Below, in pieces: positions 1-64,000 of a stretch of DNA of 64,000 nt. A model generated the notes under the pieces. The model did not search any database, was not told the DNA's origin, and was given only the letters and a program-made list of their open reading frames with translations. The DNA is taken from the NCBI RefSeq assembly GCF_014201615.1, contig NZ_JACHEU010000001.1, forward strand, positions 2,065,631-2,129,630, given 5' to 3'. The position numbers and the translations under genes were made by a program. The stretch comes from Aquamicrobium lusatiense. GTDB lineage: Bacteria > Pseudomonadota > Alphaproteobacteria > Rhizobiales > Rhizobiaceae. Each line of letters begins with the position of its first letter. Within the stretch, counting starts at the first letter, position 1.

Positions 1-320
1 TGGTGGTTCTGACGCGCCGCAGCGAGCAGCGCGTGGCCTCCCTGCTGGCCGCCGGCAACGACGTTGCCCTGCGTGCATTGCTGACAAGTGCCGGCCTTGC
101 GGATGCCACCCATGCCATCATCCTGCGCGCGCTGAAGATCTGGCGCGAGGTCGCAAACGGCAAGCGCGTCGCCGGCGTTCAGGAGGTGAGCTGGCTGATG
201 CTGAAGGAACTCGGCGGGCAGGGCGCGCAGGGCGACCTCGCCACGCTGGTGAAATCCATCCACCTCGATGCGCTGCGCGAAAACGCGCGTGGCCACGCCC
301 TCGCCATAGCCGCTGCCTGA
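1..320 (+). CDS. DUF2336-like protein, C-terminal fragment (5' end outside window)
   Basis: An open frame enters from the left edge and ends with TGA at 318-320. About 105 residues are visible, helical and rich in Ala and Leu. The pattern resembles the C-terminal half of the DUF2336 proteins of alphaproteobacteria, whose function is unknown. A GTG at position 3 could be read as a start, but the frame is open to the edge, so the true start is probably outside the window. It converges on the FUSC gene with only 2 bp between stop codons. The family call is from residue pattern only and is tentative. Confidence 0.5.
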   Translation, partial: VVLTRRSEQRVASLLAAGNDVALRALLTSAGLADATHAIILRALKIWREVANGKRVAGVQEVSWLMLKELGGQGAQGDLATLVKSIHLDALRENARGHALAIAAA

Positions 321-322
321 AA

Positions 323-2362
323 TCAGGCCCTGCGACTGAAAAAGGCCGGGTGATCCTCGATCGCCGCCGCGATAACGCGCATGGAGGCAGCGGCCTGCAA
401 GGCCTCGCCCTTGCCGGAAGCTGCGATCCGGCCGGCTGTCTGGCGAGCGGCGGCAACCGTTCCCGCCCATGACGAGCCGGCAGGCTTCACCAGCAGCCCG
501 CGCGCCACCTGGCGCAGGAAATCACCTGCCTCTTCCTTGTCTGCTGCCGTCAGCCCGCTGCCCAGCATGGAAATGCGCAGGCGCAGCACCGAAAGGCCGG
601 CCGTCACCGCCGCCACGCTGCCGGCGATGAGCGCCTCGCCTTCCTTTCCGCTCCCCTGCAACAGCGGCAGCAACTGGCTTATACGGTCGTATGCGAGGCT
701 TTCGAAAGCGGATCGCTTCGCGATGCGCTCATGCAGGCACAGGCGCGCCAGATCCTCACGCATGGCGCGCACGATGCCTTCGGCCGTCCGGCGCGGATTA
801 GCTGGAAGCACGGTGAGGAACACGCCTATCGCCAGCAGGATGCCGATCAGTATCGAGCCAGAACCGGCGAGAAACTCCGCCGGGTCGTAGCTCATGGACT
901 GGTGCGGGCTCAGGAAGGCGAGGAAATTGATCGCAAATGCGGTTGCGACGCCGGTCAGGCGCGGATTGGCCATGGCAAGTGCCGCCGGCACCAGTATCGG
1001 CACCACGAACAGCGCGAACCAGAAAAATCCGGGGAAGGCGGGCAGGAGCACCTGTCCGACCACGAAGGCGAAAGGCAGGGCAAGGAGGGTACCCTTGAAG
1101 AAGCCCCATGCGACCTTGACCGGAAACGGCCGCGCCGCGAACAGGCTGGCCACGACGGCGACAATGACGACGATGCCCGCCGCACTCGACCATTGCGTTT
1201 CCAGCCAGAAGGCCGCGACCAGCGCCGTGGCCACCATGGCGCGGATGGCGTTGCGCCGCGCCGCATCATGGTCGCGGTGAATGACGAGAGCCGGCTGCCG
1301 GCGCAGGCTTTTCTGCCGGTCGGGCTCGTGGCGCAGCATGTCCAGCCCGCGCAAGGCACCTTTCAGCGCATGGACGAACTCCCGCACCAGCGCCAGCCGC
1401 GAAGCCGTGGCGACGGGATCGTCCCCGTCCGTGGATCTCGCCATTGCCGCCATGGTTGCGATCTCGTCGAGGCGCGCGATGAACGGGGACGTATCGTCGA
1501 GGACGCCGGGCGCGGCCATATCGTCGACCAGCGATTTCAGTGCGTCGCGTATGGGTTGCAGCGCCTCATTGTCCGGCAGCGCGTGCTGGCGCAGCATCCG
1601 GGTCGCCGAAATGGCGGACAGCAGATGGCCGATGGCGCGCCGCACGGAATGCGCGCGGCTGGCGCGTCCGGGCGTTTCCAGCCGCGCATAGGCGCGCATT
1701 TCGCTGAGTGCCTGTATGTCCGTCACCAGCTTGCGGTGAACGGGCCGCAGCGTTGAAATGTCGGCGTCTGAAAAGGCCCCGCGCGCATAAGTGGCAAGGT
1801 CACTGATGCAGCCGGCCAGCCGGGTTCCCATGGCTTCCGAAGCCAGTTGCGGCAGCATGAGCCGGCTGCTGATACCGGCGCATAAGATGCCGATGACGAT
1901 CTCGCCGCAGCGCGCCAGGGCCAGATCCTGAAGCAGATGCGGTTCGGCAAAGCCGGGCAAGCCGATGATGATCGCCGTATAGCCGGCGAGGGCGGCGCCA
2001 TAGGCTTCCGGATTGCGCAACATGGAGGCGAACCATGTGCAGATCCCGATCCACAGCGACAGCACGGCCAGGAACAGCCAGGCATTGCCACCGAACAGGG
2101 GCACCATGACGAGCGCTGCAAATGCGCCCGCCAGCGTTCCAATCAGCCGGTAGAAGCTCTTGGCCAGAACCATGCCGGCAACAGGCTGGGCGACGATGAA
2201 CACCGTCATCATGGCCCAGTGCGGATGCTCCAGCCGCAGGGCATAGGCCACGAACAGCGCGACAAGACCGGCAAGCGTGGTGCGAAGCGCGAAAACCCAG
2301 TCGCCGCGCGTCGGACGCATCAGGCCTGTAAGCGTGTCCCTGATCCGGTTCATCGCCCGCAT
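323..2362 (-). CDS. FUSC-family inner-membrane protein (aromatic acid / fusaric acid exporter type)
   Basis: A protein of about 679 residues with two hydrophobic blocks of several membrane segments each, one at the N-terminus and one after about residue 370. A long soluble helical region follows each block. This duplicated layout is typical of FUSC/YccS/AaeB-type proteins, which are thought to export aromatic carboxylic acids. I chose the ATG at 2362, just past the parE stop. ATG 2353 is an alternative, and a GTG at 2407 would extend the protein into parE with poorly conserved-looking residues. It lies immediately downstream of parE on the same strand and may be co-transcribed with it. The substrate cannot be told from sequence. 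Confidence 0.8.
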   Translation of the reverse strand: MRAMNRIRDTLTGLMRPTRGDWVFALRTTLAGLVALFVAYALRLEHPHWAMMTVFIVAQPVAGMVLAKSFYRLIGTLAGAFAALVMVPLFGGNAWLFLAVLSLWIGICTWFASMLRNPEAYGAALAGYTAIIIGLPGFAEPHLLQDLALARCGEIVIGILCAGISSRLMLPQLASEAMGTRLAGCISDLATYARGAFSDADISTLRPVHRKLVTDIQALSEMRAYARLETPGRASRAHSVRRAIGHLLSAISATRMLRQHALPDNEALQPIRDALKSLVDDMAAPGVLDDTSPFIARLDEIATMAAMARSTDGDDPVATASRLALVREFVHALKGALRGLDMLRHEPDRQKSLRRQPALVIHRDHDAARRNAIRAMVATALVAAFWLETQWSSAAGIVVIVAVVASLFAARPFPVKVAWGFFKGTLLALPFAFVVGQVLLPAFPGFFWFALFVVPILVPAALAMANPRLTGVATAFAINFLAFLSPHQSMSYDPAEFLAGSGSILIGILLAIGVFLTVLPANPRRTAEGIVRAMREDLARLCLHERIAKRSAFESLAYDRISQLLPLLQGSGKEGEALIAGSVAAVTAGLSVLRLRISMLGSGLTAADKEEAGDFLRQVARGLLVKPAGSSWAGTVAAARQTAGRIAASGKGEALQAAASMRVIAAAIEDHPAFFSRRA

Positions 2363-2369
2363 CGGGGTC

Positions 2370-4469
2370 TCAGATGTCCAGCGCGTCGGCCTCGGCGAAT
2401 TCGGCACGCTCGGTGATGAACCGGAAACGTGCTTCCGGCTTCGTGCCCATCAGCGCATCCACGGCATCGCGGGTTGCCGCTTCCTCATCGATCACATCGA
2501 CGCGTAGAAGCGTGCGCTTCTTCGGGTCCATGGTGGTTTCCTTGAGCTGATGCGCCATCATCTCGCCAAGGCCCTTGAAACGCCCGATCTCCACCTTGCT
2601 GCGCCCGGTGAACTGGGTGCGCAGCAACTCGTCCTTGTGGGCGTCGTCGCGCGCATAGGCGACCTTGCCGCCCTGCCGGATCGAATAGAGCGGCGGAACC
2701 GCCATGTAGAGATGCCCGCCATGAATGAGCTGCGGCATCTCCTGATAGAAGAAGGTGATGAGCAGCGAGGCGATGTGCGCGCCGTCGACGTCGGCGTCGG
2801 TCATGATGATGACGCGGTCGTAGCGAAGGTCCTGATCGCGATATTTCGAGCGCGTGCCGCAGCCCAGCGCCTGAACCAGGTCGGAAATCGTCTGGTTGGC
2901 GGTGAGCTTGTCGTGACCGGCGCTGGCGACGTTGAGGATCTTGCCGCGCAGCGGCAGAACGGCCTGCGTGGCGCGGTCGCGCGCCTGCTTGGCGGAGCCA
3001 CCAGCCGAATCGCCCTCGACGATGAACAGTTCAGCGCCTGCGGCGGCATTCTGGGTGCAGTCGGCCAGCTTGCCCGGCAGGCGCAGCTTGCGAACGGCGG
3101 TCTTGCGCGACACCTCGCGCTCCTGACGGCGGCGAACGCGCTCGTCGGCGCGCTGGATCACCCAGTCGAGCAGCTTCGAGGCTTCCTGCGGGTTGTCGGC
3201 CAGCCAATGGTCGAACGGATCGCGGATCGCACTTTCGACGATGCGCACGGCTTCGACCGTCGCAAGGCGGTCCTTGGTCTGGCCGACGAATTCCGGTTCG
3301 CGGATGAATACGGACAGCATGCCGGCGGCCGAGATCATCACGTCTTCGGACGTCACCACCGAGGCGCGCTTGTTGCCGACCAGATCGGCATAGGCGCGCA
3401 GGCCGCGCAGCAGCACGTTGCGCAGGCCGGTTTCATGCGTGCCGCCTTCACCGGTCGGAATGGTGTTGCAGTAGGAGTTGAGGAAGCCGTCGCCGCCATA
3501 CCAGGTCACGGCCCATTCGACCGAGCCATGACCACCCTGACGCTCGGTCTTGCCGGCGAAGATTTCACGCGTGACCTGAAAATCGCCGCCCAGCGAGGCG
3601 GCCAGATAATCCTTGAGACCGCCCGGATAGTGGAACTCGTCCTTCGGGGGCGTGGTGTCCTTCTCGCCGATCAGCAGCGGATCGCAACTCCAGCGGATCT
3701 CGACGCCGCCAAAAAGATAAGCCTTGGAGCGTGCCATCCTGTAGAGGCGTGCCGGATCGAACTTCGCGCCCTTGCCGAAAATCTGATCGTCCGGCCTGAA
3801 GCGGATCTTCGTCCCGCGCCGGTTGTGGATGTCGCCCAGATGTTCGAGATCGCCGAGCGGCTTGCCGCGCGAAAACCGCTGGCGATAGAGCTTGCGCCCG
3901 CGCGCGATCTCGACTTCCAGTTCTTCTGAAAGCGCGTTGACGACGGAGACGCCGACGCCATGCAGGCCGCCCGAGGTTTCATAGACCTTGGAATCGAATT
4001 TGCCGCCGGAGTGCAGCGTGGTCATGATGACCTCAATGGCAGGGCGGTTGTATTTCGGGTGCAGATCGACGGGAATGCCGCGCCCATTGTCGGTCACGGT
4101 CAAAAAACCGTCGGCGGAAAGCTCCACCTCGATGAAGGTGGCGTGGCCGGCAACGGCTTCGTCCATCGAGTTGTCGATGACTTCGGCAAACAGATGATGC
4201 AGCGCCTTTTCGTCGGTGCCGCCGATATACATGCCGGGCCTACGCCGAACCGGCTCCAGCCCTTCCAGAACCTCGATGTCGGCCGCGCTGTATCCGTCGC
4301 CGATTGGCGCAGGCGCGGAAGGCACCGTCTTCGGAGTTGCGGATGCTGCCGGGGCAGCAGCCGTCGCCGCCTTGCGGGCCGCTTCCACAAGCGGATCGGC
4401 CGGGCGTGCAGGTGCGCGCACCGGCTGCGGCTTGTCATCGATGCGGGCGAAAAGATCGTTGCTGTCGTC
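2370..4469 (-). CDS. parE: DNA topoisomerase IV subunit B
   Basis: ParE binds and hydrolyses ATP for the ParC2ParE2 type II topoisomerase, which separates replicated chromosomes. The 699-residue product has a low-complexity Ala/Pro leader of about 55 residues. A GHKL ATPase domain follows (EVIDNSMDE near 97, a DNGRGIP loop, GGLHGVG), then the transducer domain, then a TOPRIM domain with EGDSAGG and DADVDGAHI. Length and motif order fit ParE rather than GyrB, because there is no GyrB-type C-terminal insertion. The start at 4469 (MDDSNDLF) is the usual rhizobial ParE beginning. An in-frame ATG at 4502 would add 11 residues. Confidence 0.93.
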   Translation of the reverse strand, partial: DDSNDLFARIDDKPQPVRAPARPADPLVEAARKAATAAAPAASATPKTVPSAPAPIGDGYSAADIEVLEGLEPVRRRPGMYIGGTDEKALHHLFAEVIDNSMDEAVAGHATFIEVELSADGFLTVTDNGRGIPVDLHPKYNRPAIEVIMTTLHSGGKFDSKVYETSGGLHGVGVSVVNALSEELEVEIARGRKLYRQRFSRGKPLGDLEHLGDIHNRRGTKIRFRPDDQIFGKGAKFDPARLYRMARSKAYLFGGVEIRWSCDPLLIGEKDTTPPKDEFHYPGGLKDYLAASLGGDFQVTREIFAGKTERQGGHGSVEWAVTWYGGDGFLNSYCNTIPTGEGGTHETGLRNVLLRGLRAYADLVGNKRASVVTSEDVMISAAGMLSVFIREPEFVGQTKDRLATVEAVRIVESAIRDPFDHWLADNPQEASKLLDWVIQRADERVRRRQEREVSRKTAVRKLRLPGKLADCTQNAAAGAELFIVEGDSAGGSAKQARDRATQAVLPLRGKILNVASAGHDKLTANQTISDLVQALGCGTRSKYRDQDLRYDRVIIMTDADVDGAHIASLLITFFYQEMPQLIHGGHLYMAVPPLYSIRQGGKVAYARDDAHKDELLRTQFTGRSKVEIGRFKGLGEMMAHQLKETTMDPKKRTLLRVDVIDEEAATRDAVDALMGTKPEARFRFITERAEFAEADALDI

Positions 4470-4625
4470 CATGCGGGTCCGTGAGCGGAGGCTGCGAATC
4501 ACCGGCTAGTCTGCCACGCTTTGGGGGCAAGCGCGACCAAGGTTCCGGTTCTGTTCAGGATCGTTTCCACGCAATACAGAGGATTAGCGCGGGGAGCAAG
4601 GGCCGGACGCTTCCAAACGCTGCCC

Positions 4626-4658
4626 CAAAAAGCAAAGGCCGGCATTTTGCGCCGGCCT
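4626..4658 (-). terminator. Intrinsic terminator downstream of gcvP
   Basis: The 8-bp arms AGGCCGGC (4636-4643) and GCCGGCCT (4651-4658) pair around a 7-nt loop. On the minus strand the hairpin is followed by TTTGCTTTTTG. It lies 27 bp beyond the gcvP stop, as expected for termination of the gcvTHP transcript. Confidence 0.7.
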
Positions 4659-4684
4659 CTGCCATGTCTTCATTCCGGATCGGC

Positions 4685-7492
<2,808 letters not shown>

Positions 7493-7504
7493 TGTTTTGT
7501 CCTG

Positions 7505-7873
7505 TCAGCCGATATGGGCGTTGTAGGCCGCTTCATCCATGAGACCGTCGAGCTGGCTCGTGTCGGAAAGCTTCATCTTCCACAGCCAGCCGTCGCCGGT
7601 GGCGGCGGAATTCACCAGTGCCGGGTCTGAGGAAAGTGCCTCGTTGGCTTCGGTCACTTCGCCATCGACGGGCGCATAGACGTCCGACGCCGCCTTGACG
7701 GATTCCACCACGACGGCCGTGTCGCCCTTGCTCAGGCTCTTGCCGGTCTCAGGCAGTTCGACGAAGACGAGATCCCCAAGCTGCTCCTGCGCATAGTCGG
7801 TGATGCCTACGGTCGCCACATCGCCCTCGACGCGCAGCCATTCGTGGTCTTCGGTGTAATAGGTCGTTGCCAT
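7505..7873 (-). CDS. gcvH: Glycine cleavage system H protein
   Basis: A 122-residue lipoyl carrier that shuttles the aminomethyl intermediate between GcvP and GcvT. The lipoyl attachment site is clear: [15 protein letters not shown], with Lys60 as the modified residue. The N-terminal YYTEDHEWL is typical of the family. The ATG at 7871-7873 lies 5 bp after the gcvT stop, so the two are probably translationally coupled. The frame stays open further upstream through gcvT, but that stretch is not part of GcvH. Confidence 0.96.
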
Positions 7874-7878
7874 GAGAA

Positions 7879-8979
7879 TTATCCTTTGCGGTAGCGATGC
7901 GGTGTGAAGGGCAGGGCATGTATGTCGACCGGCACTTTCGTGCCACGCACATCGGCATACAGCCTGGTACCAACGGCTGCCTGAGTGGCGGGCACGTAGC
8001 CCATTGCGACCGGATGTCCGGCCGAAGGACCGAAACCACCCGAGGTGATGCGGCCGGCGGGATTGCCGTCCGTATCGAAGAGGGAAGCGCCGGCGCGCAC
8101 CGGCTGGCGCCCTTCCGGCTTGAGACCGACGCGCTTTTCGGAAGCGCCGCGGGCAATCAGATCGCGCAACGCGTCTGCGCCCACGAACCGGCCTTCGGCG
8201 CGCAGGCTCTTCGGCACGGCCCACATCAGCACCGCATCCACCGGATTGGTGTCGGGCGTAATGTCGTTGCCATGCAGGCACAGGCCGGCTTCAAGGCGAA
8301 GGCTGTCGCGGGCGGCAAGGCCCACCCACATCACGCGCTCGTCGGCGAACAGTTTTTCGAGCAGCTCGCGGGCGTCCTTTTCCGGAAGGCCGATCTCGAA
8401 GCCGTCTTCGCCGGTATAGCCGGAGCGCGTCAGGAACCAGCCGTCGCGAGGTTCGACCCCATGCATGAAGATGAGCGCGCCGGTTTCGACGCCGGCCTTG
8501 TTGAGGGCGGCTTCGGCTTCGGGGCCCTGAATGGCGAGGAAGACGCGATCGAGCGGATCGATGGTGACGTCGAGCCCCTCGGCGAGGCTGCGCAGATGCG
8601 CCTCGTCCTGTGCCGCGTTGCCGGCATTGGCCACCAGCATGAAGCTGTCGTCGCCAAGACGGGTGACGATCACGTCGTCGAGGATGCCGGCGGCATCGTT
8701 GAGCAGGAAGGAATATTTGGACTGAAGCAGCGGCAGCGCCGCAGAATCAAGAGGGCAGGCGCGTTCGAGAAGCGCGCCGGCACCGCTGCCGGAAAGCTCG
8801 ATCAGCTTCATGTGCGATATATCGAACACGCCGACATGTTCGCGCGTGTGCAGATGCTCTTTCATGACGCCGGCCGGATAGGTCAGCGGCATGGACCAGC
8901 CGGCAAAGGCGCCAAAGCGCGCTCCGGCCTGTTTGTGCAGATCTTCAAGGGGGAGGTGCTTGTCTTCAGGGCCTGCCAT
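7879..8979 (-). CDS. gcvT: Aminomethyltransferase (glycine cleavage T protein)
   Basis: The T protein releases ammonia from the GcvH-bound intermediate and transfers the methylene group to tetrahydrofolate. The product is 366 residues. Family signatures are an N-terminal [19 protein letters not shown], a VGVFDISHM motif, and a C-terminal GCV_T beta-barrel ending in [10 protein letters not shown]. The start at 8979 (MAGPEDKHL) has GGAG just upstream on the minus strand. The frame is open further upstream, but that sequence belongs to the riboswitch leader. It is the first gene of the operon. Confidence 0.96.
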
Positions 8980-9019
8980 AACTTCTCCAGAACAACACGA
9001 AACCGGCCGCAACGGCGAC

Positions 9020-9212
9020 CATTCGTGCCCCTCTGTCTGAAGCCTGAGAGACTCGTGCAACCGGAACTCTGTCGGCGGCACTTACACCTTCGGCGCGAAG
9101 CAGCAATGCCTCGACTTTCCAGAGTGTCGTTCCTGCTTACGGTTCTTTTGCCTGAGAGATTTCGGGCGATTTCCCCTTCGGCGGCAGCTTTGCGCTGCTC
9201 TCTCCCGCAAAC
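9020..9212 (-). ncRNA. Tandem glycine riboswitch (gcvT leader)
   Basis: The minus-strand leader of gcvT carries two copies of the glycine aptamer signature. Upstream aptamer: GGGAGAG near 9200-9207, CGCCGAAGGGG near 9176, and ATCTCTCAGGCAAAAGAACC ending near 9140. Downstream aptamer: CGCCGAAGG near 9090, then AGTCTCTCAGGCTTCAGACA near 9035 and an AGAGGGG closing arm near 9030. The two-aptamer layout with a short linker and the position about 45 bp upstream of the gcvT ATG are typical of cooperative glycine-sensing ON switches controlling glycine cleavage operons. The aptamer pair ends close to the gcvT RBS. No separate terminator hairpin is obvious in that gap, so control may be at translation initiation. 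That last point is inference. Confidence 0.93.
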
Positions 9213-9513
9213 AGTTGAAGCCCTTGTGAGGCCCCCCGACGCCCGAATGCATAGACTAGTCGTGCAGACTTGTCACCTGTGTCGCGGATGGTCGTGGAAG
9301 ATTGTTTTCGGCATCGGCCGATGCTGGCCGGATGCCGTTCTCAAGGTATCAGGGAGGCGAGGGCAGATTGACAATTGTAGCATCGGTATAATGCGTCAGC
9401 ATAAGTGCTGATCCGAAGCCGGCAAATCGCAGGCTGAAACATGCCCGAACAAACACCAGGCAAGGCATACCAGATAACCGAAGGGATAATTCACTTGCCT
9501 TTGCCACTTGAAG

Positions 9514-9588
9514 TGGCTCCCCGGGACGGATTCGAACCATCGACCAACCGGTTAACAGCCGGTTGCTCTACCGCTGAGCTACCGGGGA
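9514..9588 (-). tRNA. tRNA-Asn (GTT)
   Basis: A 75-nt cloverleaf on the minus strand. It begins TCCCCGGTAGCTCAGCGGTA and has anticodon loop CTGTTAACC. The T-loop reads GGTTCGAATCC and the 3' end is CCGGGGAGCCA with encoded CCA. The 7-bp acceptor stem TCCCCGG/CCGGGGA is fully paired. Confidence 0.97.
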
Positions 9589-9616
9589 ACAGCAGGCTCT
9601 TGCGTGAACGAGGCAG

Positions 9617-9645
9617 CCTATAGCAAACCCTTTTCGGCTTTGCAA
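9617..9645 (-). promoter_or_regulatory. Probable sigma-70 promoter of tRNA-Asn
   Basis: On the minus strand TTGCAA (9640-9645) is separated by exactly 17 bp from TATAGG (9617-9622), 29 bp upstream of the tRNA 5' end. Spacing and position are right for a housekeeping promoter. The boxes are only moderate matches. Confidence 0.5.
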
Positions 9646-9830
9646 AGAAGCATTTCGCTTTTTTTACACCATTTTCACAGACCTGCTCGAAATGTCGCAG
9701 GCCTGTGGCCATATTGACCCCACGGCCAGCCGTCAGGAGCCGGAGGTTAAGAGCATAAACATGGGCTGAACCGCGGATTTGCCGAGATGTCGTGTTACCG
9801 GATACGCAGCTGAACGGTGCATGGAGAATT

Positions 9831-10097
9831 ATGATTCAGGACGATTCCTCAAACGGTTGTGAAGAGACGCGCCGCAAGATCACTTTGCTGGGCAAGGAGT
9901 TTACCTTGCCGCGGTCGCGCCGTGCGCGCATCGCCATCGGCATAAGCCTGATGGTGCTCGGCTGTTTCGGCTTCCTGCCGGTGCTGGGCTTCTGGATGAT
10001 TCCGCTCGGGCTTCTGATACTCTCCTATGAATTCGCCCGTGTGCGCCGCTGGCGCAGGCGCGCCGCCGTATGGTGGGAGCGTCGCCGCCGCCGCTAA
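9831..10097 (+). CDS. Small inner-membrane protein, PGPGW-like
   Basis: An 88-residue protein with a charged N-terminus, two hydrophobic helices (about residues 35-70, with LPVLGFWMIPLGLLILSYEFA) and a very Arg-rich tail ending in WERRRRR. The helix-Pro-Gly-helix pattern resembles the small PGPGW-type membrane proteins of unknown function, but I do not recognise it with certainty. The ATG at 9831 (MIQDDSSNG) is preferred. An upstream ATG at 9792 lacks a good ribosome site. Confidence 0.6.
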   Translation: MIQDDSSNGCEETRRKITLLGKEFTLPRSRRARIAIGISLMVLGCFGFLPVLGFWMIPLGLLILSYEFARVRRWRRRAAVWWERRRRR

Positions 10098-10126
10098 GGC
10101 GTTCGCATTCATGTTACATGGGGGAA

Positions 10127-10723
10127 ATGAGCAAGCTTTTTACACTTATCGACACGGTATCCGCGCGGCTCGAAGTCAAAAAGAGTCGGTTTGTCGCCGT
10201 AGCAGGACCTGTCGCCGATGAAGCTGCGGCCAGAGCCTTTATAGATATGCATGCCGAACGCACCGCAAATCACAATTGCTGGGCGTGGCGTGTGGGGCAA
10301 AATTACCGGTTCAGCGATGATGGAGAGCCCGGTGGGACGGCGGGTAAACCGATCTTGCAGGCCATTGATGGTCAGTCGCTGGACAATGTGGCGGTGGTGG
10401 TCACGCGCTGGTTCGGCGGCGTGCTGCTTGGAAGCGGTGGGCTGATCCGTGCCTATGGCGGAACGGCGGCATCATGCCTGCATGAGGCTTCTAGGAAGCC
10501 GCTGGTGGAAACCTTGTCAGCCACTGTCGCCTGCGGGTTCAGCGATCTGTCGCTTGTGCAGTCGAGGCTGGAGGCTGTGCCGGATGCGAAGCTTCACGCG
10601 CCCCGGTTCAACGAGAGCGGGGCCGAGCTGTCCTTCGATGTTCCGAAGGATGCGGCATTTGACATAGAGCGCCTGGTTACCGACCTGACCGCAGGTCGCG
10701 CGCGTGTTCAATGGAGTGGATAA
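10127..10723 (+). CDS. YigZ/IMPACT-family protein
   Basis: A 198-residue member of the UPF0029/IMPACT family. Signatures are KKSRFVAVAGPV near the start, the HNCWAWRVG...SDDGEPGGTAGKPIL block, and the VVVTRWFGGVLLGSGGLIRAYG block in the N-terminal domain. A C-terminal DUF1949-like domain follows. Members are proposed to bind nucleic acid or ribosome-associated factors; the exact role is unsettled. The ATG at 10127 follows a GGGG ribosome site. ATG 10118 is also in frame. Confidence 0.88.
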   Translation: MSKLFTLIDTVSARLEVKKSRFVAVAGPVADEAAARAFIDMHAERTANHNCWAWRVGQNYRFSDDGEPGGTAGKPILQAIDGQSLDNVAVVVTRWFGGVLLGSGGLIRAYGGTAASCLHEASRKPLVETLSATVACGFSDLSLVQSRLEAVPDAKLHAPRFNESGAELSFDVPKDAAFDIERLVTDLTAGRARVQWSG

Positions 10724-10762
10724 TCGGGGGAGTGGATAGCCGGGGGCGTGGATAGCCGGAAG
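10715..10762 (+). repeat. Three tandem 16-bp repeats at the end of the YigZ-family gene
   Basis: AGTGGATAATCGGGGG (10715-10730), AGTGGATAGCCGGGGG (10731-10746) and CGTGGATAGCCGGAAG (10747-10762) are head-to-tail copies differing at a few positions. The first copy contains the stop codon of the upstream gene. They look like a recent short slippage duplication. I see no function. Confidence 0.75.
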
Positions 10763-10811
10763 GAGCGCTGTCCTGCGGGAGACTTGTTCCTTCCGGCCGA
10801 TTGCTGCGTTG

Positions 10812-11330
10812 TCAGCTGTCGCGTTTTGCCTGTGCAACCGCACCGGCCTTGCGCTGGCGGCCGAGTTCCATGGGTCTGATCAGGTTCTTGGGCCGCTGTG
10901 ACGCCGCATTGCGCATGCCCTGATGGGCGTGCCGCGTGTTAAGAGGCGCTCCCTGATCCGTGGAAGCCTGCTTGAGCTGGAGTGCCGTGTGCGCAAGCTC
11001 GGCTTGCGAAACCTGCGCGGCCATGCGTTCGCGCCTTGTGCGTTCTGCATTCAGACGGCGTACTGCCTGCGAAAGCACTTCCTGCTTCGTGCTGTTGCCA
11101 GCCGCGGATGTTGCCGCTTCCGCGCCTTTGGCGGTTGCCTTACCGCGCATCTCCCGCCGGCGGCGCTGGACTTCTCCCTGCGCCTTGTCCCGCCGTTCGC
11201 GCAACAGCTTGATATGGTGGGAGAGATCCTTATCCGACAGCTCCTGCAATGCAGGATGGCGGGTATTGGCTACAAGCTCCTGCTCGGCCTTATCCAGTGC
11301 CCGTTCTTCCTCTTTGCGGCTAATGGCCAT
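10812..11330 (-). CDS. Conserved hypothetical protein, charged and helical
   Basis: A 172-residue protein, very rich in Arg, Lys, Glu and Ala, with a long predicted helical region (about residues 1-120, for example ISRKEEERALDKAEQELVA and LLRERRDKAQGEVQRRRREM). It has no signal peptide or membrane segment. The ATG at 11330 is preceded by AGGAG at good spacing. Similar coiled, basic proteins occur in Brucella and relatives as hypothetical proteins. I cannot give a function. It may bind nucleic acid, by composition only. Confidence 0.65.
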   Translation of the reverse strand: MAISRKEEERALDKAEQELVANTRHPALQELSDKDLSHHIKLLRERRDKAQGEVQRRRREMRGKATAKGAEAATSAAGNSTKQEVLSQAVRRLNAERTRRERMAAQVSQAELAHTALQLKQASTDQGAPLNTRHAHQGMRNAASQRPKNLIRPMELGRQRKAGAVAQAKRDS

Positions 11331-11651
11331 GATATCTCCTTCTGTCTTTAACGCCTCAGCTAACCATACCCGCCGGCTATTGCAAAACCGCTGCATGAGG
11401 TGAGGTGAACCGGCAGGACAAACGTGCCGGAGGCCGAGGCGGTTCCATTCCTGCGGGATAATCACGATTGCCCTGAAATGGCTCGGGGGGGGCTGGGATT
11501 GCGCTTTCGGTGACATTTTTCAGCGTGATGCCGGCGCACCGAAGATGGCTCTTCAGAATGAAGCAAGGAAAACATTGAGAATGACGGAGAGCGGCTTGAC
11601 TGGGAAATGGGGCTAACCTATTGAGGCCGCTGGAACGCTTGCACAGCGTGG
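11331..11651. other. Intergenic region with the tRNA-Cys promoter
   Basis: No gene is convincing in this stretch of about 320 bp. Near its right end TTGACT (11596-11601) is followed after 17 bp by TATTGA (11619-11624), about 28 bp upstream of tRNA-Cys, and is the likely tRNA promoter. The rest shows no obvious structure. Confidence 0.5.
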
Positions 11652-11725
11652 GGCCTCGTGGCGGAGTGGTTACGCAGAGGACTGCAAATCCTTGCACCCC
11701 GGTTCGATTCCGGGCGAGGCCTCCA
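11652..11725 (+). tRNA. tRNA-Cys (GCA)
   Basis: A 74-nt cloverleaf beginning GGCCTCGTGGCGGAGTGG. The anticodon loop is ACTGCAAAT, the T-loop is GGTTCGATTCC, and the acceptor arm GGCCTCG/CGAGGCC is fully paired, followed by discriminator T and encoded CCA. Confidence 0.97.
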
Positions 11726-11817
11726 GTTTTTCAGGGCATCCTGCCGCATTCGGCAGGATTTGTTCGTTCCAACGTACTGAAAGCGCGCGGTGCGCGCCAG
11801 AGCGGGGCAGCTTGCAC

Positions 11818-12486
11818 ATGAGCGCTGATTTTACCGAACGCCGCGTCAAAATGGTCGACGGACAGATTCGCACGACCGATGTCACGAATGTGCCGCTGCT
11901 TGAAGCCTTTCTGTCTGTTCCGCGCGAGCTTTTTGTTGAAGAGGCGATGCGTGAGCTTGCCTATATCGACGAGGATATCCGCATAGCGGACACTGAGAGT
12001 GGCCCCCGCTTCCTTATGGAGCCTTCGCCGCTGGCCCGCCTTTTGCAGGCCGCGGAGATCCGGGAAGGCGATTCTGTTCTCGATATCGGCTGCGGCACGG
12101 GTTACTCGTCGGCAATTCTTTCGCAGGTCGCCGCCTCTGTCACAGCGCTGGAAAGTGATCCGGTGCTGGCCGGCAAGGCGCGCGAGACGCTGGGGGCGCT
12201 CGGTTGCGGGAATGTTTCGGTGGTGGAAGGCCCACTTCGTGACGGCTGGAAAACTGCCGCGCCTTATGATGTAATTGTGTTGCAGGGCAGCATTGACGAG
12301 CTTCCGGAGCAGTTGCAGGTGCAGCTTGCCGAGGGCGGCCGGCTGGTTGCCGTGGAGGGCAGAGGCAATGCGGGCGTCGCCCGTATCTTCCTGAATACCA
12401 ATGGTGTTGTAACCGGCAGACGTGCCTTCAATGCGGCAATTAGGCCACTACCGGGATTCGAACGCAGCAGAGTTTTCGAGTTCTGA
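11818..12486 (+). CDS. Protein-L-isoaspartate O-methyltransferase family protein
   Basis: A 222-residue SAM-dependent methyltransferase of the PCMT family, which repairs isoaspartyl residues. It has the N-terminal RRVKMVDGQIRTTDVTNVPLL, the motif-I loop VLDIGCGTGYSSAIL, and PYDVIVLQGSIDELPEQL around motif II. It lies upstream of tolC in the same direction, a pairing common in Hyphomicrobiales. The start at 11818 gives the usual family N-terminus. The frame is open upstream into tRNA-Cys but without a credible start. Actual repair activity is inferred from family only. Confidence 0.87.
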   Translation: MSADFTERRVKMVDGQIRTTDVTNVPLLEAFLSVPRELFVEEAMRELAYIDEDIRIADTESGPRFLMEPSPLARLLQAAEIREGDSVLDIGCGTGYSSAILSQVAASVTALESDPVLAGKARETLGALGCGNVSVVEGPLRDGWKTAAPYDVIVLQGSIDELPEQLQVQLAEGGRLVAVEGRGNAGVARIFLNTNGVVTGRRAFNAAIRPLPGFERSRVFEF

Positions 12487-12640
12487 ATGGATTTAACTTG
12501 CAGCCGAAGCCTAGGCATGATGGCTTGGCGCCTGAGCCGAATCTGATGCGGGCCGTAAGGGTCGTATCTGCGGTGCGTATGAGCGTAAGGGCGCAACAAG
12601 CCTGAACAGGATTTCAGTTGCGTCGTCATTATTTGTAAAG

Positions 12641-14035
12641 TTGAGGGTCGACGTGCAGTCCTTTAGCAAGACCGTTTTTGCCGCCCTTTTGATCACCGCA
12701 ACGGCTTTGTCGCCGGTTGCAGCTTCGGCTGAAACTATCACCGGAGCGTTATCAAAAGCTTACCGCAACAACTCCCAGCTTAATTCTGCGCGCGCCGGCG
12801 TTCGCGTGACCGATGAGGACGTGGCCATCGCCAAGTCCGGATACCGGCCGAACGTCGTGGGCTCTGCCAGCATCGACTACACGGAAAGGCGGCGCAACGA
12901 CATGTCGACCCGCCTGACTTCGGGAAGCTTCGGCGTTCAGGTCAATCAGATGCTGTTCGATGGCTTTCAGACCAAGAACACCGTCGCCGCGGCCGAAGCG
13001 CGGGTTCGCGCCTCGCAGGAGAGCCTGCGCAACACGGAAGAGAACATCCTGTACAGTGCCGCACAGGCATATATGAACGTCATTCACGACCGTCAGGTCG
13101 CGGCTCTCACACAGCAGAATCTGGAATTCCTCAACGAGCAGACACGTGCCGCACGTTCGCGCCTTGAGGTCGGCGAGGGCACCCGCACCGACGTTGCGCA
13201 GGCTGACGCGGCGCGGTCGAACGCGGAGGCGCAGCTCAGCGCCGCCCGCGCGCAGGCCCTGTCCAGTGCGGCTGCCTACCGGCAGCTGATCGGTGAGGAG
13301 CCGGGCCAGCTCAAGGCCGCCGCACCGCTGGCCAAGCAGCTGCCACGCAGCCTCGACGCGGCGGTTGCCGTCGCTTCCCAGGAGCATCCGGCGATCATCG
13401 CAACCAGCCATCTGGTCGATGCCGCGGCTTTTGGCGTGAAAGCCGCTGAGGGTGCCTTGTTGCCGTCGGTGACTGCATCCGCCGGCATTTCGCGCAACTA
13501 CAGCCACACCTCTCCCGGTGGCATCAGCAATACCGACGGATATTCTAACGCCGCCAATATCGGTGCTACGCTTTCCGTGCCGATCTATCAGGGTGGCCGC
13601 ACATCCGCTCAGGTGCGCAAGTCGAAGGAACAGCTCGGTCAGGCCCGTATCGAGGTCGATGTCAGCCGCGACCAGGTGCGGCAGGCGATCACCGCAGCCT
13701 GGACAGGCTATACTGCCGCGCAGGAAGCCGTTGCCGCTAACCGCACCGTGGTCAGCGCCGCCCAGCTCGCCCTGAACGGTGTTATCGAAGAGCGCAATGT
13801 CGGCCAGCGGACCACGCTGGAGGTTCTGGATTCGCAGCGCGACGTGATCAACGCCAAGATCAACCTTGCCAGCGCGGAGCGTGATGTCGTTCTCGCCAGC
13901 TATGCCATTCTTCAGGCCATGGGCAGGCTGTCGGTCGAGCGTCTGGGCCTGCAGGTGACCAAGTACCAGCCGGAAGAGCATTACAATGCGGTCAAGGACA
14001 AGTGGTTCGGCCTGCGCACCCCGGATGGCCGCTGA
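12641..14035 (+). CDS. tolC: TolC-family outer-membrane efflux channel (BepC-like)
   Basis: A 464-residue outer-membrane factor that would pair with RND or type I exporters. An N-terminal signal sequence (FAALLITATALSPVAASA) is followed by two repeats of the OEP fold with long alpha-helical stretches. Typical pieces are AYRNNSQLNSARAGVRVTDED, GVQVNQMLFDGFQT and ATLSVPIYQGGRTSAQVRKSKEQL. It resembles Brucella BepC. The start is uncertain: TTG at 12641 gives a longer leader, and GTG at 12653 gives a compact signal peptide. The gene ends in a strong terminator. Confidence 0.92.
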   Translation: MRVDVQSFSKTVFAALLITATALSPVAASAETITGALSKAYRNNSQLNSARAGVRVTDEDVAIAKSGYRPNVVGSASIDYTERRRNDMSTRLTSGSFGVQVNQMLFDGFQTKNTVAAAEARVRASQESLRNTEENILYSAAQAYMNVIHDRQVAALTQQNLEFLNEQTRAARSRLEVGEGTRTDVAQADAARSNAEAQLSAARAQALSSAAAYRQLIGEEPGQLKAAAPLAKQLPRSLDAAVAVASQEHPAIIATSHLVDAAAFGVKAAEGALLPSVTASAGISRNYSHTSPGGISNTDGYSNAANIGATLSVPIYQGGRTSAQVRKSKEQLGQARIEVDVSRDQVRQAITAAWTGYTAAQEAVAANRTVVSAAQLALNGVIEERNVGQRTTLEVLDSQRDVINAKINLASAERDVVLASYAILQAMGRLSVERLGLQVTKYQPEEHYNAVKDKWFGLRTPDGR

Positions 14036-14063
14036 CGCGTTCCGGGCTTTTTGAGCTTCAGGG

Positions 14064-14087
14064 AAAAGGCGCTTCGGCGCCTTTTTT
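14064..14087 (+). terminator. Intrinsic terminator after tolC
   Basis: The 9-bp stem AAAAGGCGC (14064-14072) / GCGCCTTTT (14077-14085) has a UUCG tetraloop and continues into a T-run. It lies 28 bp past the tolC stop. Confidence 0.9.
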
Positions 14088-14299
14088 GTTGTGAACTGTA
14101 TATCTGACAGGGACTGATTACCGTTCGGGGTGTGTCGTTCGGCTCTATTCTGTTGAAACAGGATGCTGATAACGTTTGGGGATTCTCCCCGGCCGCAGGG
14201 TCCGTTACGCTAAAGGCAGATGATTCGGCCGGCACTGACCCGGTGAGCCGCGGCCGATGCTGACCAGAATAGCGAATCGCGGGGGCGGTGGACGTGACG

Positions 14300-15136
14300 A
14301 TGGCGACGGCAAGCAGTGTGCAGCGTGAACCTTCGATGGAAGAGATCCTTGCGTCGATTCGCAGGATCATCGAGGACAGCGATTCGGGTCGCAAGCCAGC
14401 CGAGGCTTTTGCTCAGGCTGGCGACGAGGCTGGCATTCCGGATGAGCCGGCTCCAGCCGTCGTAGACGTATTTCGCAATGAGCTGCGCTCAGGCTCGCAA
14501 GCCGTGCCGCTGAAGCCTTCTGCGGATATCGATGCGCCAAAGCCGACCGAGGTTGCACCCGCGCATCAGCCGGAGGCGGTGGCGGCAGACAGCAAGACGG
14601 ACGAGGAGCCGTCCGCATCCTCCTCGTTCAAGAGAATTGATTTCACGCGAACCGATCTCTCCAGCCCGGCGGCTCCTGCGTCGGAGAAGCCTGCGACCAA
14701 GGCTGATGACTGGCTGGTGCCCCTGGATGTCGGCAGCGGCGACAAAGGCAGGCATTCCGGCCATTCTGAGAACCAGCCTGCGGATCCGGTATCGTCGGCA
14801 TCGCTCCACAGCGTGCAGGATATTCAGGGCGCAGAAGCTTCCGCCATGGAAACAGAGGCGGAGCCAGCGCCTCTTCCGAGCACTCCTTCCGCTGCCGAGG
14901 CGCATGACGTCGCTGCACCCAAACCTGCTCTGGTTTCCGAGAAGACCAGCCGGCAGGTTGCCGCTGCGTTCGGGGAATTGTCGGACGCATTCGCGGCGCG
15001 CAGCAAGAAATCTCTGGACGAGATGGCGGAAGAGATGCTGCGCCCGATGCTGCAGGACTGGCTCGACAACAATCTCCCCACATTGGTCGAGCGACTGGTG
15101 CGCGAGGAAATCGAGCGGGTGGCGCGGTGCGCCTGA
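14300..15136 (+). CDS. popZ: Cell-pole organising protein PopZ (DUF2497)
   Basis: A 278-residue protein with the PopZ architecture. A short conserved N-terminal helix (REPSMEEILASIRRIIEDSD) is followed by a long Pro/Glu/Ala-rich disordered middle (about residues 30-210) and a conserved C-terminal helical oligomerisation region (SLDEMAEEMLRPMLQDWLDN, then LPTLVERLVREEIERVAR). PopZ forms polar condensates that anchor chromosome origins and regulators in alphaproteobacteria. ATG 14300 is chosen. GTG 14288 is in frame just upstream. Confidence 0.9.
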   Translation: MATASSVQREPSMEEILASIRRIIEDSDSGRKPAEAFAQAGDEAGIPDEPAPAVVDVFRNELRSGSQAVPLKPSADIDAPKPTEVAPAHQPEAVAADSKTDEEPSASSSFKRIDFTRTDLSSPAAPASEKPATKADDWLVPLDVGSGDKGRHSGHSENQPADPVSSASLHSVQDIQGAEASAMETEAEPAPLPSTPSAAEAHDVAAPKPALVSEKTSRQVAAAFGELSDAFAARSKKSLDEMAEEMLRPMLQDWLDNNLPTLVERLVREEIERVARCA

Positions 15137-15265
15137 GGCGCCCCCGGCCGACTTTTCAACCGGCTGCCTGCATCCGGTTTGATATAGAAATCAACGCTAT
15201 GCGTTCATTTCATGAATCGGAATGAGAGCCGCTTGAATCGATTTGTCAGGCACAGGTGACGTGCT

Positions 15266-16072
15266 CTATCCTGACACCCTCTGCATCAGGGCCATCGCGC
15301 CAAACGGCGCACGGACCTTTCCCTCGGTGATGAAGTAGACAAAGACGTCACGCGGCTTTTCCGGTGCTGATGTGGCGGGATCGGCCAGCGGCAGATCCGG
15401 AGGCATTTTGCCTGCCGCGAGAACGCGCGCGCGTTCCGCCCATTCGTCAAGTGCCTGCGGCGTATAGCAATCCGGATTATCGTCGCTTCCCGTTTGCAGG
15501 CGCAGATAGGCGAAATCGCCGGTCAGATCGCCTATCGCAGGATATTTGGCGTGGTCGGCATAGACGATGGCGGCACCATATTTCCGCGCCAGCGTGACAA
15601 AATCGGGAGTGACGAAGCTGTCGTGCCGTACTTCAAGCGCGTGGCGCAGTTTCACGCCATCCTGACGCTCTGGCAGCAGCTTCAGGAAGGCCTCGAAATC
15701 CTGCGGCTCGAATTTTTTGGTCGGTGCGAACTGCCACAGGATCGGTCCGAGTTTTTCGCCCAGCGCAGCGATTCCCGAGCCAAGAAACCGCATCATCGAT
15801 TCTCCGGCCTCGCCGAGAACCTTTCGGTTGGTCACGAAGCGGTTGCCTTTGAGGGCGTAGATAAAACCGTCCGGAGCGTCATTCCCCCACTTGATGAAGG
15901 TCGGCTCCCTGAACGACGAATAATAGGTGCCGTTGACCTCGATCGTCGGCACCTGATGCGTCGCATATCCGAGCTGTTTGGTCTTCGGCAGTTTCTGGGG
16001 ATAAAAGGAAGTGTCCCATGGCTCGAAGGTCCAGCCACCCATGCCGGCACGGATCGTTCCTGATTGGGTCAT
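15266..16072 (-). CDS. DUF72 (YecE-like) family protein
   Basis: A 268-residue TIM-barrel-like DUF72 protein. The family pattern is clear: IRAGMGGWTFEPWDTSFYP at the N-terminus, EVNGTYYSSFREPTFIKW, GPILWQFAPTKKF, ALEVRHDSF and FAYLRLQTG. Biochemical function is unknown, although some members are linked to Fe-S proteins or stress. The start at 16072 (MTQSGTIRAG) removes a non-conserved leader. It converges on popZ. Confidence 0.85.
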   Translation of the reverse strand: MTQSGTIRAGMGGWTFEPWDTSFYPQKLPKTKQLGYATHQVPTIEVNGTYYSSFREPTFIKWGNDAPDGFIYALKGNRFVTNRKVLGEAGESMMRFLGSGIAALGEKLGPILWQFAPTKKFEPQDFEAFLKLLPERQDGVKLRHALEVRHDSFVTPDFVTLARKYGAAIVYADHAKYPAIGDLTGDFAYLRLQTGSDDNPDCYTPQALDEWAERARVLAAGKMPPDLPLADPATSAPEKPRDVFVYFITEGKVRAPFGAMALMQRVSG

Positions 16073-16285
16073 CTGTCGCTCCCGGGCGCAAAAAGAAGAA
16101 GGATTGCAAGAGTATTTCATCACGGAGGAACCGGTGCAAACCGTGCGGCGTTGTCTGCTGACAGTGCCGCCTGCACCGATGCCACTTCAGAAAGAGGGAG
16201 TGGCGCATGAGGCAGGGGCTGTCGACCCGATATATGACATGATGTCCACGCGCTCCGGTTTCATGCAAGGCGGCTGGTATGACTG

Positions 16286-16945
16286 ATGGATGAACTCCTT
16301 GCAGACATCGATCTGGCATTCGCCGGCGCAGTTGTGCTGGCCACCTTCTGTTGTGCGCTGGTGGTGGTACGGATCGGATACAGGCGAACCCGTCACCATA
16401 AGGACCGGTTGACCGGAGTTTTGAACCGGCGAGGCTTTGAGCGGCGCATCAAAACCATTCTGGACGGCCAATGGAATGCTCCAATATCGCTGGTGCTGTG
16501 CGCGCTTCACCATTCCCGGCCGGTCGGCGACGCGCCGAAAACTGCCTTTGATGACAGGGTGCTCTCTAAAATGGGGACTTTGCTCCGTGATGCGGCCGGG
16601 CCTGTCAATGTCGTCGGCCGCATGGAGGAAGCGTCATTCGCCATCCTGCTTCAGGGCGCGACGAATGAAGGGGCGCTCAACTGGGTAGGTCTGCTCCGTA
16701 ACGCCATTGACGACATCTGCTGCGGCGAGCCGGAGCAAAGCGTTCCGATTATGGCGAGCTTCGGTTTCGCAGAGGTGATGGAGCGCGATACGCTGGGCAC
16801 ACTCATGAAACGGGCCGAAGCGCGGCTTTCCCGGGCCAGATATCGTGCCCGGAACCGCGCGGGTGCGCCTGAAAATCGTCCCGCCACCGTCCCGGAAGGA
16901 GCGGAAGAGGTCGGGAGGCAAAGTCGCCCGAACCCCTGCCGATAA
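16286..16945 (+). CDS. Membrane-anchored degenerate GGDEF-domain protein
   Basis: A 219-residue protein with one N-terminal membrane helix (about residues 10-32) and a diguanylate-cyclase-like fold. The DRLTGVLNRRGFERRI entry motif (40-55) is intact. The metal-site Asp before the first strand turn is Ala73 (LVLCALHHS), and the signature GGDEF is replaced by EEASF (114-118, in GRMEEASFAILL). It should therefore not make c-di-GMP. It could be a binding or structural module. The family assignment rests on the spacing of the retained motifs. Confidence 0.72.
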   Translation: MDELLADIDLAFAGAVVLATFCCALVVVRIGYRRTRHHKDRLTGVLNRRGFERRIKTILDGQWNAPISLVLCALHHSRPVGDAPKTAFDDRVLSKMGTLLRDAAGPVNVVGRMEEASFAILLQGATNEGALNWVGLLRNAIDDICCGEPEQSVPIMASFGFAEVMERDTLGTLMKRAEARLSRARYRARNRAGAPENRPATVPEGAEEVGRQSRPNPCR

Positions 16946-16974
16946 TCGAGCCGAAAGTCTGACGGCTTGCCGTG

Positions 16975-19899
<2,925 letters not shown>

Positions 19900-20047
19900 G
19901 GCCGCTCCGCCGCCTCGACTGGATGTTTCGGAATGGCGGGCTTGCCCGTCCTCCGCGAATATAGGTCGTTCCTGCGCGGTTTCGAGAGATGCCGCGACTT
20001 TCCGTTTGAGGGTTTACGCGCCTTTCAGCGGGGCAGGCAAGTGAAAA

Positions 20048-20062
20048 GAACAAAAAATGAAC
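20048..20062 (-). promoter_or_regulatory. LexA (SOS) box upstream of uvrA
   Basis: On the minus strand this reads GTTC-ATTTTTT-GTTC, an exact match to the alphaproteobacterial LexA direct-repeat site GTTC-N7-GTTC. It lies 149 bp upstream of the uvrA start. A second imperfect copy, GTTC-N7-GTTT, occurs at 19968-19982 on the plus strand. Confidence 0.7.
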
Positions 20063-20501
20063 AGCCTCCTGACATAAAGGGCGGGTATGCTGTTACAAAG
20101 TTCACATTTTGGCTGATGGCGCTTTGGGCGGTTGACGTAGGGTAACAGAAGCGCCAGATTTCAGGAACGGAAGCCGATCGCCTTACGGGGCTGATCTCCG
20201 GAAGGCGCATGGCATCTGCGAAAAGTCGCGGGATGGATGGTGCGCCTGCGGATGAAGTGCTTTCGATCATGCGTGGAAACGAACAGAAGGAGCGAGGTAT
20301 GACCCCACCTGACAGTTCGAACTGGTTTCGCGCCTGAGCGGAACCGCGGTCAGCCATCTGGCAGGTGAAGATTTTCATCGTGAAGCCGGAGCCTGGCCGT
20401 TCCCCCGAAAATCAGAGACTTTAGTCGGATCGTCGGTTGAACGCCGCGAAGCATCCGAGGAAAAGCCGGTAAAATGCTCCCGGCATTATGGGAAAGCCCA
20501 T

Positions 20502-20546
20502 AAAAAGCTCCTGATGCTGCAATGACAGCGTCAGGAGCTTGTCTTT
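20502..20546. terminator. Bidirectional-looking terminator hairpin
   Basis: The 10-bp arms AAGCTCCTGA (20505-20514) and TCAGGAGCTT (20531-20540) pair. T-rich tracts lie on both sides (TTTTTA on the minus strand, CTTTTTG on the plus strand). It probably terminates the small periplasmic gene that ends at 20611 on the minus strand. Confidence 0.75.
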
Positions 20547-20610
20547 TTGTGAGGGCATGAGGAGCAGACTGCTGCTTTCTCGCACCTGAAAAAGCTTTTT
20601 CGGCTGAAAT

Positions 20611-20901
20611 TCAGCGTTTGGCTGGAGGCAGGTTACCGACGCCGACATCGAAGGTGAGTTTGCCTGAAACCTTCACATCGAAATTCCCGACCCTGAACTG
20701 ACCGAATTGGCCGGGACGGGGCGTATCGTCCGGTTCGGGCGGCAAAGGCGTTACGATGCTGAAACTGCGGTCCACGCCGGGCAGGTCGGTGTTCGTCTGA
20801 GCGGGCGTTGTCGCCGGTGTCTGCCTGCTTCCGGAAAGGGCCGGGCTGGCAGCCACAAGCACGGGCAGGGCGCAGAGAAAAGCTGCTAAAACGTGGTTCA
20901 T
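20611..20901 (-). CDS. Small secreted hypothetical protein
   Basis: A 96-residue protein with a clear Sec signal peptide (MNHVLAAFLCALPVLVAASPALS). A Pro/Thr-rich linker follows, then a short C-terminal part with beta-like repeats (FGQFRVGNFDVKVSGKLTFD). No known domain is recognised. A terminator-like hairpin about 70 bp after its stop supports a real transcription unit. Confidence 0.6.
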   Translation of the reverse strand: MNHVLAAFLCALPVLVAASPALSGSRQTPATTPAQTNTDLPGVDRSFSIVTPLPPEPDDTPRPGQFGQFRVGNFDVKVSGKLTFDVGVGNLPPAKR

Positions 20902-21131
20902 GAGCCTGATATAAGCGGATGTGGATGGCTCTTCCAGAGCGCTGCTTTCCTTTATGGTTCACAGAGACGTGTGACAGAGTGCCAATCGGCATTGACATTG
21001 GTTGAAAATTAACGAGCAAAAAGAGAACAAAAAAAACCTTTTGGGGAAACAGCAGGACCGTGCGGGCCAAACGGCGCGGCAGACTGTAAGGTAAGCGACT
21101 TCCAATTTAGGACGAGCGTGGAGACAGCGTC

Positions 21132-21662
21132 ATGGCGGGCAGCGTCAATAAGGTCATACTGGTTGGCAATCTGGGTGCTGATCCGGAAATCAGGCGCCTG
21201 AACTCCGGTGATCCGGTCGTCAACCTGCGCATTGCCACCTCTGAAAGCTGGCGCGACAAGATGTCGGGCGAGCGCAAGGAGAAAACCGAATGGCACAGCG
21301 TCGTCATCTTCAATGACAACCTTGCCAAGGTGGCCGAGCAGTACCTGAAAAAGGGCATGAAGGTTTACATCGAGGGCCAGCTCCAGACCCGCAAGTGGCA
21401 GGACCAGAACGGTCAGGAGCGCTACACGACAGAGATCGTGCTGCAGAAGTTCCGCGGTGAATTGCAGATGCTCGACGCGCGCGGGCAGGGTGAAGGCGGC
21501 GGTCAGGTCGGCTACGATCGCGGCGGTTATTCCGGCGGCGGCGGTGGCGGTGGGCGCGGTTCCGATTTCGGCCAGTCCGGCTCCGGCGATTTCGGCGGCT
21601 CGCGTGGCGGCGGAATGGGCGGTGGCGGCTCGCGCGACCTTGACGACGAAATTCCGTTCTGA
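21132..21662 (+). CDS. ssb: Single-stranded DNA-binding protein
   Basis: A 176-residue SSB. The N-terminal OB-fold (about 1-110) starts [21 protein letters not shown] and contains [40 protein letters not shown] Gly-rich disordered linker follows, ending in the acidic protein-interaction tip DLDDEIPF. It protects ssDNA during replication and repair and recruits partners through the tip. In related genomes it commonly lies near uvrA, as here. Confidence 0.97.
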
Positions 21663-21752
21663 TCGGCTGCCGGCAAACTGAGCAATGCCCGAAGGGGTGA
21701 CCACTGGCCTGAGGGGCTGACCCCGGCATGGGGCGACTGAGATCAAAACCAG

Positions 21753-21789
21753 AAAAACGCCGCCGACCGAAAGGCCGCGCGGCGTTTTT
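21753..21789. terminator. Terminator after ssb
   Basis: The 11-bp arms AAAAACGCCGC (21753-21763) and GCGGCGTTTTT (21779-21789) give a strong stem ending in a T-run on either strand. It lies 90 bp past the ssb stop. Confidence 0.88.
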
Positions 21790-22120
21790 CATTCTTTTGG
21801 GTCAGCGATAGCCGGAAAACTATGCCCAGCCGTCATTTGAGCAGCGCGGAAACGCTTGTTCTTATAAAATTGTTTGGAAAAACAAAGGCCTGCAGATCTT
21901 ACGTCCGGTGACGGAAGTTCCGGTGATAATCAGGCCGGGCGTGATCTGAAACTTGGGAAGGATGATGTTCGCTGGACCACGACTTTAGATGACTTGATTT
22001 ACTGGCCGGTTTCGACTGGGATAGGGGGAAAATAAAAAGACCGGGCGTTCAATGTTCCGGCGCATGCCATCCCGGGATGGCAAGACGAGCCCGTTCACAG
22101 CCTTGGGAGGGGCTGCTGTG
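21790..22120 (+). other. Intergenic leader of the two-component operon
   Basis: About 330 bp without a gene, between the ssb terminator and the response regulator. Parts are AT-rich (for example 21860-21890), consistent with a promoter region. I see no clear -35/-10 pair or repeat. Confidence 0.4.
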
Positions 22121-22510
22121 ATGACGGACATTCTTATAGTCGAGGACGAGCCGGCGATATCGGAATCGCTTGAGTTCATTCTCACGCGTTGCGGCTGGTC
22201 CGTCGGCGTGGCGCGCGATGGCGAGGCCGCGCTTGAGGCTGCACACCGTTTCAGGCCGCGTATGGTCCTGCTCGACATCATGCTGCCCAAGCGCGGCGGG
22301 CTGGAAGTGCTCAAGACCTTGCGGGCCAATGAACTGTTCGCCGATACTTTCGTGGTGATCCTGACCGCGCGCGGCCAGCAATATGACCGGCAGGCAGCCA
22401 TGGATCTGAAAGCCGACGGTTTCATCACCAAGCCTTACGCCAATGGCGAGGTCGTGGATGCGGTAAGGCGCATTCTTGACAGCCAGCCGCGCCCGGCAGC
22501 ACATGTCTAG
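22121..22510 (+). CDS. Single-domain response regulator (CheY-like)
   Basis: A 129-residue receiver domain with no output domain. It has the acidic pocket VEDEP (8-10), the phospho-acceptor Asp52 in VLLDIMLPKRGG, the T-A pair in VILTARG and the conserved Lys in FITKPY. It overlaps the next gene by 8 bp and is the first gene of a three-gene operon ending in a symporter/histidine kinase, its probable partner. ATG 22121 is preferred over an upstream in-frame ATG at 22052. Confidence 0.88.
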   Translation: MTDILIVEDEPAISESLEFILTRCGWSVGVARDGEAALEAAHRFRPRMVLLDIMLPKRGGLEVLKTLRANELFADTFVVILTARGQQYDRQAAMDLKADGFITKPYANGEVVDAVRRILDSQPRPAAHV

Positions 22511-22793
22511 CACTCCGGCACCCAGGGAGGAACGGACCGAGCGCGAGGACGTCGCGGCTCTTGTGCCCTTCTTCGGAGTGGTTCTGTTGCTGCCGCCATT
22601 CCTCAACCTGTTTGCAGGCATGATCGGCCCATTCGGTGTGCCTGTTGAGGTGCTGTATCTGTTCGGGGTCTGGTTTCTGGTGATTGCAGGCGCCGTGCTG
22701 CTGTCGCGCGGGCGTCAGTTTCGGGAGACACCTGCCAAATCCCTGCCGGAAACCGGGCCGGCTGTGCCGCCCGAGCCTCCGGGGCATGCCTGA
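22503..22793 (+). CDS. Small two-helix membrane protein (DUF485-like position in SSS operon)
   Basis: A 96-residue protein with two hydrophobic segments (about residues 18-45 and 48-70) and a Pro-rich C-terminus. It overlaps the response regulator by 8 bp and its stop overlaps the kinase start (TGATG at 22791-22795), so the three are translationally coupled. Small membrane proteins next to SSS-type symporters are common and may be accessory subunits. That role is inference from position. Confidence 0.75.
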   Translation: MSSTPAPREERTEREDVAALVPFFGVVLLLPPFLNLFAGMIGPFGVPVEVLYLFGVWFLVIAGAVLLSRGRQFRETPAKSLPETGPAVPPEPPGHA

Positions 22794-25534
22794 TGCTGTC
22801 GCCGGACTTCGTCATCCTGACGGCTGTCGGCTATGTCGGGCTTCTGTTTTTGCTGGCCTATATTTCAGATGCCCGCGCCAAGAGCGGCAATGCCGGTTTC
22901 CTCAGCTCTCCCGCCATCTATACGCTGTCGATATCCGTCTACTGCACAAGCTGGACCTTCTATGGCGCGGTCGGAACCGCCGCCCGAAGCGGGCTGGAAT
23001 TCATGGCCATCTATATGGGGCCGACGCTGGTTTTCGTCGGCTGGTGGTTTTTGCTGCGCAAGCTGATCCGCATCGCGCACAGCCAGCACATCACCTCAAT
23101 CGCCGATTTTCTCTCGTCCCGCTACGGCAAGTCAAGCCGGCTTGCCGTGCTGGTCACGCTGATCGCGGTGGTCAGCATCACGCCTTACATCGCCCTGCAG
23201 CTCAAGGCGATCACCACCTCCATCCAGACCGTGTCGGTCGCCAAGGGAACCGGCGCGGATCATCTTGCCACGCTGGACGAGGTGACGCTGGCGCTGGGCG
23301 TCGCCATCGGCATGGCCGTGTTCACCATTCTCTTCGGCACCCGTAATGTCGACGCCCGCGAACAGCACCCGGGCGTGGTGGCGGCCATCGCCTTCGAGGC
23401 TGTGGTCAAACTGCTGGCATTGCTGGCCGTCGGTATTTTCGTGATCTACGGCGTCAGCGACGGCATCGGCGATATTTATGCCCGCGCGGTCGAGGCCGGC
23501 GTACGCATCCACGAAGCGGACACTTTTGGCAGCCGCTGGGTGGCAGCGCTGTTCCTGTCGGCCTGTGCCGTCATCTGCCTGCCACGCCAGTTCCAGATCA
23601 CCGTGGTGGAGAATTCGAACGAGGATCATCTGCGCACCGCGAGTTGGGCCTTCCCCTGCTACATGCTGGCGATGAGCGTCTTTATCCTGCCAATTGCGCT
23701 CTATGGGCTTTCAACCATGCCGGCGGGATCGAACCCCGACATGTTCGTTCTCACCTTGCCGATGATGACGGGCCACGATGCGCTGGCGCTTTTTGCCTTC
23801 ATCGGCGGTTTTTCCAGCGCGACATCGATGATCATCGTCGCATCCATCGCCCTCTCGATCATGGTCTCGAACCATATCGTGGTCCCGCTTGCGCTGCGCA
23901 GAACCTCGCCCGGTGATGAAAAGGGAGAGCACGACATTGCCCGGCTTCTGCTGCGCAGCCGGCGCATCTCCATCGCGCTGATGCTGTTGCTGGGCTTTCT
24001 CTATTTCTGGCTCACGCAGGGGTCAGACGCGCTTGCCCCCATCGGGCTGATCTCCTTCGGCGGCGTGGCGCAGTTCTTTCCCGCCATGATGGCGGCACTG
24101 TACTGGCGCACCGCCACCATGAAGGGGGCGCTGGCAGCCATATCGGTGGGGTTCATCGTCTGGGCGTGGACGCTGTTCCTGCCGTCTTTCGTCACCTTCA
24201 GCCCGGTGGTTAAGGATCTCATCGCCGAAGGTCCCTGGAGTATTCGTGCGCTGCGGCCGCAGGCGCTGTTCGGCATGGAAGGGCTCGACCCGCTCGTGCA
24301 TTCCGTGTTCTGGAGCATGCTCGCCAATGTGTCCGTCCTTCTGTGCGTGTCGGCGGCAACCAGCCAGAACGCGCTGGAGCGCATTCAGGCTTCGCTCTTC
24401 GTAGACGTGTTTCGCCGTTCAGCATCCTACCAGCCGCGCATATTGCGTGGCTCTGCCACCACCAGCGAACTGTTCTTCGTTGCCGAGCGCGTTCTGGGGT
24501 GGAGTCGGGCGAGAGCGCTGTTTGATTCAGCCGGGGTGCCGCACAGGCAGGCCGCTCCCCAGCAGGGCGTTTCAGCGGATTTCATCGCGCGTCTCGAAAG
24601 GGAGCTTGCCGGCTCCATCGGCTCGGCATCGGCTCATATCCTGCTGACCAAGGCGGTGGCCGGCGATGCCATATCGCTGGAGGAAATGATGCAGATCGCC
24701 GATGAGACCCAACAGGCGATCGAATATTCGCATGCGCTGGAGGTGAAGTCGCAGGAGCTTCACTCGACCGCTCAGCAACTCAAGGAAGCCAATGCACTGC
24801 TGAAGGAACTGCATCAGAAGAAGGATGAGTTCCTGTCGCAGGTCAGCCATGAGGTGCGCACGCCGATGACCTCGATCAGGTCATTCGCCGAAATCCTGAT
24901 GGTGCCCGATGAACTGACGCAGCAGCAGCGTGCGCGCTTTATCACCACCATTCATAATGAAAGCGTACGCCTGACCAAGCTACTCGACGAAATACTCGAT
25001 CTGAGCGCGCTGGAGCAGGGCGAACGGGATTGGGAGAACGTGCCGGTCGATGCGGAAGCGATTCTCGATCAGGCGATTGCCGTGTGCGAGGCGCTTGCCA
25101 GAAAGCGGCTGGTTACGATTGAAAGCGGGCCGCGGGCCGGCGCATGTGTGGTTCTTGCAGATGCTGGACGACTGAGTCAGGTTTTCATCAACATCATCGC
25201 CAATGCAATCTCCCACAACGATGCCAGGGAACCGGTCGTCCATATTTCTTCGCGGCTGGATGATGATGTCTACAGCGTCGAGATTTCGGACAATGGATCC
25301 GGCGTGCCTCCGCTGTTCCACACCAAGATATTCGAAAAATTCGTGCGGGCCGAGCCAGATGGGACGCCGGATTCGCAAGGTCTGGGGCTGGGCCTGAACA
25401 TCAGCCACAAGATCGTCGGCAAACTGAATGGCCGCCTCGAACTGACCACTGGCACGCTGCCCGGCGCCTGCTTCCGCATCATACTTCCGGTATGGCAGGA
25501 GGCGCAGACAACGCCTGCCCCACTGGATGCATGA
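22793..25534 (+). CDS. Sodium:solute symporter / sensor histidine kinase fusion (CbrA-like)
   Basis: A 913-residue fusion. The N-terminal SSS-family transporter domain has about 12-13 membrane helices (residues 1 to about 540). A helical linker of about 100 residues (LEVKSQELHSTAQQLKEANAL) follows. The kinase has an H-box FLSQVSHEVRTPMTSIRSF, an N-box FINIIANAISHNDAREP, DNGSGVPP and a GLGLGLNIS loop. Relatives such as CbrA couple solute transport or sensing to control of nutrient use. The adjacent receiver protein is the obvious phosphorylation target. The solute is unknown. Confidence 0.92.
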   Translation: MLSPDFVILTAVGYVGLLFLLAYISDARAKSGNAGFLSSPAIYTLSISVYCTSWTFYGAVGTAARSGLEFMAIYMGPTLVFVGWWFLLRKLIRIAHSQHITSIADFLSSRYGKSSRLAVLVTLIAVVSITPYIALQLKAITTSIQTVSVAKGTGADHLATLDEVTLALGVAIGMAVFTILFGTRNVDAREQHPGVVAAIAFEAVVKLLALLAVGIFVIYGVSDGIGDIYARAVEAGVRIHEADTFGSRWVAALFLSACAVICLPRQFQITVVENSNEDHLRTASWAFPCYMLAMSVFILPIALYGLSTMPAGSNPDMFVLTLPMMTGHDALALFAFIGGFSSATSMIIVASIALSIMVSNHIVVPLALRRTSPGDEKGEHDIARLLLRSRRISIALMLLLGFLYFWLTQGSDALAPIGLISFGGVAQFFPAMMAALYWRTATMKGALAAISVGFIVWAWTLFLPSFVTFSPVVKDLIAEGPWSIRALRPQALFGMEGLDPLVHSVFWSMLANVSVLLCVSAATSQNALERIQASLFVDVFRRSASYQPRILRGSATTSELFFVAERVLGWSRARALFDSAGVPHRQAAPQQGVSADFIARLERELAGSIGSASAHILLTKAVAGDAISLEEMMQIADETQQAIEYSHALEVKSQELHSTAQQLKEANALLKELHQKKDEFLSQVSHEVRTPMTSIRSFAEILMVPDELTQQQRARFITTIHNESVRLTKLLDEILDLSALEQGERDWENVPVDAEAILDQAIAVCEALARKRLVTIESGPRAGACVVLADAGRLSQVFINIIANAISHNDAREPVVHISSRLDDDVYSVEISDNGSGVPPLFHTKIFEKFVRAEPDGTPDSQGLGLGLNISHKIVGKLNGRLELTTGTLPGACFRIILPVWQEAQTTPAPLDA

Positions 25535-25576
25535 AGGAAGTGCCATCAGCGGAGCGTATCTGCCGGGCCGCTTTCC

Positions 25577-27112
25577 TCACACGGGGATTTCCTGCCGGTG
25601 GCTGCAGCCAAGCCGGGGGCAGGGTACGCAGGAGGGGCCGACTTCCACCGGCATGCCGCCGAGATCGAGCCCGTCGCCATAGACTGTGCGATCGGCATGC
25701 ACGATGTCGCAGGCCAGCATGATGGAGAAGGTCAGCGGCTTCTGGCCAAAGCGCGTGGCGTGCTTGGCCACGGTTCTGGCGATGAGCAGGAAGCGTCCGC
25801 CTCCGGGAAACGCGGAGACCTGCCGCACCACGTCATTCGTCGCGAATGCATCGTAGATAGGCCACAGCAGGCAGCCATGCCCGAAGCCCGGAATGGTCAG
25901 GCCGGGCAGGGGAAAACGCTTGGTGAGGCGTCCCGAACGATCGGCACGCAGATAGCCGAAGGGCAGGCCCTCGCGCCCTTTGCGGCGCAGCGTAACCAGA
26001 CGGTGAGCGGCCTGCTCGAAGCTTACCCCGGCAAGGGTGCTGATCAACTCCACATCGTAGCGGCATTCCTCCGCCGTGGACAGAAACTCGTCGTACGGCA
26101 TCATCATCGCCCCCGCGACATAGGAGGAGATAGCACGCAATGCGAGTTCGCGCGCCTCGTCGGTGGAAAGCTCAAATCCGTTCGTCGTCTCTTCGAGAAC
26201 GCCGGCTGCGGCGCGCGCCGCATAGGCGTGCAGCATACGGAAAATCCGGGCTGGTCGGGGCATCGTCGGAGGAAAGAGCAGGGACGCTGCGCCAGCGGCG
26301 GGAGATCGGGCGGCAGGCGCTTCCGTGCTGATAGTGCAGCTTACCCCGAACTTTTCGGCGAGCGCCGCTGACAGCTTGTCTTCATCTATGCCCTGAGCGC
26401 TGGCCAGATCCCGGCGCAGGTCGGCGGCAATCTCTTCAAGCTGCGGAAAATGATTGTTGTGGGTGATCAGCGCTTCATCGACTTCGCGAAGTGGTGATAC
26501 GGGCCGCTGCCGGGCGGAAGTCTGGTCGAAATAGGCGACGAGATTTTGCGTGACGGGTACAAGATCGCGCGCTTCGGCATTGATGTTGCCCACAAAACGG
26601 CTGCGTTCATTCTCGGTGAGGTCGGGAATGTCGGCCAGAATCTCGGCGCCGGATTTGATGCCGGCAATGCGATTGAGGATTTCGTGCAGAAGCTCTGAAA
26701 GCAGCGGATCCGATTTCAGCCGGTGCTGAAGCATCTCGATTTCCATCGTCGCATCGGCATAGGTGCGATGTAGGCGCACGAGCGCGGCTGCGGCCTCGGG
26801 AAAGCGGGCGACAAGGTCGCGGATGGCCGCAGCATCAAGCTCGATGCCGCTCATCAGCGAATCGGCCATCAGATCGCCGATGGCGGCTATGTTGCGCGCC
26901 TCGCTGTCACCGGAAAGATGTTCGAGATCGATGCCCAGCCGCTCGCCGATCCGCAGCAGAAGCGTTCCGCCAATGCTGCGCTTGTTGTTCTCGATAAGGT
27001 TGAGATAGCTGGCCGAGATGCCGAGCATGCGCGCAAGCGTAACCTGCGACAGGCCTGCCGCCAGACGCTTTCGCCGGATACGCGCTCCGATCGGTGTTCT
27101 TACTTTCGGCAT
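25577..27112 (-). CDS. XRE-family regulator of the ScfR / short-chain acyl type
   Basis: A 511-residue regulator. The N-terminal HTH (about 8-65: IRRKRLAAGLSQVTLARMLGISASYLNLIENN) is followed by a middle segment that looks like a histidine-kinase dimerisation helix (LLHEILNRIAGIKSGAEIL, His143). An IrrE-like and DUF2083 region follows, ending in a Cys cluster (GPSCVPCPRLGCSH). Relatives such as RamB, ScfR and MccR control short-chain fatty acid or methylcitrate metabolism. It is divergent from the liv operon. A 17-bp palindrome overlaps its own start codon, suggesting autoregulation. Confidence 0.83.
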   Translation of the reverse strand: MPKVRTPIGARIRRKRLAAGLSQVTLARMLGISASYLNLIENNKRSIGGTLLLRIGERLGIDLEHLSGDSEARNIAAIGDLMADSLMSGIELDAAAIRDLVARFPEAAAALVRLHRTYADATMEIEMLQHRLKSDPLLSELLHEILNRIAGIKSGAEILADIPDLTENERSRFVGNINAEARDLVPVTQNLVAYFDQTSARQRPVSPLREVDEALITHNNHFPQLEEIAADLRRDLASAQGIDEDKLSAALAEKFGVSCTISTEAPAARSPAAGAASLLFPPTMPRPARIFRMLHAYAARAAAGVLEETTNGFELSTDEARELALRAISSYVAGAMMMPYDEFLSTAEECRYDVELISTLAGVSFEQAAHRLVTLRRKGREGLPFGYLRADRSGRLTKRFPLPGLTIPGFGHGCLLWPIYDAFATNDVVRQVSAFPGGGRFLLIARTVAKHATRFGQKPLTFSIMLACDIVHADRTVYGDGLDLGGMPVEVGPSCVPCPRLGCSHRQEIPV

Positions 27113-27128
27113 TGTAAATTATTTACAA
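27112..27128. promoter_or_regulatory. Palindromic operator at the ScfR-like start codon
   Basis: TTGTAAAT-T-ATTTACAA is a perfect inverted repeat whose left end overlaps the ATG of the ScfR-like gene. It lies in the 144-bp divergent region with the liv operon, which also has an imperfect extra half-site just to the right and TTGACA at about 27153. Autoregulation is inferred from position. Confidence 0.6.
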
Positions 27129-27256
27129 AAGTGAATTTACTAATATCCGATTTTTGACAAAAAATGCATTTAATGTCAAATACTTATTGAGAATATAACA
27201 ATCTGTGACAGTCTCTTGATGCGAAACCGAAATCTCGGACGCGTGGAGGAGATGAA

Positions 27257-28600
27257 ATGGCTATTTTTAAACCCACCAGGCGCAGCCTGATCAAGGGCGC
27301 GGGCGCTGGCATTGCCGCGCTCGGTACGCCGTACATATTCACCAGGGGGGCCTGGGCGCAGAATTTCTGCAACGACCCGACCAACGGCAAGATCGTGCTG
27401 GGCTTCAACGTGCCGCAGACCGGATCCTATGCGGAGGAGGGGCTGGAGCAGCTCAAGGGATATGAGCTTGCGGTGAAGCACATCAACGGCGAAGGCGACG
27501 GCGGGCTGATGAAGACGCTGAAGCCCATTGCCCTGAAGGGCAACGGCGTGCTCGGGCGCAAGGTCGAATATGTGACCGGCGACACCCAGACCAATACCGA
27601 CGCGGCGCGCGATGGCGCACGGCGCATGATCGAGCGCGACAAGGCCATCATGGTCACGGGGTCCGTCACCTCCGGCGAGGCGATCGCGCAGCAGAGCCTG
27701 TGTCAGGAAATGGGCGTCATCTACATGTCCGGCCTGACCCACTCCAACGACACCACCGGCAAGGACAAGCGCCGTTACGGATTCCGGCATTTCTTCAATG
27801 CCTATCAGTCGGGTGTCGCGATCGCGCCGTTCCTGGCTCAGGAGTATGGCAAGGACCGCCGCGCCTACCACCTGACTGCGGACTACACCTGGGGCTGGAC
27901 GCAGGAAGAATCGATCAAGAACGCCACCGAGGCGCTCGGCTGGGAAACGGTGGCCACCGTGCGCACCCCGCTTGGCCTAGGCGACTATTCGCAATATCTG
28001 ACGCCGGTGCTCAATTCCGGCGCCGACGTGCTCATTCTCAACCACTACGGTCACGACATGGTCAACTCTCTGCCGCAGGCGGTGCAGTTCGGCCTGCGCG
28101 ACCGTCAGGCCAACGGCAAGAACTTCGAGATCGTCGTGCCGATGTTCTCCGAACTGATGGCGGTGGGCGCGGGCGAGGCGGTGAAGGGCATCATCGGCAC
28201 CTCGAACTGGCAATGGTCGCTGGATGATGAAGGCACCAAGGCCTTCACCAAGTCCTACGGGGAAGCCTACGGAGAGCCGCCGTCGCAGTCGGCCCACACA
28301 GGCTACGTGCAGACCATCCTCTACGCGGATGCCGTTGAGCGTGCGGGAACCTTCTATCCGCCTGAAGTCATCAAGGCGCTCGAAGGCTTCGAGTTCGATG
28401 GGATGGGCAATGGCCACACCGTCTATCGCGACAGCGATCACCAGTGCTTCAAGGAAGTTCTGGTGGTGCGCGGCAATGAAAATCCGTCGAGCCGTTTCGA
28501 TGTGCTCAACGTGATCGGCAAGACGACGCGCGAGGACGTCACCTATGACGCCTCGATCTTCGGCGGGGAACTGGGACCTTACGAACCCAACAAGTGCTGA
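27257..28600 (+). CDS. Branched-chain amino acid / amide ABC transporter substrate-binding protein (Tat-exported)
   Basis: A 447-residue LivJ/UrtA-type periplasmic binding protein. A twin-arginine signal (PTRRSLIKGAGAGIAALG, ending near AWAQ) leads the mature protein, which starts with IVLGFNVPQTGSYAEEGLEQ. The type I periplasmic-binding fold is shown by AVKHING, GSVTSGEAIA and AYHLTADYTWGWTQEESIK. The substrate may be a branched-chain amino acid, an amide or a related compound. It is the first gene of a five-gene import operon. Confidence 0.9.
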   Translation: MAIFKPTRRSLIKGAGAGIAALGTPYIFTRGAWAQNFCNDPTNGKIVLGFNVPQTGSYAEEGLEQLKGYELAVKHINGEGDGGLMKTLKPIALKGNGVLGRKVEYVTGDTQTNTDAARDGARRMIERDKAIMVTGSVTSGEAIAQQSLCQEMGVIYMSGLTHSNDTTGKDKRRYGFRHFFNAYQSGVAIAPFLAQEYGKDRRAYHLTADYTWGWTQEESIKNATEALGWETVATVRTPLGLGDYSQYLTPVLNSGADVLILNHYGHDMVNSLPQAVQFGLRDRQANGKNFEIVVPMFSELMAVGAGEAVKGIIGTSNWQWSLDDEGTKAFTKSYGEAYGEPPSQSAHTGYVQTILYADAVERAGTFYPPEVIKALEGFEFDGMGNGHTVYRDSDHQCFKEVLVVRGNENPSSRFDVLNVIGKTTREDVTYDASIFGGELGPYEPNKC

Positions 28601-28618
28601 CGGGAATGAAGGTATCTG

Positions 28619-28643
28619 CCCCGCCTGTGTGAGACAGGCGGGG
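28619..28643 (+). promoter_or_regulatory. Intercistronic hairpin between binding protein and permease
   Basis: The perfect 10-bp stem CCCCGCCTGT/ACAGGCGGGG has a GTGAG loop and no following T-run. It sits between the first and second liv genes. It is more likely an mRNA-stabilising or partial attenuating element than a full terminator. Confidence 0.7.
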
Positions 28644-28709
28644 TAAAGCCCTTTCGTCCGCTCCCTGACATCTGAACTGCGTTGCGTCTCGCATCGAAGG
28701 AATATTCTG

Positions 28710-29738
28710 ATGAACGTGTTCTTAGCCCAGTTGCTCAACGGGCTGGACAAGGGCGGCGCTTATGCGCTGATCGCCCTTGGTCTGACGCTGGTTTTCGGCA
28801 CGCTCGGCGTGGTCAATTTCGCCCATGGCGCCCTGTTCATGCTTGGCTGCTTCTGTGCCGTTACCTTCCGTTATCTCATCACGCTGGAAACGGTGACGGT
28901 CGACCCTGAAAAGCTCTCGCCCTGGGGCGCTCCCGTGGAAGTGCGCACGCCGCTGGTGCAGAACTGGTTCGGCGATTTCGGCGCGGTTCTGGTCGACTAT
29001 TCGGTTCCGATCTCCATCCTGCTGGCCATTCCGACGATGCTGATCATCGGCATTGCCATGGAACGCGGCATCATCAAGCATTTCTACAAGCGCACCCATG
29101 CCGAGCAGATCCTCGTGACTTTCGGTCTCGCGATCGTGCTGCAGGAGATCGTCAAGAGCTTCTTCGGCGCCAATCCGGTGCCGCAGCCGATCCCGACGGA
29201 CCTGCGTGGCGCGGCCGACATCGGCGTGTGGTTCGGCATGGCCCCGCATGTGCTGACCTACCCCTGGTGGCGCCTGATCTACCTGCTGTTCTCCGGACTT
29301 GTGATCGGCGGGGTGTTCGCCTTCCTCCAGTTCACCACCTTCGGCATGGTCGTGCGCGCCGGCATGGCAGATCGCGAAACCGTCGGGCTGATGGGCATCG
29401 ATATCGACCGGCGCTTCACCATCGTCTTCGGTCTGGCGGCCGTCGTCGCCGGTGTCGCCGGCGTCATGTACACGCCGCTGCTGGCGCCCAACTATCATCT
29501 GGGCATGGACTTCCTCGTGCTGAGCTTCGTGGTCGTCGTCGTCGGTGGCATGGGCTCGCTGCCCGGTGCCGTGGCCGCCGGCTTCCTGCTTGGCATCTTG
29601 CAGTCCTTCGCATCGATGACCGAGGTGAAATCGCTCATCCCGGGCATCGACCAGGTCATCATCTACCTCGTCGCAGTCATCATCCTGCTCGTGCGTCCGC
29701 GCGGCCTGATGGGACGGCGCGGAATCATGGAGAGCTGA
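28710..29738 (+). CDS. Branched-chain amino acid-type ABC permease (LivH family)
   Basis: A 342-residue LivH-type inner-membrane permease. It has the family start LLNGLDKGGAYALIALGLTLVFGTLGVVNFAHGALFM and the EAA-like loop FGMVVRAGMADRETVGLMGIDIDRRFTIVF. A GMGSLPGAVAAGFLLGILQSF block and the last helix follow. It is longer than average because of an insertion around residues 60-90. It is followed after 6 bp by the LivM-type subunit. Confidence 0.9.
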   Translation: MNVFLAQLLNGLDKGGAYALIALGLTLVFGTLGVVNFAHGALFMLGCFCAVTFRYLITLETVTVDPEKLSPWGAPVEVRTPLVQNWFGDFGAVLVDYSVPISILLAIPTMLIIGIAMERGIIKHFYKRTHAEQILVTFGLAIVLQEIVKSFFGANPVPQPIPTDLRGAADIGVWFGMAPHVLTYPWWRLIYLLFSGLVIGGVFAFLQFTTFGMVVRAGMADRETVGLMGIDIDRRFTIVFGLAAVVAGVAGVMYTPLLAPNYHLGMDFLVLSFVVVVVGGMGSLPGAVAAGFLLGILQSFASMTEVKSLIPGIDQVIIYLVAVIILLVRPRGLMGRRGIMES

Positions 29739-29744
29739 TCCGCC

Positions 29745-30887
29745 ATGTTCTCGCTTTCTCGCAAGGACCTCGTCGCACTCGTGGTATTCTCTGCCGTGGT
29801 GCTGACCATGCCGATCTGGCTGTCGCCGCTGGGCGCTGCCTATCCCGGCCTCATGCAGAAGTTCGCGATCTACGCGATCTTCGCCATCGGCTTCAACATT
29901 CTGTTTGGCCTCACCGGCTATCTGTCCTTTGGCCATGCGGCCTTCATCGGTGTCGGCTCCTACACAACCGTGTGGTCGTTCAAGCTGCTGACCATGGACA
30001 TCGTACCGGCCATGATCTTCGCGATCATCACTACGGGGGTGTTCGCGCTGGTGATCGGCTATTTCAGCCTGCGCCGCACCGGCATCTACTTTTCGATCCT
30101 GACGCTGGCCTTCGCCCAGATGTGCTACAGCCTTGCCTACTCGGTGCTGACGCCCATCACCAACGGTGAAACCGGGCTTTTGCTGGCGCGTGACGATCCG
30201 CGTTATCTGGACGCCATGCTGGGTGCGCAGGCGAACGTGGCCGGCTTGCCGCAGCCAACTCTTTTTGGCAACTCGGTCACCGGCTACACGGGCTTTTATC
30301 TTTGCGCGGTGGTCCTGATCATTGCCTTCTTCGTGTCGCAGAAGATCTTCGCTTCGCCCTTCGGCATGGCGCTGCGCGGCATCAAGTCCAACCAGACACG
30401 CATGAACTATACCGGCTTCAACACCAAGCCCTACATGCTGGCGGCCTTCGTCATCTCCGGCATGTTCGCGGGTCTGGCTGGTGGTCTTCTGTCGATCACC
30501 GATCCGCTTGCGGGTGCTGAGCGCATGAAGTGGACGGAGTCCGGCAACGTTGTTCTGATGACCATTCTCGGCGGCGTCGGAACCCTGTTCGGCCCGGTGA
30601 TCGGTGCGTGGCTGATCAAATATTTCGAGAACATCTTCTCGGCCATCAACACCAACATGCTCAACAACTTCTTCTCCTTCGTGCCGGACGGCGTTCAGAG
30701 CTTCGTGGTGACGGTGCTGTCCAAATTCGTGGGTGAGGGATGGCACCTCACGCTCGGCCTGATGTTCGTGTTGATCGTGGTGTTCCTGCCGGGTGGTCTG
30801 GTTGAAGGTTTCCATCGGCTGACGGCACGTCTGAAGCGACGAAAGGCGGTTCCGGATGGCGCCACCTCGGTCCAGCCGGCGGAATAG
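29745..30887 (+). CDS. Branched-chain amino acid-type ABC permease (LivM family)
   Basis: A 380-residue LivM-type permease that forms the channel with the LivH-like subunit. It shows [29 protein letters not shown], the EAA-like [25 protein letters not shown], and [26 protein letters not shown]. The C-terminus is cytoplasmic and basic. It is followed after 10 bp by the first ATPase gene. Confidence 0.9.
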
Positions 30888-30897
30888 GGGAAAGACC

Positions 30898-31671
30898 ATG
30901 AGCGATACACCGCCCAACATCATTCTGCACGCAGCCGACGTTCACAAGAATTTCGGCGGACTGCGCGCCCTGTCCGATATCGACCTGCAGATCGAGGAAG
31001 GCAAGACCCACGCCATCATCGGCCCCAACGGGGCCGGCAAATCGACGCTTCTCAACGTTATCATCGGCCGCATACCGCCGAGCAGCGGAGCGGTGATTTT
31101 CGACGGCACGGTGCTGACCGGCAAAGCGCCTTACGAGATCAACCAGCTTGGCATTTCACGGGTGTTCCAGACGCCGGAGATCTTCCCCGATCTGCCTGTC
31201 CTGCAAAATGTCATGGCGCCTGCATTTGCACGGCGCGATGGTGCCTTTCGCATCAACATGTTCCGCAGCGTCGATTCCGAAACGGAGATTCGTGAAGAAG
31301 CGGAAGACATGCTCAACGATATCGGCCTGCACGGCCGGCGCGGGGACCACGCCGGCTCGCTGTCGCGCGGCGACAAGCGGCGGCTGGAGCTGGCCATGTG
31401 CCTGATCCAGAGGCCGCGCCTTCTGCTGCTGGACGAGCCGACGGCCGGCATGAGCCGCCATGACACCAACAGCACCATCGATCTTCTGCGCAAGATCAAG
31501 CTGGGCGGCATGACCAAGGTCATCATCGAACACGACATGCATGTGGTGTTTTCGCTGGCCGACCGGATCTCGGTTCTGGCGCAGGGCCGCATCATCGCCT
31601 CGGGACTTCCGCAGGAAATCAAGGAAGACCCGCGTGTGCAGGAAGCCTATCTCGGCGGGAGCGTGGAATGA
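30898..31671 (+). CDS. ABC transporter ATP-binding protein (LivG family)
   Basis: A 257-residue ATPase with Walker A GPNGAGKST, the LivG-type signature SLSRGDKRRLELAM (the usual LSGGQ is changed to LSRGD), Walker B LLLLDEPTAGMS and the switch His in VIIEHDM. The ATG at 30898 matches the family start. It overlaps the next gene by 4 bp. Confidence 0.9.
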   Translation: MSDTPPNIILHAADVHKNFGGLRALSDIDLQIEEGKTHAIIGPNGAGKSTLLNVIIGRIPPSSGAVIFDGTVLTGKAPYEINQLGISRVFQTPEIFPDLPVLQNVMAPAFARRDGAFRINMFRSVDSETEIREEAEDMLNDIGLHGRRGDHAGSLSRGDKRRLELAMCLIQRPRLLLLDEPTAGMSRHDTNSTIDLLRKIKLGGMTKVIIEHDMHVVFSLADRISVLAQGRIIASGLPQEIKEDPRVQEAYLGGSVE

Positions 31672-32432
31672 GCGTCGCGACAATGAAACGGGAAGCAATT
31701 TCGGCCGCGACCGAGGCCGATCCGTCGCAAGCCTTCTTCGCGGTGCGCGATGTCCACGCCTATTACGGCGAAAGCTATATCGTGCAGGGCGTGACGCTCG
31801 ACGTGAAGAAGGGCGAGATCCTCGCCCTTCTGGGGCGCAACGGGGCCGGCAAGACCTCGACGCTGCGCACCATCGCCCGCATGGACGACCCCGAGCTGCG
31901 TTCGGGCGAAATCTGGCTGGAAGGAAAGCCGCTCCACACGATGAAGTCGTGGCAGGCGTCGCGCGCGGGCATCCAGCTCGTTCCCGAAGACCGGCGTATC
32001 ATTCCCGGCATGACGGTGGAGGAAAACCTGATCCTCGCGCAGGTGGCGCCGGGGCATGGCATGTCGATCGACGAGCTCTACGAGCATTTTCCCCGGCTGG
32101 CGGAGCGCCGCAAACAGGAAGCCGTGACCATGTCCGGCGGCGAGCAGCAGATGCTGGCCGTGGCCCGTGCGCTGGCGCGGGAGGTAAAGCTCCTGCTTCT
32201 CGACGAGCCTTATGAAGGGCTGGCGCCGGTCATCGTCCGGGAGATCGAGACGATCGTCCACGGCATCAAGGAACGCGGCATCACCACGATCATCGTCGAG
32301 CAGAATGCGGTGGCGGCACTCCGGCTCGCCGACCGTGCTGTCATCCTCGATACCGGCGAGCTTGTCTTTGCCGGTGCTGCAAAAGACCTGCTTGAAAGCG
32401 AGGAACTGCGCAACGAATATCTGGCGATCTGA
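31668..32432 (+). CDS. ABC transporter ATP-binding protein (LivF family)
   Basis: A 254-residue ATPase with Walker A GRNGAGKTST, signature MSGGEQQMLAVARAL, Walker B LLLLDEPYEGLAP and switch VEQN. The ATG overlaps the LivG-like stop (ATGA), so the two ATPases are co-translated. It is the last gene of the operon, followed by a strong terminator. Confidence 0.9.
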   Translation: MSVATMKREAISAATEADPSQAFFAVRDVHAYYGESYIVQGVTLDVKKGEILALLGRNGAGKTSTLRTIARMDDPELRSGEIWLEGKPLHTMKSWQASRAGIQLVPEDRRIIPGMTVEENLILAQVAPGHGMSIDELYEHFPRLAERRKQEAVTMSGGEQQMLAVARALAREVKLLLLDEPYEGLAPVIVREIETIVHGIKERGITTIIVEQNAVAALRLADRAVILDTGELVFAGAAKDLLESEELRNEYLAI

Positions 32433-32520
32433 CCGAGACCGGCTGTGGTCTGCAAGCTTGCCGGTGGCGAGATGGCATCACCTTCCTGGTGAAGCCTGAA
32501 AATGAGGGTGGCGGGTGAGG

Positions 32521-32549
32521 GAGGCAGCGTTTCCGACGCTGCCTCTTTT
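32521..32549 (+). terminator. Terminator of the liv operon
   Basis: The perfect 10-bp stem GAGGCAGCGT (32521-32530)/ACGCTGCCTC (32536-32545) has a 5-nt loop and is followed by TTTT. Confidence 0.92.
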
Positions 32550-32782
32550 GCGCTTCTGCAGCTTTTATAGACGCGAAGGTCTTGGCCATCCGGCTTCCTG
32601 TTCGCGAAGAGTGGCCAGTTTCAACGAGCGCGGGCAAAGTTGAAGATTTCATCCTTTTCATCTGGCCCTGTTTCGCATGGCACGTGCGCCTGTTCACGCT
32701 TTCGGGCGTGGTCTGAGGACTGTGCAGGGAGCTCTCTGCCGGGGGGGCTTGGCTGAGAAATCCTCCATTCTGAATTTCATTC

Positions 32783-32827
32783 GATATTCAAATATCAATT
32801 GACATTTTAAATTGAAGTTCTAGCTTT
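32783..32827 (+). promoter_or_regulatory. Candidate ohyA promoter and TetR operator
   Basis: The perfect dyad GATATT-CA-AATATC (32783-32796) overlaps the upstream edge of a TTGACA -35 box (32799-32804). A weak -10 TAGCTT follows at 32821-32826 after 16 bp. The dyad is a plausible binding site for the TetR protein encoded just downstream of ohyA. That link is inference. Confidence 0.5.
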
Positions 32828-32876
32828 CCGGATGTGTTCAACAGGCTGATGCCGTTCCGGCACGAAAGGATTTGCG

Positions 32877-34847
32877 ATGAACGACGTTCCCTTCACCGAC
32901 AAGAAAACCGTTCAACTGGAAAAGCAGCCGGATGCAGGAGCGGCCTACTGGCACAATTCGCCCGACAACACCGTTCCGCCGCCGGACATGGTCGGCGCTT
33001 ATATGCGCAACCGTCCCATGCCGGTCGAAGGGGTGGAGAAGCGCAAGGCCTACATCATCGGCAGCGGCATTGCCGGGCTGACGGCGGCGTTCTACCTGAT
33101 CCGCGACGGCCGCATGCCGGCAAAGAACATCACCATCATTGAAAGCCTCGACATCGAGGGCGGCTCGCTCGACGGCGCCGGCAATGCGCAGGATGGATAC
33201 ATCGTGCGTGGCGGCCGCGAGATGAACTGGAACTACGATAATTTCTGGGACGTGTTTCAGGACGTGCCGGCGCTGGAACTGCCCGAAGGCTACAGCGTGC
33301 TCGATGAATACCGTCTGGTGAACGACAACGATCCCAACTATTCAAAAGCCCGCCTCATGCACAGGCAGGGCCAGATCCGCGACTTTTCCACGCTCGGCCT
33401 GACCCGCTCCCAGCAATGGGAACTGACGCGCCTGCTGATGAAGCGCAAGGAAGATCTCGATGACCTCACCATCGAGGATTATTTCAGCGCGGGCTTTCTT
33501 GAGAGCAATTTCTGGTTCTTCTGGCGTTCCATGTTCGCCTTCGAGAACTGGCACAGCCTGCTTGAGATGAAGCTCTACATGCACCGCTTCCTCGATGCGC
33601 TCGACGGCCTCAACGATATGTCGGCGCTGGTCTTCCCAAAATACAACCAGTTCGACAGCTTCGTGCGTCCTCTGATCAAAATGCTGCGCGACAAGGGCGT
33701 GAAAGTGCAGTTCGACACCCGCGTCCATGATCTCGACATGGAGGAGAAAGACGGAAAGCGCACCGTCACCGCTATTCGCTGCAAGGTGTCCGGCAAGGAA
33801 ACCACAATCAAGGTAGGGCCGCAGGATCTGGTATTCGCGCTGACCGGCACCATGACGGAAGGCACGGCCTATGGCGATCTCGACACGGTTCCCGTGCTTG
33901 AACGCGGCCGCACCGAACCCGGCGAGGACAGCGACTGGACCCTGTGGCGCAATCTCGCGAACAAGTCCCCAGTCTTCGGCAAGCCTGAGAAGTTTTATGG
34001 CGATATCGACCGGTCGATCTGGGAGTCGGCGACGCTCACCTGCAGGCCATCTGCGCTGGTTGAGAAGCTGAAGGAGCTGTCCGTCAACGATCCATATTCG
34101 GGCCGCACCGTTACCGGCGGCGTCATCACCTTCACCGATTCAAACTGGGTGCTGAGCTTCACCGCCAACCGGCAGCCGCATTTCCCCGACCAGCCAAAGG
34201 ATGTGCTTGTGCTGTGGGTCTATGCGCTGCTCATGGACAAGCAGGGCAATTATGTGAAGAAGGCCATGCCCGAATGCACCGGACGTGAGATTCTGGCCGA
34301 GCTCTGCTATCATCTCGGCATCGTCGATCAGCTGGATGACGTGGCCGCCAACACCAGGGTTCGCACGGCACTAATGCCCTACATCACCGCTCAGTTCATG
34401 CCGCGTGCCGCGGGCGACCGTCCCGAAGTCGTGCCGGCAGGCTGTACCAATCTGGCTTTGATCGGCCAGTTCGTGGAAACCCGCAACGACGTGGTGTTTA
34501 CGATGGAAAGCTCCGTGCGCACGGCGCGCGTCGCGGTTTATACATTGCTCGGCCTCAACAAGCAGGTTCCCGACATCAGCCCCACGCAATATGATATCCG
34601 TACATTGCTGAAAGCGGCCCGAGCGCTGAGCAATGGCGAACCTTTCCCCGGCGAGCGGCTCTTGCATCGCATTCTCGACAAAACCTATTTTGCGCATGTC
34701 CTGCCACCCATCAGGGAGCAGGAAACGACGTTGAAGGAACGGTTCGAGGACGAACTGGCGGCTCTGCTCGGAAAGGGCAGCCAGTCGCTGAAAGCCGCAG
34801 CAGACTGGTATGCAAATCTGCGGGAAGGCTTGCGCCGCAAGGATTGA
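32877..34847 (+). CDS. ohyA: Oleate hydratase (FAD-dependent, MCRA family)
   Basis: A 656-residue member of the myosin-cross-reactive-antigen family, which adds water across the cis-9 double bond of oleate to give 10-hydroxystearate using FAD as a structural cofactor. It has the dinucleotide fold [21 protein letters not shown] near 57. Long conserved MCRA blocks follow, such as [43 protein letters not shown] and [15 protein letters not shown]. Length is normal. It is followed 16 bp later by a TetR regulator. Confidence 0.93.
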
Positions 34848-34863
34848 GAAAACGGACCTACCC

Positions 34864-35502
34864 ATGACGATGCAGGCAGGGCACAAACGTCGAACGCGTC
34901 GCGAGATGCAGCAGGATACCCGTGCCCGCCTGCTGGAGGCTGCTTTCCACATCATCGCAGAAAGTGGTGTGGCGGCGGCTTCCATAAGAGGCGTGTGCGA
35001 ACGGGCCGGTTTTTCGCAGGGCGCCTTCTATTCCAACTTTGCTTCCAAGGACGAGCTTCTGCTCGTCCTTATGGAGCGATATATGAGCGAGATCGCCACC
35101 GTTCTCGACGGCGCGGTCGATCAGGCGAGTGACAGTTCTCTTGAGGAGAGCCTGCGGGGCATTGCAACACGTCTTGCAGAGCTTGCACGCCGGCCGGTGC
35201 TTTCATTGCTGGCTATCGAGCTTCAGATTCATGCGCTGCGCGACCCCGTCTTTGCGGCCCATTTCGAGCGCGTGAAAGCGGCTTATCACCGGGAGTTCGC
35301 GCAGGTGATCGCCAAGGTGATCGAGCATTACCAGCTGCAACCTGTCATTCCGCCGCTTCAGCTTTCGATTGCCCTGCATGCGCTGTGGTCAGGCTCCATC
35401 GTTCAGGCAACGGCCGCGGATGCCTTGCCGGTCGAGGATCTGATCATGCTGATGTTCAAAACGGCGACCGGCTGTGATCTACGTAGCCCGTCCGGCAAAT
35501 AA
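34864..35502 (+). CDS. TetR/AcrR-family transcriptional regulator
   Basis: A 212-residue regulator. The N-terminal HTH (about 15-60: DTRARLLEAAFHIIAESGVAAASIRGVCERAGFSQGAFYSNFASKDELL) is followed by an all-helical ligand-binding domain. It lies 16 bp after ohyA and is probably co-transcribed with it. It may sense fatty acids and control ohyA through the dyad at 32783. The ATG at 34864 is preferred over one at 34810 inside ohyA. Confidence 0.87.
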   Translation: MTMQAGHKRRTRREMQQDTRARLLEAAFHIIAESGVAAASIRGVCERAGFSQGAFYSNFASKDELLLVLMERYMSEIATVLDGAVDQASDSSLEESLRGIATRLAELARRPVLSLLAIELQIHALRDPVFAAHFERVKAAYHREFAQVIAKVIEHYQLQPVIPPLQLSIALHALWSGSIVQATAADALPVEDLIMLMFKTATGCDLRSPSGK

Positions 35503-35577
35503 ACCGGCAAATGCCGGAACATGTCGCCCGAAAGCGAAAGCCGGTTTTATGACAACGACATGCGTAAAAATCGGAAC

Positions 35578-35621
35578 CTAAAGCGTAAGGCGCGATTCTT
35601 ATGGATCGCAATACGCTTTAG
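35578..35621. repeat. Rhizobial-type palindromic intergenic repeat
   Basis: CTAAAGCGTA (35578-35587) pairs with TACGCTTTAG (35612-35621), and an inner GCGAT/ATCGC pairs as well, giving a long hairpin of 44 bp. This outline (CTAAAGCG...GATCGC...CGCTTTAG) is like short palindromic elements scattered in Hyphomicrobiales genomes. Copy number in this genome cannot be judged from one window. Confidence 0.6.
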
Positions 35622-35917
35622 CGGCAGCGGCCGTTGCCAACCATGATTTTCATGTTGCCGGGCCCAGGGCGGCGGGTGTTTTGCCGCTCGACCGTCACGT
35701 CCACGGTGCAATCCCTGCTTTTCAGCCGATAGCCGGATCTGGTGGTCTCGATGGAAGAGACGGGCTGCTGCCTGAGCGCATCGGCCACTTCGTTGCGGCC
35801 CAGAATAGCATGCAGAACCTTGGAGCTTTCCCAGTAGCCAGACAATGCGGCCTGAGCCGGCTGAGATAGGGTACCGGCAGCGATCAGTCCGATCGCAAGC
35901 GCTGATCTGAATTTCAT
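35618..35917 (-). CDS. Small periplasmic hypothetical protein
   Basis: A 99-residue protein with a Sec signal peptide (MKFRSALAIGLIAAGTLSQPAQA) and a short mature part with two Cys (SRDCTVDVTV and GNGRC), which could form a disulfide. No known domain is recognised. ATG 35917 is preferred to an upstream ATG at 35935. The stop overlaps the edge of the palindromic repeat. Confidence 0.65.
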   Translation of the reverse strand: MKFRSALAIGLIAAGTLSQPAQAALSGYWESSKVLHAILGRNEVADALRQQPVSSIETTRSGYRLKSRDCTVDVTVERQNTRRPGPGNMKIMVGNGRCR

Positions 35918-35981
35918 TCGTTTCTCTCCGTTCACAATTACCGCGAGGCAGCGCTGCTTTTAGGCAGCCTCCTGAATGACA

Positions 35982-36425
35982 TCACGGTTGGGTGGTGTCT
36001 CCGGTTTGCGGTGCTTCGAAATTCAGTTGCAGAGGCGCAACCACGGCCTTTGCGTCAGGTGTCATATCAGGTGTGAACGAAGGCATCGGCGAGGCCAGTG
36101 TCGGAATCTGGACGGCAAGCTGGTCCACAGCCGCATTTCCTGACGATCCGGCAATCTTTACATCCGTGATCATTCCATCCGCGGCTACTGAAAATCCGAC
36201 CTTTGCCGTGAATTGCCCGGAAATACCGCTCTCGCTGCCCCTCGCCACCACTTCCGCCCCAGCTCTCTGCAACCGCGCGCTGACTGCCCGATTCCAATCC
36301 TGCTGCACCAGAACGGGAGGTTCCTCTGAAGGCGGCGACGTCTCCTGAGCTGCCACTGGGACTGCCGCAAGCAGCGCGAAGGCAAATGCCCGGATTGAAA
36401 CAGAGATAACGCCAGCTTTTTTCAT
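35982..36425 (-). CDS. TonB C-terminal-domain-like periplasmic protein
   Basis: A 147-residue protein with a signal peptide (about 1-26, ending VAAQ). A domain resembling the TonB C-terminus follows, with WNRAVSARLQRAG, FTAKVGFSVAADGMITDVKIAGSSGNAAVDQLA and IPTLASPMPSFTPDM. It has no TonB-type membrane anchor beyond the signal and no long Pro-rich spacer, so it is probably not an energy transducer. Its true role is unknown. It is the last chromosomal gene before the integrated element. Confidence 0.7.
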   Translation of the reverse strand: MKKAGVISVSIRAFAFALLAAVPVAAQETSPPSEEPPVLVQQDWNRAVSARLQRAGAEVVARGSESGISGQFTAKVGFSVAADGMITDVKIAGSSGNAAVDQLAVQIPTLASPMPSFTPDMTPDAKAVVAPLQLNFEAPQTGDTTQP

Positions 36426-36554
36426 GGCTGCAGAATAACCGACTGAAAGCCAGGAGCAATCCCGCCTAAACCATCTGCCGATGCAGGTTCGACACCGAAG
36501 GAAAGAGCTCGCGCACTGAAACGAAGTGCCAAGGAAAAGGATTTAGTCTGTGAA

Positions 36555-36570
36555 AGTGGCGGAGAGAGAG
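36555..36570. other. Candidate left attachment site (tRNA-Ser 3'-end-like)
   Basis: AGTGGCGGAGAGAGAG lies about 150 bp upstream of the integrase. TGGCGGAGAGAGAG is what the 3' end of many bacterial tRNA-Ser genes looks like when read on the opposite strand, and those ends are common targets of this integrase class. A 10-bp copy (AGTGGCGGAG) is at 43431-43440. Neither copy is joined to a tRNA body in this window. Confidence 0.4.
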
Positions 36571-36720
36571 TCCAATGATGAGGCTATTCGTGGTTAGTCA
36601 CTTATAGCCAACCTGTTGATATTTAACGATTTTGTCTAACCGTGAATAGGCATAATATCTGCGACGGGCTTCAAAGTGGTTGGTCACGACACGCCGACTA
36701 ACCGCAAAGGACGCTCCGCA

Positions 36721-38049
36721 ATGGCATCAAAAATTGACAGCCTCAACAAGGAACTTCGGACCCGCATCCGGGCCGGCAAGCCCAATCTGTGGTCACACGG
36801 CAACGGTCTGTGTTTCGCGCTCGCTAAGAGCGGACGGGCAGACTGGGTGTTCAGATATACGTTCGGCGGCAAGCGCCGCGTGATGACACTGCAATCGCAT
36901 TCGGACCACATCAGCGACAAGGACTATAAGGCGCTCGAACTGCGCGCCATCGAGTTGCGCGATCTGGTCAAAGGTGGCGTCGATCCCCTCGCACAGCGTA
37001 AGGTCAACGGTGCCGTACAAACGAACACCGTCGAGACATTCCGGGAAGTGGCCGAAGGCTACATTGCTTCGCAACGTGGCGGCTGGAAGAACGAGAAGCA
37101 CGCTGACCAGTGGGAAAGCACGCTCACGCAACTGGTCTATCCGCGTATCGGCAACATGCGCCCGCATGAAATCGGCATAGAGGACGTGCTGCGCGTGTTG
37201 CAGCAATCGCACAGGAGGCGAAACGGCAAGAAAGCCGCGCCACTGTGGGACAGCGTGCCGGAGACGGCAAGCCGCGTCCGAATGCGCATTGAGAAAATCA
37301 TCAGTGCGGCAAAATCGAAAGGCGTTGGCAGCGGCGACCGAGACGTGCGCGCGCTATGGACCGGGCATGTAAACCCTGCGATCTGGAAAGATGGTCTGGA
37401 ACACTGGCTGTCAAAGGACAAGTCGGCATCGGACCATTTTGCAGCCCTGCCGTATCAGGATGTGCCAGCAATCGTACAGGAGTTGCTAGGCAAACGGGAT
37501 TTCAGTTCTCGGGCGCTGGCACTCACCATATTGAGTGCCGTCCGCACAAACGAGTGCTTGCATGCCGAATGGTCTGAAATCGATCTGGATGCCGCCGTGT
37601 GGACCATACCAGCGGAGCGAATGAAAGCAGGACGGCAGCACCGCGTGCCGCTGTCCAGTGCGGCAGTCGAATTGCTGCGGACGCAGCCACGGTTTCAGGG
37701 CGACAGATACGTGTTTCCCGGCGCGAAACGCGGCAAGCCGTTGAGCAACATGTCAATGCTTGAGGTCCTGCGCGGCATGAGGGGGTACGGCTGGACGGTT
37801 CACGGCTTCCGTTCGTCGTTCCGCGACTGGATTACCGATACGACATTGCATTCATCGGAAATCGCGGAAACATCGCTTGCACATACTATCGGAAACAAGA
37901 CGGAAGCAGCATATCGACGTGGAGAAGCGTTTGAACGGCGCGCAATTCTCATGCAACACTGGTGCGATTATCTGACAATGAAAGAAACTGAATACGAAAT
38001 TAAGTGGAAACGCTATATAGCGGTAAATGAAATAGATATTGCAGCATGA
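36721..38049 (+). CDS. P4-type tyrosine integrase
   Basis: A 442-residue site-specific recombinase. An N-terminal DUF4102-like arm-binding region (GNGLCFALAKSGRADWVFRYTFGGKRRVMTL) and a core-binding SAM-like domain precede the catalytic domain. The catalytic Arg lies in LSAVRTNECL, the HxxR box is HGFRSSFRDW, and the Tyr nucleophile is in AHTIGNKTEAAYRRGEAFERR. ATG 36721 follows AAGGA. A GTG at 36676 would extend it. It sits at the left edge of the element and reads inward, as is usual for satellites and islands. Confidence 0.93.
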   Translation: MASKIDSLNKELRTRIRAGKPNLWSHGNGLCFALAKSGRADWVFRYTFGGKRRVMTLQSHSDHISDKDYKALELRAIELRDLVKGGVDPLAQRKVNGAVQTNTVETFREVAEGYIASQRGGWKNEKHADQWESTLTQLVYPRIGNMRPHEIGIEDVLRVLQQSHRRRNGKKAAPLWDSVPETASRVRMRIEKIISAAKSKGVGSGDRDVRALWTGHVNPAIWKDGLEHWLSKDKSASDHFAALPYQDVPAIVQELLGKRDFSSRALALTILSAVRTNECLHAEWSEIDLDAAVWTIPAERMKAGRQHRVPLSSAAVELLRTQPRFQGDRYVFPGAKRGKPLSNMSMLEVLRGMRGYGWTVHGFRSSFRDWITDTTLHSSEIAETSLAHTIGNKTEAAYRRGEAFERRAILMQHWCDYLTMKETEYEIKWKRYIAVNEIDIAA

Positions 38050-38054
38050 ACAAT

Positions 38055-38075
38055 GCCCGCTTCGGCGGGCTTTTT
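38055..38075 (+). terminator. Terminator after the integrase
   Basis: GCCCGC-TTCG-GCGGGC forms a 6-bp UUCG hairpin followed by TTTTTCTTT, 5 bp after the integrase stop. Confidence 0.88.
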
Positions 38076-38194
38076 CTTTATGGGTAGGCTTGACTACTGG
38101 TTCCGTACTGTGATCAGGATATGGAGCCGTCGCCCAAATCGATTTCAGAAGGCGTTGCTACGGTGCCGACAACTCCCAGACAGAGGCGGCACCC

Positions 38195-38407
38195 ATGTCC
38201 GACCATACGACCCTCATCACACGCGACCAGCTTTGCGCACTTCTCAACATCAGCGACACCACCCGCCAGCGGCTTGAGAAGGCGGACCCCACGTTTCCGC
38301 TCAAAATCCATGTGTCTCTGCGCCGTGTCGGATATCTACGAGCAGATGCTCACGCATGGCTGATGCAGCAGCGTGAAGCGGCATCAAGACAGCAAAATGC
38401 GGCGTAG
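38195..38407 (+). CDS. AlpA-like DNA-binding regulator
   Basis: A 70-residue winged-HTH protein (ITRDQLCALLNISDTTRQRLEKADPTFPLKIHVSLRRVGYLRADAHAWL) of the AlpA/excisionase type. Such proteins control excision and gene expression in P4-like satellites. It stands between the integrase and the primase gene, as is typical. A ribosome site is visible (AGAGGCGGC). Confidence 0.8.
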   Translation: MSDHTTLITRDQLCALLNISDTTRQRLEKADPTFPLKIHVSLRRVGYLRADAHAWLMQQREAASRQQNAA

Positions 38408-38561
38408 TGGTGGGCCGTATCGGTTGGTTTCCAGACGATAGAACCGGCACAGCCAATCATTTCCGACAGTTACGTGAAATCCTGCGGCGGACGGTTCCTC
38501 CGCTCGCAAAGAAAAGCCCGGCACGTTTTGCGGACGTGGCCGGGCTAGAAAGTGCATTCCA

Positions 38562-39994
38562 ATGACCAACACAGTACCCGTTTCGTTCCGTGCAGGCAAC
38601 CTGCGCATCCTGTGCGCCACAGCATTCGCAAGCATATACGATGGACCGCCACCGCCGCTGACAATCGATCTGGCGCAACCGATCTTTGGCGAAACTGAAT
38701 GCCGCCAATGGTTCGCAGGCTGCACGCTGGTTGGGCCCGAGAATAGGATTATAGGGCCGCGCGGTGTCACTTATGGCCCGGACGCTTTCAACTCTGCGTT
38801 TGGCGGCAAGCTGTTCGTCATCGACCCGAACGGCAAGACCACAAACCGGGCGTGGGAAGCGGCAACCAACTCGATGCTTTGGACGGTTCCGAAGGTGGAC
38901 GGCACGCGGTTCCTGCCGGGACGGCCTACCGGCGAGATCAGCACGGACGCGCTAGGCCGGACCTACGTCAACACATACGTGCCAGCGACCATTGAAACCT
39001 TTCAGGCTGATGTAACGCCATTTTTGCGACATCTGGAATTGCTTCTGCCTGACCCGAACGACAGGCGCGCGCTGGCGGAATATCTGGCGCATTGTGTGAA
39101 ATATCCGGGATACAAAATCCCATGGGCTCCGCTCATTCAATCGACCGAAGGCGTCGGCAAAAACGTGATCAAGCAGGTCATGCGCTATGCCATCGGCTCG
39201 CATTACTTCTATGAGCCGAAAGCCAAGCAGCTGAATGACAGCGGCAGCAAATTTAACGCTTGGATGGAGGGGAGGCTATTTTTCCTTGTGGACGAGATTA
39301 TGACCGGCGAGAAGCGGGACATGGTAGAGACGCTGAAACCTTTCGTTACGGAAACTCAGCTTGAGATAGAGGGCAAGGGTTCAAACCAGCGCATGGGAGA
39401 CACGCCGGGGAACTGGTTGTTTCTCTCGAACCACAAGGATGCAATTCCAATTCATCGGAACGGACGGCGGTTCGGCATTTTCTACAGCGCTATTCAGTCG
39501 GTATCCGATCTGGCCGCGCGCGGCATGAACGATACCTATTTCGGACGGCTCTATAGCTGGCTTGGGGACCATCAGAACGGCGGGCATCAATACGGACTTA
39601 GGCCGTGGCGGGATGGCTTATGGCCTATCCCGTCGAGCGCGGTGCCATCAGCCAGCGCGCACCGGTCACGTCATCTACGGAAGCCGCCCTGATCGAAAGC
39701 CGGGGCTGGTTGGCGCAGATGATTATGGAAGCGGTGGACGGCGAGGCCAATGGGTTCAGGGGCGGCTGGATCAGCACATCAGCGGTCCAGCGGCTCCTGT
39801 CTGGACAGCGCAAGACAGTAGCCAGTCGCTCACTCGGACAGGCTTTGGAAGAACTGGGCTATTACAGGATCGGCAAGGCTGGACGCGGGTGGATGCAGGA
39901 CGATCCAGCTAACCCGACAAAGCGGCCTTGGCTCTGGAACACATCGCCTAACGCCAATCTGGCCGATTATGGACGGGCACAAGGATACGAATAG
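38562..39994 (+). pseudogene. DUF5906-type primase/helicase, apparently frameshifted
   Basis: The first frame (38562-39692) encodes 376 residues with the phage/satellite DUF5906 helicase pattern, including Walker A STEGVGKNVIKQ, LFFLVDEIMTGEKRD and GNWLFLSNHKDAIPI. After YFGRLYSWLGDHQNGGH the sequence turns unlike the family. The expected continuation (GWLMAYPVERGAISQRAPVT, then ESRGWLAQMI, to a stop at 39994) appears in the -1 frame from about 39602. A single missing base near 39598-39604 explains this. The -1 frame has a TAG at 39599-39601, and no classical slippery heptamer is visible. If not a sequencing error, replication of the element may be impaired. Confidence 0.72.
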
Positions 39995-40023
39995 CAATTT
40001 GCTATAATTGCAGCAATTTACAG

Positions 40024-40058
40024 AGAGGCTCGTTAATTACTGACGAGCCTCTTTTTTT
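40024..40058 (+). terminator. Terminator after the primase/helicase
   Basis: The 10-bp stem AGAGGCTCGT (40024-40033)/ACGAGCCTCT (40043-40052) is followed by a T7 run. Confidence 0.93.
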
Positions 40059-40078
40059 CCGTTATTTGCAGCAACTGG

Positions 40079-40108
40079 CCGTTAAATGCCGTTAACCGCC
40101 GTTAATCG
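40079..40108. repeat. Three tandem 10-bp iterons CCGTTAAnnG
   Basis: CCGTTAAATG, CCGTTAACCG and CCGTTAATCG follow each other exactly, one per DNA helical turn. This is typical of initiator-protein binding sites. They open a repeat-rich AT-rich stretch that contains no gene. Confidence 0.75.
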
Positions 40109-40115
40109 ACGGGAC

Positions 40116-40371
40116 GTCCTAATCGAAAACTTGAGGACGCGGATTAGGGCGTCGCATAACATGTTGATTTTAAACGGGTATTTCGCGGCGTCCTAATCGG
40201 CCTAAAAAACCCCACTCACTCTCTATATAGGCGTATATTATATGTATTTTTCCCTAGCAGTATAGAAACTTTAGGCCGATTAGGACGTGCATATGTTAAG
40301 TCATTGAAATATAATAGAAATAGTACGCCCTAAAGTTTTAAGATTAGGACGCGATTAGGCCGATTAGGACG
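40116..40371. repeat. Origin-like cluster of GATTAGGACG repeats with an 18-bp inverted pair
   Basis: The core GATTAGGAC or its complement GTCCTAATC recurs at 40116, 40190, 40279, 40342 and 40362, with shorter GATTAGG copies at 40142 and 40353. The two best copies form a perfect 18-bp inverted repeat, CGTCCTAATCGGCCTAAA at 40189-40206 and its complement at 40270-40287, with very AT-rich DNA between them. The layout is like a replication origin with initiator sites in both orientations. Confidence 0.75.
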
Positions 40372-40470
40372 CCATGTTAAGCAGTGTTAAGCAGGCTGCT
40401 ACTGACTGTGGCGGAGCACTGGTCCTATATGCGGCAGCCGATTATGTTGCGAATTCAACTGTAGTTGCCG

Positions 40471-40582
40471 TTTCCGATTGGCAGCTAATCAAAATCGCTA
40501 ACCATTTCCGATGCGTTGCGTTTGCTGTTTACGATTAGTTGCGTTTGTTATTTACGATGTACTTTCATTCTAAGTTTACGAT
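40471..40582. repeat. Five copies of TTTnCGAT upstream of the satellite gene block
   Basis: TTTCCGAT at 40471 and 40505, and TTTACGAT at 40528, 40551 and 40575, spaced about 23-34 bp apart. Two copies are followed by GTTGCGTTTG (40515 and 40538). The last copy lies just before a TATAAT box at 40607-40612, so they are probably operator sites. Confidence 0.7.
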
Positions 40583-40601
40583 GTGGAGTTATTGAAAAAA
40601 A

Positions 40602-40631
40602 GACAGTATAATTTGTCGTTCTATGTTGACA
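40602..40631 (+). promoter_or_regulatory. Promoter region of the satellite gene block
   Basis: TATAAT (40607-40612) sits inside the small dyad GACA...TGTC (40602-40617), with a TTGACA at 40626-40631. Which of them drives the downstream genes is unclear. No good -35 is found 17 bp before TATAAT. Confidence 0.4.
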
Positions 40632-40683
40632 TTACATGAGAGAATGTGATTCCTTGCTGCCGGCAATAGAAGGAACCATCCAC

Positions 40684-41424
40684 ATGCACACCCGGAATCA
40701 GCCGACAGAACGTGGAACCATCTACGAAGTCGAAGGTAGCATTGCCTTCGTACCGTCCGAACTAAGGACCGGCGCGCTGGCTAAACCCACAGAGACCCTT
40801 GAAACGGCGCTGAGTGCCGCCGTTGCGGCCATCGCCGCAAATAGCACTGTCTATCAGCCTGAGGCTGTTCCCGAGGCAAACGCGGTCGCTATATCGAACC
40901 TGCGGACGGCATGGCGCGCCGCCATGAGCGCTTATCGGGCTGAGGCCAGGACGGTAGCAGAAGCGGACGCCAGAGCACGCCAACCCGGTCCACAGACTGA
41001 CGCAGCGTATGAAAGCCGGTTCGTCCAGTCGCTGGCTGCCATGGACGTGCCGAAGCGTATCGGCGCTGTAGCCAACCTGTCTTACGAGCAATCGTCGGCA
41101 CTGGTCCGCCATGGCGATCTGGATTGGCTCGAACTGCCCGAGCGGGTTATTGCTGACGTGATGGAACGGCACATGCTGCTCGGCTATGCCATCAGAACGG
41201 GTGCGCAGGCTGACTACAGCGCTAAGCCATCCTTCGATAATCCACTACCGGTGGGTGCGGACACAGAAGCTGCCATGGCTGCGGTGAAACCTCAGCTTGC
41301 GGCGTTCAGAGTGCAGGCAGACCGGGTGCAGCTTGCCGCTGGTGTTCTTCGAGATGTGGTCAGGTTGGCTGCTTCTGCTACCGGAAAGACCGTGGACGCG
41401 ACATGGGCGGAATTCGCAGCATGA
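40684..41424 (+). CDS. Hypothetical protein of the satellite element
   Basis: A 246-residue, mostly helical, Ala-rich soluble protein without a recognised domain. ATG 40684 follows an AAGGA ribosome site. An ATG at 40636 is in frame but less well placed. It is the first gene of a run in which most stops and starts overlap by 4 bp, suggesting one transcript. I cannot assign a function. Confidence 0.7.
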   Translation: MHTRNQPTERGTIYEVEGSIAFVPSELRTGALAKPTETLETALSAAVAAIAANSTVYQPEAVPEANAVAISNLRTAWRAAMSAYRAEARTVAEADARARQPGPQTDAAYESRFVQSLAAMDVPKRIGAVANLSYEQSSALVRHGDLDWLELPERVIADVMERHMLLGYAIRTGAQADYSAKPSFDNPLPVGADTEAAMAAVKPQLAAFRVQADRVQLAAGVLRDVVRLAASATGKTVDATWAEFAA

Positions 41425-41654
41425 GCCTACCAAGCTTGTCGGGGCCTCAGGGCTTGCAGGGAGCCATATGGCTCCCGGCTGCGGCCACAGTCACGTCCGG
41501 CGAGGTCCTGCGGCTCACTGGATGGAGCCGCCAGCGGCTCCATAATTACCGCAGCCGGTATGATTTTCCGGCATCTGGCCAGCAGCGGCGAATGCGGACC
41601 CGCGACGTAGCTGCATGGCTCGTTAAGCATGGTGTGACAGTGGAATGGCTATGA
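41421..41654 (+). CDS. Small MerR/AlpA-like HTH protein
   Basis: A 77-residue protein with a winged-helix pattern (TSGEVLRLTGWSRQRLHNYRSRYDFPASGQQRRMRTRDVAAWLVKHG). It is like excisionase or small terminase-associated HTH proteins. Its ATG overlaps the previous stop (ATGA) and its stop overlaps the next start. Confidence 0.65.
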   Translation: MSLPSLSGPQGLQGAIWLPAAATVTSGEVLRLTGWSRQRLHNYRSRYDFPASGQQRRMRTRDVAAWLVKHGVTVEWL

Positions 41655-42076
41655 CCGATAATCCCGCTTCATCTAGCGCAACCGTCCATCAGTTGCAGCG
41701 GCTGCCGAACGGGCAATTTGCGCCGGGTTCGGGCGGGCGTGTTCCGGGCAGCAAAAATCTCGTATCTAATGCGGCTTTGGCCGCCGTCCGGGACATGAAG
41801 GACGCCGCAATCCAGCAATTGCGTGAAAAGCTGATTGCTGGCGACTGGCAAGCGGTTCTGTTCGTGCTGGAGCGCTGTTTGCCAAAAGGCCGTCCGATTG
41901 AACTGGACGCGGCGACACCATCGGCAATCACGGGCGCGCTGATTAACGGCACGATCACGAGCGAGGAAGCGAAAAACGTCGCCACGGTGCTCGAAAAGGT
42001 CGCGTCAATCGAGCAGGTCACAGAGCTTCGTGAACGGCTGGAAGCTCTCGAAAGGCTTCAAAATGCAGCGCGGTAG
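41651..42076 (+). CDS. DUF5681-type protein
   Basis: A 141-residue protein with the DUF5681 N-terminal signature LPNGQFAPGSGGRVPGSKNL, often found in phage and satellite proteins next to packaging genes. A helical region and a C-terminal coiled coil (VASIEQVTELRERLEALERLQ) follow. It may act like a small terminase subunit, which is inference from family context. Its start overlaps the previous gene by 4 bp. Confidence 0.7.
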   Translation: MTDNPASSSATVHQLQRLPNGQFAPGSGGRVPGSKNLVSNAALAAVRDMKDAAIQQLREKLIAGDWQAVLFVLERCLPKGRPIELDAATPSAITGALINGTITSEEAKNVATVLEKVASIEQVTELRERLEALERLQNAAR

Positions 42077-42380
42077 AAGCTTGTTGGTTCGGCTGGAAGC
42101 GCTCGAAAGCAAGATGGTCAGTCCACTTCAGCGCAGGTTGGACGCTCTGCCGTCAGCGGATCGCGCGGCATATGACACATGGAAGCATGCACGGGTTGCG
42201 TGGTGCCGCCAGTTCACCGGGTCAGAGCTATATACCGCGATAATCGACGGCGACACGGGCCCAAAACTGCCCCGGCATGTTGAGCGCCAACTATTCCCCC
42301 AACTGCCGCAAATCTTGACAACCGATAGTGAAGCGGAGGCCGCAGAGAAGTGGCGGCAGATAATGGAGAACATACGATGA
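42063..42380 (+). CDS. Hypothetical protein of the satellite element
   Basis: A 105-residue soluble protein, starting MQRGRSLLVRLEALESKM, that overlaps the DUF5681 gene by 14 bp. No known domain is recognised. Its place in the run of overlapping genes supports expression. Confidence 0.6.
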   Translation: MQRGRSLLVRLEALESKMVSPLQRRLDALPSADRAAYDTWKHARVAWCRQFTGSELYTAIIDGDTGPKLPRHVERQLFPQLPQILTTDSEAEAAEKWRQIMENIR

Positions 42381-42865
42381 TCGATCTGAACGATAAGGAC
42401 ATTTACTACATCAAGGGGAAGAAATTCGGGCTTGTCATTGATGGAAACGCGCAAACAATTCTCGCTGTCATCAAAGGCCGAGCAGACAAGCATTTCTCCG
42501 ATGTTCGCATTGTCGAAGAATTGCGGCTCGCAGACCATTCCAAGCGAACACACTTCGACAGGCAAAAAGCCATCCTGTTTGTGGACGGGCTGGCGCTGAT
42601 AGATTTGCTGGTGTGGGCTGTAGAACAGCGCGATTGGAAAGACGGGAGGCAATTCTTCAAGTCGTTTCAGCGTCTGTTCGGCGGCGGCGATGGAATACGT
42701 ATCGATTCCTATCCGACCGCATCTCTTGCTGCGGCGGGTGGCATGGCCGTTCCGGGAGAACTCGACCACATCAAGGCCGAATTCATTCGACAGCACCCCG
42801 ACGCGTTCGCAGCTTTGCAGCATCGTGAACCTAGCGTCCTACTTGAAATCGACGTAAGCGACTGA
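42377..42865 (+). CDS. Hypothetical protein of the satellite element
   Basis: A 162-residue soluble protein (MIDLNDKDIYYIKGKKFGLV...) with its ATG overlapping the previous stop (ATGA). No domain is recognised. It ends the run of overlapping genes and converges with the lipoprotein gene across about 90 bp of very AT-rich DNA. Confidence 0.6.
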   Translation: MIDLNDKDIYYIKGKKFGLVIDGNAQTILAVIKGRADKHFSDVRIVEELRLADHSKRTHFDRQKAILFVDGLALIDLLVWAVEQRDWKDGRQFFKSFQRLFGGGDGIRIDSYPTASLAAAGGMAVPGELDHIKAEFIRQHPDAFAALQHREPSVLLEIDVSD

Positions 42866-42954
42866 TTCTGTCCTGTTACATATTTTTGAAATATAGGAAG
42901 TCGTGTTTCTATGATTTAATAAATTTATTTGGTATTTTTGGAAAAAACATATTA

Positions 42955-43257
42955 TTATTTTATTAATATTGTATTTTTATGCCACATACGTGTTTCGTTG
43001 TTGTATTTAATCTCTATGGCGTAGCGGGATTTTATCATACCACCGAAACCGTTCCGCGCGCGAAAATGACCAACAATTTGATATTTGCATTCGCCCATAT
43101 CCAATGTGGACGGCGGGTCAAATTCTGCGGATGATGGGTCATTCAACTGCTTCTTAACAAATTTTTCGGCCATGATTTCAGCCATGCCTTCGCCGCCACC
43201 GCATTCGCTGCACGCAGTAAGTGCGATTAATGGAATGACTGCAAGAATGTGCTTCAT
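42955..43257 (-). CDS. Small lipoprotein, likely element cargo
   Basis: A 100-residue protein with a lipoprotein signal (MKHILAVIPLIALTAC, lipobox LTAC, Cys16). The mature domain carries FVKKQLNDPSSAEFDPPS and IVGHFRARNGFGGMIKSRYAIEI, a pattern seen in small lipoproteins often carried by prophages and islands. ATG 43257 is preferred over an upstream ATG at 43344. It is AT-richer than its surroundings and oriented against the satellite genes, like a cargo (moron) gene. Function unknown. Confidence 0.72.
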   Translation of the reverse strand: MKHILAVIPLIALTACSECGGGEGMAEIMAEKFVKKQLNDPSSAEFDPPSTLDMGECKYQIVGHFRARNGFGGMIKSRYAIEIKYNNETRMWHKNTILIK

Positions 43258-43856
43258 ATTGATTACCCCCGCGTCGCTATAAGTTCCATAAGCCGTCATA
43301 GATTGCACAATGCCGTCGTCAAGCGCATTTAACGGTGAAGTCATCGGCAGGGAGTGATTAGCTGATAGGTTAGCAGGTAACTAACCGCCCGGTCGCAAAC
43401 ACTTTGAAAATATGGGATTTTTCAGTTGACAGTGGCGGAGGAAGTGTACCAAATACCGAACTCTCTCCACGCGGACTCCATGCAGCAGACCCGCAACAAA
43501 CTGATGTGGCGCACCAATGCAGGGATCACGACGCGTTTCCTGATCCGCGACGCCGATACTCAATTCTAAGCCAAGTTGGATGATATCTGAAATCGGATTG
43601 TGCCCGGGTCATCCAGATCTCGCACAAGGTACCGAACCCCAATTCCCTCTCCAGAATCTTCATCGGCACGGCGCGCGGGATGAAGAGGAGAAGGACCAGA
43701 TTTGACCCAGGCGATCAGAGACCAAATCGAGACATCGCCCAAAAGTCCGATCAGGTGAGGGGTCACATGTGACCAACCGTTGACATGCGGCCCCGTCTAG
43801 GGTCTTTCATGGACATTGCTGGTCAATGATGGCCATGCTCGCGAGGAGCGAGGAAC
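43258..43856 (+). other. Junction region between the satellite and the defence island
   Basis: About 600 bp. It holds GGTTAG/CTAACC repeats near 43365, the 10-bp att-like AGTGGCGGAG at 43431-43440, and a coding-looking tail fragment at 43432-43569 (ending MWRTNAGITTRFLIRDADTQF, TAA) that has no start context and may be a remnant of an interrupted gene. The promoter region of the left defence operon follows. No intact gene is convincing. Confidence 0.5.
43761..43774. promoter_or_regulatory. Perfect 14-bp palindrome before the left defence operon
   Basis: GGTCACATGTGACC, followed 5 bp later by TTGACA (43780-43785) and then by a nested dyad (CATGG/CCATG and CATTG/CAATG, 43808-43837) just before the first gene. 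It is a likely operator for the small HTH protein or a host regulator. Confidence 0.6.
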
Positions 43857-44078
43857 ATGAAGCTTCTCACAGTTCAGGACGTCGCGGACGCGATGAAGGT
43901 CTCCGAGAAAACGGTCCGACGACTGATCAAGCGCGGTGATCTTGCCGCCTACAAAGTGGGCGAGCGCGGTCAACTCCGCGTCAAAGAGTGCGACCTTGAG
44001 GGGTACTTGGAGGCGCAGCGAGTGGAGGTCGGATCGACGGGAGAAGCGAATGCGGAAGGGACGGAATCAGGCGAATGA
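43857..44078 (+). CDS. Small HTH protein, left operon leader
   Basis: A 73-residue HTH_17/excisionase-type protein (LLTVQDVADAMKVSEKTVRRLIKRGDLAAYKVGERGQLRVKECDLEGYL) with an acidic tail. The start is preceded by a strong GAGGA/AGGAA ribosome site. Its stop overlaps the GHKL ATPase start (ATGA). It is probably a regulator of the island. A similar HTH protein leads the opposite operon at 63214. Confidence 0.85.
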   Translation: MKLLTVQDVADAMKVSEKTVRRLIKRGDLAAYKVGERGQLRVKECDLEGYLEAQRVEVGSTGEANAEGTESGE

Positions 44079-45634
44079 ACACCACTAGACAACAGGACTT
44101 CTCGATTGTCGCCGTCGACAAGTTCATCCAGGCGACCCGCGACTCGGGGTACAAGGGAACGTCGAATGCTGTCGCAGAACTTGTCGACAACTCGCTGCAG
44201 GCGGGCGCGACCTCAATCACGGTGTCCCTCACGGTGGATGAGGAAGAGGACGGGCGCTCGATCGTCCTAACCGTTATCGACAACGGATCTGGCATGGACG
44301 CCCAGACCTTGCGGACTGCGCTTCGGTTCGGCGGTAGCACTCGCTTCAACGATCGTGACGGCCTTGGGCGTTACGGCATGGGTCTGCCGAACAGTTCGTT
44401 GAGCCAGGCTAAGCGGGTCACGGTGCATAGTTGGAACTCGAAGCGCGGTCAGGTACTCACTTCCTATCTCGATCTCGAGATGATTGCGGCCGGGAAACTG
44501 ACCGAGGTGCCGCAGCCACGTTGGGTCAAACGACCAGAGTTCGTAAATGGATATGAGTCTGGCACCGCCGTAACTTGGTCGCGCTGCGACCGGCTCGATC
44601 ACAAGCGCATTTCTACGATCACACGGAAACTCTTGGGGGCTCTGGGGCGGCAGTTCCGACACTTCTTGTGGAACGGCGTGTCCATCAAGGTGAACGGCGA
44701 CGCTGTACAGCCCATCGACCCGCTCTTCCTCCACCCTGCCGCGCTGTACAGTGGCGCAACTCAGTTCGCAGAGGACATGGTCTACGAGGTTGCAGCGAAC
44801 CCCGACGACCCCAGCATCACCGGTATCGTGAAGGTACGCTTTTCGGAACTGCCTGTCGACGATTGGTCGAAGTTGAGTAACGAGGAGAAGAGAGCCCGCG
44901 GGATCGCTAAGGGTGCGGGCGTATCAATCGTACGTGCGGGGCGCGAGGTGGATTACGGCTGGTTCTTCCTCGGAGGAAAGCGCCGCGAGAACTACGACGA
45001 CTGGTGGCGCTGCGAGATCAGGTTCGACCCAATCCTAGACGAGGCGTTTGGCATCACCCACACGAAGCAGCAAATCCGGCCACGCCTCCACCTCATCGAG
45101 GCACTGAGCGCAGATTTGGAGGTGATGGCTCGCGCACTCAATAGCCGCGCGAGAAAGGCACACCTAAATGCGAAGGTCGCGGAGCGATTCACTAGGTCTG
45201 AATACCGCGCAAGCGAGAAGGACGAGATGCTGGCGCCGCTGCCACCGAAGCCGCGGCTCCGCGACAAGAGGGTCCTCGACGCACTGGGCAAGAAACTGAC
45301 GTCAACCGAGAGCGCACGCGACAATTGTGGTGGCTCGACTGAATACCGAATCGTCCCTACCGCACTAAACGAGACCGCCTTCTTCAACTATGCGCGCGAC
45401 CAAGGTCGGCTGATCCTCGTGCTAAACCCGGAACACCCATTCTATAAGCTTGTTTACAAGCCTCTGCTTGAATCGGACAGTCCAAGTGACGAGATCGTGC
45501 GATCGCAGATCGACTTACTGCTGCTCGCGGCGGCGCGTGCCGAGGCGCTGCTCGAGAACAAAGAGAGTCTCAAAGTCGCCGAGCAGTTGCGGGCCGATTG
45601 GAGTGACACGCTAGCTACTTTCCTGAACGGTTAG
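44075..45634 (+). CDS. MORC/Hsp90-like GHKL ATPase
   Basis: A 519-residue GHKL ATPase. The N-box is AVAELVDNSLQAGA (Glu35, Asn39), the G1 loop is VIDNGSGMD (69-74), and the lid/G2 is GLGRYGMGLPNSSLSQA (96-111). An S5-like second domain and a C-terminal helical region follow. The wide gap between motifs and the RYGMG form fit MORC-like ATPases rather than MutL or Hsp90. MORC-like ATPases act on DNA by ATP-driven dimer clamping and occur in predicted bacterial conflict systems. It may provide DNA loading or sensing for the helicases in this island. That role is inference. Confidence 0.82.
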   Translation: MNTTRQQDFSIVAVDKFIQATRDSGYKGTSNAVAELVDNSLQAGATSITVSLTVDEEEDGRSIVLTVIDNGSGMDAQTLRTALRFGGSTRFNDRDGLGRYGMGLPNSSLSQAKRVTVHSWNSKRGQVLTSYLDLEMIAAGKLTEVPQPRWVKRPEFVNGYESGTAVTWSRCDRLDHKRISTITRKLLGALGRQFRHFLWNGVSIKVNGDAVQPIDPLFLHPAALYSGATQFAEDMVYEVAANPDDPSITGIVKVRFSELPVDDWSKLSNEEKRARGIAKGAGVSIVRAGREVDYGWFFLGGKRRENYDDWWRCEIRFDPILDEAFGITHTKQQIRPRLHLIEALSADLEVMARALNSRARKAHLNAKVAERFTRSEYRASEKDEMLAPLPPKPRLRDKRVLDALGKKLTSTESARDNCGGSTEYRIVPTALNETAFFNYARDQGRLILVLNPEHPFYKLVYKPLLESDSPSDEIVRSQIDLLLLAAARAEALLENKESLKVAEQLRADWSDTLATFLNG

Positions 45635-45637
45635 AGG

Positions 45638-47689
45638 ATGAGCCGCCAAGCACAAAACAACTGGGTCGTGCTCTCACCACCACTCCCAGAACGCAGCCCC
45701 GCAAAGCAGGCCTTCCGCGCCCATGCGGCAAGTTTGTCAAAACTGCTGAGCGAGGAATGCGACGGCGAGAACTTCGATGAGGCTCTCAAGCGCTTACTGC
45801 GCGTCCACACCGCAGACGAGCACGATGCCGCCTTACGCGCTGCGTTGTGCGTCTTGACCGACCTGGCTCGGCAGCGCTGGTCCATCCGGGTCAACGAGGA
45901 ACGCGGCGTCGAGGTGAAGCGCCCCGCAGAAAATCAACTCGACCCTTTGCGCGAGAAGGCGCGCATCCGAGCCCAGGAACTCATCAAGCGCGATGAGCAA
46001 CTTCGAGAACCCGCGGCGAGGCGGTTCATTAAGGGGATGGAGCAGAAGTCCTTCCACAATGGGAATTTAGTGTCGATTTACTCGGTCATTCGGGACGGGC
46101 GAGAACTCGCGGAGTCGCTCCGCGCCGCGCGCGCACTAAAAGGCGAAGATCGCGTTCGCGCGTTGAGGGAGGTGATCAATCCCTACCTCCAATTCGTCGA
46201 CGGGGCCGAGTACTGCGAGCACACCGGGCTCCGTCTGCAAGACATCTGGCGATACTTCCGCCACACATGGACGAACCAGTACACGGCCACACCTGGGCGC
46301 TCAATGGCCTTCCTAATCCGAGACCGCGCGCGGGAGTACCACCCAGTCATAGGGATCGGGTCTCTCGGGAGCCCAATTGTGCAAATCCGCGAGCGCGATG
46401 CCTGGATAGGCTGGCAACCAGAGGCGTTCTTAGAGTTCGCTAGCGAGTCGCCGTCCGCAGAACTCGGGATTTGGCTCCACAAAACGGTGGAAACAGCTAT
46501 TGGCGAGATCTACCTCGACGACTTTTTTGAGGAAGAACTGCTGTCTCCGCTCGACCTCCGCACTCCGACGCCGGAGGTCCTTCGGGATCTGTCCGCTTTC
46601 GGGGAGAACCAGCGGGAACTCCACCATCGACTTGCCAGTTCGAAGGATCTGAAGCGCTCAACAAAGCGCGACGATACGGGCAGCACTGATGCGCACTGGA
46701 AGGCGCGTGCACGGACACACCTCTACCGCAGCAAACGAGCGCTCTCACTGGTGGACATGCTCCGATCGCGCATGGTTCTTCAGCAGCACCTGTCGTCGCC
46801 GCCAACTAGCGAAGAAGTGCGCGCGCTGCTCAACACGAGCGATGGGCGCAGGATAGTGAAGAACATCCTGCGGAAAGCCAAGGCCGACCGCGTCGGTATC
46901 GCGATGGCGGACATAACGGTTTGCGGCTCGGTAGCCCCATATAACCTGATCCTCGGGGGGAAACTCGTCTCGATGCTCGCAGCCAGCCCGGAGGTCGTGA
47001 CCGCCTACCGCAACAAGTATCTAGCGCAAGAGAGCGAAATCGCTTCCTCGATGGCGGGACGGCCGATTATCCGGCGATCAGAACTCGTGTTCCTAGGGAC
47101 GACTTCGCTCTACGGGATCGGATCCAGCCAATACAACAGGTTGCGGATGCCGGCCGAGCGCATCGGTGGCAAGAAAGGCGAGAAACTCGCGTTTCTTGAA
47201 CTTGGTAAGTCAGACGCCTATGGGACTTCGCAATTTAGTTCGGACACGGTCAGAGCCCTCGTCTCTCTGGTCCAGCAGTCAAGTAACGGCCAACGTGTCA
47301 ACAGCATTTTCGGCGAGGGCGTGAGCCCAAAACTCCGGAAGATCCGAGATGGGCTCGACGCGCTCAAACTTCCGACCGACGTGCTCCTCCAGCACGGACG
47401 GCAGCGCATCGTGTATGGCGTTCCAGTCGTAAGAAACCTTCGCGAGTTCCTCCTCGGAATGGATAATGAGCCTGAGTACTGCTTCGACTTGAACGAACCA
47501 GAACGCAGCACTGGGGAGATTGGCCGCTGGTGGACAGAGCGTTGGTTGAGAAATCGCATCGAATCCGACGACGTCTTGGCGAGGATAGAACAACATACTC
47601 TAGTCCGACCTATCCGCCACGGGGCGCGGGTCGTGCTCCCTAATATCGACGACGGTCAGGCGACCCTTTTTGAAGAGTTCACATACTAG
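45638..47689 (+). CDS. DUF4338 (DruA-like) protein
   Basis: A 683-residue protein. The DUF4338 part has QDIWRYFRHTWTNQYTATPGRSMAFLIRD (near 201-229), HPVIGIGSLGSPI and RERDAWIGWQPEAF (251-264). The C-terminal half is also typical of long DUF4338 proteins: VCGSVAPYNLILGGKLVSMLAASPEVV, TTSLYGIGSSQYNRLRMP, and VNSIFGEGVSPKLRKIRDGLDAL. DUF4338 is the hallmark of DruA in Druantia type I antiphage systems. This version is longer than DruA as I know it. It starts 3 bp after the ATPase stop. Confidence 0.8.
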   Translation: MSRQAQNNWVVLSPPLPERSPAKQAFRAHAASLSKLLSEECDGENFDEALKRLLRVHTADEHDAALRAALCVLTDLARQRWSIRVNEERGVEVKRPAENQLDPLREKARIRAQELIKRDEQLREPAARRFIKGMEQKSFHNGNLVSIYSVIRDGRELAESLRAARALKGEDRVRALREVINPYLQFVDGAEYCEHTGLRLQDIWRYFRHTWTNQYTATPGRSMAFLIRDRAREYHPVIGIGSLGSPIVQIRERDAWIGWQPEAFLEFASESPSAELGIWLHKTVETAIGEIYLDDFFEEELLSPLDLRTPTPEVLRDLSAFGENQRELHHRLASSKDLKRSTKRDDTGSTDAHWKARARTHLYRSKRALSLVDMLRSRMVLQQHLSSPPTSEEVRALLNTSDGRRIVKNILRKAKADRVGIAMADITVCGSVAPYNLILGGKLVSMLAASPEVVTAYRNKYLAQESEIASSMAGRPIIRRSELVFLGTTSLYGIGSSQYNRLRMPAERIGGKKGEKLAFLELGKSDAYGTSQFSSDTVRALVSLVQQSSNGQRVNSIFGEGVSPKLRKIRDGLDALKLPTDVLLQHGRQRIVYGVPVVRNLREFLLGMDNEPEYCFDLNEPERSTGEIGRWWTERWLRNRIESDDVLARIEQHTLVRPIRHGARVVLPNIDDGQATLFEEFTY

Positions 47690-47980
47690 CGCTGAGCAAC
47701 TATGGCCCACGAGGTCCCACAACCAAGCTTTAAGCATTACAGTGCCTTGCGTGCTGCGCCGCTATCGCGTTCCAGAAAAGCATTGTCGGCTGTTCGACCG
47801 CCTATGAAAGCCAGTTCGCCGCCGGAGAGGACGAGATGCTCTTAAAGATTGCGAACGAGGGCAACTGGCGCGCGAGCGAGCGCGTCTCCAGCCACGCTGC
47901 ATCTGCGTCGTGCGACGAATGCCCGAAATTGCTCCGTGCTCACTGCGCTGTTCGGAAAAACCTATCGCGCGGCGGGCCCA
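47690..47980 (+). other. Unresolved interval before the large unknown gene
   Basis: The only gap in the left operon. An ATG at 47702 opens a 49-codon frame. Another frame reads through 47740-47985 with protein-like content (for example FQKSIVGCSTAYESQF and MLLKIANEGNWRASER) without a start. The interval may hold a decayed N-terminus, a frameshift, or simply a leader. The sequence alone does not decide. Confidence 0.4.
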
Positions 47981-50900
47981 ATGCTTGAGACGCACAACAG
48001 ACTCGACGAGAGGTACCGCACGCTCCGGGATTCAAGAACGGGGCCGGTCTTCTTTCTCGAGCACGGGTTAAGTGAAGACGAGGTCACTGACGTCTTCGCG
48101 AACGTTAGCCATGTCTTAAGCACGCACCCGATTGAAAGCGGATGGTGGCGCACCAACTGCCTCCCACTGCTCGTCGCGGCCACAGAGGTCGGGTACCGCT
48201 ATAGAGGGTCAGGGACTGACTTTTGGCCGGTATTTGAGGCCAAACTCGGCCTGCGTATCAGTGCGCCTGATCGACATCACATTCGCGATCTCTTCGCCAG
48301 CGCTGCAAAGACCTACCGAGGTGCGCAGCCGCCAGCTACCCCGTGGGCCGACGCCTTCCGCTTCATCGCCTGGCCAATCACTCACGCGCTTGTGCCTCTT
48401 GAGTTCCATCGTCCGCTCGCGCTCACGCTTGCGAACCTGCGCGTGAACGTCGGCGAACTCGATGACGATGGTCTGCACCGCGCAATCCGAATTGTTGCTT
48501 CCAACTCTTCGGCGCGGTTCGCGACTTTGCTCGAGGACGCAACTCTGGTGGTAGCCGTGACGAGAAGGTTGTTGGGTGACGACAGTGCCGAACTCTGTCC
48601 CCAGACGATGGAGCGTATCGCAACTGACCTCGCCTCCGACCAAATCGCTCGGCGCGCAGTTGCGGTCGCTCGCCGGAGACAACGCACTGTCGCGCAGCGA
48701 AAGACACCTGCCGCATCATCGTGGCTGCAACTTCCATCGATCGCAGGTTCGCTCACAATCCGACGCCAAGACAGTTCAATGACGCTCCAGGCCGCCTTTC
48801 CACAAGTGGAAGCGGACCTGCAAGGGAAACTCCGTCGAGCGCTGCGCCGTCGCCGATACGCCGCACGTCTGTGGGGCGTATCAGGGCCGGTTCCCAGTGA
48901 ACAGTTGCTCTCCGGGCTCCCCTTCACGCTCAAGTTAACGTCAGTCCCGTCAGAGGTTGCGGAACTCTTTCCAGACCTCGGCCAGGTAGAAATCGACCAG
49001 GAACTTCGCGACGTACTTGCCACCTTCGAACTGAACATCGCGTGCCCCTTGCTATTCGCCGTTGACTCCGATGAAGAAATTGGACGTCGGGTTCACGGTC
49101 CGAGTATCTCTGGCCACCGCAAGTATTGGCTCCTCTCCCCGTCAGGCGAGGGCCCTTCGGGTTTCGCAGCCCTGAGGGACGTTGGGCCGTACGACTGCTA
49201 TCTGCTAGACCCCGCGGAAGAGATCGCACGGAAGGTTCTGCGCGAACTTGGATTTCATGTGCACTTCGGCATCTCAGTTGAATTTGCAGGCAGACCTCCG
49301 CTTGAACGCGATGCGCCGGTTCCGGTCTTCGTGGTCGGCGACCAACGGACTGTGGTGCCTCGACGTGTTCCGCCAGAGGGCTTGAGTGTCCAGTTGGACG
49401 ACGAACAGGTCCATCTTTCGAGCGACGACGTCGTGACCGTTAGAGTTGAGCGAGGTGACCATACGCTGCGGGTGTCGAACGGTAGTGAGGACCGCGATTA
49501 CACGTTCCGCGGGACGCTAGCGCCTCGATCTGTGCCGCCCACGATCTGCTCAATAGAACCGCGTTTCGGTGACCTGACAGTCCAGGCGTTCTTGCGCGGC
49601 GCGCTCGAATTCGCCGTCGAGAGTTTTGCCCCGCTCGACGGCCTGGAACTTACAGTTGAGATCGATGCCAGCGGTCGAAGGCTCTTTGCCACCGCCCCGC
49701 TCGGCCCTCTCCCCTGCTCGGTTTCCTCGGAGCAGGAGCCCTTCGCGACGCTACTTGATGACGAGACTCGTGGGCTACTGGCGCGGTCTCCCTCGCTCAA
49801 ACTGCGGCTCAGCGTGGGGAACCTATGCTCACACTATATGATGTTGGAGCAGCGCGTGCGGCCCTGTTGGTGGCAGCGAACTGACGACGGTACGATTGCC
49901 CTCACAAGCGAAGTCGGGATGCTCCCCTTCGGCTGGGTGCTGGCGACCACTCCAGCGGCTCCGCCAGCGCCGGAACTCGACGACTCGCACGAAGAGGCGC
50001 GACTGCTCGCACCGATCGGGCTTGACGTCTCGGAGCACGGCGGGGTCGCCGAGTTCACCACGCTCTGCATCGCTCCCTCGCATGCGCGACTAGGGTTACC
50101 CGCTATCAAGAAGCCGATCCTCACCAGACGCCGTTACGCTGGAAATGGCGCGCTCGGCCTCGAGGACATGGTCGAGAGTTACCTAAGATGGTCCCTCGCC
50201 GAAAGTACTACGTTCATCGCCGAGATATGGCGCCGGCAGATCGCCGCGGTACTGGACGGATGGCTAACAGAAATCTGCTGCGGCGAGGAGTGGGTGCGTC
50301 GCGAGGCGGCGCTGGGCGATGTGGACCCGTGGGAAGAATTGGCCCGAGACTGCGACGAGACAGGCTTCGGACGTGACTCGTATGTCGAACTCTCGCGCGA
50401 GGACGAGGTTGAGGTGACACGCATCGCCATCCGAGAGATTCGGTCTGAGTTCCCAGACCTCTGGGCGCGCGTCGGCCCGCTTTGCGCCCTGAGCCAGGAA
50501 GACTATGAGGCGCTCGATCTGGCCTGCGCCCGCGCGTATACAGAACTTGCCGATAAGTACCGAAATAAAGGTAAGGAGGACTTCGCCACAGGGATTGCAG
50601 AGGGCGACCCCGGCGCGGCGCCAGACGACTGGGACTCCGTCCTTAGACGCGTAAAGTCTACGGCAGAACTTCAGCCGCTCGCCGAAATGCTTCTCCCATC
50701 CGACACCGCTCATGGGCTCATGACGCTCGAACCGTCCATGATGACGCTAGACGAACTTACCGAGGAACTCACCGCGTGGGCCCGAAGCGCGAGGAGAGCG
50801 CTTTCCGGGAGCGTGCCGCCAAGCGACACCCTCAAGGTAATCCTCGCGCTGTGGGCCGAGCCCGAGGCCGCCGCAAGCCTGGACTGGCGCCGCGCACTTG

Positions 50901-50992
50901 ACGTGCTGCTCGCTGAGCGGTCCGTTGCTCGCGCTGCACGATACTTGGCCCTGCGAAGTCGACGGGCGGCCCGAGGAAGTAGCAGCAGATGA
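47981..50992 (+). CDS. Large protein of unknown function in the defence operon
   Basis: A soluble protein of about 1003 residues from ATG 47981 (MLETHNRLDERYRTLRD). The frame is open back to 47849, but that extension is Arg-rich and not protein-like. No known domain is recognised. The first third is helical. Residues from about 430 to 640 look beta-rich, with repeated strand-turn patterns (VPVFVVGDQRTVVPRRVPPEG, VTVRVERGDHTLRVSNGSED) that suggest Ig-like or beta-sandwich units. The C-terminus is again helical. It has the size and place of a structural or substrate-recognition subunit. It overlaps the SNF2 gene by 4 bp. Confidence 0.75.
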   Translation: MLETHNRLDERYRTLRDSRTGPVFFLEHGLSEDEVTDVFANVSHVLSTHPIESGWWRTNCLPLLVAATEVGYRYRGSGTDFWPVFEAKLGLRISAPDRHHIRDLFASAAKTYRGAQPPATPWADAFRFIAWPITHALVPLEFHRPLALTLANLRVNVGELDDDGLHRAIRIVASNSSARFATLLEDATLVVAVTRRLLGDDSAELCPQTMERIATDLASDQIARRAVAVARRRQRTVAQRKTPAASSWLQLPSIAGSLTIRRQDSSMTLQAAFPQVEADLQGKLRRALRRRRYAARLWGVSGPVPSEQLLSGLPFTLKLTSVPSEVAELFPDLGQVEIDQELRDVLATFELNIACPLLFAVDSDEEIGRRVHGPSISGHRKYWLLSPSGEGPSGFAALRDVGPYDCYLLDPAEEIARKVLRELGFHVHFGISVEFAGRPPLERDAPVPVFVVGDQRTVVPRRVPPEGLSVQLDDEQVHLSSDDVVTVRVERGDHTLRVSNGSEDRDYTFRGTLAPRSVPPTICSIEPRFGDLTVQAFLRGALEFAVESFAPLDGLELTVEIDASGRRLFATAPLGPLPCSVSSEQEPFATLLDDETRGLLARSPSLKLRLSVGNLCSHYMMLEQRVRPCWWQRTDDGTIALTSEVGMLPFGWVLATTPAAPPAPELDDSHEEARLLAPIGLDVSEHGGVAEFTTLCIAPSHARLGLPAIKKPILTRRRYAGNGALGLEDMVESYLRWSLAESTTFIAEIWRRQIAAVLDGWLTEICCGEEWVRREAALGDVDPWEELARDCDETGFGRDSYVELSREDEVEVTRIAIREIRSEFPDLWARVGPLCALSQEDYEALDLACARAYTELADKYRNKGKEDFATGIAEGDPGAAPDDWDSVLRRVKSTAELQPLAEMLLPSDTAHGLMTLEPSMMTLDELTEELTAWARSARRALSGSVPPSDTLKVILALWAEPEAAASLDWRRALDVLLAERSVARAARYLALRSRRAARGSSSR

Positions 50993-53900
50993 GAAACATT
51001 TACGTCGACCTGTGTCTACAAATTCAAGCCGTCCGGCGCGATTTCGAACGCATCCGGACGCCGCTTGCTCCCGCAGTCGGCATAGCTGCATCGCTCTACA
51101 CACATCAGGTCGCGAACGTGCATAGGGTGCTGACGGACGTAAGGGTTAGGCATCTGCTTGCCGATGAGGTTGGGCTCGGCAAGACCGTCCAAGCTCTGAT
51201 GGTGCTGAACGCGCTTCGGAGCCAGAGGGCTGACCTGCAAGTACTGATCATGGTGCCCGATCAACTTGTCACTCAGTGGCGCGACGAGATCATGACGCGA
51301 GCTCATACCGCACCGTTCGGGGAACACGACGCAGCCGAGGGCAGGCAGTATATCCGCTTGGCTTGGGAGGAGCAGTTCGGGATGCGTGACGCCGCGGGCA
51401 ACCCGAAGTTCGCGCTCTCTGACATCGACCCCGACCGCTTCGATGTCCTCGTAGTTGATGAACTCCATCGCTTGCGCGCAGATGTCCAGGACCGGATTGT
51501 TCGCGTCGCTGCCCGCTTCGAGCACGTACTGGCGCTCACGGCGACGCCCGCCTTCCAGCACGTCAAGCGACATGCGCAGCTATTCGCGTTGCTAGAGCCG
51601 GAGCGGGCCTCGCTGGCGCGAGGAAGAATCTCCACCGGAGATCGCGGAGTTGCCGAAGGTCTGGCGGCTGGCGACGACGTCTCTAAGTGGCCCGAATGGG
51701 CTGCGGCCGCCGTGGTCAATGAGTTTATCGAGGCTGATCGCACCGCGGCGTCCGCCTCAGTGCATTCCAGCCTTTGCACTGCGGCGCTAGCTCATTGCGC
51801 GTACCGTAGGGTCATTCGAACGAGACGGGTGGATTACAGCGGCGTGCTCCCTCGCCGCTGTCACCGGCCGCTTGTCGTCGAGCCTCTCGGCGCGGAAGTT
51901 GAGCGACAGTCCTTGATGTGGCAGTACTTCGAACACCTCGGCGATCTGAGCCGGGAATTCGATTCAGTACGTCTCGCGAAACGTGTTGTCCTCAGCCCAC
52001 CGTCGCTCGAGCAGCGCGTAGACTTCCTCCGGCGAAGAGGGCACGAGCGCGCTGGCCTGCTTGAGCGCGTCAAACCGCTCGTTCACCGCAGCCAAGGTGA
52101 CTCCCGCGCCGATGCCCTCATCGATCTTCTGGCGGAAATCTGGACCGAGGACCCAACTGAACGCGTACTCGTAGCAGCGCAGGACAACCTGACAGTCGAT
52201 TATCTCTTTGATCTCGTCCAGGCGCGACTCTCGGTCGTTGGTCCACTCTCCCAGCGAGTCCCGCTGGTTGCAGCTCGGGTTCGCCAAGGGATGATGACGG
52301 GGGCGGTCGAGGATCTCGGTGGATTTGGCAACGAGACAAACGAGAACCTTGAGGCCTTTCAACGCGGCGACGCGCAGGTATTGTTCGCGCCAGAGGCCGT
52401 GCAAGTCGGCCTGAATCTCCAATGCGCACGCGTTCTGGTTCTTTACAGTGTCCCGTGGCGCCCCGAGGAAGTTGAGCAGTGGATCGGCAGGCTCGACAGG
52501 ATCGGCAACGTCGCCGCCTTCTCGAACGAGGGCGGTGCAAAGACGATCGACGTGTACACCATTGCTCAGCGTGGCCTCGTCGATGAGAAGGTCGTCACTG
52601 TTCTCCAGCGCTTCCATGTCTTTGAGAGAAGTGTGAACCTCGACGGAGACCACCTCGACGAGCTAGCGAGCCTCATTGAAGACGCCGCGTTACGCCCAAA
52701 ACGGATCGACTGGCGAGAACTAGCGGACACTACGGAGGAGATGGCGGCCGAAGACGAGGTACAGGAACTCGCCTCTGCTCTGCGCAAGCACCTCCCTTGG
52801 ACAGTCGACTTAGCCACCGCTGAGCGCCAGTGGCTGGATTCAATACCTCCCGCTCCTCCTGTCCTCAAAGCTCTTCCCGAGCACTCGGCGTTAGGCCCCC
52901 GAGCGTGGGATCGGGCGCTCGAGGGGATGCTAAGTTTGCTTGACTATGCTGCCGACTACCACATCCGCTGGAACACAGACCCGGAGACAGGTGGCCGTTT
53001 TCGGACGCTGTGGTATCAGTTCGGTGAGAAGGGGATGTACGGTCGGCGAGAGGTCCGGTCGAAGGTGGTTTTCTCGTTCGGCGCGGATCCATCGCACGAG
53101 CGCAGCCCACGACACGCGTACGCATTCATAACTCGTCGCGGTGACATCGGGACTCCCCCTCGGCGGAGCGTCACCATGGTGCTGGACGGTGACCATGTCC
53201 GACGGACTCTTCGGTTCCTCAACTTTGGCGATGCGCTCCACGATGAACTAATTGACGGCTGGTTACCGCAACGTAATGGCCTATTGAAGCTGAGCGTCAC
53301 GTTCTTCGACGATCACAGCGTTTGGCAGTACCGGGCGCCCGGTCTGTACCTTCTTAGGCTGTCCGTCATTGATCCGGCGGATGCACTCATGGCACGAGGC
53401 TTGGAGGAGAGGACACTCGGAGCCGTGGTCCAAGCCGCAACTCTCAGTGAAATTGATCGACTTCCCGATCTGTTGCGTCCTTTTAGGAAAGTTATGCGTT
53501 GCGCGATGGAAGCTGACGTTCGTTGGCTCCGCGCACAGTTCACCGCGTGCATGACCCTCGATTTACGAAGACAGGAGCACGGAAATTGGGTCCAGGTCGA
53601 AGCCGAGGAGGCTGCGGCGCTCTTCAACCCTATGGCACATGAGCGCAATGGCGTCCCGAGGGCAAGCGACCTGCGCAAAGACGGGGCGGACATCGCCTCC
53701 GCTGAGGCGGAACTGTCTAGTCAGCGGCAGGCTGACGCGACGGCCGCACGCTCAGCGTGGAGCCATCGCTTTTCTAACTTTGGGGAGTCGCTCACGGCTC
53801 GCTTGGTGGTCGTCGAAGAGGAAGGCCACGATGCGGTCGCAATTGCCACTGAGGAACTGCGTCGGGCTGAGGCGGCTCTTGAGTTGGCACGGGAGCGAGG

Positions 53901-54081
53901 CAATCGAGCACAGATCACGCGTGCGGAGAATGCTCGTAATGCCGCTGGGGACACTCTGGGCATGACCCGGGCGTTTTGGGACGAGCGCACTCGCTGGCTT
54001 CGGGAGTGCAAGGAGGAGGTTCGCACGGTCCTCCCTCGAGAAAAGCTGACAGCAATAATTCAAACTCGAAAAGTCTCCTAG
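50989..54081 (+). CDS. SNF2-type (SF2) helicase, DrmD-like
   Basis: A 1030-residue SWI2/SNF2-family ATPase. The Q-region LYTHQVANVHRVL and Walker A LLADEVGLGKTVQAL (58-70) are followed by motif II VLVVDELHRLRADV, motif III LALTATPA, motif V VLFAPEAVQVGLNLQCARVLV and motif VI EEVEQWIGRLDRIG. The long C-terminal region ends in a coiled coil (TEELRRAEAALELARERG...). Such ATPases translocate on dsDNA; DrmD of DISARM is of this kind. It is the last gene of the left operon and overlaps the previous one (ATGA). Confidence 0.85.
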   Translation: MRNIYVDLCLQIQAVRRDFERIRTPLAPAVGIAASLYTHQVANVHRVLTDVRVRHLLADEVGLGKTVQALMVLNALRSQRADLQVLIMVPDQLVTQWRDEIMTRAHTAPFGEHDAAEGRQYIRLAWEEQFGMRDAAGNPKFALSDIDPDRFDVLVVDELHRLRADVQDRIVRVAARFEHVLALTATPAFQHVKRHAQLFALLEPERASLARGRISTGDRGVAEGLAAGDDVSKWPEWAAAAVVNEFIEADRTAASASVHSSLCTAALAHCAYRRVIRTRRVDYSGVLPRRCHRPLVVEPLGAEVERQSLMWQYFEHLGDLSREFDSVRLAKRVVLSPPSLEQRVDFLRRRGHERAGLLERVKPLVHRSQGDSRADALIDLLAEIWTEDPTERVLVAAQDNLTVDYLFDLVQARLSVVGPLSQRVPLVAARVRQGMMTGAVEDLGGFGNETNENLEAFQRGDAQVLFAPEAVQVGLNLQCARVLVLYSVPWRPEEVEQWIGRLDRIGNVAAFSNEGGAKTIDVYTIAQRGLVDEKVVTVLQRFHVFERSVNLDGDHLDELASLIEDAALRPKRIDWRELADTTEEMAAEDEVQELASALRKHLPWTVDLATAERQWLDSIPPAPPVLKALPEHSALGPRAWDRALEGMLSLLDYAADYHIRWNTDPETGGRFRTLWYQFGEKGMYGRREVRSKVVFSFGADPSHERSPRHAYAFITRRGDIGTPPRRSVTMVLDGDHVRRTLRFLNFGDALHDELIDGWLPQRNGLLKLSVTFFDDHSVWQYRAPGLYLLRLSVIDPADALMARGLEERTLGAVVQAATLSEIDRLPDLLRPFRKVMRCAMEADVRWLRAQFTACMTLDLRRQEHGNWVQVEAEEAAALFNPMAHERNGVPRASDLRKDGADIASAEAELSSQRQADATAARSAWSHRFSNFGESLTARLVVVEEEGHDAVAIATEELRRAEAALELARERGNRAQITRAENARNAAGDTLGMTRAFWDERTRWLRECKEEVRTVLPREKLTAIIQTRKVS

Positions 54082-54097
54082 CCGTGGGAGCGTTGGC

Positions 54098-55108
54098 CTA
54101 GGTTAGCAGTCGCCACAGGTCGGGGCCCTTCGGGCTCACATCCCATGCCCATGCGCCGCTAGGACTTCCAAGGATATCCATGGCCGCGCGCAACTGAACC
54201 GGCGCCGGGAACGTTAACTGGATCCTGAGCCCGTCTGCACGCACGACCTCCTCGGCGCCGACACGCCTCCCACGCGCGAGCACAGCCCATCGCCACTCAT
54301 CCTCGTCGTAGAGGTCAAGCGCCCGCTGACCGTCTCCAGCCACGGCGACGATGCATGGGTGCCAGTGAGTGTCTCCGTAGCCGCGGCGATAGGCACACCA
54401 CAGCCCCTCTCCCGGATCTGTCGTCCACCTACCCTCAGGCTGCGCCGAGTTGTGACGGCCGAAGAAATCTCCTGGACGCCCCCCTAGAAAACGCACCTCA
54501 GCGTCAGCACTGACCGTCAGTCCTTCCTCGGTCAGTGCCTCCTCAAGTAAGTCCCAGAATCGGCCGAGCGTGACCGCGTCGCTCCTCGCAGGCTGCCGCA
54601 TTCGCCTACTTGCGTGACGAAGGTAGCCTGGAGGCACCAACCACTCCGAGAGCGATACCTCCTGCACCCCAGCAAGTTCCAAAATAGCGACTTCGTCGTC
54701 AGTGCCGACACGAAGTCTGCGAACTATGTCGTGGTTGTCGCTGTCCACCAGCGAGAGTCCATCGGGGGGCTCCGACACTCCCAGAAAAGCGGAGACACCC
54801 TCACCCACTGAGATCCACCTCGGTGTAGTCGGCGCCAAATAGAGTTCGTGCCCAACGTAAACCTCTTCGCATTCGCCTATATCGACAAGCCGCCGTAGGA
54901 CGCGTGGGATATCGCTAACGTCTTCAACGCCGCTGGCCCGGAACTCGGCGCGTGCGTGCTTGACAACATCTCGCTTGGGACTCAGCCCCCAGCGGCTCAG
55001 CGGCGCGCGCACAATATTTGCGATTGCACGTTCGCTCGGCCTCCCCTCGGCATCGAGGTAGCCAAACTGGGTGCTGAGTTGGGCACGAGACTGCGTTCGA
55101 AGTCTCAT
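54098..55108 (-). CDS. Unknown protein, last gene of the right defence operon
   Basis: A soluble protein of 336 residues without a recognised domain. ATG 55108 (MRLRTQSRAQL) lies 2 bp after the NERD-helicase stop. A longer start at 55156 would overlap that gene. The N-terminal 90 residues look like winged-helix DNA-binding material (PLSRWGLSPKRDVVKHARAEF, DIPRVLRRLVDIGECEEVYV). The rest is mixed alpha/beta with several Trp. It ends 16 bp from the SNF2 gene stop on the other strand. Confidence 0.75.
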   Translation of the reverse strand: MRLRTQSRAQLSTQFGYLDAEGRPSERAIANIVRAPLSRWGLSPKRDVVKHARAEFRASGVEDVSDIPRVLRRLVDIGECEEVYVGHELYLAPTTPRWISVGEGVSAFLGVSEPPDGLSLVDSDNHDIVRRLRVGTDDEVAILELAGVQEVSLSEWLVPPGYLRHASRRMRQPARSDAVTLGRFWDLLEEALTEEGLTVSADAEVRFLGGRPGDFFGRHNSAQPEGRWTTDPGEGLWCAYRRGYGDTHWHPCIVAVAGDGQRALDLYDEDEWRWAVLARGRRVGAEEVVRADGLRIQLTFPAPVQLRAAMDILGSPSGAWAWDVSPKGPDLWRLLT

Positions 55109-55110
55109 GC

Positions 55111-56841
55111 CTACGCCTCGGAAACTGATTGGGCCGCTGTTATAACCTCGCGACACTGGTCCCCATGCACGACCGCGATCAGCAGCACCTTAGCGCGTGT
55201 GCACGCGACGTAGAGGTCCTCCCTTCGGAACAGTCGGCCAAAACCGTCGAGATCATACAGCACGACCACCTCGGCCTCGAGTCCCTTGAATGAGCGGGCC
55301 GTGGTTACGAGTATACCCCCACCGTCGCGCCACTCCTCCGCTGACATAACTAGAGGTACGCCATCAATGTCCGTCAGGTCTGACAGACTACCGTTCTCCT
55401 TGGCTGCAGGTCCTATCACCGCGATCTGTCTAGGCGCCACGTCCTCCCGCTGCAACAACGACCGTAGTTCCTGAATTACCAACCCCTTTTGCTGCCTAGA
55501 GGAATTGGCGCGGAGCACTCGCAGAGCACTCCCCTGGGGTGCACGCGGGAATATGTGACACTCTAGATTGAGAACCGAGGCGCTCGCCAAGGCGATCCGC
55601 CTTGTATTTCGGCAGTTGATCGTCAACTTGAAGCGCGCTGCAAATTCGACATCAGGCCACTGCACTTCACCGCGAAGCGACTGATTGGGATCTATGAAGG
55701 CATAAAGGGGGCCATCTGCCTCCGACAGAAGCGACTGTGTCAGCGTGTACCACCAGCCCAACGAGAAGTCTTGCGCCTCGTCCACGACAATGGCGTCGAA
55801 GTGGATCTCGCGACCCTCCATGGCGAGATCGACAATGGCCTGCTCCATGAGGTCAGGGACTTCGTCGTTCCAGAATGCCTCCGTTCGAGCGCCACCAGCC
55901 GCAGGGCGGAAATCTAAGCCCGCCTCAGTTGCAAGTTCCGCGGCGAGACCATGGAAATGCTTGACCGTCAGCAAATCGCGGAAGTCGGCCGTACTCGGAT
56001 CTTCCTGCACCTGTCGCCGAATCCAGGCCGCGAGTTCCTTGTTGAAGCAGACGAACAGGGTCTTCATACCCTCGCGCGCGAAAGCTAGCGCCCGATGTAT
56101 CGCGAGGAACGTCTTACCAGACCCAGCCACTCCCTCAACCAGCACCCGGTCTTGGACGTAGAGACCGGTGAACACTTGGGCCTGTGTCTCGGTAAGTTCG
56201 AGCAACTGGTTGGCCACCAGTTCAATATCCGGGCCTACGGGCCTGAAGACCCTGAACTTGGGCATCAGGCAGTCGTTCACCAGCATCGTGTATCGATCGC
56301 GAGGAAGCAATCGCGGTTCATCGGTCCAAGCCGCGAATGCAGTCTCGATTGCCTGTGCCATGAAGGGGAGATTGCGCCGAGAGATCACGATGGCCTTGTC
56401 GGCGTGAGGTGGCGGCAAACCCTCGTAGTCTAGGTGTGGGAAGACAACCGCATAACCATGTACGAGGTCCTGCTTTCGGATCCGTTCTCCCGATCGCTCT
56501 CGTACGATTTCCAAAAGCGCGTGCATGTTGCGCTGCGCCTGCCTAAACGGGTCTTGGAACTCGTCCGGCCCGGTCTTTGTGTCGCGGAACCATCGGTAGC
56601 CATCGTAGCGGATCGTATCCCCTCCCTTGACCTCGAGGATGAGAAGACCGCGGGAAGGGTGGAGCACGACAAAATCCGCTTCGCCTTCGGCAAGAGCCTT
56701 GCTGCGCCACGGGCGAAGCCACGGATAGGAATGTAGAACGATATAATCGTCGCCCAACTGGTCGCGTAGCGCGACATATACAGGTTCCTCGGAGGCGTGC
56801 TGGAGTTGGGAAGGATCAACGTCGGGCAGCATCCGGGCCAT
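55111..56841 (-). CDS. NERD nuclease / UvrD-like SF1 helicase fusion
   Basis: A 576-residue protein. The N-terminal NERD domain is a PD-(D/E)xK-type nuclease fold with Asp56 and the catalytic E-x-K in EGEADFVVLHPSRGLLILEVKGG (about 52-74). A UvrD/Rep-like SF1 helicase follows, with Walker A VEGVAGSGKTFLAIH, motif II IVVDEAQDFS, motif IV TINCRNTRRIA, and the C-terminal ARSFKGLEAEVVVLYD and LYVACTRAKVLL. It may unwind and cut invading DNA. Its ATG overlaps the stop of the DUF1998 helicase by 1 bp (TAATG), so the two are coupled. Confidence 0.88.
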   Translation of the reverse strand: MARMLPDVDPSQLQHASEEPVYVALRDQLGDDYIVLHSYPWLRPWRSKALAEGEADFVVLHPSRGLLILEVKGGDTIRYDGYRWFRDTKTGPDEFQDPFRQAQRNMHALLEIVRERSGERIRKQDLVHGYAVVFPHLDYEGLPPPHADKAIVISRRNLPFMAQAIETAFAAWTDEPRLLPRDRYTMLVNDCLMPKFRVFRPVGPDIELVANQLLELTETQAQVFTGLYVQDRVLVEGVAGSGKTFLAIHRALAFAREGMKTLFVCFNKELAAWIRRQVQEDPSTADFRDLLTVKHFHGLAAELATEAGLDFRPAAGGARTEAFWNDEVPDLMEQAIVDLAMEGREIHFDAIVVDEAQDFSLGWWYTLTQSLLSEADGPLYAFIDPNQSLRGEVQWPDVEFAARFKLTINCRNTRRIALASASVLNLECHIFPRAPQGSALRVLRANSSRQQKGLVIQELRSLLQREDVAPRQIAVIGPAAKENGSLSDLTDIDGVPLVMSAEEWRDGGGILVTTARSFKGLEAEVVVLYDLDGFGRLFRREDLYVACTRAKVLLIAVVHGDQCREVITAAQSVSEA

Positions 56842-59800
56842 TACGCCTCTCCCAACTTGTGGAGGACACCGTTTACGAACACGCCAAACGCTCTCCCTAG
56901 GACGCTCACGTCCTGGGCCCGCGGCGTCTCCGAGCGGGGCGCGACATGGGATAGATACAGGACACTCACCTTGTCCTTCCGGAGGCGCGGCAAGCCAAAG
57001 GTCCAGCGGTCGTTTGTGGCGTTGAAGGCCCCAGCCTTGCTGACAAGCAAGCGAGGCGTGTGGTCTTTGTTGCCGACTACGAAGTCATCCTGATGCGTCG
57101 GTGTGAAGACCACCCAAGCCCCCGCGGCGAACTCACTATTTCCCATTCGCTCCAGCGTGGGGCGTGCTAGCTGAACGATGAACGATCCCGATGGGGCACC
57201 GCCAACCGCCACCCTAGCGAGCGGCTCTGGCTGCTCGTCGGTAGCGAGAGAGGCCAAGTCGTAGACGGGGCAGCCGTCGTCTTCTGAGGGGAGAAACGCA
57301 GGTAGCGTGAATCCAGAGTTGCCGCCTGTTTTTGCCCCAGTGGCCTCCCGAACCGCTGCTGGGAGTGCTCTGTCCACGAGCAACTTATCCACTACGACGT
57401 GAGGCGCTCCGCTCGCGATGAGTGCTCTGCCGGTCGCTGAGCCGGCCGCGCCGGGCGTCATCGGATGCCCGAGCACCACGATCCGACCCGAGAGGTCCAA
57501 CAGCCTTAGTCCCCCCTCTAGCCGCTCCACTGTATGTCCCGACTCAGTCAGGTCCACCTCTAGCGCTTGAAGGAGGCGTTCTTCGTCATCGGTCCCGAGT
57601 GTAGGCGCTTCACCATGAATGACGTGGCGAATGAATGCCGCGCCCAAGTTGCGGTCGAGATACTTGTGGTCCCACTTGTTCTTGTAGCTGCGCAGGCACT
57701 CGTAGCAGGAATGCGTGCAGTCACAGGACTCCAAGCGCGTGAGGGCCTCCTCGAAGAGCCTTTTCGGATCTGCGGCCGCAGAGCGCACAAACCCGGCGCC
57801 GCCCGGTGTGAGGTCATAAAGGTATACCTCGACTTCGTTCCCCGTCCGGCCTCCGCTTGTCATCGCCACGCGGAACTCAGCGCCGATATCAGACTCTTCT
57901 ATGTCCATGATCATTGCCGCTGCGGAGGCAAGCGCCTCCGCGACGGTGGTGAGCACAATCTTGGCCACGACCGACCCCGGCGGTAGGGCGACAGCGCCGG
58001 CCAATTGAAAGCGGAATAGAGCGATGTCCGTCTCAAACTCATTGCCTAGGACCACCACCGTGGGGGTACCGTTGCAACTCGCGCCATGCGGATGATGGTC
58101 TGGGTTTGGACGAGGGTGACCGCCCCGCTGGAAGCGGCCGGCAGCCCACCCGTTCGGCTCTGCTCGACCGCACTTCGGGCAATAGAGGAAGCCCGGCTTC
58201 ATCTGATCATGGGAGCCCGTGTTCGTTAGAACGAGCCGCTGCTTGGCAGTCCAGATTTCGTAGCCTGCGCCGTTGGTTGCAATGTCCGACCTTTCGGCTG
58301 GTCCGCTGTCGGTGAAGGGCGCGCTCAGTTTCGCGCGGGTCGGCCTTGTGGGAGTGGGGCTGTCATCTAGGGGGAGCTCAGCGTCGAGGTCGACCGGATG
58401 GGCGAAGCCCGGCGGACGAAGCCAGCGCGTACCGACCCCTAGGGAACCGCCAGAACCACAGGCTGGGCAGTCTAGAACTTGGCCAACATAGTGTTCGTCG
58501 CTCCTCTGCTCGACGCGAGCGTAACCGCAGCGGTCGCACTCGAAGTAGACTTTCATGCCGAACCACGCCTGCCAGCAGTCCCGGCGGTTGAATGGCGTCC
58601 AGATGGCGAACGAGTAGTGGCGCTCACCGTTCACCCAAACCTCTCGACCTGGCGCATAGCCCGATAGCGCTTGGTTGAGACCGAGTTGCGGAGAGTACTT
58701 GAGGACTGCCTTGCGCTCGGTACTCGCGGCCGGATCAAAGACGTGAAAGGTCACCACATCAGTAGGGAACGCGTATCGTGGGAGCACCCCACGATCAAAG
58801 AGACGATCCAGCAACTTCTCCGGATCGAGCCCTCCGTCGGGCGCGTCCTCGGTCCGATCAACGTCCGCCGAGGTGTGCGCTGCTTCAGGTGCGCCGGTAT
58901 CGACCGCATCGAAGTCTACGTCGTCACCCCAGCCCATCATTAGCGTGCCACGGGCAGCTTGTGCCTCCTCCCCGCCACCTTCCGCGACGAGTTCCTCGAC
59001 GGCGGGTGAGAACTGATCCTCCACCTCCGATGCCTCCAACGGGCCGGCGCCCACCTCGCGCAGTGCGGACAGCAGCGCCAAAGGCACGTCGTCCACGAAC
59101 CCTGGTGCCGCAGCAACAACGGACGCAGGGACGATCTCCTCTAACGCACCGCGGACTCGGGCCGCCTCTCGATTGAGCCATGCCTTGAGGCCGGCGTAGG
59201 AGAACTCCATCGCATCTCCGGTCCGGAAGTCCTGCAGCATTCCGAGGCTCTCGAAGACGTTGGAACTGACGCTTTCGTCGTCGGGATCGGCGATCGCGGC
59301 CATCTGGAACATGCTCATCACGAGCGCGAAGCAGTGCCGGCGAATGATCTCAAGGTTGTCCAGGTTCAGCGTCGGGTCAGGCACTGGGCCGCTAACCATC
59401 GCTGCGGGGTGCGAGTAGAACTCCTGGTCATGGCTGTCCGCGCCGCAGTAGGTAATTACGGTCGAGAGAGCAGAGCCCCGGCGACCGGCCCGGCCGGCAC
59501 GTTGCTGGTAATTTGCCCGCCCAGGCGGCACGTTGCGCAAGGCTACAGCCGTGAGGCTGCCAATGTCGATGCCGACTTCCATCGTCGTCGTGCATGACAG
59601 AACGTCGATAGGGCCGTCGCGCCGCCCCTCCGGACCCTCAACGTCGAGATCTTGGAACCTCAGTTCATGCCATTCCGCTCGCGCCACTGCGCCGCTGTTG
59701 CTGCTGTCGTTGAGCGCAGCGGAGTGCTCGGCGGCGACGTATGGGTGGGGCGCGTAATCGGGCTCGGCCGCGAGCCTCTCCACATGTCGGCGGAAGTGCC

Positions 59801-62800
59801 CCTTTCGCGACCGGAACACGGTGTCGGTCGCAGGATCTAGCGCGCTAGTCGTGCCGGTGCAGACCCTGTGGCCCGGACGAACGCGGCAGCGATCGGCGGC
59901 GAGCGGGTTGAACGGCTGGGCTGTGGTGCACGTATCGCAGCGGCGCCACTCGATTTCCTCTGTAACCACTCGGAGCTTGGCGGCCCTCAGTATAAATCCA
60001 TTGGCGGTCTCGTTGGTCCCGAAGACCTTCGAGAGGAACTTCCCCCATTCCGACGGCGCCCCTGTTCGTCCTTTGAGGTTTGCGTTGAACCACTTCGTAC
60101 CGACGAAATCCTTCACGAACGATGGAAACGTCGCCTTTGTGCGCCGTATCTTCGCCCCTGTGCTAGCGTCGAGCCACTCGCTCGGCGTGGTGGGCAGATA
60201 CAATGCGTGACTAAGGACCGCGTCGTTCAGCCAAAGATCAAGCAGCGCCCAACGGCGCTCTTCCTCGCTAAGGTGACCGGGCTCAGGCGGCGCCGGCAAC
60301 TTCTGGAACGCTCGCAGGTCTGTTGGGTCGAGCGAGGCGCGGATTGTCGCCAAGCCAAGGGCGCTGAGCCCGGTATGTGGGTCCTTCAGCACCGGATAGA
60401 GCGCGAGCATCAGGGCCTTATTTGTGCGGTGCGTGTTCAGTTCCGCTGACCTGCTGCGGATTTCCTGCTCCGTGGTTGGCGGGGCGCTAGTCAGCAACTC
60501 CCGGAATAGAGCAAGATCCTCCTCGAAGTGCGGCGCCTGAGCGGGGCGCAGGGTGACACCGTTCATGGCGCAGCCTGTCAGGAGGGCGGCGTAGGCATGG
60601 TCGAGTGTCACCGGACCTCCGAAACGCTGCTCTAGCCGGCTCAACCCGTCTAGGAGCAGCGGCCGCACCGCGTCGCGCATCGAATACTGTTGAAGTTTCC
60701 CGGCAAGCCGTGAGGCTGCTTGTCGCCCGTCGGAGAAGATGAGTGCTTTGCGCCCCTTGAGCGGAGTGTCGACCTCTTGGCGCGGGGGCTGCTCGAGGAC
60801 CTGCGAGGAAACGATCTCCTGGAACGGCTCATCGCCTTTCGTCACATGGTCCATTATGTGGTCTGAACCGTCCGCTCCGCAGCGGAGGCAGTTTTGAAAC
60901 TCTCCGGGGCTCGTGTCCTTTTGCCCAAGAGGCGGGAGCCATATCTCACGAGCTGCGTCGTTCCCTGATCCTACGCGGCCAGACACCGGATCCAGGTACT
61001 CGAACCGCGCTCCTGAGCCTGCGGGAGGTTCCTCCAGTGAGAGAAATACGGGCTGGACGACCCCGTCCACGCCGTCCACTTCACCGATATCCTCTGCCCA
61101 CAGATAGTCGGGAGTGCCGGGATCGAACGAATAGGCCTTAAAGTATGCGCAGCCACACGACCGGCACGTGTAAACTTCGAACACCCGCGCTCCACACTCG
61201 CATGTCCGACGAGGCTGAGCGTAAAGCGCTCCAGTCGGCGGTAATGTGTCCCAACGCTCTCGCTGAGAGTCGGAGACATGGGAGCACTGCGGATCCGAGC
61301 ATGCCCATAAGCCCGGGAGCCCTCGAAAGAATGCATGGGCGCGAGCAGCTAGGAGTGGTGCCTGCTTGCTGTCAGGCTTCGCCATGGAAGTGAGTTCAAC
61401 CAAGGCGTTAGTGGCAACGCGGGCAAGATCAGCCTCAACTTCCGGAAAGAGCCGTGAGGCCAGTTCTCCGATCTCCTGAGCCGGTCCCACGCCTGCAGAG
61501 TCACGTTCGAGGTCTTCGTCGGCTACCGCGCCGCTTGTGAGGTTCACGAGGCGACCGGTCACCGGGAACTGCTTGAGCGCGCGGTGGAGAGCCCTCCCCA
61601 ACGGATCTCCGTCAGGCGACGCGCTTGCCTCGTCCAGCAGGGACTCAGACGAGACTTGATCGTCTGCCAACTGAAGAACCGGCATGACCGCGTCAAGACG
61701 AGCCGCCAGGTCGCCTTCGTAGACCCGGCGGAGGTCCACTCCCGCTAGCGTCTCCGCAACTCGCCTGTCGCCGGGCCCGGAGGGATGAGACGCGCGCTTC
61801 GTCCCTCTAAGAACCTCAAATCCTTCTGGAGGCTTGCCCGCGAGGTCAGCGGCGAACTTCTTTGCCGCTGAAGGATCTGAAAACGACGCGCTCGTACAGA
61901 TGACCTGCAACTGCTCCGGACGAAGTGCCAGTCGGTTACGTAGGCGGCGGATCAACATCGCCACCTCAGTCCCCTGTGCGCCCCTGTAAAGGTGGGCCTC
62001 GTCCAAAATGAGGATCAGCCGCTCTTCTGGATGATCCGCATAGTACTCGGCGGTCACCCTGAAGATGTCCCGTTCAATGGGACGAAGGAGCATGTACTCC
62101 AGCATCGAGTAATTGGTGACAAGGAGATCAGGAACCCCCTCCTGCGCCTCGTGCCGCAGGAATAGTTCTGGATCCTCTGGACGCTCGACAGTACGGACCC
62201 ACTCGTCACCTCGCTTCCAAGCGCCCTTGCCCAGCCAGGCGCTCATGCCGTCCTCGCAATCCGGACTGGTTGGCGGCTTCGCTGGCCATTTGCCGCGGCG
62301 CCGCAACTCGCCGATCAAGCGTTTCACGTCGGCATCAGAAGCTGCGCGATCTTCGAGTTTCGTGAAGAACTCGAGCGGCTCTTTTAAGCGCGTCCAGTGC
62401 TTTTTAGTGTCCTCCCTGCGGCTGCCTGGGTACAGGGTCCGCCCCGTATAGCGAGCGAACTTCATTGGGCGCCCACCTTTGTCAGTGAACCAGCGTGCGA
62501 CGTTGTTGTCGCCGAAGAGCACACGCAAGCGGCCGAGTTGATCGTTGACCAGCGCGTTCATCGGGTAGAGGAGTAACGCCCGAACGGCGCGCGTCGAGAA
62601 CGAGCTCCCGCTCATAGCCTCCTCCGCCATTCGGCCCAATATCGGGAGGAGGAAGGTCTCAGTCTTGCCCGAACCAGTTCCGGTCGTCACGACGAGGTCA
62701 CGGAACGGTGGTGTAAGCGCGAGTTCGAGAGCATGCGCCTGGTGGTCGTACGGCGGATCGAAAATAACCCCTCGCTCGCCGAGCCATCTTAGAAGGCCCG

Positions 62801-63005
62801 CCACATCCGACGGAAGCGAAAGTTCCTCATAACGTCGCGAAGCTGCGTACCTCGCGGTGCTCTCTAGGTAGGGTGTCTGCGCAATGGCCCCACTCCGAGA
62901 GAGCAATTCATCTCGTAGATCGACCAAGGCGGGGTTCGAAATGTGGTAGGTGGAAGTAATGTAGGTGCGGAGCGCGTCCGAATAATGCTGGAGTTCTTCG
63001 TACAC
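56841..63005 (-). CDS. Large DUF1998 SF2 helicase, DruE/DrmA-like
   Basis: A 2054-residue helicase. It has Walker A [17 protein letters not shown] (105-121), motif II [18 protein letters not shown], and motif V/[27 protein letters not shown] followed by [13 protein letters not shown]. Zinc-binding clusters occur at CSDPQCSH...[18 protein letters not shown] and [11 protein letters not shown]...CPACGSGG. The C-terminal DUF1998 domain has the Cys cluster [16 protein letters not shown]. Druantia DruE is a DUF1998 helicase of about this length; DISARM DrmA is shorter. The start is GTG 63005, 2 bp after the HTH gene stop, with the ribosome site overlapping that stop. Confidence 0.88.
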   Translation of the reverse strand: [2054 protein letters not shown]

Positions 63006-63007
63006 CT

Positions 63008-63214
63008 TTAATCCTCGCTGCCTCGCAAAACACTAGCGGCTTCATTGGCGCCGCCCTGACGGACCCACCGATCGACATCTGCCAGCTTAAGCTTCCAGTG
63101 CCGGCCAACGCGGTACGCAGGAAGACCCTTCGTTTCGATCCAACGGTAGATAGTGTCCCGTGAGATACCGAGATGCTCAGCGACATCTGTCACGGAGACC
63201 CAACGATCGCTCAT
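63008..63214 (-). CDS. Small HTH protein, right operon leader
   Basis: A 68-residue excisionase-type HTH (MSDRWVSVTDVAEHLGISRDTIYRWIETKG, AYRVGRHWKLKLADVDRWVRQGG). ATG 63214 gives a complete HTH; the frame is open upstream to 63406 without protein-like content. It precedes the DUF1998 helicase by 2 bp. It mirrors the HTH gene at the left end of the island. Confidence 0.85.
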   Translation of the reverse strand: MSDRWVSVTDVAEHLGISRDTIYRWIETKGLPAYRVGRHWKLKLADVDRWVRQGGANEAASVLRGSED

Positions 63215-63384
63215 TGCTTCCCATACGTCTGGATACGACTGTAGTGAGGCTATCACAATCGTTATACTGCGGATAGAGTCGGAATGAGTAGGCTTAGATA
63301 GCAACTGCGATCCGAGACGAACGGAGGCCGCGACACATACTAGGCTGACGCCCTGTCTGGGCAGTGCGACTGCGCTGCTGCTCC
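63215..63384 (-). promoter_or_regulatory. Promoter region of the right defence operon
   Basis: About 170 bp between the HTH gene and the tail protein. GTGA-N5-TCAC (63244-63256) lies next to TATAAC-like sequence on the minus strand (near 63262-63267), suggesting an operator and -10 box. The 14-bp palindrome of the left operon is not repeated here. Confidence 0.4.
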
Positions 63385-64000
63385 TCAGCCAACTTTCATC
63401 CCCCAAAATGAGGTGTGATCGGCGGCGAAGTAGCCGTCCGCGACCCGGAAATACCCCTGGAGCTCGACGGTATCGCCCGCGGTCAGCGGCACCATGGTCT
63501 GCAGCCAGATCGCGGTGGCGAGCGAGACGTGGGTGGCGGAGATTTCGCCGAGGGAGCCGCGGATTTCCGTCGTGCCGTTCAGGACCAGCCGTCCGCGCAT
63601 GCGCGCCGTGGCGCTTGCGTTGATCTTGTAAAGGAGCGTCGCACCGACGAGGTAGGTGCCATCGGCAGGCGCCACGAAATGGCTGTTCGCAGCGTCGAAC
63701 GCCCCCTGATCGTTGTAGTCGGTGTTGTTCAGACCGATCTTCGTCCAGGTTCCGACGCCGACGTAGTTGTCATAGTTTGTATACGCCTTGAAGCGCGGCA
63801 GCCGGGGCTGGTCCACGATGCCGGTGGCGTTGTCGACGCTTAGCCCGTCGAAGAAGGTGCTGCCGTCGGTCGAGACGGCGAGCCGGAAGCGGTCCGACCC
63901 AAACAGCCCCACCAGCGCCTTGGTCACGAAGCCGGTCTGCAGCGTCAGCCCGAGATCGTCGCCCGCCGCCTCCTTGTTCATGGTGTAGAACAGATCGCCC
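63385..64000 (-). CDS. DUF2793-like phage/GTA tail protein, C-terminal part (5' end outside window)
   Basis: About 205 residues of an open frame that continues past the right edge. The visible start LFYTMNKEAAGDDLGLTLQT with FGSDRFRLAVSTDGSTFFDGLSVD fits the middle of DUF2793 tail proteins of alphaproteobacterial phages and gene-transfer agents. The C-terminal 125 residues (NNTDYNDQGAFDAANSHFVAP...GTYLVGATLLYKIN...TVELQGYFRV) look like a C1q/TNF-like jelly roll, often a receptor-binding tip. An ATG at 63981 is internal. Confidence 0.75.
   Translation of the reverse strand, partial: GDLFYTMNKEAAGDDLGLTLQTGFVTKALVGLFGSDRFRLAVSTDGSTFFDGLSVDNATGIVDQPRLPRFKAYTNYDNYVGVGTWTKIGLNNTDYNDQGAFDAANSHFVAPADGTYLVGATLLYKINASATARMRGRLVLNGTTEIRGSLGEISATHVSLATAIWLQTMVPLTAGDTVELQGYFRVADGYFAADHTSFWGMKVG

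Follow-up and report, generated by a model that had tools for sequence, protein, structure and literature searches.

A predicted defence island of Aquamicrobium lusatiense joins Druantia type I relatives to DISARM-type and MORC-like proteins

The window analyzed, a 64,000-nucleotide stretch of the Aquamicrobium lusatiense genome, contains at positions 43857-63214 an island of nine packed genes spanning 19 kilobase in two convergent operons (Table 1). The plus operon consists of HTH1, a MORC-like GHKL ATPase, DruA, P3 and a RapA-like SNF2 ATPase, in that order, and the minus operon of HTH2, DruE, NERD-SF1 and DruD; the outer coordinates of the island are the starts of the two small HTH genes, one at the head of each operon. 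All genes named in the initial annotation were found as ORFs at the places it gave, as were the nine genes, the two convergent operons and the 16 bp between the stops of SNF2 and DruD. Its description of the genes in each operon as overlapping or abutting holds for gaps of −4 to 3 bp: the HTH1 stop overlaps the GHKL start by 4 bp, P3 and SNF2 overlap by 4 bp and NERD-SF1 and DruE by 1 bp, and the gaps are 3 bp for GHKL-DruA, 2 bp for DruD-NERD and 2 bp for DruE-HTH2. The description fails for DruA-P3, where the gap is 291 bp because homologues place the P3 start at the ATG at 47981 and not at the TTG at 47849, which would leave 159 bp.

Table 1. Features of the island and its surroundings (window coordinates)
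Feature	Coordinates	Strand	Basis or content
Tyrosine integrase and DUF5906 protein, left neighbours outside the system	36676..39692	+	Pfam
Unit common to Arsenicitalea at 97-99% DNA identity	43433..64000, on to 64675 of extended window	.	includes tail-fibre-like gene
HTH1, HTH_17-like small protein, heads plus operon	43857..44078	+	sequence; resembles HTH2
MORC-like GHKL ATPase, 519 aa	44075..45634	+	Pfam, PADLOC, PDB profile, alignment
DruA (DUF4338), long form, 683 aa	45638..47689	+	PADLOC, Pfam
P3, about 1003 aa, no Pfam or PADLOC match	47981..50992	+	homologues, tree
SNF2/RapA-like ATPase (DrmD/DpdE/BrxH kin), 1030 aa	50989..54081	+	PADLOC, RapA, motifs
DruD-like protein, 336 aa	54098..55108	-	profile-profile, orthologue match, alignment, position
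NERD nuclease fused to SF1 helicase, 576 aa	55111..56841	-	Pfam, PADLOC, motifs
DruE, YprA-family SF2 helicase with MZB zinc domain, 2054 aa, GTG start	56841..63005	-	PADLOC, Pfam, motifs
HTH2, HTH_17 small protein, heads minus operon	63008..63214	-	Pfam HTH_17, PADLOC mad1
Phage tail-fibre-like gene, 394 aa, running past window	63385..64000	-	PHROG/Pfam

By sequence comparison, DruA and DruE are clear relatives of the Druantia type I proteins, and DruD is a weaker one. DruA matches the PADLOC model PDLC00001 DruA1 nearly full length (684.8 bits over 29-669) and Pfam DruA at 1.3e-29; no solved relative was detected by sequence. DruE likewise matches PADLOC DruE1 nearly full length (1453.3 bits, residues 4-1888), contains the Pfam domains DEAD, Helicase_C and MZB (MZB 8.2e-14), retains intact GTGSGKT, DEAH and QRAGRAGR motifs and groups with DruE of four- and five-gene Druantia I in a tree with flagged long branches (99/99). 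The initial reading of this DUF1998 helicase as DruE- or DrmA-like thus stands for DruE only, the best DrmA model reaching 49.5 bits versus 1453 for DruE1. For DruD, no direct PADLOC match was obtained with the island protein itself; its Leisingera orthologue matches DruD1 at 1.3e-5, and profile-profile comparison gave 88% probability (E 2.8e-6). The DruD-like protein had originally been counted as one of two large unknowns; the other, P3, keeps that label.

P3 is a distant relative of the 955-aa protein encoded in four-gene Druantia I loci (hhalign 99.9%, E 7.7e-33) and is also related to the P3 of DISARM-like loci, with no hhalign match to Pseudomonas putida DruB or DruC. In a tree with flagged long branches, it falls with the DISARM-like P3, apart from the 955-aa form (100/100, midpoint root); the three window-type P3 rows do not group as a single clade, an arrangement present in 21% of bootstrap trees. 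No solved relative was found by sequence, and the predicted model (pLDDT 41) is too poor to read. The adjacent SNF2 protein matches RapA at 1.2e-36 and scores 123 bits with DpdE, 93 with BrxH and 84 with DrmD in PADLOC, DpdE and DrmD (the SNF2 helicase of class 1 DISARM) belonging to the same RapA-like superfamily as the protein; its motifs (EVGLGKT, DELH, QWIGRLDR) are intact. NERD-SF1 combines a Pfam NERD domain (5.8e-12; D56...E70-V-K72) with UvrD families carrying the helicase motifs GVAGSGKT and DEAQ, and matches PADLOC RTasNERD-Hel at 206 bits.

The GHKL ATPase matches HATPase_c_3 in Pfam (6.9e-24) and, at its N terminus, PADLOC MzaB (58.9 bits). Its best PDB match by profile is human MORC2 (2.5e-13), ahead of MutL (1e-4), and alignment shows the GHKL residues to be intact (E35/D38/N39, D69-x-G-x-G-M, G-x-G-x-G-L-P). 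The protein is closest to MORC, the MORC and paraMORC subfamilies not being separated by this comparison. Of the HTH genes, HTH2 matches Pfam HTH_17 (2e-17) and PADLOC mad1 (54.5 bits), both scored on a longer ORF reading to 63406, and HTH1 is 33% identical to it over 45 aa. In agreement with the initial annotation, Pfam scans of the eight larger ORFs detected no methyltransferase domain; since P3 and DruD belong to no Pfam family, such a domain could still lie hidden in one of them.

The initial annotation placed the island beside a satellite element and a phage gene. The first term fits the integrase at 36676-38049 and the DUF5906 protein at 38562-39692 on the left, neither common to the Arsenicitalea locus. 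The phage gene is the tail-fibre-like ORF on the right, the first of a tail module; beyond it come further tail genes and then spanin-like and endolysin genes. The near-identity of the unit in Arsenicitalea contrasts with 74% for the chromosome (over 2.9 kb, the well-matching part of an 8-kb query), suggesting recent transfer. Other bacteria also carry relatives of the island, on plasmids or within phage-like DNA.

Plasmids of Leisingera and Paracoccus carry all seven non-HTH genes at 23-54% identity, DruD of Paracoccus (L021) being assigned by position and a weak 23% alignment. Among the 32 loci tabulated, all seven are present in the window, its near copy L003, L021 and L026. The initial annotation named failure of the two operons to co-occur elsewhere as evidence against its reading, and looked to conservation of the whole set in the same convergent order as support. 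The operons do co-occur, and the convergent core DruE>NERD>DruD><SNF2<P3 is kept in both lineages, with stops 16 bp apart in the window, 3 bp apart in Leisingera and overlapping in Paracoccus; the GHKL-DruA pair, however, sits at the other end of the core. Recurrence of the set and the core in two other lineages at such low identity indicates more than chance. Contig ends cut two further relatives: L004, a copy at 87-92% DNA identity in which P3, SNF2, DruD, NERD and DruE are visible, and L055, with DruE, NERD and DruD at 48-76%, where phage genes rather than GHKL-DruA precede DruE, the nearest encoding a phage lysozyme. NERD-SF1 is present in all eight distinct tabulated loci in which P3 is linked to SNF2 (the window, L005, L007, L021, L026, L043, L044 and L047), accompanied by DruE in three and by DrmA/DrmB in five. 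The analysis drew on 7 of 11 plasmid P3 records (H1-H3, H5-H7, H11) and on all of 14 DruA records but H17 and H23; the table omits L008 (a Druantia-like locus broken by insertion elements), L011 (the same record as L021), L030, L056-L068 and small or flanking loci. Among the inspected survey matches, the seven-gene set was found in the island's own genome only and is hence called rare; for G789, G756, G093, G238 and G349, the inspection covered small loci.

As initially proposed, neither Druantia nor DISARM accounts for the whole island. Druantia type I is described, in the accessible portion of PMC7251935, as druA, druBCD and druE, and forms a single co-directional A-B-C-D-E operon (as in L029), whereas the island comprises two convergent operons. 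The island has long-form DruA, a DruD-like protein, DruE1 and, in P3, a distant relative of the 955-aa protein of DruA-955aa-DruD-DruE loci; it adds GHKL, SNF2, NERD-SF1 and two HTH genes and gave neither a PADLOC match nor a tblastn match of 50 bits to DruB or DruC. Conversely, DISARM-like loci of Rhizobium and Azospirillum, in which UvrD-DrmA-DrmB-NERD diverge from P3-SNF2 (L005, L007, L043, L044, L047), share P3, SNF2 and NERD-SF1 with the island, whose P3 lies on their branch. The YprA helicase of the island is DruE, not DrmA, and DruA, DruD and GHKL are present; in the island, tblastn with Rhizobium DrmA and DrmB gave no match reaching 50 bits, no match to a GajB-like UvrD was found, and Pfam did not show the methyltransferase that DISARM has.

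Three other assemblages are comparable in part. ARMADA, as far as the available part of PMC12458937 describes it, also pairs a BrxHII/RapA-like helicase with a YprA helicase related to DruE but includes a PglX-like methyltransferase, not found in the island, and is described there without DruA, DruD, P3, NERD-SF1 or GHKL, all five of which the island has. Prokaryotic MORC/paraMORC restriction operons place a MORC-like GHKL protein beside SWI2/SNF2-type helicases and nucleases (PMC2292703); DNA methylases, not found in the island, are frequent there, and the words NERD and DUF1998 are absent from the main text of that paper. Finally, long DruA occurs with DndFGH/SspFGH-like genes (L020, L022, L025, L027, L028, L052, L053), with DruE as well in L020, L022, L025 and L028, but SspF/SspG/FtsK-like genes replace GHKL, P3, SNF2 and NERD.

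The island is probably a phage- or plasmid-defence system built of exchangeable modules, namely, a Druantia I core, a DISARM-type set and a MORC-like GHKL ATPase whose partner is long DruA. Homology assigns DruE, DruD and DruA to the core and P3, RapA-like SNF2 and NERD-SF1 to the DISARM-type set. The observations behind this reading are the gene content, intact motifs, homology, kept co-occurrence, phage and plasmid setting and near-identical copy. Given the recurring seven-gene set and the position of P3 on the DISARM side, the island can be regarded as a variant of Druantia I that has acquired a cassette of DISARM type together with a MORC-DruA pair. The initial suggestion of an undescribed type overstates the distance, with DruA and DruE clear and DruD weaker Druantia I relatives and P3 kin to a four-gene Druantia I protein; the departure consists of the added SNF2, NERD-SF1, DISARM-side form of P3 and MORC ATPase.

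It is unlikely that two or three independent systems (GHKL-DruA, the DruE-NERD-DruD operon and the P3-SNF2 operon) merely lie side by side. GHKL-DruA does occur without the remaining island genes (L023, L050, L051, L093), so that the pair may work alone; its side relative to the core varies, and in L049 it precedes an ordinary 955-aa/DruD/DruE core that has neither SNF2 nor NERD. Relatives of NERD-SF1 accompany DrmA without a P3 match (L057, L058, L060, L063, some stretches cut), showing that the genes of the DISARM-type set can be separated. Against independence, in three lineages the stops at the centre of the convergent core overlap or almost touch, DruA, a P3 relative, DruD and DruE form one locus in four-gene Druantia I, and NERD-SF1 accompanies every SNF2-linked P3 tabulated. 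A restriction-like or repair module serving a prophage or mobile element, for example in superinfection or plasmid exclusion, would be compatible with modular defence; although phage tail and lysis genes adjoin the island, phage genes precede DruE in L055 and other copies are plasmid-borne, this appears improbable, mobile carriage being usual for related defence systems according to the accessible part of PMC12458937. Very improbable is a Druantia type I that is divergent yet otherwise ordinary, with passenger genes: the matches to the DruA1 and DruE1 models extend over nearly the full length and four-gene loci without DruB/DruC exist, one in this genome, but SNF2, NERD and GHKL have their motifs intact and are present again in distant lineages, and P3 belongs to the DISARM-side branch.

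For a modular defence system, we infer antiphage activity, a single complex, a role for each protein and a direct or abortive mode of defence. The complex would engage exposed or replicating invader DNA, from which the SNF2 motor would remove bound proteins, while DruE and the SF1 helicase would unwind it. The NERD domain would cut, providing a nuclease, which type I DruE reportedly lacks. The MORC ATPase may clamp or loop DNA, making capture a precondition for the onset of degradation, and DruA, DruD and P3 could recognize the target or hold the complex together. A more tentative possibility is that one exchangeable P3-SNF2-NERD set serves YprA systems of both the DISARM and the Druantia type, with GNAT-fold DruA in the slot that a DNA-modification enzyme occupies elsewhere. 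If so, self DNA would be marked or licensed by DruA rather than by a methyltransferase, or DruA would acetylate a partner; this would account for the pairing of long DruA with GHKL/DruE cores in some genomes and with SspFGH/DndFGH-like genes in others.

The island raises the question of how a large helicase-nuclease system without a recognized methyltransferase would avoid self-attack. After ARMADA, it is the second link between DISARM and Druantia, suggesting block-wise exchange of the genes that surround the YprA helicase, and it places a MORC-type ATPase within a defined, testable putative defence locus.

The island carries nine genes in two convergent sets: HTH1, GHKL (a MORC-like ATPase), DruA (DUF4338), P3 (∼1003 aa), and SNF2 on the plus strand and, in reading order, HTH2, DruE, NERD-SF1, and DruD on the minus strand. 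Where the two sets meet, 16 bp separate the SNF2 stop codon from that of DruD. Adjacent genes abut or overlap, except for DruA and P3 (291 bp apart), third-position GC is similar throughout the seven large genes (0.66 to 0.72), and the catalytic motifs of GHKL, SNF2, NERD-SF1, and DruE are all intact in the sequence. DruE matched the PADLOC model DruE1 over residues 4 to 1888 (1453 bits; DruE2-4, ≤568; best DrmA, 49.5), DruA matched DruA1 (685 bits), and NERD-SF1 matched RTasNERD-Hel (206 bits). SNF2 is of the RapA type, with RapA as the closest solved structure (1.2e-36) and PADLOC scores of 123 (DpdE), 93 (BrxH), and 84 (DrmD) bits; GHKL is closest to human MORC2 (2.5e-13), with MutL behind (1e-4). 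The island DruD did not directly match a PADLOC model; its Leisingera orthologue matched the DruD model (1.3e-5), and the DruD profile-profile comparison gave 88% (E, 2.8e-6). P3 had no match in Pfam, PADLOC, or the PDB and none to Pseudomonas putida DruB or DruC in profile comparison. It aligned (hhalign, 99.9%; E, 7.7e-33) with the 955-aa protein that four-gene Druantia loci encode between DruA and DruD.

The island is probably a single system, a Druantia I variant carrying a DISARM-type set. DruB and DruC (Druantia I) and DrmA and DrmB (DISARM) were looked for in the island and not found, so that it was filed as neither canonical Druantia I nor DISARM. It also differs from PADLOC Druantia IV, given as DruE, DruF, and DruL in the accessible part of PMC8565338. 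No description of this gene combination was found in searches of main texts in the open-access (PMC) literature.

The window and 31 homologous loci were tabulated using query proteins from all modules and a 50-bit cut; some queries come from the tabulated loci themselves, which inflates self-scores. The table leaves aside L008, L011 (same record as L021), L030, L056 to L068, and small or flanking loci. Four architectures stand out among the tabulated loci.

Architectures of the tabulated loci
Type	Content	Loci
A	DruA-955aa-DruD-DruE	L009 (Nitrosococcus), L012, L045, L046, L048
B, complete	Window's set (island without the HTH genes)	Window, L003 (Arsenicitalea, near copy), L021 (Paracoccus), L026 (Leisingera)
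B, interrupted by contig ends	Window's set	L004, L055
C	UvrD-DrmA-DrmB-NERD divergent from P3-SNF2	L005, L007, L010 (close to L007), L043, L044, L047
D	Long DruA with SspF/SspG/FtsK-like genes	L020, L022, L025, L027, L028, L052, L053
D, partial		L024, L054

With window queries alone, identities were 26 to 54% in Leisingera and 23 to 51% in Paracoccus, whose DruD was missed by these queries and was assigned by position and a 23% alignment. In both, GHKL-DruA is followed by DruE and NERD, then DruD, convergent with P3-SNF2; the convergent stops are 3 bp apart in Leisingera, which has two GHKL genes, and overlap in Paracoccus. The same core is flipped relative to GHKL-DruA in the window, so what is conserved is the core, to which GHKL-DruA is joined as a module. 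A GHKL-long DruA pair also precedes a type A core in L049, where GHKL and DruA are 68% and 62% identical to those of the window and the core behind them differs. Four loci (L023, L050, L051, and L093) have one or two GHKL copies beside a long DruA and no other member of the set; here the two may stand alone as a pair.

Type D loci, from haloarchaea and viral contigs and with DruE present in some, are apparent Druantia-Ssp/Dnd hybrids. The UvrD of the six-gene type C loci L005, L007, L043, L044, and L047 is GajB-like; the plasmid record of L005 ends within the locus, and in L007 a dcm/vsr/MvaI-type restriction-modification set lies ∼450 bp downstream of P3-SNF2. The window's own genome holds a second, four-gene Druantia I locus (L012) consisting of a short DruA, a 954-aa P3 relative, DruD, and DruE, then a 654-aa gene; a gene of similar size follows DruE in L045, L048, and L049.

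In the P3 tree (midpoint rooted, with long branches flagged and the window-type rows not recovered as a clade), all 8 type A rows fall on one side of a branch (100/100), which leaves the three window-type and the DISARM-like rows on the opposite side. In the DruE tree, also with long branches flagged, the four rows of window type make up a single clade (100/100), which groups with the six type A rows (99/99), separate from the P. putida, Meiothermus, and haloarchaeal DruE. The window-type and type C rows each form one group in the NERD tree (100/100 each). The three trees show the pattern expected if a DISARM-type set had been combined with a Druantia core in a chimera. Separate systems lying side by side are an unlikely alternative reading of the island. 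Four viral contigs (L057, L058, L060, and L063) have NERD-SF1 relatives near DrmA and no P3 match, so NERD-SF1 is not tied to P3; this slightly raises the side-by-side reading and slightly lowers that of a single system.

The DNA common to the window and Arsenicitalea includes a tail-fibre-like gene, and the flanks differ; an 8-kb chromosomal query matched the Arsenicitalea genome at 74% over 2.9 kb and at 67% over a further 0.4 kb. Beyond the tail-fibre-like gene, the right flank carries tail, spanin-like, endolysin, and tape-measure genes. A copy in a metagenome-assembled genome (G933) has island DNA at 87 to 92% and a similar phage block nearby (83%), a phage lysozyme gene immediately precedes DruE in L055, and the Leisingera and Paracoccus copies are plasmid-borne. 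The imperfect 21-bp repeats around the integrase/DUF5906 element are possibly attachment sites; the Arsenicitalea-common DNA starts at the right one.

Positions of the features (window coordinates unless a locus is named)
Feature	Position
Island	43857-63214
DNA common to window and Arsenicitalea (97-99%)	43433-64675 (extended window)
21-bp repeat, left	36551-36571
21-bp repeat, right	43427-43447
Second Druantia I locus, L012 (G000:C6)	4513-15269
Restriction-modification set, L007	18328-21338

P3-family matches occurred in 5/199 genomes of the family, 4/385 of the class, and 3/398 of the phylum, own genome included every time; the others for which larger stretches were examined are type C (G635 and G815) or type A (G708 and G792). 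DruA matched in 7/385 class genomes (again counting the own genome), with most of the long form covered in two, the own genome and G259, whose examined stretches contain a GHKL-DruA pair and nothing else of the set; the G238 match spans just 69 positions. By tblastn, 11 (P3) and 14 (DruA) of 72,556 plasmid records matched. On these counts, the seven-gene set is rare. A Sinorhizobium plasmid (L008) carries P3-like and DruE pieces split by insertion elements.

DruA shows a weak fold resemblance to GNAT. Speculatively, it might modify DNA, for which Mom of phage Mu, a GNAT-like DNA-modifying enzyme, is a precedent. The available sections of PMC10853773 class DUF4338 as a GNAT domain, note its fusion to DndF, and suggest that it targets proteins, in agreement with the type D loci and this resemblance. 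From what is accessible of four further papers, YprA helicases define related defence systems, and type I DruE has a predicted inactivated Vsr nuclease (PMC12458937); DruE is proposed, from type III work, as a conserved DNA-processing core that engages intermediates containing ssDNA and is triggered by its subtype partners (PMC13192584); the Mycolicibacterium type III system is reported to block phage DNA circularization and replication (PMC13316683); and prokaryotic MORCs are proposed to loop out the DNA that lies between a recognition site and a cleavage site (PMC2292703). From these excerpts, we infer that three motors (two SF2 and one SF1) would act on invader DNA together with a MORC clamp, with NERD making the cut that DruE cannot. 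ARMADA is reported to protect non-abortively (PMC12458937), and abortive infection is named in a heading of PMC13316683, so either a direct or an abortive mode may apply here.
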